A stretch of 34,033 nucleotides of DNA from a virus, in the IMG/VR virus record IMGVR_UViG_3300044734_000050, positions 1 through 34,033 of that record. The stretch is one strand, 5' to 3'. The notes beneath the pieces are model-generated. The model was not told the origin of the DNA and searched no databases. It saw nothing but the letters and a program-made list of their open reading frames with translations. The translations under genes were made by a program, and so were the position numbers. Shown here piece by piece: positions 1-34,033 of the stretch (the first letter of the stretch is position 1; each line of letters opens with the position of its first letter).

Positions 1-171
1 ATGCTAAGTTTCCCAGCAGGTAAGGCCAAAGTTGAAAAGGCTATTGACGCAGAGGGTAATACCATCGGTGTGAGCATTATCATGCTCGTTATCCCGGAGG
101 ATTTCGACAAACTCCCAGGGGTGTTTCAGAGCGCTGCGCACCAAACCTACGCCGCACCACGTCGTTCCTGA
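1..171 (+). CDS. Small hypothetical protein at left edge
   Basis: An ATG at the first base of the window opens a 56-codon frame ending in TGA at 169-171. The product has a central hydrophobic stretch (SIIMLVIPEDF) and no motif I recognise. Because the window starts exactly at this ATG, the true start could lie upstream and the gene may be 5'-partial. It is the first of a run of small plus-strand genes and its base composition looks less GC-rich than the late genes. The next gene begins 13 nt later after a GAGG-type ribosome site. It may be an early or accessory phage gene; the function is unknown. Confidence 0.45.
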   Translation: MLSFPAGKAKVEKAIDAEGNTIGVSIIMLVIPEDFDKLPGVFQSAAHQTYAAPRRS

Positions 172-184
172 CCGAGGAACTGTG

Positions 185-328
185 ATGCCCCTGACCCGCT
201 TCGATATGCGATGGCCGTCCAGTCCACTCTATGAGGACGCGATGGAAGTTCGTGTCTGCCGGTTAAGCCTATTAAATCGCCTGCGCGCCGTTTGCTGGCT
301 ACTGTTCACAAATTGGGAAAAGCGATGA
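185..328 (+). CDS. Small hypothetical protein (47 aa)
   Basis: An ATG at 185 follows ACCGAGGAAC, a plausible ribosome site. The frame ends in TGA at 326-328, overlapping the ATG of the next gene at 325 (ATGA), a pattern typical of translational coupling. The product is rich in Arg, Leu and Trp and has no recognisable domain. The main support is the ribosome site and the ATGA junction; a chance ORF cannot be excluded. Confidence 0.35.
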   Translation: MPLTRFDMRWPSSPLYEDAMEVRVCRLSLLNRLRAVCWLLFTNWEKR

Positions 329-498
329 CTGACCAAGAGAGGTTCGATAAAATCGAGGCTGCGATTGATCGGCTTGACAGCTTCATCGCGTCGCTGGTCA
401 ACTTGAAGCAGTTGCCCGCCAGCATCCATGTTTCCGCGCTACGCGAAGGGCTGCCAGAGGTGGCACGCGAACTGCGCGCCGCACTACCTCGATCATGA
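325..498 (+). CDS. Small hypothetical helical protein (57 aa)
   Basis: I place the start at ATG 325, which overlaps the previous stop as ATGA, rather than at the TTG codon 33 nt upstream. The product (MTDQERFDKIEAAIDRLD...) looks fully helical, with heptad-like spacing of Ile and Leu and many Asp, Glu and Arg residues, so a short coiled coil is likely. It ends 13 nt before the next gene. No catalytic motif is visible and the function is unknown. Confidence 0.5.
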   Translation: MTDQERFDKIEAAIDRLDSFIASLVNLKQLPASIHVSALREGLPEVARELRAALPRS

Positions 499-511
499 GC
501 AGCGAACACCC

Positions 512-736
512 ATGAAACCCGAAGTCACCGTCGAATACGAAAGCATCAAAATCCGCTTCGGCGGGATGCTGCACTTGCATTTGCAGCGGCCGGTGTACGC
601 GGTGCAATCGTGGGTGCAGGAACGCCAGTCGAAATATACGATCCAGTATACGACGGCCGGCGGCGACGTGACTTCAGAATATGACGACAAGGAAAAATGG
701 GGTGCGATCCTGACAGCACTCGACAAGGTGCTGTAG
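512..736 (+). CDS. Conserved-looking phage hypothetical protein (74 aa)
   Basis: I start the gene at ATG 512 (MKPEVTVEYESIKIRFGG). The 28 codons upstream in the same frame overlap the previous gene and look like its shadow. The product alternates beta-type segments (IKIRFGGMLHLHL, SKYTIQYTTAGGDVTSEYD) and ends with a helix containing EKWGAILTALDK. This layout recalls small hypothetical proteins of rhizobial phages, but I cannot name a family. It is soluble, with no signal peptide. Confidence 0.6.
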   Translation: MKPEVTVEYESIKIRFGGMLHLHLQRPVYAVQSWVQERQSKYTIQYTTAGGDVTSEYDDKEKWGAILTALDKVL

Positions 737-767
737 GGTCTCGTTCGTAAACAGAGGGGTCTAGGCT

Positions 768-1022
768 ATGGATTGGAAATGCTCTGGCTGCGGAGCGCCC
801 TCGCCGAACCGACTCCGGTCTTGCGACTGCACGACGAATTGCGTGTTCCAAGAGCCGGGCAAAAGCGCATGGAAGATTGAACCCGAGCCATTCCGGCTGG
901 CTGAAACGATCCGCTCCCGGTTACTTGGTGTGCGGCCGGAAGATCAAGATGTGGCGCTAGAAGATTCTGACTGGCAGATCATCCTAAGCGCGCTTGACCG
1001 CGCGGCACGTCCGCATTCGTGA
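768..1022 (+). CDS. Small zinc-ribbon-like protein (84 aa)
   Basis: The N-terminus carries CSGCG near residues 5-9 and CDCTTNC near residues 19-25, two Cys clusters that could bind one zinc ion as in a zinc ribbon. The rest is acidic and helical (EDQDVALEDSDWQIILSALDRA). The C-terminal WQIILSALD resembles the WGAILTALD ending of the upstream neighbour, so the two may share a C-terminal helix type. The start at ATG 768 is the only reasonable one. A role in nucleic-acid or protein binding is inference only. Confidence 0.55.
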   Translation: MDWKCSGCGAPSPNRLRSCDCTTNCVFQEPGKSAWKIEPEPFRLAETIRSRLLGVRPEDQDVALEDSDWQIILSALDRAARPHS

Positions 1023-1039
1023 GCAGAAAGTTCTAGACC

Positions 1040-1273
1040 ATGGGCACCGTAATCCTCACGCCGGCAGCCGCAGCAGAGGTCGTCTGCCACGAGGAACAGC
1101 TTCGCATCTGGGCAGAGGAAATCACCGGAGCGCTGTCGATCGGCGGCTACATCCGCGATGATATGTCCTATGATGACGTGATCGACCTAACGCAGATCGT
1201 GCAACGCGAGATCAAGAGCATTGTGGAAATGGCGTTCGATCATCCCGAGGCGCGCACGATACGCCGCACCTGA
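1040..1273 (+). CDS. Small hypothetical protein (77 aa)
   Basis: The ATG at 1040 follows GCAGAAAGTTC, a weak ribosome site. The product is acidic and helical (HEEQLRIWAEEITGALSIGGYIRDDMSYDDVIDLTQIVQ) with one Cys and no membrane segment. I recognise no family. It is the last clear plus-strand gene and runs towards the minus-strand late genes. Its TGA stop forms part of the short palindrome TGAGCGCTCA. Confidence 0.5.
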   Translation: MGTVILTPAAAAEVVCHEEQLRIWAEEITGALSIGGYIRDDMSYDDVIDLTQIVQREIKSIVEMAFDHPEARTIRRT

Positions 1274-1280
1274 GCGCTCA
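1271..1280. repeat. 10-bp perfect palindrome at convergent junction
   Basis: TGAGCGCTCA lies between the end of the plus-strand gene cluster and the end of the minus-strand operon at 1302. It has no loop and no T-run on either side, so it is not a normal intrinsic terminator. It may be a chance palindrome or a protein-binding site. No other terminator is visible at this convergent junction. Confidence 0.25.
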
Positions 1281-1301
1281 TGGCCAATGAACCCACGCCC
1301 G

Positions 1302-1685
1302 TCACATTCCGGTTCCCAGAACGAGACAGAGCGCACGGTAACGCCAAACACCTGTAGTGCTGTATCTAAGCACGCAGAAATGGCTCCTGCCGTCGGGACT
1401 TTCGCGCTGCGTCTCGATGTTTTCCTGCGGGACCACAAGCCACTCGTCGTCGCCATCGCGCTTAGCTTCCCAATGTCCGTCAACGAACTGTGTCGCCGCT
1501 GGGCGACAGTCCCGGTCGTTGCAGCAGGACATGCCAGAACCGTTTGGCATCTTCCACGTCGAGTAGAATTTCCCAACCACGCCCTCATGCGTGTGGCCAT
1601 CTTCGGCGTTCGCGGCGACGATAAAGATCAGCACCAGAACAAACGGCACAATGACGATCCAGCAGCCGAGACGTTTTGTTTTCAT
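1302..1685 (-). CDS. Small exported or membrane-anchored Cys-rich protein (127 aa)
   Basis: I start at ATG 1685 (MKTKRLGCWIVIVPF), 6 nt after the upstream stop; a 15-codon in-frame extension overlaps the previous gene and is rejected. Residues 5-27 form a hydrophobic segment ending in VAANA, a possible signal peptidase site. The mature part has HTHEG, then SCCNDRDC around residues 53-60 and two later cysteines, so metal binding or disulfides are plausible. Such proteins occur in Bradyrhizobium-type genomes as hypotheticals (recollection, not a search). As the last gene of the late operon it could be a host-modifying moron. The function is unknown. Confidence 0.65.
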   Translation of the reverse strand: MKTKRLGCWIVIVPFVLVLIFIVAANAEDGHTHEGVVGKFYSTWKMPNGSGMSCCNDRDCRPAATQFVDGHWEAKRDGDDEWLVVPQENIETQRESPDGRSHFCVLRYSTTGVWRYRALCLVLGTGM

Positions 1686-1690
1686 GGCGA

Positions 1691-1951
1691 TTAGAGGGAT
1701 TTCCGTCCGCTTGGTTTCTTGACCTGGCAATGCCGCTCATACCAGCCGCTAGGAGCGCCTGCCCCGTGAGGCTGATACGGGGATGCGGGATGCTGGATTG
1801 GCGCGCAAGTGACGGCCAGGCGCTTGTCCGGCTGCCGCGTCATGGTGACCCTAATCGAGCTCGCACCGGAGAACGGGCCGTTGTCCGCGGCGTGAGCTGG
1901 CCCGACAAGACCGGCGAAAAATATTCCGACAATTATTCCTGCATGCTTCAT
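1691..1951 (-). CDS. Small exported protein (86 aa)
   Basis: The N-terminus is a classical Sec signal peptide: KHAG, hydrophobic GIIVGIFFAGLVG, then PAHAAD with cleavage likely after AHA. The short mature part has two cysteines (near residues 49 and 75) that could form one disulfide, and it ends basic. It sits between the membrane coiled-coil gene and another exported protein, 6 nt from the latter. The family is not recognised. Candidate roles are envelope modification or superinfection exclusion, both inference. Confidence 0.6.
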   Translation of the reverse strand: MKHAGIIVGIFFAGLVGPAHAADNGPFSGASSIRVTMTRQPDKRLAVTCAPIQHPASPYQPHGAGAPSGWYERHCQVKKPSGRKSL

Positions 1952-1970
1952 TTGCTGGCCCTTTCGCTGA

Positions 1971-2297
1971 TCACTTTCGATCTCGCTCGATCAGACCCTT
2001 GCCCACGCGCAAGTCGTGAATGTCGACACCTATCGACGCGATCATTTGAGCTTGCGTATTCTGCCTGACCTCGATCACTGCGAGGCGCTCGTTCGTCGCC
2101 TTACTGTCTCGCAGCGTTTCCTCGACCGACCCGAGGCGGTTTTCAATCACCGTGAACTTGCCGTTCATCGTCGCGGTATGCAGATCGATCCTGCCCGTCA
2201 GCCTATTGAACGCGGTAACGAAAGTTATGAGCGCGACCGCGAGCGAGATGATCGAGGTAAGATTGATGGTGAGATCGACGGAGAGTCCTGGCATCAT
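1971..2297 (-). CDS. Membrane-anchored coiled-coil protein (108 aa), lysis cassette
   Basis: I choose ATG 2297, which overlaps the upstream stop (ATGATG); a GTG 18 nt upstream is possible. Residues 10-31 (TINLTSIISLAVALITFVTAF) form one transmembrane helix. The rest is a charged helix with heptad spacing (VIENRLGSVEETLRDSKATNERLAVIEVRQNTQAQ), likely a coiled coil. One N-terminal membrane segment plus a coiled coil, next to endolysin and holin-like genes, fits an accessory holin or inner-membrane spanin-like role. No residue settles which. Confidence 0.6.
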   Translation of the reverse strand: MMPGLSVDLTINLTSIISLAVALITFVTAFNRLTGRIDLHTATMNGKFTVIENRLGSVEETLRDSKATNERLAVIEVRQNTQAQMIASIGVDIHDLRVGKGLIERDRK

Positions 2298-2587
2298 TTC
2301 CCATAGGCCCTGCACTGATCCCGGAGCAGCTTGTAATCCGCGATCATCCCCGGAGTGACAGCCGCCGGGTCTGCCGTCAGTAGCTTCCGCAGCTCGGCGC
2401 CAGCCTTCACCACGGCATCCTTGCCGTAGGCCCTGATCGGCGGGCAGCGTGTCTGGACGACAACTTCGGGCGCATCGTGGGGAAACGTCCCCATGGCGCT
2501 AGAAGGTGTCGCCGCGCTCCATGCCAGCAACGACAGCGCCAGTGTCAGGACGATTGACCGCAACTTCGCTTGCTCGCCGCTCGGCAT
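2294..2587 (-). CDS. Exported small protein in the outer-spanin (Rz1-like) position
   Basis: The start is ATG 2587 (MPSGEQAKLRSIVLTLALSLLAW), inside the preceding gene and in another frame, with an 89-nt overlap as in Rz/Rz1 pairs. Residues 1-31 look like a signal peptide ending SSA. There is no lipobox Cys, unlike classical Rz1 lipoproteins. The mature part has two Cys (48 and 92) that flank a helical region (VKAGAELRKLL, MIADYKLLRDQCRAYG). Similar CP...DY..LRDQCRA proteins occur in phage lysis regions (recollection). An outer spanin is a guess from position; another periplasmic lysis accessory is equally possible. Confidence 0.55.
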   Translation of the reverse strand: MPSGEQAKLRSIVLTLALSLLAWSAATPSSAMGTFPHDAPEVVVQTRCPPIRAYGKDAVVKAGAELRKLLTADPAAVTPGMIADYKLLRDQCRAYGK

Positions 2588-2753
2588 CCGCACTCTCCTT
2601 GTTGATCTTGGTGGTAGCCTGCGCTTGGCCGGCCGCCTTGGCGTTGTTGTCGGCTTGCCGTTGCGACAGCCAGTTGCCGACAAGATCGACGACCAGCTTG
2701 ACAACCAGCCCGCCGGCATAGCTGGCGAGCCATGCCCCTACGGCGGTCAGCAC
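2499..2753 (-). CDS. Inner-membrane spanin-like (Rz-like) protein (84 aa)
   Basis: The GTG start at 2753 lies one base after the TAA of the holin-like gene. Residues 8-28 (WLASYAGGLVVKLVVDLVGNW) form a membrane anchor. A charged Ala-rich helix follows, with NKESADAERRASE and a conserved-looking tail (NRPDTGAVVAGMERGDTF). A small N-terminally anchored helical protein whose 3' end is overlapped out of frame by a secreted protein gene is the usual plan of phage spanin pairs, which join inner and outer membranes at lysis. The assignment rests on topology and gene order. Confidence 0.55.
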   Translation of the reverse strand: MLTAVGAWLASYAGGLVVKLVVDLVGNWLSQRQADNNAKAAGQAQATTKINKESADAERRASEVAVNRPDTGAVVAGMERGDTF

Positions 2754-2754
2754 G

Positions 2755-3270
2755 TTACGCGGCCGTTGTCGTCGGGGTCACAGCCGGGTTTGCCGCTGTG
2801 ATGACGCCAATCTTGTTGATCAGCTTTTTGGCGAGGTCGTCCGGCGTCAGGCCGAACTTCTCCACGGCGGATTGCGCCCAAAGATTGATCTGACTTACGC
2901 CCTGCGCGATCAGGGGGCTTTTGACATCGATCACCATGCCGTCCAGTTTGGCGCCGGCCTTCATCACCACCATGCCGGCGGCGTTGGTCAGCGCCGTTTC
3001 CAAGAGCTCACGCGCGTGGGCTTCCATCTGCAGCACCGCCGCGTTACTCTCAAGGCCGGCCCGCTTGTTGATGACGACGGTGAGCCAGCCGAATGCAGCG
3101 GTGATCAGCATAACCAAGGCCCCTATCAACGCCTGCAGCCACGGGGCGAGCAGCTGTCCGACGTTGATGGTGGTTTCCGATGGCGCGGTGGAAGTGACCG
3201 TCGTCTGCGCGAAACTCGGATCGACGAACGCGAGGAGAGCGATCGCGACCGCAACGATGAAAGGCTTCAT
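2755..3270 (-). CDS. Holin-like membrane protein (171 aa)
   Basis: I start at ATG 3270 (MKPFIVAVAIALLAFVDPSFAQ), discarding a 17-codon hydrophilic extension. The product has an N-terminal signal-like helix (1-21), a short Thr/Ser linker, a strong transmembrane segment at about 41-66 (LAPWLQALIGALVMLITAAFGWLTVVI) and a long amphipathic C-terminal part with MKAGAKLDGM and AVEKFGLTPDDLAKKLINKIG. The latter resembles the tail of LLH-type phage holins as I remember them. It would make the membrane lesion that releases the endolysin, which has no signal of its own. The neighbours are endolysin upstream and spanin-like genes downstream. Confidence 0.6.
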   Translation of the reverse strand: MKPFIVAVAIALLAFVDPSFAQTTVTSTAPSETTINVGQLLAPWLQALIGALVMLITAAFGWLTVVINKRAGLESNAAVLQMEAHARELLETALTNAAGMVVMKAGAKLDGMVIDVKSPLIAQGVSQINLWAQSAVEKFGLTPDDLAKKLINKIGVITAANPAVTPTTTAA

Positions 3271-3290
3271 TTCATTTCTCCAATTCGGGG

Positions 3291-3467
3291 TTAATCGATC
3301 TTCCGTTTGTGGTTCATCCATGCGAGCCGGTAATGCCTGATCTGGTCGACCACGGCCTGCTCGGCGTCATCGTCGGGGCACGCGAGGCAGGATTCGACGA
3401 CCTCCCGGAGCACGCCGGCCGCAGCGTCGGCGCTCTGCCTCGAGTAGGAGATGTCTTGTGCGGTCAT
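3291..3467 (-). CDS. Small hypothetical protein between endolysin and holin (58 aa)
   Basis: The ATG at 3467 overlaps the endolysin stop as ATGA and the TAA is at 3291-3293. The product starts MTAQDISYSRQSADAAAGVL, contains CLACPDDDAEQ (two Cys three residues apart) and ends in a basic tail with HYRLAWMNHKRK. It is soluble and helical. The tight coupling to the endolysin and the good codon pattern support a real gene. I do not recognise a family; a regulator of lysis is only a guess. Confidence 0.55.
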   Translation of the reverse strand: MTAQDISYSRQSADAAAGVLREVVESCLACPDDDAEQAVVDQIRHYRLAWMNHKRKID

Positions 3468-3940
3468 ACCGGGCTCACGAATTCGAAGTGCATGGGGTCT
3501 TTGCGGCCCTTGTAGTCGCCGCCCCAGCGCGCGCCGTGCGCCTTGAAAGTGTCGACCACGATCTTACCGAGCGTCGTTTTCTGCACGTTGAAGCCGTTCG
3601 ACCCCGGCGATAGGTCCATCGCGCAGGCCCACGAATGGTTCGACCAGTTGCTCGAGCCTGCGATCGGCCGGATGTTGAAACAGCCGCCGAAGTCGCTGGC
3701 GCCGGTGGCGTCAACCTTCTTCTGGTCATGCCCGCAGGCATTCCAGATTTCGTTGAAGACGCTGAGGAAGGCCGCCGAGCACATCCGGTTGACGAGGATC
3801 GAGGGCATCGGATGCTTGGCGTAGTACATCTGGAACGGCGGCGTGATCCGGGTCAGGAACTTGCCCTGCCAGTCCGGCCGGTGAAAATCGCCATAAAAGG
3901 CATTCTTCGCAGCGGTGGTGTCTTTGGGCCACTTTTCCAT
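3464..3940 (-). CDS. Endolysin, M15-type L,D/D,D-peptidase (158 aa)
   Basis: The C-terminal half carries the zinc-peptidase signature of the M15 (VanY/D-Ala-D-Ala carboxypeptidase) group: NHSWACAMDLS gives His102 and Asp109, and DPMHFEF gives His151, the expected H-x6-D...H zinc site. The 158-aa length fits single-domain phage endolysins of this class, which cut peptidoglycan cross-bridges or stem peptides. There is no signal peptide, so release through a holin is expected. The ATG at 3940 follows GGGAGATA. A copy of the GTGCGTTGC motif lies 46 nt upstream, making this the first gene of the lysis module proper. Confidence 0.85.
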   Translation of the reverse strand: MEKWPKDTTAAKNAFYGDFHRPDWQGKFLTRITPPFQMYYAKHPMPSILVNRMCSAAFLSVFNEIWNACGHDQKKVDATGASDFGGCFNIRPIAGSSNWSNHSWACAMDLSPGSNGFNVQKTTLGKIVVDTFKAHGARWGGDYKGRKDPMHFEFVSPV

Positions 3941-3983
3941 GGGCTATCTCCCGTTTGGGCAGACCATGGCAGGGTGCAGAATC

Positions 3984-4001
3984 GTGGCAACGCACCCGGC
4001 A
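3984..4001 (-). promoter_or_regulatory. Conserved intergenic motif, copy 1 (lysis module)
   Basis: The minus strand reads TGCCGGGTGCGTTGCCAC, with the invariant core GTGCGTTGC at 3987-3995. It lies 46 nt before the endolysin start. GGGTGC, including the start of the core, can pair with GCACCC at 3972-3977 downstream (14-nt loop). The function is unknown: promoter, processing site or boundary sequence. Confidence 0.6.
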
Positions 4002-4005
4002 GGCG

Positions 4006-4275
4006 CTACCGCGGCGGGATCGACTGCGCGGCGTCGTCGATGGCGCCCTTGAGGCGGCCGACCAAGCACTTGTCGTAAGGCGCCCTCAGCCGCAGAAATT
4101 CCTCGACGATCTTCGAGCATCCGGCCAGGGCGGCGCGCGCCTCATCCGTGGTCGGGTGCGATTCGCTGCACACCTGTCTTGCCTGGTCGAGCTTGGGCGG
4201 GATCACCGGCAGTTCGCAGTGTTGCGCGAGGGCCGGGCCGCTCATTGCGAGGAAGATGGCGAGGATGCGGAGCAT
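4006..4275 (-). CDS. Small exported four-cysteine protein (89 aa)
   Basis: A signal peptide occupies residues 1-18 (MLRILAIFLAMSGPALAQ). The mature protein has four cysteines (near 20, 36, 53 and 70) spaced about 16-17 residues apart in a helical scaffold, which suggests two disulfides and a helical hairpin, and so periplasmic location. It follows the tailspike gene by 10 nt and ends just before the lysis motif. The family is unknown. It could be a chaperone or partner of the exported tailspike, or an envelope protein; there is no direct evidence for either. Confidence 0.6.
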   Translation of the reverse strand: MLRILAIFLAMSGPALAQHCELPVIPPKLDQARQVCSESHPTTDEARAALAGCSKIVEEFLRLRAPYDKCLVGRLKGAIDDAAQSIPPR

Positions 4276-4285
4276 GGGAAACCTC

Positions 4286-6802
4286 TCAATTGCCGGTCAG
4301 GGCGCGCTGCGGCAGATGCGTGGTCGACGTCGTGGTCGAGGCGTGCAGCCAGCCGAATTCGACATACTTGCTGCCGCCCGCGCCGGCCTCGCTTGGGGTC
4401 AGGTTCTGCACGAAATCGAGATAGTTCAGCGTGCAGCCCGACGGGTTTGCCAGCCCGAGGCTGCCGGCATAGACCTGCGCCGGCTGCACCACATTGTTGA
4501 ATTGCGTGCCGGTGATGGTGCCGCAGGTGCCGTCGGCGCGGAACATCGCGACCACCCCCGAGGCCCGGTTGATGAACTTGTTGCCGGTCATGTGGATGGT
4601 GGCGCCTCCAGCGAGCAGGCCGTTCCCGGCGACGCCATCGGCCGAATCGAAGATGTTGCCGACGATGGCGACGGGCGCACCGGAGTTGGCGCTGACGTTC
4701 GCCATGACATTGTCGGCCTTGCCGCCGAACTTGTTGCCCTTCACCGTAAAGGAATTGGTCACGTACTGGCTGCTCGCTGACAGTCCGTTCCATTCCGCCA
4801 TGATGGTGTTGTCGGATATTTCAAGCGTGTGGATGCGATTGCCGGTCGCGGAGGATGCCAGGATTGCCGAGCCCCCGCTAGAACCGCCAGAGAGCAACTG
4901 CGCAACATTGTTCTTGATCATGTATCGGGCATCGGTGGCGCCGCCGTAGGGCGAGACCTTGATGCAGGATACGATCGATGCCGAAGTGGTCGCCGTGACG
5001 CAAGTATTTCCCTTGATAACGATCGACCCGCCCCACTGCCCGACCGCGGTAATGCCGCCGAAGCCATAGTCCGTCTTGTTGCCGATGGCCGACACGTTCG
5101 TAGCGTTGTTGATCACGATCGCGGCGCGCGCCAGCGAGGTATCCTCGTCCGACTGCTGGCCATAGATCAGGTTGCCTGCGATCAGGAACCGCCAGTCGTT
5201 GAAGCTCAAGCCTGAGTGGGTGCCGTCGCCGGCGAGGTAGATGCCCGTCGACCAAGGCCGGAAGATGGTGTTGTTCTCGATGCGCCCGATCGAAGGTGGG
5301 AAGCCGTCGGCATTGTTGTCGTAAACCAGGATCGGATAGGAATTATGCCCGGTGCCGAAGCCGTTGACGCAGTGATTGATATCCGCCGACGCAAAATTGC
5401 TCAGCAGGTTGCCCTCGATCACCGGCCGCAGATGATTGCCGTAGAGCACGGCGCCAAAGCACAAATATTGGCCGTCGATCTGGTTGTTGCGGATTACGGG
5501 ATTGATGACCTGACCGAAGCCGCCCGACGCAGAGAATATCGCGATTGCATAGTTGCCGTTGTTGCCGGGCGTTACGTCGGTCGGCACGTCGGCCAAAAAC
5601 GACTGGAACAGGCTGTCCGAAATCTCTACACCAGACATGCTGAGCGCGCTGCCCGTGGTCACGATCTTAAGCCAGTAATTGGCGTTGAAGCCGGATATCT
5701 TCATCCGGCGAAGCTTTATATTATCCGACGTGGCCACAGGCGATCCCTGGGTCACCAAAAGGCAGCCGGTCGAACTCACAGCCCAGGACGTAACCTGATC
5801 GCTGCCCTGGCACCAGAAATTCGAGAGCGTGATGTTCGACACATTCGCCGCCGAGAACACGGGAACGGCGGCACCCGTGCCTTTGATGATTGAAAATTCG
5901 CGGTCGGCTCCGATGATGTTGGTGTTGGCCGGAAGGCTGAGCGTGGTTCCGGTGATGCAGGCCGGGCCGGGCGGGATGTAGATCGTCTTGCCGGCCGAGC
6001 CGGTAATCATCGCTTGCAGCTGCGTGGCAAAATTGGTCACGCCGTCGCAAGTGAAACTGTAATCGGTCGGCGTGACGTAGGGTGCCGCCGACGCGCTGAT
6101 CGTGATCGGGTTGCTGCCGGTAAAACGAATGCCGGTGCCCGCGACGATGTTGTTTGTGATCGTAGTCGGCCCTACGCCGGTCAGCGCGATGCCGTTGCCG
6201 GCGATCAGCGACGACCCGGCGATGCCGACGCAGGACGTGAGATTGCCACCGCTGTCGAAGCATGCGCCCATGTTGGCGCGGCTGGCGAGGATCGGCAGCA
6301 CATTCAGCGTGTCGCCCGGAGGAGCCTGCACCGTGCGCGCCTGCCGGTCCCACAGTTCGCGGGTTTGCGCCTCAAGATCGCTGATGATCTGGTTGAAGTC
6401 CCGCGCCGACACGCCGCGGTTTTCGGTGACCTGCGAGGTGCGCCGCGGCCGGCGGGCGCCAACGATCTGCACGGTGCCGGTCTGCGGGGCGAGGAAGGTC
6501 AGCACCGCATTGGTGATCGGGCGCGGCAGGGTGGCCAGCGAACCCGACGGCGAGGAAATGGTCCAGTTCCCGGCCTGCGGAATCTGCACGCCGTTCACCC
6601 AGACCGTCAGCCAGTTGGCATAATCGGTGCTATCCCCGTAAAGCTGGAATCCGACCGAACAGGCGCAGGTCGAGGCGGAAAGGGTGTAGGTGGTGCGACG
6701 TTCGGCGTCTGGCAGCGCCGGCACGGGCGGCGGGGCCTGGGCAATTGCCGGGCTAAACCCGGCAATCAGGGCGAGGAACAGGGCTGCCAGCATCTTGCGC
6801 AT
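4286..6802 (-). CDS. Tailspike with T7-tail-like N-terminus and beta-helix, bearing a signal peptide (838 aa)
   Basis: Residues 1-22 form a Sec-type signal peptide (RKMLAALFLALIAGFSPAIAQ). Residues 35-165 resemble the N-terminal virion-attachment domain of T7-like tail fibres: a YTLSAS/VWVNGVQI beta region, then GVSARDFNQIISDLEAQ and a helix with RELWDRQART. From about residue 255 a DGVTNFATQLQAMI segment and many short repeats rich in N, G and I (NNTIF, GNTCV, GNIFD, GNKF) indicate a right-handed parallel beta-helix of the pectate-lyase type, probably a capsule- or LPS-binding or degrading spike. There are 14 cysteines, an even number. The motif lies 31 nt upstream. The signal peptide is very unusual for such a protein. 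Confidence 0.8.
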   Translation of the reverse strand: MRKMLAALFLALIAGFSPAIAQAPPPVPALPDAERRTTYTLSASTCACSVGFQLYGDSTDYANWLTVWVNGVQIPQAGNWTISSPSGSLATLPRPITNAVLTFLAPQTGTVQIVGARRPRRTSQVTENRGVSARDFNQIISDLEAQTRELWDRQARTVQAPPGDTLNVLPILASRANMGACFDSGGNLTSCVGIAGSSLIAGNGIALTGVGPTTITNNIVAGTGIRFTGSNPITISASAAPYVTPTDYSFTCDGVTNFATQLQAMITGSAGKTIYIPPGPACITGTTLSLPANTNIIGADREFSIIKGTGAAVPVFSAANVSNITLSNFWCQGSDQVTSWAVSSTGCLLVTQGSPVATSDNIKLRRMKISGFNANYWLKIVTTGSALSMSGVEISDSLFQSFLADVPTDVTPGNNGNYAIAIFSASGGFGQVINPVIRNNQIDGQYLCFGAVLYGNHLRPVIEGNLLSNFASADINHCVNGFGTGHNSYPILVYDNNADGFPPSIGRIENNTIFRPWSTGIYLAGDGTHSGLSFNDWRFLIAGNLIYGQQSDEDTSLARAAIVINNATNVSAIGNKTDYGFGGITAVGQWGGSIVIKGNTCVTATTSASIVSCIKVSPYGGATDARYMIKNNVAQLLSGGSSGGSAILASSATGNRIHTLEISDNTIMAEWNGLSASSQYVTNSFTVKGNKFGGKADNVMANVSANSGAPVAIVGNIFDSADGVAGNGLLAGGATIHMTGNKFINRASGVVAMFRADGTCGTITGTQFNNVVQPAQVYAGSLGLANPSGCTLNYLDFVQNLTPSEAGAGGSKYVEFGWLHASTTTSTTHLPQRALTGN

Positions 6803-6830
6803 GCGGGCAAGGGTGGCGAACGGCTATCTG

Positions 6831-6848
6831 TTCGCAACGCACCCGGAA
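6831..6848 (-). promoter_or_regulatory. Conserved intergenic motif, copy 2 (tailspike)
   Basis: The minus strand reads TTCCGGGTGCGTTGCGAA, with the core at 6834-6842, 31 nt before the tailspike ATG and 14 nt before the upstream stop codon is reached. GCGAAC at the 3' edge can pair with GTTCGC eight bases further on (6816-6821 with 6830-6835). The copy shares TTCCGG plus the core with copy 3. Confidence 0.65.
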
Positions 6849-6855
6849 CCGGAGC

Positions 6856-9800
6856 CTAATTCTTAGCCTTCATCGGGATGCCGAACGCGTGGTTGAAGCC
6901 TTCCTCCACCTTGTCAAAGAGGCGAGGGATATAGGGGAAGTTGGCACCCAAGGTGAACATTCGGCCCGCGTGGGTATCACTTTCGTTCCATTCTGACGGA
7001 TGGGTAGCGGCGCGCGCGACTTGCATCATATTTTTCAATTTTCCGTAGGTCGGCCCGAGGAACATGCTGGCAGCGTCTTGGCTCACAAACTTAGAAAGCG
7101 GTTTGTCGGCACCAATGACCCGGTAAATGTCGGCCTTGCCGCCCGTGGCCTTCGATAGAATCGAGTTGGAATCGTCGATCACACCGAGGATGCCGCCACG
7201 CGACACGCCTTCCTTGAACCAATCCTGCACCCGGTCGGAGGTCTTTTGCCCCGACGCCATGGTGTTGATCCGATAGGCCAGCATGCCCATGCCGACGGCG
7301 GTGATCAGCCCGGCCATCGTGCCGGCGTCGTGGCGCTGCAGGTTGCTGATCAGGATGCGCTGCGTCGCCGAGACGGTGAACTTCTTATACTGCACCAGCA
7401 CGTTAAAACCGGGCTTGCTCATGAACTTCGGGATTTCGCCATAGCCCGGCTGCACCACCGCGATGTCGACATCCCGCCCGACCGCGCCCCGGAACGCCCG
7501 CGCGGCCGCCTGATCGGTCCAGTTGCCCATGTTCGGCAGGATGATGCCCTTGACCCGCTCGCCGCCGTTGTTCGACCACTGCTCCCAGATCCGCGCGGCC
7601 TGCGCCTCGGTGATGTTGCCTTCGGCCAGGCGCTGGATTTGCTTCGCCGTCGCCTTGCCGGCCGCGACCGCTTCGGAGGCGCGCAGGATGTTGCTCGCCA
7701 CCGCATTCGTCGCCATCCGCTTCTGGATATCGGTCAGTGGCGCGAGCAGGTTCGCGATAAAAGCCTTGTCCGACACCCAGGTCAGCGCGCGCTCGAATTT
7801 CGAGTTCGGCCGGTAATGCTCGGCGATATCGGACAGGGCGTGGTTGCGCGAGGCCGAGTGCGATTCGATCCCGATGCCGAACGCCTTCCATTCATCGCCG
7901 GCGGCCTTCACCGCCGCCCATGCCTCGTGGTCCATCAGCGATGCCGCGAACGGCACCCAGGCATCCTTGAAGGCGGATTCGATGCCGTGACGGAACGCGA
8001 CGCCGGCGAAGTCCGGCAGCGATGCCACCGCCATGCCGTGGCTGGAAATGATGTTGTTGACCTTGAGGGCGTTCTGCGAGAACCGCGCCAGCCCTTGCAT
8101 GGTCGGATCGTAGCCGAAGGTGCCCCTGATCCGGTCGCGCATCGCGGCCACGTTGCGGATGTCGGAATCCATCTGCGACTTGAGCTTGTTCTGCGCGGTC
8201 TCGCTTTTGGCCTCGGCGCGCTTGGTCGCATAAGCGCCCTCGATCTCCTTCATCACCGCGGTCAGGTTCGGGTCGCCGTCGAACCTTTCGGCCAGCAGCG
8301 CGTCGGGCAGCACCGAGTGGGTGTAGGATTTCAGCGCTTCGGTAGCCGAGCGCCGCAGCCATGGTTTTGCCATCTCATAGGGAATGTCGATCTCGCGGTG
8401 CGCCGCATGACCGCGCAATTCTGGATCGCCGGGGCCGACCGCGCCGGTGGTCGAATCCGTGTCATACGGCAGCCGGCCTTCCGGGGTGCCGATGACGCGG
8501 CCGGCGATCTCCTCGGCGCGGGATTTGAGCTCCTGCCGGGATAGCTGCCGGTCGGATTCGAGGATGCGCTTGACGGCCTTGTCGATCGCCTTGTCGGCGG
8601 ATGAGAGGCGCTTCGCGTCCTGTCCGCGCCCCTCCTCGGCCTTGGCCCTCGCTTTCAACGCGGACTTTGCTTCGGCAACCGATTTGCCTTCCCACGCCGC
8701 GATTTCCTCCTCGATCAGCTTGCGGGTCTGATCGTGCACCGCATTGGCGCGGATCAGCGCGTCCTCATGGCCGCCCCGGAACAGGTCGTCGTCTTTCATC
8801 TTCGCCAGTTTTGCGGTGCTGGATTCGATGGTCGCCTGCGCCTCGGCGAGCCGGCTTGCCAGCCCCTCGATCCGGGCTTGCGCGCGCGCCTTTGTGGTTT
8901 GCGCGGCTTCCAGGTGATCTGTCCAGTCGCCGACGAAACGGTTCCAGTCAGCGCTGATCTTTTCTTTGTTCCAAAGGTGTGGCGCATAACTCTCGCCCGG
9001 GCGTGAGGTGGTTTCGTTGAACCCCTTGATCGACTTCGCTGCCCGTTCTTTGATCGGGTTGAAGCCGTTCTTCCTCATCCATTGCGCCATGGCGGCGACC
9101 TGCGGCGTCGGGTGCGCATCGCCGGTCGAAAGCGCGTCGTAAACCGCGGCGTTGAAGTCATCGAACGACATCTTGCCGGCAGGCGCCCGGCCGGTCATCC
9201 GCTGCACCAGCGTGGCCCCGTCGTCCTGCCCGAGATAGCTGCCCCACTGCTTGAGCATTTCCTGATCGGCCTGCCAGTGCAGCCCCTCGCGGACCTGTTT
9301 CAACTCGCGCTCGATGGTCGGCCCGCCGTACCGGGTTGCGGTCTGGCCTTCCTTGTTGGCCATCAGCATGATCGGCGTGTCGACCATTTCCGATAGCGCC
9401 GCCTTGGCCGGATGCACGCTGTTGGTCAGCACGTCGAGGTTCGGGAACATCTTCGACACGCCCTTGGCGACGCCGGGAATGCTGTCGAGGCCGTAGGGGA
9501 TCGGGGAGAGGTTGCGGGTGTCGGACGGCGCGGCACCGGCGGCCAGGGCTTGGCCGGTGCCGGGTTGCAGGTCAACGGTGGTTTCGAAGCCTTCGCCGGC
9601 AGACACCTTTTCACCGCCGACCCTCGCTCCCGTTACTCTTTCGCCCGAGATTTTGGTGATCTCCGGATGATCGATCTGGAATTGCTTTAAGATGGCGCGC
9701 AGGTCCGCGGGTCCGATGGAATTCTTTCCCCCTCCCGGAGCATAGATATCCGCGATGCGCGCAGTGTCTCCGTCGAATTTGACACTGACGGCCGCAACCT

Positions 9801-10665
9801 CCTTACCGGCAGCATCTTTGACGCTGAAGGATTTCTCACCTCTTTTTTCCGTGCCCCATTCATCGGGTTCAAATCTGAATTTTGGTTCCGGAGGGGCATG
9901 CACCGCATCGGCTATATTGCCCGACGGCCCAGTCATGCCCGGATCAGGCCCGGGCGTGCTTTCTTCCAGCACGCCATTGTGCCGCGACAGTTTGACCCGC
10001 CCGGCATCCAGCGTGCCGAGGCCTTTGTCGAGCAGCCCTTCCCGCGCCAGCAGGGCATAGCCGCCGGCGCCGATCAGCGCCGACAGCAGGGTCGAGGAGC
10101 CGACATTGATGGCCGATTCCGATAGCGTCCGTTCGGGCTGGCTGGCCTGCAGCAGGGCTTCCTGCGCGGTAGACTGCATCAGGGCCACCTTGCCGACCGA
10201 CAGGCCCAGATTAGCCGCCCTGCCCGCCACAGCCGCCTCCCGCGCCAGCCGCACGGCGTTGCCCATCGGCAGGAACATGGTCGGAGCAACCAGCCCCATC
10301 CGCAGCCCGGCCACGGTGCCATTCCAGCCCGACGCCGCGATGGCCTGCTTTTCCTTCTCCCGCTGAGTGATCTCTGCCCATATCGCCTGCGATTCTTGGG
10401 GCGACGTTGATCCCAAAAATAACGAGCCGTGCAGGCGCAGAGCCGTGTCGTCCGGCCAGCTTTTCAGATCGTCGACGGGGTTGTAGCCTGGCACCGGGGT
10501 GTAACTGCCGCGGCTCATGTACTGGATCATCGACCCGAGTTCATTCCCGGTGTGGAAAAGCGCGGTTTCCAGTTCCGGGTTTGTCGGCGGCGCGGGAACG
10601 GGTTTGGGCACCTCGCCAAGGCCGGGGCGGAATCCTATGCCGGCTTCCTCGTTAAAATCGCTCAT
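6856..10665 (-). CDS. Large internal virion (ejection) protein, gp16-like (1269 aa)
   Basis: Size and position, after the gp14- and gp15-like genes and before the tailspike, match the largest ejected core protein of T7-like phages, which helps DNA cross the cell envelope. Residues 110-210 are Gly/Ala-rich and moderately hydrophobic (SALIGAGGYALLA). Residues 265-352 form a compact alpha/beta segment that looks inserted. Residues 580-720 are a long charged coiled coil (RLAEAQATIESSTAKLAKMKDD). The C-terminal third is helical with several hydrophobic patches. I noticed no cysteine. The start overlaps the upstream stop. No lytic transglycosylase motif is apparent here; that activity is in the neighbour. 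Confidence 0.7.
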   Translation of the reverse strand: MSDFNEEAGIGFRPGLGEVPKPVPAPPTNPELETALFHTGNELGSMIQYMSRGSYTPVPGYNPVDDLKSWPDDTALRLHGSLFLGSTSPQESQAIWAEITQREKEKQAIAASGWNGTVAGLRMGLVAPTMFLPMGNAVRLAREAAVAGRAANLGLSVGKVALMQSTAQEALLQASQPERTLSESAINVGSSTLLSALIGAGGYALLAREGLLDKGLGTLDAGRVKLSRHNGVLEESTPGPDPGMTGPSGNIADAVHAPPEPKFRFEPDEWGTEKRGEKSFSVKDAAGKEVAAVSVKFDGDTARIADIYAPGGGKNSIGPADLRAILKQFQIDHPEITKISGERVTGARVGGEKVSAGEGFETTVDLQPGTGQALAAGAAPSDTRNLSPIPYGLDSIPGVAKGVSKMFPNLDVLTNSVHPAKAALSEMVDTPIMLMANKEGQTATRYGGPTIERELKQVREGLHWQADQEMLKQWGSYLGQDDGATLVQRMTGRAPAGKMSFDDFNAAVYDALSTGDAHPTPQVAAMAQWMRKNGFNPIKERAAKSIKGFNETTSRPGESYAPHLWNKEKISADWNRFVGDWTDHLEAAQTTKARAQARIEGLASRLAEAQATIESSTAKLAKMKDDDLFRGGHEDALIRANAVHDQTRKLIEEEIAAWEGKSVAEAKSALKARAKAEEGRGQDAKRLSSADKAIDKAVKRILESDRQLSRQELKSRAEEIAGRVIGTPEGRLPYDTDSTTGAVGPGDPELRGHAAHREIDIPYEMAKPWLRRSATEALKSYTHSVLPDALLAERFDGDPNLTAVMKEIEGAYATKRAEAKSETAQNKLKSQMDSDIRNVAAMRDRIRGTFGYDPTMQGLARFSQNALKVNNIISSHGMAVASLPDFAGVAFRHGIESAFKDAWVPFAASLMDHEAWAAVKAAGDEWKAFGIGIESHSASRNHALSDIAEHYRPNSKFERALTWVSDKAFIANLLAPLTDIQKRMATNAVASNILRASEAVAAGKATAKQIQRLAEGNITEAQAARIWEQWSNNGGERVKGIILPNMGNWTDQAAARAFRGAVGRDVDIAVVQPGYGEIPKFMSKPGFNVLVQYKKFTVSATQRILISNLQRHDAGTMAGLITAVGMGMLAYRINTMASGQKTSDRVQDWFKEGVSRGGILGVIDDSNSILSKATGGKADIYRVIGADKPLSKFVSQDAASMFLGPTYGKLKNMMQVARAATHPSEWNESDTHAGRMFTLGANFPYIPRLFDKVEEGFNHAFGIPMKAKN

Positions 10666-13600
10666 GGCTGCGGCATGCCGGTGTTGCCGGTGCGCACCGC
10701 CTCGACGCCGGTCAGCTTGCCGCGCAGGGCCGCCTCGTGCTTGGCCATGTACTTTGCGGAATCGAAGGTGATGCGGTCAGGCAGCACGTCGATATCGCCG
10801 TTGCCGCGCTTGATGGCCACGAAATAGGACGGCGGGCGGCCGCCGCTGATCTCGCCTTCGGTGCGGCTGTCCGACACCAGTCCGGCGATCGACCAGCTGG
10901 TGCGCGGTGACGACCCCTTGCCCGGCACGTCGGGGTGCTTGCGCATCGCCGGGCCTTGCGAGGCAGTAACGAAATCGGTCAGCTGCTCGCCGATCCAGTT
11001 CGGCGCGCCTTCGATGGGGCGGTTATAGTGCTCCGGCGGGAGGCGCATCAGCTGATTGCCAGCGGCTTCGGACGGGCCCCAGGTCGAGGCCAGCCGCTTC
11101 ACCGCCGCATCGCTGGCCTTGTCCGCGGGCAGGCCCATGGTCCGCAGCTGGGTATAGGTCGCGCTGTAATCGTTCACCAGCGCGCTGCCGGTCAGGGCGT
11201 CGAACGGCACCCTCGGCGTGTTGCCGGTGATGCCGCCGAGCAGCCATGAGCCCGTGCCCATCTTGTAGGCCATATCGGACGGCGAGACCGTCTTGACCTC
11301 CTTCTTGGCCGCCTCGACCGCCTGCTCGCGGGCTTTGGCCGTGGCCGGGTCATCGGACTGATTGAGCAGCTTGGCGAGTTCCGTCGCGCCGAAACTGCCC
11401 TTGAGCGCGTTCCAAGCCTGCATCTTATCGATCGACGACTTGCCCAGCGCCTGCTCGGCGCGCGCGGCGTTCTGCTGCCACTGCTTGTCGACCACGGCGT
11501 TCGCGGTCGACATCTTCACCGGGTCGAGGCTGGACTGCATCGCGGTCAGGGTGTCGGTAAAGCCTTTTTGCCCGAGCAGCTTTTCCATGTCCTCAGCGCG
11601 CAAGGTGGTCGCGACCTGGGCCAGAACCTGCGCGCCGGCCGGTCCCTCAAGGGCCGCCTGCAGCTGCGGGACCTCATCCTTGGCCAGCACCGGCGGCGCC
11701 GGGCTATGATTCATGGCGGCGATGCGCTGCGAGGCGGCGATGCGCTGCGTCAGCGCGGCCGGGATGGTTTCGGGCTTGCCGGGATCGATCGGCGCCACCG
11801 GTGCGATCCAGCCGCGGTGCGCCGCTTCCTCGAACGGCTTCTCGGCCAGCCGCTTTTCGGACGCCTGCTGCTGATCGAAAAACGCGGCCGCAACCCGCAT
11901 GTGGTGCTGGTCCTGCCCGTCGGACATCTCGCGATATTGCGCCGTCAGCGCGGCGCGTTCCGGTGCCGGCAGCTTTGACACGATTTCGCTGTTGATCCGG
12001 CCGTCCATCGCCGCCACCTCGGCGCCGAGCTTTTCCGGGTATCGGGCGGCCTGCTGCCGCGCCAGCGCTACGTCGGCCGGATCGGGTGCCAGTCCCGCAT
12101 CGACCGCCTTGCCGACGCCGCCGATGACAAGCCGCGCAGCCTGCACGGAACTGGTTTCGTCGGCCGCAATGGCGCGCACCGCGGCGGAAATCAGGTACGG
12201 GTTGCGCTGCACCTGCTCATAGGTAAAGCCTGCCCCGCCATTGGCCGCCGGCGCGATGCCGCGGCCCGAGCCCGCCGGCTGCCGCCCACCCGGCAGCGAC
12301 GACCACTGGCCGGACAGTTGCCGCGGCACGTCCGAGATCGCCGCCTGATCGCCGGACTTGAGGACGCCGAGCAGGTCTTTGCCGGTTTTGGCCTTGTATT
12401 CGGTCTGCGCCAGATCCCACGCGGCGGCGTCTTGGTTCTCGGGGGAGAAGTCTTTCAGGCCGAGTTTCTTCTTTTGCGCGTCCCAGGTCGATCCGAGGAA
12501 CTGGTAGCGGCCGGCCGCGGATGATGTCTTGCCGGCGTCGGGGCCGGAGGTGATCGGCTCATCGACGCGGGGATGATCGGCAAAGCCTGCAAACAGCTTG
12601 CCGCCATACCGGACGTTGTAGAGCCCGGCGGATTCCGGCCCGGCAATGTGGTCGAGCAGCGCGCGGCCCTCGGGCGGGATGGCCTGGTTGACGGCGCCGA
12701 GCCGGTTGATGCCGAGTGCCTGCGCCTGCATTTCGAGCGGCAGGGTGTCGAGGCCGCGGCGCTGCTGCGCGACCAGCTGGTTGGCATAAATCTCATGCGC
12801 GCCCTTGGCATCGCCGCGGGACATCGCCTGCGCCATCGCCATACCGACGAGCGGATCGGTGGGCACCACCTTGCCGCTGGCCAGATTGTCTTTCAGCAGC
12901 GTGACATCTTCCTTGCCCGCCGCCACCCGTTCCAGCGCATCGGCGGTCAGGTATTGCAGCCGCGCCATGCCGTGCGAGTAGAGCCGGTTGCGGTCGACCT
13001 CACTCAGGTCCGGGTTTTGCAGGATGCTTTCGTTCAAGGCCTTTTGCGCGTCGCCCTTGCCCTTTTTGGTGAAGGTCTCGTCGATATGCGCGACGATGGC
13101 TTCGCCCTGCAGCAGACCTTTGAAATTCTTGACCTCAAGATCGATCTGCTCCTGCGGCATCTTGAACAGCGGATTGGTGCCGAGCGCCTTGTAGGAGGCT
13201 TGCAGCATTTCCAGCGACTGCTTGAACTGCGGCGTGTCGGTGCCGCCCGGCTGGCGCGCGAGGCCCTGCAGGGTGTTCTTATTGTCCGCGATCTGCGCCA
13301 TCAGCGATTTTTGCTGATTGGTAACGTCGAGTTGCCCGGCCGTGTTCGTGATCGCGTTGTAGTGCTGGGTCTGCAGCGAGTCGAAATGCTGCGCGATGCC
13401 CTGCCCCGTGACGCCGCCGCCGTGGTCCGCCAGGTACTTCGCCCTGTAGGCCGCCGCCGCCTTTTCGAATGCGGCAGGATCAGTCGGATATTCTTGGTGC
13501 AGTTCGTTCAATTGCTGCGAGATGACGTTGCCGTGCTGCGCGATGGTGCCCGCCACCACAGCGGCGTGGTAGGTCTCGCCCGCCCGGCCGAAGATCATCG

Positions 13601-13841
13601 AGTTCGCAGGGTTGACGACGCTGACCGAACCATCGTCGTTGCGCACGACTTTCTGCTGCTGCAGATCGTCGGCGGCCTGTTCCTTGGCCTGCTTGGTCGC
13701 GACATCCATCATGGTGTCGGCGACCTTGCCGAGCGCGCCCGCCATCTCGTTGTAGGGCGCGGCAACGTCCTGCCGGCTGACCGACGATTGCGGCGCCGTC
13801 GAGGTGACGATGCGGTCCGGCAACAGGAGAAGGTCAACCAT
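10662..13841 (-). CDS. Internal virion protein with lambda-R-like transglycosylase domain (1059 aa)
   Basis: Residues 390-525 match the lambda R/GH104 muramidase pattern: HIAGPESAGLYNVRYGG with Glu403 as likely catalytic acid, LFAGFADHP, SSAAGRYQFLGSTWD, LGLKDFSPENQDAAAWDLA. The flanks are long helical, Gln/Ala-rich regions typical of ejected core proteins. The protein occupies the gp15 position (after gp14-like, before gp16-like). It probably opens a local hole in peptidoglycan during DNA entry. The ATG at 13841 overlaps the upstream TGA (TGATG), and its end overlaps the gp16-like start. Confidence 0.8.
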   Translation of the reverse strand: MVDLLLLPDRIVTSTAPQSSVSRQDVAAPYNEMAGALGKVADTMMDVATKQAKEQAADDLQQQKVVRNDDGSVSVVNPANSMIFGRAGETYHAAVVAGTIAQHGNVISQQLNELHQEYPTDPAAFEKAAAAYRAKYLADHGGGVTGQGIAQHFDSLQTQHYNAITNTAGQLDVTNQQKSLMAQIADNKNTLQGLARQPGGTDTPQFKQSLEMLQASYKALGTNPLFKMPQEQIDLEVKNFKGLLQGEAIVAHIDETFTKKGKGDAQKALNESILQNPDLSEVDRNRLYSHGMARLQYLTADALERVAAGKEDVTLLKDNLASGKVVPTDPLVGMAMAQAMSRGDAKGAHEIYANQLVAQQRRGLDTLPLEMQAQALGINRLGAVNQAIPPEGRALLDHIAGPESAGLYNVRYGGKLFAGFADHPRVDEPITSGPDAGKTSSAAGRYQFLGSTWDAQKKKLGLKDFSPENQDAAAWDLAQTEYKAKTGKDLLGVLKSGDQAAISDVPRQLSGQWSSLPGGRQPAGSGRGIAPAANGGAGFTYEQVQRNPYLISAAVRAIAADETSSVQAARLVIGGVGKAVDAGLAPDPADVALARQQAARYPEKLGAEVAAMDGRINSEIVSKLPAPERAALTAQYREMSDGQDQHHMRVAAAFFDQQQASEKRLAEKPFEEAAHRGWIAPVAPIDPGKPETIPAALTQRIAASQRIAAMNHSPAPPVLAKDEVPQLQAALEGPAGAQVLAQVATTLRAEDMEKLLGQKGFTDTLTAMQSSLDPVKMSTANAVVDKQWQQNAARAEQALGKSSIDKMQAWNALKGSFGATELAKLLNQSDDPATAKAREQAVEAAKKEVKTVSPSDMAYKMGTGSWLLGGITGNTPRVPFDALTGSALVNDYSATYTQLRTMGLPADKASDAAVKRLASTWGPSEAAGNQLMRLPPEHYNRPIEGAPNWIGEQLTDFVTASQGPAMRKHPDVPGKGSSPRTSWSIAGLVSDSRTEGEISGGRPPSYFVAIKRGNGDIDVLPDRITFDSAKYMAKHEAALRGKLTGVEAVRTGNTGMPQP

Positions 13842-14290
13842 CAGCCGATCCCCGCAATTCCTTTGGCGATGCCCGCCGCAGCGCCGATCTCGCCCGCGAG
13901 CAACGCCTTGCCGGCGGCGTCGCGGTAATAGGCCGCATCCGCCTTGTCCTGCCGCGACTGCGCCAAGATGCTGTCCACCGCCGTCAACCGCTGGCTCGTT
14001 CCCAGCGCTTCCTGATCCTCAAGGATGGCCGCGCCGGTCGGCGAATTCGGGTCGGCATGCGCGGCCGCGCGCACCGCCTCGATATTGCCCAGCGTATTAT
14101 TGAGGCTGCGGGTCATCTGCCCGCCGGTCTGCACGGCTTTGAGCTCGCCATATTTCGCGGCGTTGTCGAGTTTTTCGGCCTGCCAGTTGTCGGCCTCGGC
14201 GGTGCCCTGCGCCTTCAAGATGGTGGCATAGCCCTGCAACCCGATTGAGGCGAGCGAGCCTGCACCGGCACCGGCGCCCGAACTACCCAT
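13841..14290 (-). CDS. Internal virion protein, gp14-like (149 aa)
   Basis: The protein is small, Ala/Gly-rich and helical, with hydrophobic N- and C-termini (GSLASIGLQGYATIL at the start, LLAGEIGAAAGIAKGIAGIG at the end) and a central Gln/Asp/Ala helix. Size, composition and position between the tail tubular B-like gene and the transglycosylase-bearing core protein fit T7 gp14, the small ejection protein that enters the outer membrane. Sequence motifs alone would not name it; gene order carries the call. Confidence 0.6.
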   Translation of the reverse strand: MGSSGAGAGAGSLASIGLQGYATILKAQGTAEADNWQAEKLDNAAKYGELKAVQTGGQMTRSLNNTLGNIEAVRAAAHADPNSPTGAAILEDQEALGTSQRLTAVDSILAQSRQDKADAAYYRDAAGKALLAGEIGAAAGIAKGIAGIG

Positions 14291-14302
14291 GATGCGCTCC
14301 GT

Positions 14303-16594
14303 TCATAGCGTAACCTCGATGCCGATCTCGAGCAGTTGTAGCGGGCCCGGCGTATCCTTGATCAGCGCGACGCGGGGATCGAATGAGCTGCCGACGGTCG
14401 GGATTTGCTCGACCGTCTCGCGCTGCGGCGGCGGCAGGGTGGCGTCGTCGTCCTGGTTGTGGGCAGAAAACCGGGTCTGAGCCATCACGGTGCCGAGCGG
14501 CGGCGAGGTGCGGGTGACCTTGCCCGAGAACAGCCGCGCCAGCACAAAGCCGGTCGAGTGGATCACATAGACCGCGAAAGACGCGATCTGCCGCAATCGC
14601 ATCCGCTGGTGCATGTCGGCACCCGGGTTCGCCGCCGGGCAGAACGGTTCGACAACCGACGTCCATGGTTGGCCGGCCACCAGCGATGCCGCGCTCAAGT
14701 CCTCGCCGCCGCTGTTCTGCGGCACGATGAAGCCCTGCGCGTCGATGTCATAGGTGCCCATCGATCGCGTGCCCTGATCCATCAGCGAGACGGTCTGCCG
14801 CGGCAGCCACCACAGCGGCCCCAGCCCGGCCGCCGGCACCATCGCCGCGGGCAGGCTGTTCACCGACACCGCGCCGTCGAGGTAGCGGGTATCGTCAAGG
14901 ATTTCGCAGATGACCCGGCCGGAGTAGTTCGTGGTGAACAGCACGTCGGCATTGAGCGCGGCGATCCACTGGACCACGCCGGCGCCGGACCACGGGCTCC
15001 ATCCAACCGCGCTGAGCTTGCCGTCGCTGGCCTCGTATTTTCCGCACACCACGGTGCCATCGCCATTGAGCGCATAGACATAGCGCTCGTTGAACGCGCC
15101 ATCGGCATTCGGAGCTGCCAGCGCCACAATGTTGGAAAACAGATGGCCGGCGAATTCTGACAGCCTTTCAGTGCTGAACGGCCGGTAATAGGCGCCCGGC
15201 GCCATCACTGCCATAACGCTGTTGCCGTCGGCGCTGACATAGAAGATCGACGCTTGGGCGACGCGGGGCTGCACCCTGGCGGCGCCGTCGCCGGAAAGCA
15301 TCTGGAAACCGACGCTGCCGGGCTTGAGCGGATTCGATGCGTCGATCTTGATGTAAAAAACCTTGTGGTCGCAGAACACGAATTCCGAACTCTCCGGGCC
15401 CGGCACCACATGCTGCACCCGCGCCTTGTCAGGTGCCAATTCGAAGATGGCGCCGTTCGGCACGGTAGGGCCGCCGACGTAGCAATCGGTCGGCGAATTG
15501 ATTGCGGACCAGCCGATGCCGCCGGGTACGGCGGGAAAGTCGCAAAAGCCGAGCCGGTAGTTGTCGACGAAAACCGATTGCGGATAACCGCGATAGGCGT
15601 TCATCACCTCCTCGTCCCAGATCGTCACGCCGATGGTCGGCGCGTCGATTGCGCCCGCGCTGTTAACCTCGATGCTTCCGGCCGGCCCGACGACGGTTTC
15701 GGCCGTCTGGAACGCCACCGTGCGCTGTTCGTAATAGCTGACCGCGACCACGCTGGCGTTGGTCGAAAGCAACTGCACGCCGATGGCGCCGGAACTGATC
15801 GAGGTGATGATGCCCTTTGATCCCGACTTTGCGCCCTGGATCACGTCGCCGACCGAGAACGACGACCTCGGGTCGATCGCGATGCCAAGGTTCTGATGGC
15901 CCGGCAAGGCTTCCAGAATCGTCACATGGACGATCTGAGGACTGACGAATGAGGTGATCAACATCTGCCGGTTGACGAAGCGGAGCAGTGTGCCGACGTG
16001 CTGAGGCGTGAAGATCGCAGCGGACGCCGTTACCACCACATCCGTGCCGGTTTGTGCGGCCGGCAGCAGGGTGATGTTCTGCGGGCTGATGCGATAGAAA
16101 AAGGTGCGCTTCTGGCCGCCGACAACCAGTTCGTTGAAATCCGAACTCGTCCATGTCCCGATCCCATCCCAGGTCAGAATTTGCGGCTTCATCCCCGGAT
16201 AGGTGAAATAGATCGACAGACCAAGTTGCGCGATTACGATCTGGTTGACGGTCGCCGCCGTCCATTTGAAGGTTGCGGCGGATGAAAAGGTCGCCACCAC
16301 CACGTCGGCCGCGTTACGGATCTGCACCGTGGGCGTCGCGCCGACGACGCCGAAAGCCACCTTGAACAGGTTGCCGGGCGACACCGTGAATTCCTCGATC
16401 CGGTTGAATTCCTGGCTCGGGAACAGCGCTGAGCGGCCAGGCCGGTTCTGGATGATGCGCGAATTGCGGATGCGCATGTTCGACATCTGGCGCAAGCCGG
16501 CCTTGCGGGCCGGATGATCGTCAGCCCGCTTGAACTCGACATCTACCTCGCCATAGGAGAAGTCGCGCTGGGCACCCTGGATTTTCTGGGCCAT
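14303..16594 (-). CDS. Tail tubular protein B-like (gp12-like nozzle) (763 aa)
   Basis: The N-terminus (AQKIQGAQRDFSYGEVDVEFKRADDHPARKAGLRQMSNM, quoted here in parts: QRDFSYGEVD, RQMSNMRIRN, IIQNRPGRS) matches the start of phage nozzle/tail tubular B proteins, where the chain first lists ring contacts and then folds into a beta-propeller. The rest is beta-rich with repeated strand-turn units and VFCDHKVFYIK, SEFVFCDH and LWWLPRQ segments. The 763-aa length agrees with T7 gp12 (about 790). It lies directly after the adaptor gene, 4 nt apart. It would form the end of the short tail. Confidence 0.75.
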   Translation of the reverse strand: MAQKIQGAQRDFSYGEVDVEFKRADDHPARKAGLRQMSNMRIRNSRIIQNRPGRSALFPSQEFNRIEEFTVSPGNLFKVAFGVVGATPTVQIRNAADVVVATFSSAATFKWTAATVNQIVIAQLGLSIYFTYPGMKPQILTWDGIGTWTSSDFNELVVGGQKRTFFYRISPQNITLLPAAQTGTDVVVTASAAIFTPQHVGTLLRFVNRQMLITSFVSPQIVHVTILEALPGHQNLGIAIDPRSSFSVGDVIQGAKSGSKGIITSISSGAIGVQLLSTNASVVAVSYYEQRTVAFQTAETVVGPAGSIEVNSAGAIDAPTIGVTIWDEEVMNAYRGYPQSVFVDNYRLGFCDFPAVPGGIGWSAINSPTDCYVGGPTVPNGAIFELAPDKARVQHVVPGPESSEFVFCDHKVFYIKIDASNPLKPGSVGFQMLSGDGAARVQPRVAQASIFYVSADGNSVMAVMAPGAYYRPFSTERLSEFAGHLFSNIVALAAPNADGAFNERYVYALNGDGTVVCGKYEASDGKLSAVGWSPWSGAGVVQWIAALNADVLFTTNYSGRVICEILDDTRYLDGAVSVNSLPAAMVPAAGLGPLWWLPRQTVSLMDQGTRSMGTYDIDAQGFIVPQNSGGEDLSAASLVAGQPWTSVVEPFCPAANPGADMHQRMRLRQIASFAVYVIHSTGFVLARLFSGKVTRTSPPLGTVMAQTRFSAHNQDDDATLPPPQRETVEQIPTVGSSFDPRVALIKDTPGPLQLLEIGIEVTL

Positions 16595-16597
16595 GGG

Positions 16598-17236
16598 TCA
16601 CCAGCCGTCTGAGCGATCGGCCGACCCGCCCCATGGCCGCCGTCCCCGCCGCGCCGCCGTCATGCGCGAGCGAAACAGCGCCCGCTTGGGCTTCTGCATG
16701 TCGTGGCGGGATTTGGCTTGCGCGAGGATATGTTCGGCGGCCTGCCATAGCCGGTCGGCCTCGCCTGGGTCTTTGTGCAACCCGCGATAGATGCCGGACA
16801 TCACGAAAGCCTGCAGCGCCATCACGAAGGTGGGCGTGGCGGTGGTCGGGTCGGAGTTGGTCGAGAAGATGCCCTTGACGGTGACGACGCCGCCCTGCGC
16901 ATAGACCACAATCTGGTTATTGAGCAGATCCCACGCGGCCGGCCGGTCATCGACCATCACCAGGATGAGATGCACGAGGTCGGCCGGCAGGGCGAATGCG
17001 GTGTCGAAATTGGTGTCGCCGGGCACATCCCCGGTCGGCTGCAGCGTCCTGACTTCGGTCCCCGACATCCAGTCGTGCGACTCGAACATGTACGCCAACG
17101 CCCGCTCATAGGCTGGCGAGGCGCAATTCCACTCGTCGGAGCCGTCGTCGGCAACCGCGACGAGGTTATCCCCGGTCTGTGACAGAGCCGAGTTGATCAG
17201 TTCAGTTTTTGAGACCGGCCACTGGAATGCTGCCAT
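16598..17236 (-). CDS. Tail tubular protein A-like (gp11-like adaptor) (212 aa)
   Basis: The product begins AAFQWPVSKTELINSALSQTGDN and continues with SPAYERALAYMFESHDW and ALPADLVHLILV, the pattern of T7 gp11-type adaptors that sit between portal and nozzle (an N-terminal helix binding the portal, then W/Y-rich body). The length is close to gp11. A C-terminal basic tail (RSRMTAARRGRRPWGG) is extra. The gene is the first of the tail module, with the motif 33 nt upstream of the ATG. Co-transcription with the nozzle gene is likely. Confidence 0.75.
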   Translation of the reverse strand: MAAFQWPVSKTELINSALSQTGDNLVAVADDGSDEWNCASPAYERALAYMFESHDWMSGTEVRTLQPTGDVPGDTNFDTAFALPADLVHLILVMVDDRPAAWDLLNNQIVVYAQGGVVTVKGIFSTNSDPTTATPTFVMALQAFVMSGIYRGLHKDPGEADRLWQAAEHILAQAKSRHDMQKPKRALFRSRMTAARRGRRPWGGSADRSDGW

Positions 17237-17266
17237 GATGCGGCACGGTCGGCTCGGCGTGGCCTA

Positions 17267-17284
17267 GCCGCAACGCACCCGGAA
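17267..17284 (-). promoter_or_regulatory. Conserved intergenic motif, copy 3 (tail tube module)
   Basis: The minus strand reads TTCCGGGTGCGTTGCGGC, with the core at 17270-17278, 33 nt before the gp11-like start. It sits in a true intergenic gap of 57 nt between the fibre gene and the adaptor gene, so it is not constrained by coding. Confidence 0.7.
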
Positions 17285-17293
17285 GGAAGGCCG

Positions 17294-19768
17294 CTATCGC
17301 ACGCGGCGGGCTCTGATGTGGCCCCAGCCTTTGATGGTGCCGCCGGCGATGGCGGTTATCCCAACCAGATAAACCGTAGTGGTGCTGGAAACGCTGAAAC
17401 GCGCCGACGGCACGAGCGCTGTCACGTCGCTGACTGTGTTGGTGATGCCCGGGCCGTAGCTATAATATCCTTCGGCGCCGTTCGCTGTATTGGTCGTTGT
17501 CGAAAGGCTTGCGGAAAGGCTTGTGGTCGACGGGGTGCTGGTCCCCTCGAAGTGGGCGAAACCCGTGACGTCCCAATCTCCGGCCGTCAGCGAAATCGAG
17601 GTGATAGTGGCCGCGGTGCTGGTCGTATAGGTGATGCGCGATGCGTAGGAAAGTGTCCCTGACGTGAACTCGCCGACATTGCCCGCGGTCGCGCTTCCGG
17701 TGGTCGGCTCGCCCGGATACTGGCCGGAACTTACGGTCACGCCACTGACCTGCAGGACGTTGCCGGTGCCGGTCGAGTTGAACGTCTTGTTCGTGAGCGT
17801 GTCGGTCGTCGCCTTGCCGACCAGAGTGTCGGTTGCAGCCGGCAGCGTTAGCGTTCCCGATGCCGTCGCGGATGCGTCGAGGACCGTGGTGCCGCTGGTA
17901 GTGCCCGCGAGTTTGAACCTGCCGACGGCGCCGGCAGAGCCGAACGTCTTGATGCCGGTCACCGTTTCGGTGTTGCCGAGCGTCATTGCCGTGCCGCTTG
18001 AAGCTGGGCCGGTCAGCGTCACGCCGTCAGGGATCGTCAGCGTCGCCGCCGAAGCTGGCGCGGTGACGGTAACCTTGTTGATCGTGGTCGCCGTGGCCGC
18101 GCCCAGCGTCGGCGTGGTCAGGCTGGGCGACGTGGCAAACACCAACGCGCCGGACCCGGTTTCATCCGACACCGCAGTGGCCACATTGGCGCTGGTGAAC
18201 GAGCCGAGCGAGGTTGCATTGCCGACGCTAGTCACCGCGCCGGTCAGGTTCGCGTTGGTGGTGACGTTGCCGGCCGTCAGGCTGGCCGCGGTGCCGCTCA
18301 GGTTGGTTGCTACACCCGAAGATGGCGTTCCGAGCGCGCCGCCGTTGGTAACAAAGGCACCTGCCGATCCGATATTGATGGCCGCCGCAGTTGCCACGCC
18401 CGTTCCGAGACCCGACACGCCGGTGCTGATCGGCAGGCCGGTTGCGCCCGCGAGCGAGCCGGTGATCCCGCCGCCGACATTGAGCGCACCGCCGATGCCC
18501 GCGCCGCCGGTGACGACGAGCGCGCCGGTCGAGGTGCTGGACGAGACGGTGCTGGCCGGCAAGGTGAGGATGCCAGTATTCGTCAGCGTCATCCGCGAGG
18601 TGGTGCTTTCGGAAAAGTCCAGCGTGGTCGAGGACGCGGGGTTCTGGATAATCCAGCTCGCCCGGCTGTCCTGTCGAAGCTGGATGCCGGCGAGCGTGCC
18701 GTCCGGCGTGTTGACCATCAGCGACGTGGCATTGCTGTTTATGCCAGCGCCAAACTTGGCCGTGGTCGGAACGGTCAGAGCGCCAGCTACGTTCAAGGTG
18801 CCGTTGACGGTGGTCGCGGCGTTGAAGGCGAGCGTCTGATTGGCGATAACAGCGTCGAACACGCCCCAAATCAGGGCCTTGGCGTGAGCATCGGACTGGC
18901 TCGCGCGCGACTGATTGTCGATGATCAGGGTGTTGCTGGCGGTCTCATAGAAGCCCGCAAACTGGCCGAGGAACACATTGCCGCTGCCGGTGATGTTGGT
19001 CCAGCCGGCGCGATAGCCGAAGTAGGAATTGCCCGATGCGGTGGTTCCGGCCTGCCCGGTCTGCTGCCCGAAATAGCTGTTGTTCGCTCCCGACGTGTTC
19101 GGGAAGGCGGACTGGTATCCGAAGAACGAATTTCCCGTGCCGCTGGCGTTTGTGTTGTAGCCGGCCTGGGTGCCGACCATCGTGGTGGCGACAGCTCCGA
19201 CGCCGTTCTTATTGACCTCGGCGCCGACATATACGCTGTTGGTCGGATTGACGACGGAAGTCGCGACGTGGTGGCCGACCGCAGTGATGTTGCAGCCGGT
19301 GACATTGCTGAATATCGCATCGACGCCCATGGCCACATTGGAGCACGCCGTCGTGCCGCCGATGCCCGCCTGGTAGCCAAAGTAAGCATTGCTGTCGCCG
19401 GTGGTGGTGTTGTAGCCCGCGGCCGTTCCGAAAAAGGACTGCGCAAAGCCCGTGGTGTTGTTCTGGCCCGCGCTCGCGCCGACGAAGGTGTTGCCGTCGC
19501 CGTTGTGCGGTGGGACGGGAGCGACATTGTTCGCCCCGGCATTGGCGCCGATGAACGTATTGGTGGAGTAGTTGGTCCAGATGTGGAGGTAGGTGCTGAC
19601 GTAGATGCCGTTCGGATCGTTGAACGCGTTGGCGCGGACCCACGATGTATTAGCGATGCGGTCGCCGCTGTCGGTGGCCGGCGCGGTCGGTGAGATCAGC
19701 GCCAGTTGCGCCGAGACAAGCGTCGGCGCCAGAGCGAGCGCGAGGGCAAGCGCAGCGCGGCGGAACAT
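17294..19768 (-). CDS. Exported tail-fibre-like protein with YadA-head-like repeats (824 aa)
   Basis: Residues 1-20 form a signal peptide (MFRRAALALALALAPTLVSA). Residues 68-275 carry about ten short repeats of the type NTFIGANAG, NTFVGASAG, NSYFGYRAG and NVFLGQFAG, as in YadA-like trimeric adhesin heads and some phage fibres. A Gly/Ser/Thr-rich shaft follows with repeats such as VSSSTSTGALVVTGGAGIGG, GTPSSGVATNLSGTAASL and ATDTLVGKATTDTLTNKTF. The last 130 residues (GQYPGEPTTGSATAG to the end) look like a beta-rich receptor-binding tip. It has two cysteines. I use ATG 19768; GTG 19771 is adjacent. It is probably a trimeric fibre or a surface-displayed adhesin. Confidence 0.75.
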   Translation of the reverse strand: MFRRAALALALALAPTLVSAQLALISPTAPATDSGDRIANTSWVRANAFNDPNGIYVSTYLHIWTNYSTNTFIGANAGANNVAPVPPHNGDGNTFVGASAGQNNTTGFAQSFFGTAAGYNTTTGDSNAYFGYQAGIGGTTACSNVAMGVDAIFSNVTGCNITAVGHHVATSVVNPTNSVYVGAEVNKNGVGAVATTMVGTQAGYNTNASGTGNSFFGYQSAFPNTSGANNSYFGQQTGQAGTTASGNSYFGYRAGWTNITGSGNVFLGQFAGFYETASNTLIIDNQSRASQSDAHAKALIWGVFDAVIANQTLAFNAATTVNGTLNVAGALTVPTTAKFGAGINSNATSLMVNTPDGTLAGIQLRQDSRASWIIQNPASSTTLDFSESTTSRMTLTNTGILTLPASTVSSSTSTGALVVTGGAGIGGALNVGGGITGSLAGATGLPISTGVSGLGTGVATAAAINIGSAGAFVTNGGALGTPSSGVATNLSGTAASLTAGNVTTNANLTGAVTSVGNATSLGSFTSANVATAVSDETGSGALVFATSPSLTTPTLGAATATTINKVTVTAPASAATLTIPDGVTLTGPASSGTAMTLGNTETVTGIKTFGSAGAVGRFKLAGTTSGTTVLDASATASGTLTLPAATDTLVGKATTDTLTNKTFNSTGTGNVLQVSGVTVSSGQYPGEPTTGSATAGNVGEFTSGTLSYASRITYTTSTAATITSISLTAGDWDVTGFAHFEGTSTPSTTSLSASLSTTTNTANGAEGYYSYGPGITNTVSDVTALVPSARFSVSSTTTVYLVGITAIAGGTIKGWGHIRARRVR

Positions 19769-20154
19769 CACTCGAACTCGTAAATGGTAAGGGCCGAGCC
19801 GCCGGCCGAGGCGATGCCGACCCAGGCCGAAGGCATGGCCTGCTGAGGTCCGCTCGCCGTGCTGCCGGAGATTTCCACCCGGTCATAAGGCAGGATGGTG
19901 ATGCAGCCCGCGCCGTTGACCACCGCGACGATGTTGCTGCCGCCGGAATTCGCCGTCCGGTTCGGCCCGATCGGGCAGACCGCGACCTTGGCAGTATCGT
20001 TCGGGTTGTGAAAAATCAGCTTCTTGCGTGCCGGGTTATTCGCCAACACCTGGGCCGACGACGTGCCGACCGTCATCGGATAGACGTAGGGCGCGGTCTG
20101 GGCCGCGGCCGGCGCGATCAGCACCAGCAAGGCGAGGACGGCGTATTTCAGCAT
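19768..20154 (-). CDS. Small exported beta-rich protein, fibre cassette (128 aa)
   Basis: Residues 1-19 form a signal peptide (LKYAVLALLVLIAPAAAQ). The mature 109 residues are a predicted beta-sandwich: VLANNPARKKLIFHNPNDTAKVAVCP recalls the NPARRxLxIxN segment seen in phage accessory fibre or decoration domains (recollection). Two cysteines, in VCPIG and GAGCITI, could form a disulfide. The stop overlaps the start of the fibre gene (TGATG), so the two are probably translated together. It may be a fibre base, cap or chaperone. Confidence 0.6.
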   Translation of the reverse strand: MLKYAVLALLVLIAPAAAQTAPYVYPMTVGTSSAQVLANNPARKKLIFHNPNDTAKVAVCPIGPNRTANSGGSNIVAVVNGAGCITILPYDRVEISGSTASGPQQAMPSAWVGIASAGGSALTIYEFE

Positions 20155-20236
20155 GGCGCGGTGTCCTGTCGATCGCGGCGACGATACTGCCCGGCCAAGT
20201 TCATGACAACCGCAAGTCGTGCCGCCCTGTGGCGTA

Positions 20237-20809
20237 TCAGAAAAAACCGTAAATGATGGTCAACGTCAGGTTGGCCGAATTGCCGGCGGTGTGCCCGGTA
20301 ACCCATATCGGCTGCACTGCCGTCTTGGAGAACACCCGGAGCAGGAGCGCGGAATCGAGCACGGTGGTCAGGCAGTTTGCGGCGCAGACCTTGGCGGAAA
20401 CAATGTCGGCCGCGCCGGTGGTCTGGCCGATGTCGATGCCGCCGGTGACCGCGTTCGCCGTGGTGTTGTCGATGACGATGGCGCTGATGTATGCGCTGGC
20501 CGGAAGCGATGCGACCTGCACGCTGGTGGTCGAGGTCAGCACGCCGGTGGAAACCACCATCGACTGCAATTCGCCATTGGAGGCGTACCCCATCGACTGG
20601 AAATCGGCGAGATCGCTTGACGGGATCAGCACGCAGCCGCGGTTGTTCGTGCTGTAAAGATTGCCGCTGGTCGGCGCCTTGACCTGGGCCGGCCCGGCCG
20701 CCGCGCCGGCGGGGATGGGGGCGCATACCCTGATCTGCGAGGCATCCGCCGGATTGAGCGACAGCAGGCCCGCAAGGGCAACGAGGCCGATCAAAGCAAG
20801 TTTGCGCAT
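20237..20809 (-). CDS. Exported beta-rich virion-type protein, fibre cassette (190 aa)
   Basis: Residues 1-24 form a signal peptide (RKLALIGLVALAGLLSLNPADA). The mature part has SGNLYSTNNRGCVLIPSSDL, then a long beta-rich domain with PASAYISAIVIDNTTANAVTGGIDIG and LLLRVFSKTAVQPIWV; that second segment recalls small phage structural proteins lying near capsid genes. Four cysteines, an even count, include a C-x3-C pair (VCAANC). The 82-nt gap to the next gene holds no motif or terminator that I can see. It is the first gene of the exported cassette, just downstream of the capsid module. Confidence 0.55.
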   Translation of the reverse strand: MRKLALIGLVALAGLLSLNPADASQIRVCAPIPAGAAAGPAQVKAPTSGNLYSTNNRGCVLIPSSDLADFQSMGYASNGELQSMVVSTGVLTSTTSVQVASLPASAYISAIVIDNTTANAVTGGIDIGQTTGAADIVSAKVCAANCLTTVLDSALLLRVFSKTAVQPIWVTGHTAGNSANLTLTIIYGFF

Positions 20810-20844
20810 CGAGGTTGTCCTTGCGAGAGGTTGAACGGCCGAGC

Positions 20845-21507
20845 CTACTTCTTGAGCTCGACCGATTTGATATCCGAGGCCGGCACATTGCTGGTCGGCC
20901 TGTCGAGATCGGTGCGGTTCGGGTCCGCGCGCTCGGCACCCTGCCGCTCGGGCGGGGTCGGAGCGCTCGGAATCTGGTTGTCCATCCCCTGCTCGGCGCG
21001 GTTTGGCACCGGACCGCCGATGGATTCCTGCTTCATACCGTCGGGCGGGATGCCGCGAAGCGTGGCGCCGCCGGCATCGACCTTGACATCGCCGTTGGCG
21101 ACGGCGGCTTCCTGCCGGGCACGCTCAGCTTTCTGGCGGGCCGTCTCGTCGATCTGCCGGGCGCGGGCGTCTTTTGACAGGCCGTTTTTTTCTTCTTCTT
21201 CCCTTTTTTTTTGCGCCTCGTTTTTCTTCCTCTCGGCATCTTCCTTTTCGAGCGCGCGCTGTGCGGCGATGCGCTCACGCTCGGCGGCCAACACCTTTTC
21301 GTCGGCCTCCGCGTTGATCTTGCTCTTTTCGATCTGCTCGGCCTTCACCTTCTCCGCGGCCTCGCGCTCTGCCGTACCTTCCGGCGCGGAGAAGCTGTAG
21401 CGGTGCGGATCGTTCTTCACCGCCTCGTCAGCGTCGACGGAAAACATGTCGAGCTTGAGCGGGCCGCCCGGAGCTCCCAAATCCCAAACTTCCTTGCGTG
21501 CGGCCAT
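20845..21507 (-). CDS. Highly charged coiled-coil protein of capsid region (220 aa)
   Basis: I start at ATG 21507 after AAGGAGCAAG, a good ribosome site; the in-frame open stretch upstream to 22065 is a shadow of the cement gene. Residues 1-50 (AARKEVWDLGAPGGPLKLDMFSVDADEAVKND) are more ordered; residues 50-150 are a Glu/Lys/Ala coiled coil; the C-terminus is Pro-rich and disordered with VPASDIKSVELKK. The coding strand contains runs of nine and seven A in the EKN/KKRE region. Its position after major capsid and cement genes suggests a virion or assembly role. The family is unknown. Confidence 0.6.
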   Translation of the reverse strand: MAARKEVWDLGAPGGPLKLDMFSVDADEAVKNDPHRYSFSAPEGTAEREAAEKVKAEQIEKSKINAEADEKVLAAERERIAAQRALEKEDAERKKNEAQKKREEEEKNGLSKDARARQIDETARQKAERARQEAAVANGDVKVDAGGATLRGIPPDGMKQESIGGPVPNRAEQGMDNQIPSAPTPPERQGAERADPNRTDLDRPTSNVPASDIKSVELKK

Positions 21508-21551
21508 TGTCTTGCTCCTTGCAGACGAGAAAAGCGATGCAACCCGGCGGA

Positions 21552-21995
21552 TCAGGCGTCGGGCAGCGTGGTCAGATACGCGGTGTAATTGACGCCGGTG
21601 GCGATGGTGCCGCCGACCTTGGTGTAGATGCGGATATAGCGATAGGTGACGTCGGCCTGCTCGTTCGTTAGCATCAGCTCGTAGCGGCCGACCAGCGAGT
21701 CGATCGCGCCGCCGGGACGGCCGGTGGCGTTGGCGCCGACATCGATCATGCCCAGGTTCTGGATGCCGGACGCGAAGCTGGCCGAATTCGATCCCTGCAC
21801 GATGATGGTGAAGGTCTCGTCGCCGGTTCCGATTTCGACCGCCGTAACATCGATGACGACAACGCCGTCGAAGCGAGCCGCGCCCATGTCGAGGATTTGC
21901 GCCGAGCCGCCGACGGTGGCAGCTGCCGATGCGGCGACGAGGCCAGCATCCTTGAGGAGCAGCTGGATATCGAGATTGTAAGTGCGCTGGCCCAT
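21552..21995 (-). CDS. Bbp16-like capsid cement protein (147 aa)
   Basis: The sequence (GQRTYNLDIQLLLKDAGLVAASAAATVGGSAQILDMG, then VVVIDVTAVEIGTGDETFTIIVQGS and ITYRYIRIYTKVGG-like strands) fits the cement/decoration proteins related to Bbp16 of Bordetella phage BPP-1: a jelly-roll that sits on the capsid surface and is encoded directly after the major capsid protein. The order here (major capsid, then this gene) agrees. The length is near that of Bbp16. The ribosome site is AAGAGGAGAG before ATG 21995. The assignment is from memory of the family. Confidence 0.7.
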   Translation of the reverse strand: MGQRTYNLDIQLLLKDAGLVAASAAATVGGSAQILDMGAARFDGVVVIDVTAVEIGTGDETFTIIVQGSNSASFASGIQNLGMIDVGANATGRPGGAIDSLVGRYELMLTNEQADVTYRYIRIYTKVGGTIATGVNYTAYLTTLPDA

Positions 21996-22057
21996 CGGGC
22001 TCTCCTCTTGGTCGAAACAGGGACGGTCGCCTTATGGCGGCCGCTAAACCGATGGCG

Positions 22058-22996
22058 TCAGGCAACCATTGCCGCGTTGGTCCACGAGGTCAGGCGCGAG
22101 AAGCAATACTTGTGCTCGTCGACCAGGCCCACGTCCCACGACAGATGGGTGCGATAAGTGATTCCGTCCTCGAGCAGGCCCTTGTCGGCCCACGACATCG
22201 GCTTGAGCTGGATGCCGCGGAGCTTGCCCTCGCCGAACGAGACGACGTAGAGCGATGCGGTCACCGCCGAGCCACCGCCGGAGCCGACCTCGTTGAACTG
22301 CAGCACCGGAACGTTGTCGTCCTTTTCGTAGCCGAACAGGATCGGCAGGCCAGCGTAGGTCATCTTCGGACCGCCGACCTGATCCCAGGTCTGGATCACG
22401 AAGCCGGTCAGCGAGGAGGTGCGGGCGGCCTGAATCCACAGCGGCTTGGAGTCGAACGGCGCGATGATGTGGGTCGGCTTGTTGACGGCGTTGATGGCCT
22501 GGTCGAGCTTGAGCAGCGACAGCGCGCCGCCGCCGGACGAGGCCGAATTGGAGATGGTGCGCGAGAACAGCGCCGAGCGCTTGGCAAGGCCGTTGAATTC
22601 CCGGGGCTGGGTGGTGTTGTCACCCTTGAGGAAGGTGTCGACCCATTTGCGGCCCGCCGCCGCGACCAGCATCCGCTCTTCCTGAAAGCGCCGGTTCATG
22701 CCGTGCCGGTCGATGATGGCGCGGTCGATGTCGATGTTGTGATCCATCACAAAGCTGGATTCCTGGAACGGGGTGATCTTGCCGCCGCCGTTCGAGCTTG
22801 CCTCGTTGATGGCGCGGAAGGTCGGCGAGGGAAGCTGCGCGGTGCGGTAGCCTTCGAACACCGGGCCGGTCAGGCCCTCGAACGGCAGCGCGGCGTAAAT
22901 GTCCGTGCTTTCCGCGAACATCTGGATGAACGGGCGAGCCGGATCGTTGACATCCATACCCTTCGCATATTCCACCAGCGTGAGAGAGTTAGCCAT
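22058..22996 (-). CDS. Major capsid protein (312 aa)
   Basis: The protein begins ANSLTLVEYAKGMDVND and continues with LPSPTFRAINEASSNGGGKITPFQE, GRKWVDTFLKGDNTT and a C-terminal half with WDQVGGPKMTYAGLPILFGYEKDD and KLRGIQLKPMSW. These are features of HK97-fold capsid proteins of BPP-1-like podoviruses: an N-terminal arm, an E-loop region and a P-domain helix. It lies directly downstream of the scaffold gene and upstream of the cement gene. It has a single Cys near the C-terminus. It would form the icosahedral shell. Confidence 0.85.
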   Translation of the reverse strand: MANSLTLVEYAKGMDVNDPARPFIQMFAESTDIYAALPFEGLTGPVFEGYRTAQLPSPTFRAINEASSNGGGKITPFQESSFVMDHNIDIDRAIIDRHGMNRRFQEERMLVAAAGRKWVDTFLKGDNTTQPREFNGLAKRSALFSRTISNSASSGGGALSLLKLDQAINAVNKPTHIIAPFDSKPLWIQAARTSSLTGFVIQTWDQVGGPKMTYAGLPILFGYEKDDNVPVLQFNEVGSGGGSAVTASLYVVSFGEGKLRGIQLKPMSWADKGLLEDGITYRTHLSWDVGLVDEHKYCFSRLTSWTNAAMVA

Positions 22997-23019
22997 CGAT
23001 CTGCCCTTTCAGTGTCGCT

Positions 23020-23865
23020 CTAAGCCGCACGCTGCGGGCGCTTGCCCGTCGTCGTGTAAATTCGTTGATCGCCGTATGACCACTTGTTGAATTCTTCGTC
23101 GGTCGGCTTGTTGTCCGGCGTGACGCGATGTTGCTGCGAGAAGGAGGCGGCGCCCTGCGTGGCCAGCCGGTTCATCAGGTATTCCCAGGCCTCCACATGA
23201 GCGGCCATCGAGAGACTGTCGGCGAGGGCAGCCGCGTGCCTTTTGTCCGGAGTCGAATCCATTCCCTTGAAATAATTCAGGACGTTATCGACGCGCGGGC
23301 CGGCATTTGCTCCGAGCAGGTCTTGCTGTTCCTTGCGCCCATTGTTGATCTTGGTTTCGCGGGCAATCTCGCGGGCTGCATAGATGCCAAACAGTTCGTT
23401 TGCGGCCGCATTTGTCAGGCCATGCTTGTGCGCGACCTGCTTGAGCTGGTCGATTGCGGGATCGGCCGTGTCGATTTTGAATTCAACGCCAGCGGGCGCC
23501 TTGAAATCGGCCGGCAATTCTATTTTGTAGTCTTCGGGTGTCGGCGGCAGCGTCGCCTTGCGCGACGCTTCGAGGGCGTTCTTGACCTGAAATTCGTCGC
23601 GCTCTTTCAAATCCTTGGCGAGCGTCGCCGGATCGACCTTGAGCGTGTTCGTTTCCTTGTCCCAGTAGGAATCCGGGATGCCGTCGGGCCGGGCGGGCGC
23701 GTCATTCGTCGCGGTCGTATCCGGGGACGCGGGTTTGCTCGGTGATGCGTCGGCCGATGCCGCGGCCGGTGCCGGCGACGCGGCGGGGCTGGGGGACGGC
23801 GAAGACAATGGGCTTATCACCGCTGCCGGTGCTTCCGTCGCCGCTGCTGGAACTTGCTCCACCAC
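23020..23865 (-). CDS. Capsid scaffolding protein (281 aa)
   Basis: An N-terminal low-complexity region (Ala/Pro/Ser, residues 1-60) is followed by RPDGIPDSYWDKETNTLKVD, a hallmark of phage scaffold proteins (GIPDxYWD), then a long helical region (KVAHKHGLTNAAANELFGIY). The C-terminus is helical and basic, as needed to hold capsid subunits. I see no upstream ATG in frame; the start is GTG 23865, inside the previous gene's frame, giving a 164-nt overlap. It acts in procapsid assembly and then leaves the shell. The motif lies 69 nt upstream. Confidence 0.75.
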   Translation of the reverse strand: MVEQVPAAATEAPAAVISPLSSPSPSPAASPAPAAASADASPSKPASPDTTATNDAPARPDGIPDSYWDKETNTLKVDPATLAKDLKERDEFQVKNALEASRKATLPPTPEDYKIELPADFKAPAGVEFKIDTADPAIDQLKQVAHKHGLTNAAANELFGIYAAREIARETKINNGRKEQQDLLGANAGPRVDNVLNYFKGMDSTPDKRHAAALADSLSMAAHVEAWEYLMNRLATQGAASFSQQHRVTPDNKPTDEEFNKWSYGDQRIYTTTGKRPQRAA

Positions 23866-24073
23866 TTTCCGCGATTCCTGTTGCCATGAGGCCGATCAGT
23901 TTCGCGGCGAACATCCGTTCCCCGTGATCTGTTCGCAACGCACCAGACTTGGAGGAAGCCGGCACGCCCATCAGCCGGCGCTGCAAAAACAGGTAGAGAA
24001 TGCGGCCGTCCGGGGTCCGGGCCAGCCGGTCGATGGCCTTGTGCAGGTCCTCGTCGGTCAGCCCTTCGCTCAT
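23702..24073 (-). CDS. Bbp19-like phage protein (123 aa)
   Basis: Residues 8-65 (TDEDLHKAIDRLARTPDGRILYLFLQRR, then GALRTDHGERMFAAKLIGLM) match the layout of Bbp19-family proteins: T-x-xGR followed by a helix, then G-x-R-x-x-x-L-L-x-L-M. Bbp19 is encoded near portal and capsid genes in BPP-1-like phages; here it lies between portal and scaffold. The last 40 residues, after SSSSGDG, overlap the scaffold start out of frame and are basic and irregular, so the functional end may be near residue 85. The stop overlaps nothing else. The role in the virion is unknown. Confidence 0.55.
   Translation of the reverse strand: MSEGLTDEDLHKAIDRLARTPDGRILYLFLQRRLMGVPASSKSGALRTDHGERMFAAKLIGLMATGIAESGGASSSSGDGSTGSGDKPIVFAVPQPRRVAGTGRGIGRRITEQTRVPGYDRDE
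23932..23949 (-). promoter_or_regulatory. Conserved motif, copy 4 (scaffold; inside Bbp19-like gene)
   Basis: The minus strand reads AGTCTGGTGCGTTGCGAA, with the core at 23935-23943, inside the Bbp19-like gene where it codes G-A-L-R-T. It is 69 nt before the scaffold GTG start. The next bases (GCGAACAGAT) are the same as in copy 2, and GTTCGC recurs downstream, giving a potential stem with an 18-nt loop. Confidence 0.6.
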
Positions 24074-25665
24074 GCCGGACCCTGATCGGGCGCCGACGGG
24101 ATATGCCGCGCGCCGGCGAGCTGCGCCATTTGATCGACGGCTTTCTGCACCGCCGCCTTGTCGCGGAGCTTGAGCAACGTCACTTCGGTTTCCTCAAGCC
24201 AGGCCTCCATGGTCGCGCGGCCATCCATGTTTGCCCTGAATTCCTCGGGGAATATCGATCCCAGCGTCGTGGCGGTGCGTGCGGCCTCGGCAACCGCTTG
24301 CAGCCGGGCCGCGGCCTGCGCGGGATTGAGCGGCAGCGTCGAGACCGAACGGCCATCGACCTGCACCGGCTCGATCGCCTTCGATGCTTCCAGGAGGTAT
24401 TTGTACCGCAGGAAAATCTGCGACAGGTCGCGCCAGAACGGCAGGCCGGGAGTGCCGATGCGGCGCTGCATCCGCGCGCGCTCGTCCAGCCATTGCGTCG
24501 CAGTCGGCGGGGTATCGCCGGACTGTTCGGGCAGGTCGACGTAGAACAGCTTCTGCAGTTTTTTCAACTTGGTCTGGTAAGCATAGTTTTCCGGGTTGGC
24601 GGGCGGCGCGGCGTAGATGTTCTTGATAGCGTCCTGCGAGCCGACTGCGATCGGATAGGCCATGCCGGATTCGAAGCCCTGCTCGACATTGGAAAAACTG
24701 TCGCTCGGATATGTGATCGGTGGCCGGATTGCCAGTTCGGCGTTCTCCTGCAGCATCAGTTCGGCCTCGTCGATCTGCTGCAGTGACGGCAGGCCTTGCA
24801 GCAACGGACCGGTTCCGAATGGCGAATCGGGCGACGGGTTAAAGCGGCCAACCCATAGCGGACAGCAGCCCTCGCCGTTGATCTCGACATCGTGCACCAG
24901 GTTGTTGCCGGACTTGCCGACCATGACGACGTGCTGCCAGCATTCGTCGCCCTTGTTCTCCCAGATGCGCCAGAAGCCCCACACCACCTGGGTGCGCTCG
25001 GCGGGCTTCTTTTCCATGTCGGTTTTTAGCTTCGCCGGCACCTTGGCCCAGATTTCATCGCCGAGGAGTTCGCGGACATAGGCGTTACGGGTGTAGCGGA
25101 CGGCAAAGCGGTCATCGATCTCGCCGTAGGGGCCGAGGTTGATTTCCAGTTCTTCCAGCGGAATCGCCGAGTTGACAATCGGCGCCGCGGCGTGCGGGCG
25201 CTCGATCCACATGCCGACTGTTCCGATGGCAAGGTCGGGATAGAACGCCTTGGCGATTTCGGGGTACAGGTTCGACGCCTTCATGGCGTTGAAGATCGCC
25301 AGATCGCCTTTCTTGATGGCGTCCTTCACCTTGTCCCAGACGCCGGGGGGCAAATCCATGCCAGGCCCGCGCTTGCACCACGGCTTGTCCGGCGACATGA
25401 AGGAGTTGACGATCTCGGTGACGAAATCGCCCGTCAGAATGAAGCCCTCGTCGGTGTTGAGTTCGGGAGCATCCTTTGGACCGAACTCGGAAGGATGCGT
25501 GTTCGAATTGATGTTGCGCAGCCGATGGGGCGCTGTATAAAAATAGCAATTCTTGAATTCGATCTCGCGATGCGCTTTTTGTCGCCGGCAATCCGCAAGG
25601 CGGTCGTTCGCGACCTTTTCGAGCGGCGATGGCGTGTCGGACGGCGGCTTGGGGAGTTTTGCCAT
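24070..25665 (-). CDS. Portal / head-to-tail connector protein (531 aa)
   Basis: The protein begins AKLPKPPSDTPSPLEKV and shows LADCRRQKAHREIEFKNCYFYTAPHR, LNTDEGFILTGDFVTEIVNSFMSPDKPW and GTVGMWIERP, features of T7/BPP-1-type portal proteins (connector fold with clip, wing and crown). The 531-aa length fits T7 gp8 (536). It forms the dodecameric ring at one capsid vertex for DNA entry and tail attachment. It follows a 73-aa gene by one base and its stop is overlapped by the start of the Bbp19-like gene (ATGA). Six cysteines are present. Confidence 0.85.
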   Translation of the reverse strand: MAKLPKPPSDTPSPLEKVANDRLADCRRQKAHREIEFKNCYFYTAPHRLRNINSNTHPSEFGPKDAPELNTDEGFILTGDFVTEIVNSFMSPDKPWCKRGPGMDLPPGVWDKVKDAIKKGDLAIFNAMKASNLYPEIAKAFYPDLAIGTVGMWIERPHAAAPIVNSAIPLEELEINLGPYGEIDDRFAVRYTRNAYVRELLGDEIWAKVPAKLKTDMEKKPAERTQVVWGFWRIWENKGDECWQHVVMVGKSGNNLVHDVEINGEGCCPLWVGRFNPSPDSPFGTGPLLQGLPSLQQIDEAELMLQENAELAIRPPITYPSDSFSNVEQGFESGMAYPIAVGSQDAIKNIYAAPPANPENYAYQTKLKKLQKLFYVDLPEQSGDTPPTATQWLDERARMQRRIGTPGLPFWRDLSQIFLRYKYLLEASKAIEPVQVDGRSVSTLPLNPAQAAARLQAVAEAARTATTLGSIFPEEFRANMDGRATMEAWLEETEVTLLKLRDKAAVQKAVDQMAQLAGARHIPSAPDQGPA

Positions 25666-25666
25666 A

Positions 25667-25888
25667 TCAGAACCGGATCGGCGGGGTTGCGGCGGCGATC
25701 GGGGCCGCCGGTGAGATCGGCGCCATGCCGCTGCCGGCCAGCGCGAGGCGGGTGCCGTAGCGGGCCATCAGGTTCGCGGTATCGAACTGCGCCTCGGTCT
25801 GCAGGCTCGAGATCAGCGTCTGCTGCGCCCGCGCCTGGTCCGCGGCGAGATTGGGATCAGTTTCGATTTTCGGCCCGCTGCCCTGCAT
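25667..25888 (-). CDS. Small hypothetical protein before portal (73 aa)
   Basis: I place the start at ATG 25888 (MQGSGPKIETDPNLAADQARAQ), preceded by AAGGTGGAG; the frame is open to GTG 25951, but that part coincides with a motif copy and with the overlapping neighbour. The product is a Gln/Ala helix (ARAQQTLISSLQTEAQFDTANLMARYGTRLALAG) followed by a Pro/Ala-rich tail. Small proteins of this kind precede portal genes in other podophages (recollection). The stop is one base before the portal start. It could be a packaging accessory; the role is unknown. Confidence 0.6.
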   Translation of the reverse strand: MQGSGPKIETDPNLAADQARAQQTLISSLQTEAQFDTANLMARYGTRLALAGSGMAPISPAAPIAAATPPIRF

Positions 25889-26297
25889 CGTCGCGCACCA
25901 CTCCACCTTGTGCGACGAGGTGGCGGAACAGGCGGTCGGGCCGCAACGCACTGGAACGGACGCCGATCAGGTGCTTGATCGCGGTGGTGCAGAACAAGCC
26001 GATGCGGAACAGCGGCAGGCAATCGGCGCGCGCATCGACCGTGACGAGGCAATTTCCATCGACGATGGCTGATATCACGGCATGGGCATGCACCCCGTCG
26101 GCAAGGTGGGTCAGCCGGGTGCGCCGGAAGCCGACATCGTAGATCGTCCAGATGCCGAGCTCGGGCAGATACGCGAACGCCGAGACGTGCTTGAAGCGGC
26201 CGCAAGCGATCGCGGCGAAAAACCAGTTCTCGGCCTTGCGATGAAACACGACGGTCCAGCGCCGGGCTTCGATGCCGAAGGCCGGGACCTCACGCAC
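25857..26297 (-). CDS. Conserved-looking phage protein between terminase and portal (146 aa)
   Basis: A GTG start at 26297 overlaps the terminase stop. The body reads WTVVFHRKAENWFFAAIACGRFKHVSAFAYLPELGIWTIYDVGFRR, a mixed alpha/beta pattern with CGRFKHV (Cys and His adjacent to a strand) that could be a hydrolase-like site but could equally be structural. Residues 90-115 contain LVTVDARADCLPLFRIGLFCTTAIKHLIG. The C-terminal 30 codons overlap the start region of the next gene. I recall similar proteins in podovirus packaging regions but know no function. Confidence 0.55.
   Translation of the reverse strand: MREVPAFGIEARRWTVVFHRKAENWFFAAIACGRFKHVSAFAYLPELGIWTIYDVGFRRTRLTHLADGVHAHAVISAIVDGNCLVTVDARADCLPLFRIGLFCTTAIKHLIGVRSSALRPDRLFRHLVAQGGVVRDDAGQRAENRN
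25940..25957 (-). promoter_or_regulatory. Conserved motif, copy 5 (portal block; inside the 146-aa gene)
   Basis: The minus strand reads GTTCCAGTGCGTTGCGGC, with the core at 25943-25951, coding S-A-L-R-P in the 146-aa protein. It lies 54 nt before the likely ATG at 25888. If the GTG within the core were used as a start, the motif would be part of the 73-aa gene; the in-frame ATG with a good ribosome site argues against this. Confidence 0.5.
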
Positions 26298-27837
26298 TGA
26301 TCCGCCGCATCGTTTTGCGGCGATTCCAGACCTGCATGGGTTTGGTCGGCAGGCCGCCCATCGTCACCGCCGATCCCTCGCCGCCGCCGAGCAGCATGTT
26401 CTCGCCCGCCTCGCAAATGTGGCTGTACTGGTTCTTTTCCGGCTCGTCGGCGTAGCGCTCGCCGGAAACGCGGATGCGACGCATGAAATAGCCGCCGGAC
26501 ATCCCGGTGATGAAGGTCACGCAGCGCGGGCTGACGATCATGGCCGAGGGCCGCGAGCCATCCGCCGAGCGGCGCATCAGCACCGCGTTGGTTGCCTCCC
26601 ACCGCACCGTGCGCTGGTTCTGCGGGTTTGGTGCCGGCAGCACGATCATGCCGTGCTCGCGGAACACGTCGAAGGGCGTCTTGTCGGTCGCCTGGCCGCG
26701 CTGCCCGCCCGCAGGATCCCCCCAGAAAACGAACGTGTAGCCGGGGTAATACTGCGCCAGATAGGCTTTGAGCTCCGGCGCGAACTCGACCGCGGACACG
26801 TCGCGGCCGATGAATTCGCGCTGCACGAACCAGTCGCCGCGCAGGTTCTGCCCGATCAGCGCCGCCGGCTGGCGCCCGAAGTCCAGCCCAACCGCCACCG
26901 GCACGCCGGGGATCGGCTCGAGCTCGCGGTCCGACACATGCACGTCGCGGCGGAACTGCGGGTAGACCGGCTGGCCGTCGGTCACCACGCTCGACCGGTT
27001 CATGATGTTGGCGTCGATCCAGCTTTTGGTCTGGCCGGCGATCTTCTCCATGTAGAAATTCGGCGGCAGGTATTTCAGGTTCTCGGCGGCAGGATTGGGC
27101 TTGTAGCCGAGCAGCCGGCCCTTGTCGTCGAAGTCCTCGAGCAGCCCCGGCGGCTGCATGAAAAACCCCCAGCTCGCCGGCTTCTTGAGCGCGTTGCGCT
27201 TTTCCTCAGCCATCCAGTCCGGCGGCGGTATGTCGCCGCGCATGATCGGCAGCCAGTGATCCGCCGGCGGCGCGTTGGTGTCGGCGATCAGCCCGCCCCA
27301 CTGGCAGCCGCCATCCTTCATCGCCGGGAACCGCGGCGGCGACACGCGCCCGACCGCCTCGCGCACCACGTCGTATTGCGCGAACTGCACCTCGTTGAAC
27401 CAGATCAGGCTGGTTTCCAGCGACATGAAATAGGACTTGGCGTCGCGGATATCTTCCAGCGCCATGAACGTGACATCGAGCTCGAGCGGCCCGACCCGCA
27501 CCTCATGCAGATAGGGCCGCGTCTCGTAGAAGATCCCGAACTGCCCGGCGCCGGTGCCCGGCGGGAACCAATCCTTCCAGGTCTTGATCGCGGTCTCTTC
27601 GAGCTTCGAATAGGTCTCGCGGAAGATATGCACCCGGAACCGCTGCCGGCCGTCCCGCTGCTTCTGCTGCGCCAACGCGCGCTGGAAAATGTGCATGCAG
27701 CAGACCGAGGAGGTGCCCGAACCCTGCGGCCCCTGGATGATCTTCACCCGGCTGGCCTGATCCCGCATGAACGCCCGCAGCACGGCACCGTCGGGCCGGA
27801 AGATCGGAAAGCCGGTTTGCGGGTCGTGCTCGATCAT
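26290..27837 (-). CDS. terL: Large terminase (ATPase-nuclease) (515 aa)
   Basis: The ATG at 27837 overlaps the upstream stop (ATGA), so the 12-codon extension is rejected. The N-terminal ATPase half has GPQGSGTS at residues 36-43 in the Walker A position and SLIWFNEV at 143-150 (Walker B, catalytic Glu149 likely). The C-terminal RNase H-like nuclease has GLDFGR (Asp319), FWGDPAGGQRG (Asp374) and NQYSHICEAGENMLLGG, in the order expected of podovirus terminases. It drives DNA into the procapsid and cuts it. Walker A lacks the usual Lys (Thr instead) and Walker B has Asn in place of Asp. Confidence 0.85.
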   Translation of the reverse strand: MIEHDPQTGFPIFRPDGAVLRAFMRDQASRVKIIQGPQGSGTSSVCCMHIFQRALAQQKQRDGRQRFRVHIFRETYSKLEETAIKTWKDWFPPGTGAGQFGIFYETRPYLHEVRVGPLELDVTFMALEDIRDAKSYFMSLETSLIWFNEVQFAQYDVVREAVGRVSPPRFPAMKDGGCQWGGLIADTNAPPADHWLPIMRGDIPPPDWMAEEKRNALKKPASWGFFMQPPGLLEDFDDKGRLLGYKPNPAAENLKYLPPNFYMEKIAGQTKSWIDANIMNRSSVVTDGQPVYPQFRRDVHVSDRELEPIPGVPVAVGLDFGRQPAALIGQNLRGDWFVQREFIGRDVSAVEFAPELKAYLAQYYPGYTFVFWGDPAGGQRGQATDKTPFDVFREHGMIVLPAPNPQNQRTVRWEATNAVLMRRSADGSRPSAMIVSPRCVTFITGMSGGYFMRRIRVSGERYADEPEKNQYSHICEAGENMLLGGGEGSAVTMGGLPTKPMQVWNRRKTMRRISA

Positions 27838-28025
27838 GCGGCCACCGGAACCACCTTGAAGCCGCGGGCCCACAATTCGGCGAGGATGTAATCCGTCCAG
27901 CGCTCCGCATCGATCGGTTCGGTATTGTTGAAGGTCAGTGCCAGATCAATCAGCGCCTCGCGCGCCCCGTTGCCCGGATTGCGCGCACCCTCCCTGCTAG
28001 GAAAATCGACGACTTCGGCCGTCAC
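27834..28025 (-). CDS. Small hypothetical protein upstream of terL (63-74 aa)
   Basis: The frame runs into the terminase start with an ATGA overlap, strong evidence of a real coupled gene. The start is uncertain: a TTG at 28058 gives 74 aa, while GTG 28025 (TAEVVDFPSREGARNPGNG) gives 63 aa; I list the latter. The product ends with AERWTDYILAELWARGFKVVPVAA, an alpha/beta segment. It resembles small proteins preceding podovirus terminases (recollection only). It could be a terminase-associated factor. Confidence 0.55.
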   Translation of the reverse strand: MTAEVVDFPSREGARNPGNGAREALIDLALTFNNTEPIDAERWTDYILAELWARGFKVVPVAA

Positions 28026-28058
28026 GATAATTTTCCCAGCGAGATTTGAGGAAAACAA

Positions 28059-28259
28059 AAAATCCGGGCAGCCGTAGTTTGAGGGGAGACGGAGAGGGGG
28101 AAATGCCAGCGGTCACTTCGGCGACCGATTTTTCCCCCCGGCCTTCGCTGCGCGGGTCCTGCCAACGCGAGGCCACCCCCCTGCCCGATTATGCCTCGTT
28201 CCTGATATAGGAATGCGGCATCACACGCGCCAATGAGCGTATCGCGTTGATCTTGCACG
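28059..28259. other. Gap between small terminase and pre-terL gene
   Basis: About 200-235 bases lack a convincing gene. A minus-strand frame crosses it but its translation is Gly/Arg/Pro-rich and unlike a protein. A run of GGGGGG and A/T patches is visible (GATATAGGAAT region), but no hairpin with a T-run on the operon strand and no clear promoter. Confidence 0.4.
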
Positions 28260-28736
28260 CTATTCATGATCGATCACCGCGCCTGTCACCGGACCGTGTG
28301 TCAGTTCTGCGCCAATCGAGCGTTTCGGCTCGTCGGTCAGGTCGATCACGTATCCGGCCTTTATGTCAATGTTCACAAACACTTGGTGGCCGTCAGTCTT
28401 GAGAACGCCCTCGCTTCGCAGGATCCGCTCCGAGACCTGGGCCGAGACATGCTCAGAGCCCGCGTCGATCAGCTGCACGAACCGCCGGGACGCTCGCAGC
28501 GAGCCGACGCTGATGTTTTCCGATCGACGCCGCGCGATAAACACCTGTATTTGCGGTTCACGCAGCCGTCGCGATAACTGAAATTCGCTCATTCCAGCCC
28601 GTTCGGCTGCTGCTCGCTGGGTTGAACAGGCTCCGGTTTCGAGCAGATACAACGCCTTGCGGAGTTTGGTCGAGATACGCGGCTCTTTGACCGGAACCTG
28701 CTCGCTGGTGTCGGGAACGGTTGCAACTGCGCTCAT
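28260..28736 (-). CDS. Small terminase-like DNA-binding protein (158 aa)
   Basis: I start at ATG 28736 (MSAVATVPDTSEQVPVKEPRIS). The 17 codons upstream coincide with the motif and are not protein-like. Residues 22-60 form an HTH (KLRKALYLLETGACSTQRAAAERAGMSEFQLSRRLREPQ), followed by a helical segment (FIARRRSENISVGSLRASRRFVQLI) and a beta tail (HQVFVNIDIKAGYVIDL). This is the usual plan of small terminases: HTH to bind pac DNA, oligomerisation helices, C-terminal contact to the large subunit. Position upstream of the large terminase supports it. The motif is 32 nt upstream. Confidence 0.7.
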   Translation of the reverse strand: MSAVATVPDTSEQVPVKEPRISTKLRKALYLLETGACSTQRAAAERAGMSEFQLSRRLREPQIQVFIARRRSENISVGSLRASRRFVQLIDAGSEHVSAQVSERILRSEGVLKTDGHQVFVNIDIKAGYVIDLTDEPKRSIGAELTHGPVTGAVIDHE

Positions 28737-28765
28737 GGCGGCGAGCAGATGCCTGACGGTGCGGG

Positions 28766-28783
28766 GCGGCAACGCACCCGATG
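28766..28783 (-). promoter_or_regulatory. Conserved intergenic motif, copy 6 (terminase module)
   Basis: The minus strand reads CATCGGGTGCGTTGCCGC, with the core at 28769-28777, 32 nt before the small terminase ATG. It lies in a 78-nt gap that also holds a perfect inverted repeat. GGTGC can pair with GCACC at 28758-28762. Confidence 0.65.
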
Positions 28784-28798
28784 GCACAAGTGCAGCGG

Positions 28799-28822
28799 CA
28801 GCATAAGAGATACCTTATGCTG
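28799..28822. repeat. Perfect 9-bp inverted repeat, possible operator or hairpin
   Basis: CAGCATAAG and CTTATGCTG are exact inverse copies separated by AGATAC. The repeat covers the TAA stop of the 202-aa gene and lies 22 nt upstream of motif copy 6, ahead of the small terminase. It has no T-run after it on the operon strand, so it is not a standard terminator. A dimeric repressor operator or an RNA hairpin are both possible. It is AT-richer than its surroundings. Confidence 0.6.
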
Positions 28823-29423
28823 TAGCCGGACCTGTGCCACGGCGGCGATACCATGTGCGCCGGCTGATGCCTTCGGCTTTCCATGGTTCCGAGTGGGCGA
28901 CCGATTGCTGCTCATAGGCTGCGCGGGGCTTCTGGCCTTTGGCGCGGCGCTGGGCGGCCTTGCGCTCCCGATCCTTCTGCTTGCGGCGCCTGGTGCGCGC
29001 GGCCTTGTTCTGGTCGACGGCGCCGATGGTGGTGATCCCGAGCAATGTCCGTTCCTCCATGGTCAGCCGCACGCGCCAGGCGAGGGCGTCGGCTTTCCAA
29101 CGCTGCGGGTTGGCAAGGATGGGCGGCACGATTTGGCGCTGCTCGGCTGCGGTGAGCCACGGTGCCCAGATGTCGATCCAGTTGGCGATATGGCCGCGGG
29201 GATGGGCGAGGCAGGCCAGATGGTTGATCGCTATCTTGAGGTCGTCGCGGCCGGCGTCGTCATCGGGCAGCGTGGTGCCGTAGCGGCTACGATAGAGGAT
29301 TGCGAGGTCGTTCATGCGCAGCGCGATCAGCTGCATCGGCGAGCGGCGCGCGCGGCGGCTCCTGCGTTTCTGCCGCTCGGAGAACCATTTGACGTTACCT
29401 TGAAGGCGGCGCGGCTTCTGCAT
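28815..29423 (-). CDS. Basic DNA-binding-like protein with C-terminal HTH-type motif (202 aa)
   Basis: I start at ATG 29423 (MQKPRRLQGNVKWF); a long in-frame extension to 29849 is a shadow of the upstream gene. The N-terminus is basic; residues 30-120 are helical and W-rich (NWIDIWAPWLTAAEQRQIV); residues 140-175 are Arg/Lys-rich (AARTRRRKQKDRERKAAQRRAKGQK). The end, EPWKAEGISRRTWYRRRG, resembles a recognition helix found in rhizobial replication or regulatory proteins. It is likely a DNA-binding regulator. The motif is 29 nt upstream and the inverted repeat lies over its stop codon. Confidence 0.6.
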   Translation of the reverse strand: MQKPRRLQGNVKWFSERQKRRSRRARRSPMQLIALRMNDLAILYRSRYGTTLPDDDAGRDDLKIAINHLACLAHPRGHIANWIDIWAPWLTAAEQRQIVPPILANPQRWKADALAWRVRLTMEERTLLGITTIGAVDQNKAARTRRRKQKDRERKAAQRRAKGQKPRAAYEQQSVAHSEPWKAEGISRRTWYRRRGTGPATA

Positions 29424-29883
29424 GCGGCATGATCGCTGGCACAGGTCTGTCCGCAACGCACTCCGACAGTCGCGTGGCACTCTGCTTGCGCGCGGCCCTG
29501 GCGGTTCCCCTCGATTTGTAGGGCGTCCTGTTGTTGGTGAGCCCGGCCGCATGCAGGGCGGCACGCCGCTCGCGCATGCGCTTCCGCACAGCGTATCGTT
29601 CCAGTTCGCGATACACGGGATCGGCGGCTCGCTTGGCCCGCATTGCCGGTGCCTGGCGGGCAGCATGACGGCGCAGATGCTCGTCGCAGTAAATCTTCGA
29701 ATCCGGGATGCAGGGATCGCCACACTCCGCGCAGAGCCCGAGCATGCGACGGGCCCCGTAAACCTTCTGTTTCCTCGATCGTGTGCGCGCCTTCTGGCAT
29801 GGCTCGCACCGTTGTCGCTTGCCGCCGGCACCGCGCTCGCGTCGCTCAATCAACGTCGGGCAATCCAGGCATTTGACTTTCAT
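29395..29883 (-). CDS. Cys-rich zinc-finger-like protein (162 aa)
   Basis: The N-terminal 80 residues carry CLDC (5-8), CEPC near 26-29, CAECGDPC near 51-58 and CDEH near 66-69, which could bind two zinc ions. The middle is strongly basic (RHAARQAPAMRAKRAADPVYRELERYAVRKRMRERRAAL). The start at ATG 29883 is the first in frame. The 3' end overlaps the next gene by 29 nt. Zinc-finger plus basic helix suggests nucleic-acid binding, for example an HNH-like remnant, though no HNH residues are visible. Confidence 0.55.
   Translation of the reverse strand: MKVKCLDCPTLIERRERGAGGKRQRCEPCQKARTRSRKQKVYGARRMLGLCAECGDPCIPDSKIYCDEHLRRHAARQAPAMRAKRAADPVYRELERYAVRKRMRERRAALHAAGLTNNRTPYKSRGTARAARKQSATRLSECVADRPVPAIMPHAEAAPPSR
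29450..29467 (-). promoter_or_regulatory. Conserved motif, copy 7 (regulator gene; inside zinc-finger gene)
   Basis: The minus strand reads GTCGGAGTGCGTTGCGGA, with the core at 29453-29461, inside the 3' end of the zinc-finger gene where it codes E-C-V-A-D. This reading frame differs from that at copies 4 and 5. It is 29 nt before ATG 29423. Confidence 0.6.
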
Positions 29884-30358
29884 TGCCGCGCTTCCTCGCG
29901 CTGTTGCTTCCTGCCCGGCGCCACCGGATGACGATTGCCCGGCGCGCCATCTTCACGCGCTGCTCGCGCGGCCACTTCAAACGGGCCAATCCGCCCTTGC
30001 GCCCGTTCTCCTTTGCTATCAGCGGTTTTGCGCGCTCCAAAAGCTGCTTACTAAGCCGCTTGCTATGCAGCCGCACATTGCTCGAATCCCGCCCTTCCCA
30101 CTTCGCCCGCATCCGCGCCTCGGCTTCCGGATTCGGCACCATGATGAACATCACCGCGAACATTTCCATGAACGTGTCGAGCGTCATTTCGCTCAGCGAT
30201 TTGGTATGCGTCGGGCCCAGCACCTTGTCGGTATGCCCGGCCGTCAAACCGCCGCGCTCGTCGCAGAACTGGTTCGACAGCCCGCGCATCTCCCTGGCCT
30301 TGGCGAGGGCCGCGATGATCTCCGCGCTGCTGGTGACGACGGCGAGAGGTTCTTTCAT
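29846..30358 (-). CDS. HTH-like regulator-type protein (170 aa)
   Basis: I start at ATG 30358 (MKEPLAVVTSSAEIIAALAKARE), coupled to the upstream gene by ATGA; the longer open frame to 30721 is shadow. Residues 12-50 look like an XRE-type HTH (IIAALAKAREMRGLSNQFCDERGGL, then AGHTDKVLGP). The middle (SLSEMTLDTFMEMFAVMFIM) is helical. The C-terminal half is basic (ENGRKGGLARLKWPREQRVKMARRA). I recall similar proteins in Bradyrhizobium-type phages. It is probably a DNA-binding regulator. Confidence 0.6.
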   Translation of the reverse strand: MKEPLAVVTSSAEIIAALAKAREMRGLSNQFCDERGGLTAGHTDKVLGPTHTKSLSEMTLDTFMEMFAVMFIMVPNPEAEARMRAKWEGRDSSNVRLHSKRLSKQLLERAKPLIAKENGRKGGLARLKWPREQRVKMARRAIVIRWRRAGSNSARKRGNESQMPGLPDVD

Positions 30359-30549
30359 CTGCACACCGGCGTCTTGCCGATCTCCCCAACCTGCTTGCCG
30401 TGCCGTTCGAACACGGTCCAATGCGGCGGATCGTTCTGCGGCTCGTGGCGTGTCCGCCTGACGATGCCGCAGTTCTTGCAGGTGCGCAGCGTGTTTTGCG
30501 CATCGGGGCGCACCGCATCGGACCAGGAATGGTTGCGGGGCTGGGTCAT
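30355..30549 (-). CDS. Small Cys-containing protein (64 aa)
   Basis: ATG 30549 overlaps the upstream stop and its own stop overlaps the next start, both ATGA. The product has CKNCG near residues 24-28 and a final CR, so it could be a short zinc knuckle; RTRHEPQNDPPHWTVF follows. It sits in a tight chain of regulatory genes. The function is unknown. Confidence 0.55.
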   Translation of the reverse strand: MTQPRNHSWSDAVRPDAQNTLRTCKNCGIVRRTRHEPQNDPPHWTVFERHGKQVGEIGKTPVCR

Positions 30550-30839
30550 GCCGCGAGCCTTTCCCGGCGCCACATATCGATGATGCTGACCACGGTGGAT
30601 TCCGATAGCCGGACGATTTTGGCGATGCGTGCGCTGTCTTGCCGCGCGCCGTGGAGCACGATCGCAGCCGCAACTTGGTCATCGAGTTCGGCGTCCGGTT
30701 GCACACCCACCCGCGAGGCATACGCGGCTTCGAACAGCACCTTGGCGTATGCCGTCGGCTTGTAGCCGTGCTTCAAGCCCTGCTTTTCCAGCCAGTCGGC
30801 CACACGATCGTCGACGCTGAAGTTGATTTGCCGCGTCAT
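30546..30839 (-). CDS. RHH/HTH DNA-binding protein (97 aa)
   Basis: The N-terminus RQINFSVDDRVADWLEKQGLKHG fits a ribbon-helix-helix beta strand and helices (residues 2-40). The C-terminal half has AAAIVLHGARQDSARIAKIVRLSESTVVSIIDMWRRER, a good HTH of the kind seen in resolvases and transposase N-termini. Two DNA-binding units in 97 residues suggest a transcriptional regulator. ATGA overlaps on both sides put it in a coupled chain. Confidence 0.6.
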   Translation of the reverse strand: MTRQINFSVDDRVADWLEKQGLKHGYKPTAYAKVLFEAAYASRVGVQPDAELDDQVAAAIVLHGARQDSARIAKIVRLSESTVVSIIDMWRRERLAA

Positions 30840-31411
30840 CCCGCTGCCTCGTGGTGCTGGTCGGTGGGTTGGGATGCCTCGCGCTGGGTGTCAGCGATTT
30901 CAACGAGCCGGGCAATGCGCGTCGGATCTGCGGCGTAAATCTCCGCGATCTTGTCCCAGCTCGGCGCCGGCGCAGCCTTGCGCGGCTCCTCCGGTGTCAG
31001 ACCCCAATTCTCCCCGTACTTTTGCTTCATCTGCTCGAGCGTCGGCCGGTTTTCGCGCGGAGCCTCGAGCAGCAGCGGGTCGTTTTTCCCCCAATTTCTG
31101 AACCGTTCGTCGCGATGCAGTTCGGCCACGCGGTTGTCGCACGCCTCGACGATTTCCGAGATGGTGGGCGGCCATTTGAGATGACGCTGCACGCCGGTCC
31201 GCGGGTCGGTGACGTACCGGATCACATCGTTCGGATACTGCTCGAGCACCATCCCCAGGCTCGCCAGGTAGCCGTCAGGGTCGCTGTACTGATCGGCCCG
31301 GAAGGCTGAGAACAGGATGCGCTGCCGCTGCAAAATCAGCGTCTTCCGCGACTGATCGCTCGAGCGCGCGGTCGAGGGCTGCGATGAGGCTGCCACCTTG
31401 AGTTTTTCCAT
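30836..31411 (-). CDS. Replication-region protein, possible primosome accessory (191 aa)
   Basis: Residues 25-80 contain LILQRQRILFSAFRADQYSDPDGYLASLGMVLEQYPNDVIRYVTDPRTG (shown here in parts: LILQRQRILFSAF, YLASLGMVLEQYP, DVIRYVTDPRTG), then HLKWPPTISEIVEACD. This pattern recurs in rhizobial phage genes next to replisome organizers (recollection). The C-terminus is helical with KIAEIYAADPTRIARL. The first 137 nt overlap the end of the upstream replication gene in another frame. It probably helps load helicase or replication proteins; this is inference from neighbourhood. Confidence 0.5.
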   Translation of the reverse strand: MEKLKVAASSQPSTARSSDQSRKTLILQRQRILFSAFRADQYSDPDGYLASLGMVLEQYPNDVIRYVTDPRTGVQRHLKWPPTISEIVEACDNRVAELHRDERFRNWGKNDPLLLEAPRENRPTLEQMKQKYGENWGLTPEEPRKAAPAPSWDKIAEIYAADPTRIARLVEIADTQREASQPTDQHHEAAG

Positions 31412-31934
31412 TGCCGTTGCCTGTCCGTTGGTTCGAATCCTTTAGCCATGTACCCATGAACGCGGCATCCCAATTTGCCTTGGTGGTGATCGATCGGTTG
31501 GCGTTTGCCTCGCACCACTCGCGCATTCTCACGGCACGTTCATCGACGGTGGCCCGGCTCATTCCGAGCTTGGCGCCTTCATCGTAGTGCTTCTGTTTTG
31601 GAATCCAGTCGGGTGGAAGTTTGTGCCCGCGCTCTTTCTTTTCTTTCTTACTTACTACCTCTGAATGCTTCTTATCTTCGCTTAAGGAAGAGAGAGCACC
31701 ATTGCCGACATCGGGTGGTTTCGGGTGGATGTCGGGCGGATCGGCCGACATTTCCCGCTTGCGCCGGCGGTATTCCCGGTCCCAGGCCCGCCGCTTTTCC
31801 GCCGTTTCGTCCACTCCGTGTCGGGTGGATACCGCGCGCTCCATTGAGCGAACGGCGACGATGATCATCTCCATCGGAATGCAGTTTTTCAGCATCTCCG
31901 TGATCATGTCTGCGATCGGGGTTGGTGTTGTCAT
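31275..31934 (-). CDS. Replisome-organizer-like replication protein (219 aa)
   Basis: I start at ATG 31934 (MTTPTPIADMITEML), coupled to the upstream stop by ATGA; the open frame to 32066 is shadow. The N-terminal third is helical with AEKRRAWDREYRRRKREM. A Lys/Glu/Ser linker with low GC follows (SLSEDKKHSEVVSKKEKKE). The C-terminal domain has LPPDWIPKQKHYDEGAKLGM, VRMREWCEANANRS and KANWDAAFMGTWLKD, matching the C-terminus of phage replication organizer (O/DnaT-like) proteins. It lacks a clear winged-helix N-terminus, so it is short for the family. Confidence 0.6.
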   Translation of the reverse strand: MTTPTPIADMITEMLKNCIPMEMIIVAVRSMERAVSTRHGVDETAEKRRAWDREYRRRKREMSADPPDIHPKPPDVGNGALSSLSEDKKHSEVVSKKEKKERGHKLPPDWIPKQKHYDEGAKLGMSRATVDERAVRMREWCEANANRSITTKANWDAAFMGTWLKDSNQRTGNGNGKTQGGSLIAALDRALERSVAEDADFAAAAHPVLSLPGRSVQRP

Positions 31935-32170
31935 GCGAAGGTATCCGACCACTGCTCGCGTTCCCGGCTGTCCCGCATCGTGGTAGCGTTCTGCGCGTCG
32001 ACCGGATCGATGAAGAACGGCTTGACCGGCTCGCCTTCGCCCCGCCACTCCATAAGGCTCGACCATTGTCCGTGGTGCGTGTCGTCGAGCGATTCATGTC
32101 GCGCCCAGCCGACGCGCTCGAAGGCTGCGACCTCGTGGTGCCGGACGAAGTGAAAAATCTTCTCCGTCAT
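31931..32170 (-). CDS. Small hypothetical protein (79 aa)
   Basis: Both ends overlap the neighbours as ATGA. The product has FHFVRHHEVAAFERVGWARH, then DDTHHGQWSSLMEWRGEGEPVKPF, with paired His residues (HH at two places) that might bind metal. I recall similar His-rich small proteins in rhizobial phages but know no function. It lies between the methyltransferase and the replication organizer and is likely co-translated with both. Confidence 0.6.
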   Translation of the reverse strand: MTEKIFHFVRHHEVAAFERVGWARHESLDDTHHGQWSSLMEWRGEGEPVKPFFIDPVDAQNATTMRDSREREQWSDTFA

Positions 32171-33336
32171 TCGGCAGCCTCTGACATAAGGGCGCTGGCG
32201 TCGCCGCTGATGCGCCGTTCGGCGATAGCTGCATACCCCGGGTTGAGTTCGATTAGCGTGGCGTCTAGCCCGCGCTGCTGCGCAACGAGGCCAACCGTGC
32301 CGGCGCCGCCGAAAGGATCAAGGACGCGGCCAGGTACGCGCGGGAACGCTTCGCAGATCGGCCCACAGTTCGCGACTGAGCCGCAGCATCCGCAGACCGT
32401 AGCGGGAACGCCAGCCTTGATGCAGCGCTCGGCCAGTGCTGGAGGGAACGTCGCGAAATGAGCCTCGCGAAAGGCCCGGGGCGCAATGGTCCATACGTTG
32501 CGCGCGTTTCGGCTTTCGACAAGTTGCGTTGTGCTCGCATGAAACGAGCCCTTCGCCTTTATGTTTGTGCCCTCTGGTGCGGACTTCGGAGTGACGCCCG
32601 GCTTGCGTGAGCGAGGAACGCGGTCGATTGTGATACGACTGTTTGGCCCTACCGCTCGAGCATGTGCGCCGCCGGTGACGGGCTCGCGGATCGCGGCATG
32701 GTCGTAAAAATAATCCTCGCCCTTAGTTAGCAGCCAGATTTTCTCGTGTGCGGATGTTGGCCGGTCGTAAACTGATTCCGGCATGGGATTCGGCTTGTGC
32801 CAGATGATTTCCGAGCGGACGTACCAGCCATCGTCCTGCAGCGCGATGGCGAGCCGGTTCGGGATCATGCAAAGGTCTTTGGGTTTTAGGATGCCACCGC
32901 AGCCTATGATTCTGCCGGTGTGAGCAGCTTGCCCTTCTGAGCCCTTGTTTCCAGATCTTCCGCGCCGGTCACCCCCTTCGTGGTCTGGCACATAAATCGC
33001 CCCGACGGTGGAAAATGGCTTGTCGCGGAACGTGCGGTCATCGCTGCCATCTGCCTTGTATGCCGCGGCTGTTTTGCCGTTTGGGGCCGCCGCATAGCAG
33101 TCACCGTAATTGAGCCAAAGCGTGCCGTGCACTTTCAGCACCCGCCGGACCTCTCGGAACACATCAACCATGACGGCAAGGTGTTCGCCGAGCGTCGGCT
33201 CAAGCCCGATCTGCCCCGCAACGCCATAGTCGCGCAATCCCCAATACGGCGGCGAGGTCACCACGCAATCGAACGATTCCGACGGCAACAACCGGAGTTG
33301 CTCGCGAACGTCACCTATGAGGATTCGAACGGTCAT
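32167..33336 (-). CDS. DNA methyltransferase, N4/N6-type (389 aa)
   Basis: I choose ATG 33336 (MTVRILIGDVREQLRLLP), ATGA-coupled to the resolvase gene. TSPPYW at residues 27-32 is the catalytic motif IV of N6-adenine or N4-cytosine methyltransferases. DPFGGAGT at 340-347 is the SAM-binding motif I, so the order is catalytic first, SAM site last (beta-class). A Cys cluster (VCGCCGSVANCGPIC) lies just before the SAM motif and could hold zinc. It may protect phage DNA from host restriction or regulate replication. The target sequence cannot be read from the gene. Confidence 0.85.
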   Translation of the reverse strand: MTVRILIGDVREQLRLLPSESFDCVVTSPPYWGLRDYGVAGQIGLEPTLGEHLAVMVDVFREVRRVLKVHGTLWLNYGDCYAAAPNGKTAAAYKADGSDDRTFRDKPFSTVGAIYVPDHEGGDRRGRSGNKGSEGQAAHTGRIIGCGGILKPKDLCMIPNRLAIALQDDGWYVRSEIIWHKPNPMPESVYDRPTSAHEKIWLLTKGEDYFYDHAAIREPVTGGAHARAVGPNSRITIDRVPRSRKPGVTPKSAPEGTNIKAKGSFHASTTQLVESRNARNVWTIAPRAFREAHFATFPPALAERCIKAGVPATVCGCCGSVANCGPICEAFPRVPGRVLDPFGGAGTVGLVAQQRGLDATLIELNPGYAAIAERRISGDASALMSEAAE

Positions 33337-33737
33337 TCGCACGCCCTCACGGTCACCCTGCAGCCATGGGGCGCGAGACCCCACGTCACAGTCAGCTTGC
33401 GAAGATGTTTCGGGGAATCGTCCTCGATCAGTTCGATGCGCTTGAGGTAGTCGATCAGCGCTTTCAACCCATTGTCGAGGTCGATCTTGGTGTGGTGTTC
33501 GGACAGCACGATCAGGAGCTCGAAGCGGGGGATTTTCACCAGCTTGAGGGGACTGACCGCCCTGCCCTTGGCGGCCATCACATACGCATCCGCGACGTTG
33601 CCGAACGCGGTCAACTGGCGTTTTCCTTTCCAGTCGACCTTGCGCGTCCGGTTCACGCTCGGCGGCGGCGGGAGATCGAGCACGATATCCGGCGCCACCG
33701 CGAACGGTGGATCAGCGTATGAGGGCAGCGCGTCCAT
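33333..33737 (-). CDS. RusA-like Holliday junction resolvase (134 aa)
   Basis: The N-terminus has VLDLPPPPSVNRTRKVDWKGK, the usual start of RusA family enzymes. KIDLDNGLKALIDYL gives Asp86, Asp88 and Asp96, the metal-binding acidic residues expected, and IEDDSPKHLRKLTV follows with Asp106-107 and Lys110. The 134-aa length suits the family (E. coli RusA is 120 aa). It would resolve branched DNA formed in replication and recombination before packaging. TGATG and ATGA overlaps on the two sides place it in an operon with the methyltransferase. Confidence 0.8.
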   Translation of the reverse strand: MDALPSYADPPFAVAPDIVLDLPPPPSVNRTRKVDWKGKRQLTAFGNVADAYVMAAKGRAVSPLKLVKIPRFELLIVLSEHHTKIDLDNGLKALIDYLKRIELIEDDSPKHLRKLTVTWGLAPHGCRVTVRACE

Positions 33738-34033
33738 CAGGCGGTGCCGGCGGCCTGCTGCAGGTCGGGACGGTCCTTGAGGTCGATCTGCGCGGGGTCG
33801 ACGTCAGGCGCATCAACCGGCCGCTTCTTCTTGAACGCGGCCATCAGGATCGTCTGCCCATCGTGCCAGCCGCCGATCCATTTTTGCGCGGCGTCGTGCG
33901 CCAGTCCCGCGGGCGGCTCGCAACGGTCGCCAGCCATGCCGGCGGTCTTGCCTTCCTCGGCATGATCGACCTGCACTGCCTCGAACAGCTGCGGCTGCGA
34001 ACCGACCTTGAGCCCAGCCCATCGTGCCAGCCG
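33737..34033 (-). CDS. Ribosome-modulation-factor-like protein, 5'-partial at window edge
   Basis: The frame is open to the right edge, so the gene is cut; a GTG at 33976 gives a 79-aa form. EEGKTAGMAGDRCEPP and QKWIGGWHDGQTI resemble the GxxAGxxG...C..P...W..GW pattern of ribosome modulation factor and related small phage proteins. The C-terminus (KKKRPVDAPDVDPAQIDLKDRPDLQQ) is disordered. In bacteria RMF dimerises ribosomes in stationary phase; a similar role in a phage is not shown. The start and total length are not known. Confidence 0.5.
   Translation of the reverse strand, partial: RLARWAGLKVGSQPQLFEAVQVDHAEEGKTAGMAGDRCEPPAGLAHDAAQKWIGGWHDGQTILMAAFKKKRPVDAPDVDPAQIDLKDRPDLQQAAGTA

What the first reader, a model, noticed from the sequence alone, without database searches (positions are those of the whole stretch)
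4286..20809. Tailspike and three fibre-cassette proteins carry Sec signal peptides
The tailspike (4286-6802), fibre (17294-19768), 128-aa protein (19768-20154) and 190-aa protein (20237-20809) each begin with a classical signal peptide. Three have an apparent A-x-A/AQ cleavage site and the fourth (190 aa) ends PADA. In podoviruses these proteins normally fold and trimerise in the cytoplasm. Their cysteine counts are even (14, 2, 2, 4). The large core proteins, by contrast, show no cysteine on my reading. A coherent guess is that adsorption proteins are exported, oxidised and joined to virions at or after lysis. Alternatively they are displayed on the host to block superinfection or act as adhesins.
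Basis: partly seen in the sequence, partly recalled or inferred. Interest (0 to 1): 0.85.

Follow-up and report, generated by a model that had tools for sequence, protein, structure and literature searches.

The report
Phage tailspikes carrying secretion signal peptides
In a group of short-tailed viruses of soil bacteria (mainly Bradyrhizobium), the proteins that stick the virus to its host carry the address tag for export out of the cell's interior, together with paired cysteines typical of exported proteins, which suggests that these viruses finish their tails outside the compartment where their heads are built.

Summary
The genes lie on the minus strand. The tailspike, fibre, 128-aa and 190-aa proteins all start with Sec/SPase I-type signal peptides.

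In the tailspike the signal precedes a conserved domain whose predicted fold matches T7 gp17-type fibre anchors solved inside podovirus tails. Among 59 unique N-terminally complete sequences (soil viruses, Bradyrhizobium genomes), 54 have the signal (53 by rule, one by eye). Its core drifts (27% identity), while the cleavage site (A/S/V-x-A|Q) and its 8-residue distance to the anchor are kept. Homologues of the 128-aa protein and the fibre have it too. Core virion proteins do not (1 of 133 calls), nor do 17 tail or fibre proteins of other phages.

Five SP-less relatives have no cysteine in the anchor; the closest ones start naturally about where cleavage would start the others. SP-bearing ones mostly carry a C-x-C that is lost only as a pair, and a second, relocating pair.

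Best reading: spikes are exported, cleaved, oxidised in the periplasm, and docked onto virions at lysis. Export, cleavage and docking are inferred, not shown. I found no published description, in a partial library. Mechanism confidence about 0.5; that these are true signal peptides, about 0.93.

The parts
4286..6802 (-). tailspike, 838 aa: signal peptide + T7-type anchor + body taken to be a beta-helix
   Evidence: ORF; N-terminal ~240 aa conserved at 55-69% best-segment identity, C-terminal part different in relatives. The beta-helix body is inferred from the look of the sequence, not predicted here
6740..6802 (-). tailspike signal peptide, residues 1-21, cleavage AIA|Q
   Evidence: rule score 7.8; signal in 54 of 59 unique sequences, cleavage 8 residues before LPD in 48 of 55
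6308..6739 (-). mature N-terminal anchor domain, about residues 22-165
   Evidence: AlphaFold2 model of residues 22-244; Foldseek and VIA-align best matches are podovirus tail-fibre anchors in the virion: 9efk, 8es4, 7ey9, 7boz
6659..6667 (-). C46-x-C48 motif
   Evidence: 27 of 33 aligned rows have both, 6 neither, none only one; absent in all five SP-less relatives
6230..6262 (-). second cysteine pair C181/C191
   Evidence: two in 24 of 32 rows, zero in 6, one in 1, three in a probably frameshifted row (L042); the first cysteine is relocated in L021, L024, L026, L032 while the pair is kept
17294..19771 (-). fibre, 825 aa; signal peptide at 19709-19768, cleavage VSA|Q
   Evidence: rule score 6.3; relatives L011, L017, L019, L035, L036 all have a signal, L075 by eye; PHROG tail fiber match E=1e-7
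19768..20154 (-). p128; signal peptide at 20101-20154, cleavage AAA|Q; overlaps the fibre start
   Evidence: rule score 7.45; four relatives all with signal and two cysteines, the second relocated in L017 and L035; L073 also
20237..20809 (-). p190; signal peptide at 20741-20809, cleavage ADA|S
   Evidence: weak by rule (Asp in c-region); relatives L006 and L010 pass the rule, L002 has a long hydrophobic N-terminus
14303..16594 (-). tail tube B (nozzle), presumed docking partner; no signal
   Evidence: PHROG tail protein E=8e-27; 0 of 18 with signal
16598..17236 (-). tail tube A (adaptor), presumed docking partner; no signal
   Evidence: PHROG tail protein E=4e-18; 0 of 13 with signal
2755..3321 (-). 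holin-like protein; internal start MKPFIVAVAIALLAFVDPSFA|Q looks like a signal followed by a membrane helix
   Evidence: sequence; not accepted by the rule because of Asp; holin role inferred from position and helix only
3464..3940 (-). endolysin, M15 peptidase, no signal peptide
   Evidence: Pfam Peptidase_M15_4 E=1.6e-14

Best explanation
Inferred mechanism: the adsorption proteins of this Bradyrhizobium podovirus group (tailspike, fibre, p128 and probably p190) are made as preproteins and exported by Sec. Signal peptidase I cuts at AxA|Q and frees about the N-terminus that SP-less relatives have naturally. The proteins then fold and form disulfides in the periplasm. Heads and tail tubes are assembled in the cytoplasm without them, and the spikes dock through their T7-type anchors on the tube A/tube B nozzle when lysis mixes the two compartments. 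Shown here by sequence: presence and conservation of the signals, the near-fixed cleavage position, the cysteine pairs and their association with the signal, the predicted anchor fold, the place in the tail operon, and absence of signals in core proteins. Inferred: export, cleavage, oxidation, and the time and place of docking.
For: 1. Conservation found without using the signal: a model of the mature domain alone (A3) found 9 full-length relatives in 266 Bradyrhizobium genomes, all with a signal, and 47 viral loci by patterns inside the domain. Of 59 unique N-terminally complete sequences (window included), 54 have a signal: 53 by rule, L108 by eye. 2. Signal-like evolution: identity 27% in the n/h-region against 65% at -3..-1 and 64% in the anchor; -1 is A in 54 of 55; +1 is Q in 51 of 55; distance to LPD is 8 in 48 of 55. 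3. SP-less L086, L056 and L111 start 9, 8 and 5 residues before the same point. 4. Cysteines: SP with CxC 43, SP without 11, no SP with CxC 0, no SP without 5; Fisher p=9e-4 (relatedness not corrected). Pairs are lost or moved together. 5. Anchor fold matches fibre anchors solved in virions. PHROG 1640 (tail protein) links SP-bearing members (5 of 29, best E 1.4e-4) with SP-less ones (E 5.7e-9 and 4.9e-16), one of which matches Pfam Phage_T7_tail just under its cut-off. 6. Core proteins: 1 of 133 flagged (overlapping loci counted apart). Marine and Pseudomonas phages: none of 29 proteins read, 17 of them tail or fibre. 7. Spike genes sit among TTA, TTB and internal virion protein genes in most loci.
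Against: No experiment; no SignalP run. My rule finds only half of known E. coli exported proteins, so it is specific but home-made. A fast-folding trimer could fold before export. The viral scan used a pattern at the cleavage site (AQ[ATV]PPPVP); searches did not. 11 SP-bearing anchors lack CxC, so that disulfide is not the only reason for export. The Fisher test ignores kinship, and three of the five SP-less rows are distant. How spike and virion meet before the lysate is diluted is unaddressed.
Confidence: 0.5

Rival explanations
1. The spike and fibres are exported but act on the infected cell or its surroundings instead of, or besides, on the virion: exopolysaccharide depolymerase at release, removal of receptor so that progeny are not trapped, block of superinfection, or adhesin of the lysogen.
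For: Signals and cysteine pairs fit secreted enzymes; relatives occur in Bradyrhizobium genomes; in L014 and L036 the spike lies near integrase and primase genes without portal or tail-tube genes found.
Against: The docking domain is the most conserved part while the C-terminal body is swapped; the gene usually stays in the tail operon; the SP-less L086 spike with the same anchor sits directly behind TTB. A purely secreted protein would not need the anchor.
Confidence: 0.2
2. The hydrophobic N-terminus is not used for export: the proteins fold and assemble in the cytoplasm as in T7, and the N-terminus stays in the virion (for example as a membrane-touching element) or is clipped later, or only a fraction is exported.
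For: T7-type fibres dock in the cytoplasm (established knowledge); some spikes have a signal but no CxC (11 of 54); SP-less members do without it.
Against: Positive n-region, drifting hydrophobic core, kept A/S/V-x-A|Q site and spacing are features of cleavage, not of a structural helix; the same kind of N-terminus precedes unrelated proteins; paired cysteines go with it.
Confidence: 0.22
3. Artefact: wrong start codons or chance hydrophobic N-termini in high-GC DNA.
For: High-GC sequence gives many spurious ORFs; some signals were called from GTG or TTG starts.
Against: Conserved across 54 unique sequences with site and spacing kept; core proteins 1 of 133; shuffles 0.3-1.3% for the three accepted proteins.
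Confidence: 0.03

Closest known systems
T7 gp17-type tail fibres and podovirus tailspikes (Pfam PF03906 N-terminal domain; PHROG 1640)
   Same: Anchor fold at the N-terminus, operon place near tail tubes and internal virion proteins, swapped C-terminal body
   Different: Known members begin at the anchor and are cytoplasmic; here a signal peptide plus a short proline-rich linker precede it, and cysteine pairs are added. The window protein has no PF03906 hit
Sec-exported or signal-anchored endolysins (Lys44 of fOg44, SAR endolysins)
   Same: Tailed-phage proteins that use host Sec (PMC6116005)
   Different: Those are lysis enzymes, not virion parts; the endolysin of this window has no signal
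Filamentous phage coat protein G3p
   Same: Virion adsorption protein made as a preprotein with a signal sequence (PMC8310372 abstract)
   Different: Filamentous phages assemble in the membrane; here heads with T7-like portal and packaging genes are expected to form in the cytoplasm
Lom-type proteins of lambda
   Same: Signal-bearing gene located among tail genes (PMC12309495)
   Different: Lom is an outer-membrane barrel without virion anchor
Pantoea stewartii WceF
   Same: Bacterial glycan enzyme with a tailspike-like fold; the paper also mentions a signal peptide (title, abstract and term counts only; not read)
   Different: Bacterial gene, no phage tail operon; anchor domain not examined

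Membership tests
T7 gp17-type tail-fibre anchor | fold of the N-terminal anchor domain | tested here: met
   9efk Z 8.1 over 113 residues (rmsd 6.4), 7ey9 Z 8.1 over 66 (rmsd 2.1), 7boz (T7 gp17) Z 7.1 over 116 (rmsd 6.9); podovirus tail entries fill ranks 1-10. Z near 8 is modest and model pLDDT is 70
T7 gp17-type tail-fibre anchor | match to Pfam PF03906 | tested here: not met
   none of 29 members; only a distant SP-less relative, L058, at 23.9 bits against a cut-off of 25.2. Hence called a fold-level relative, not filed as a PF03906 member
T7 gp17-type tail-fibre anchor | domain lies at the extreme N-terminus of the primary product | tested here: not met
   preceded by a signal peptide in 54 of 59
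T7 gp17-type tail-fibre anchor | present in the virion, docked on the tail nozzle | not testable with these tools
   needs virion proteomics or cryo-EM
Sec/SPase I preproteins | n-, h- and c-region with A-x-A-type site | tested here: met
   (own rule, not SignalP)
Sec/SPase I preproteins | translocation and cleavage | not testable with these tools
   needs experiment
Disulfide-bonded exported proteins | cysteines in pairs that are lost or moved together | tested here: met
   CxC 27 both, 6 none, 0 single; second pair 24 two, 6 zero, 1 single, 1 with three; p128 second cysteine relocated

The most novel reading that the evidence does not exclude
Tailed phages of Bradyrhizobium complete their virions outside the cytoplasm: receptor-binding proteins are sent through Sec, oxidised in the periplasm, and attached to spikeless particles only at lysis, so that spikes in a lysate are shared goods that could also decorate particles of other phages or of mobile islands coding only the spike.
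Probability: 0.4. Interest if true: 0.92.

Novelty: new variant of a known kind. Interest (0 to 1): 0.8.

Why it matters
Textbook assembly of tailed phages is wholly cytoplasmic, and the lack of signal peptides has been used as support for a phage origin of receptor-binding proteins (PMC6199706). A conserved signal in front of a virion anchor contradicts this and makes a direct test possible: where and when a tail spike joins its particle. It would affect annotation (such spikes may be read as host exoproteins), expression of phage depolymerases (fold them in the periplasm), and thinking on phenotypic mixing of host range. The natural SP-less sister (L086) is a ready control.

Tried and rejected
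Pfam on the four proteins: nothing useful; PHROGs: only the fibre matched well. tblastn of tailspike, p190 and p128 against 50,697 phage records: no match, so the family is nearly absent from isolated phages; only Microcystis phage Mwe-JY08 carries a distant SP-less relative. p190 in viral contigs: no relatives by its own search, three found beside TTB loci. PDB by sequence profile: none. p128 fold: looks like a jelly roll, best Z 9.0 to an endospore appendage subunit but close to many unrelated jelly rolls, so no function read from it. The fibre's 94-283 repeats match marine phage fibres without signals; taken as a negative control. Even cysteine count alone I rejected as evidence (chance about 1 in 16); pair loss and relocation are the better test. 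Idea that L014 and L036 are phage satellites: not decided, since L014's contig continues into genes that look, by eye, siphovirus-like. Literature searches found no description of Sec signals on tail fibres; the library lacks most subscription journals, and SignalP screens inside other papers cannot be searched.
Full report
WHAT WAS CHECKED. The window is a 34,033-base virus record. The four genes are on the minus strand. Neighbours define a T7-like podovirus: portal-type head-tail connector (Pfam E=2e-21), major capsid protein, tail tube A and B, M15 endolysin, and large proteins in the place of internal virion proteins. Each of the four proteins begins with a positively charged n-region, an uncharged hydrophobic stretch and a small-residue cleavage site. 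My rule accepts three; p190 needs the eye because of an Asp two residues before the cut. The rule was calibrated on E. coli proteins: 7 of 14 exported proteins found; 2 of 64 others flagged, both N-terminal helices of membrane proteins.

IS IT MORE THAN CHANCE? Yes. The tailspike's N-terminal about 240 residues are shared with other soil viruses at 55-69% identity while the rest is swapped. To avoid finding signals because I searched with them, I built a model of the mature domain only (A3). In 266 Bradyrhizobium genomes it found 9 full-length members, all with a signal, plus one with a truncated anchor that also has a signal, and a decayed fragment. A viral scan with patterns inside the domain gave 47 loci. 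After removal of duplicates, 59 N-terminally complete sequences remained, window included: 54 with a signal (53 by rule; L108 by eye), 5 without. In the same loci, core virion proteins gave 1 flag in 133 (overlapping loci counted apart), and 29 proteins of Pelagibacter, Roseobacter, Methylophilales and Pseudomonas phages, 17 of them tail or fibre, gave none.

HOW IT EVOLVES. The n/h-region keeps its character but not its letters (mean pairwise identity 0.27), while the last three residues (0.65) and the start of the anchor (0.64) are kept. Ala is at -1 in 54 of 55, Gln at +1 in 51 of 55, and the cut is 8 residues before the anchor's LPD in 48 of 55. SP-less relatives begin 9 (L086), 8 (L056) and 5 (L111) residues before this point. 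So cleavage would restore about the N-terminus of the SP-less form. L086 lies right after the stop of tail tube B and truly lacks a signal. On the tree, SP-less L086 and L111 lie inside the SP-bearing set, so the signal has been lost or gained more than once; L111 is a long branch and its place is unsure. No other strong signal-bearing ORF was seen on the coding strand of L086's 16 kb, whereas L073 carries five in a cassette.

CYSTEINES. C46-x-C48 is present as both or neither (27, 6, 0 single in 33 rows). A second pair (C181, C191) is present as two in 24, zero in 6, one in 1; one further row (L042, probably frameshifted) has three. In L021, L024, L026 and L032 the first cysteine has moved about six residues while the pair is kept. 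In p128 the second cysteine is moved in L017 and L035 with the count still two. CxC never occurs without a signal (43, 11, 0, 5; Fisher p=9e-4; the test does not correct for relatedness, and three of the five SP-less rows are distant). All five SP-less anchors have no cysteine at all.

THE ANCHOR. AlphaFold2 on residues 22-244 gives pLDDT 70, with model residues 11-100 mostly 74-94. Best matches are fibre anchors inside solved podovirus tails: LME-1 (9efk, Foldseek E=1.9e-4, Z 8.1), 7ey9 (Z 8.1), HRP29 (8es4, Z 7.9) and T7 gp17 (7boz, Z 7.1). By sequence, PHROG 1640 (tail protein) joins SP-bearing and SP-less members, and SP-less L058 matches Phage_T7_tail just under the curated cut-off. No member of the SP-bearing set matches that Pfam model, so I call it a fold-level relative.

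MECHANISM. Best supported: export by Sec, cleavage, oxidative folding, docking at lysis. Export to the periplasm followed by docking is the simplest way to reconcile a conserved cleavable signal with a conserved virion anchor; spikes can be a last assembly step in other podoviruses (general knowledge of P22, not checked here). The rivals are action on the host surface, and unused signals; see the fields. The step no sequence can show is where the docking takes place.

NOVELTY. Searches of the open literature found Sec signals on endolysins, on Lom and on a filamentous phage coat protein, but not on tailed-phage spikes; one paper uses absence of signals as support for phage origin. The library is partial, so prior notice cannot be excluded. 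I rate it a new variant of a known kind: known spike architecture with a new, conserved targeting module.

CAVEATS. The first viral scan used a pattern at the cleavage site; its loci are pooled in the 59 with those of the signal-independent scans. Loci from one contig were merged by sequence, not by name. The MAG labelled Salinibacterium (L041) is probably a binning error. Host assignment to Bradyrhizobium rests on relatives in its genomes, not on the window itself.

Noticed in passing
L014 (IMGVR_UViG_2935801545_000003) and L036 (Bradyrhizobium cajani): A signal-bearing spike (and in L036 a signal-bearing fibre) lies near an integrase and primase or helicase genes, with small-terminase matches in L036, without portal or tail-tube genes found; perhaps a satellite supplying the spike in trans. 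In L014 the contig runs on into genes that look siphovirus-like, so undecided.
   Followed up: partly
L073:3891-9833: Five signal-bearing ORFs in one cassette with spike and p128; the whole set seems to travel together.
   Followed up: no
L018:14839-19480: Three further signal-bearing proteins (427, 245, 892 aa) downstream of the spike in another phage of the group, some with fibre-like repeats.
   Followed up: no
window 4006-4275 (-), 1691-1951 (-), 1302-1730 (-): Small ORFs with predicted signal peptides near the lysis genes; 1302-1730 and 1691-1951 overlap.
   Followed up: no
window 2755-3321 (-): Holin-like protein may itself start with a cleavable signal before its single membrane helix.
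   Followed up: no
window 20845-22065 (-): The 406-aa ORF joins two parts; the upper part overlaps ORF 21552-21995 (147 aa), which has relatives after the capsid gene in other phages, so the real gene here probably starts at the internal Met of MAARKEVWDLG.
   Followed up: partly
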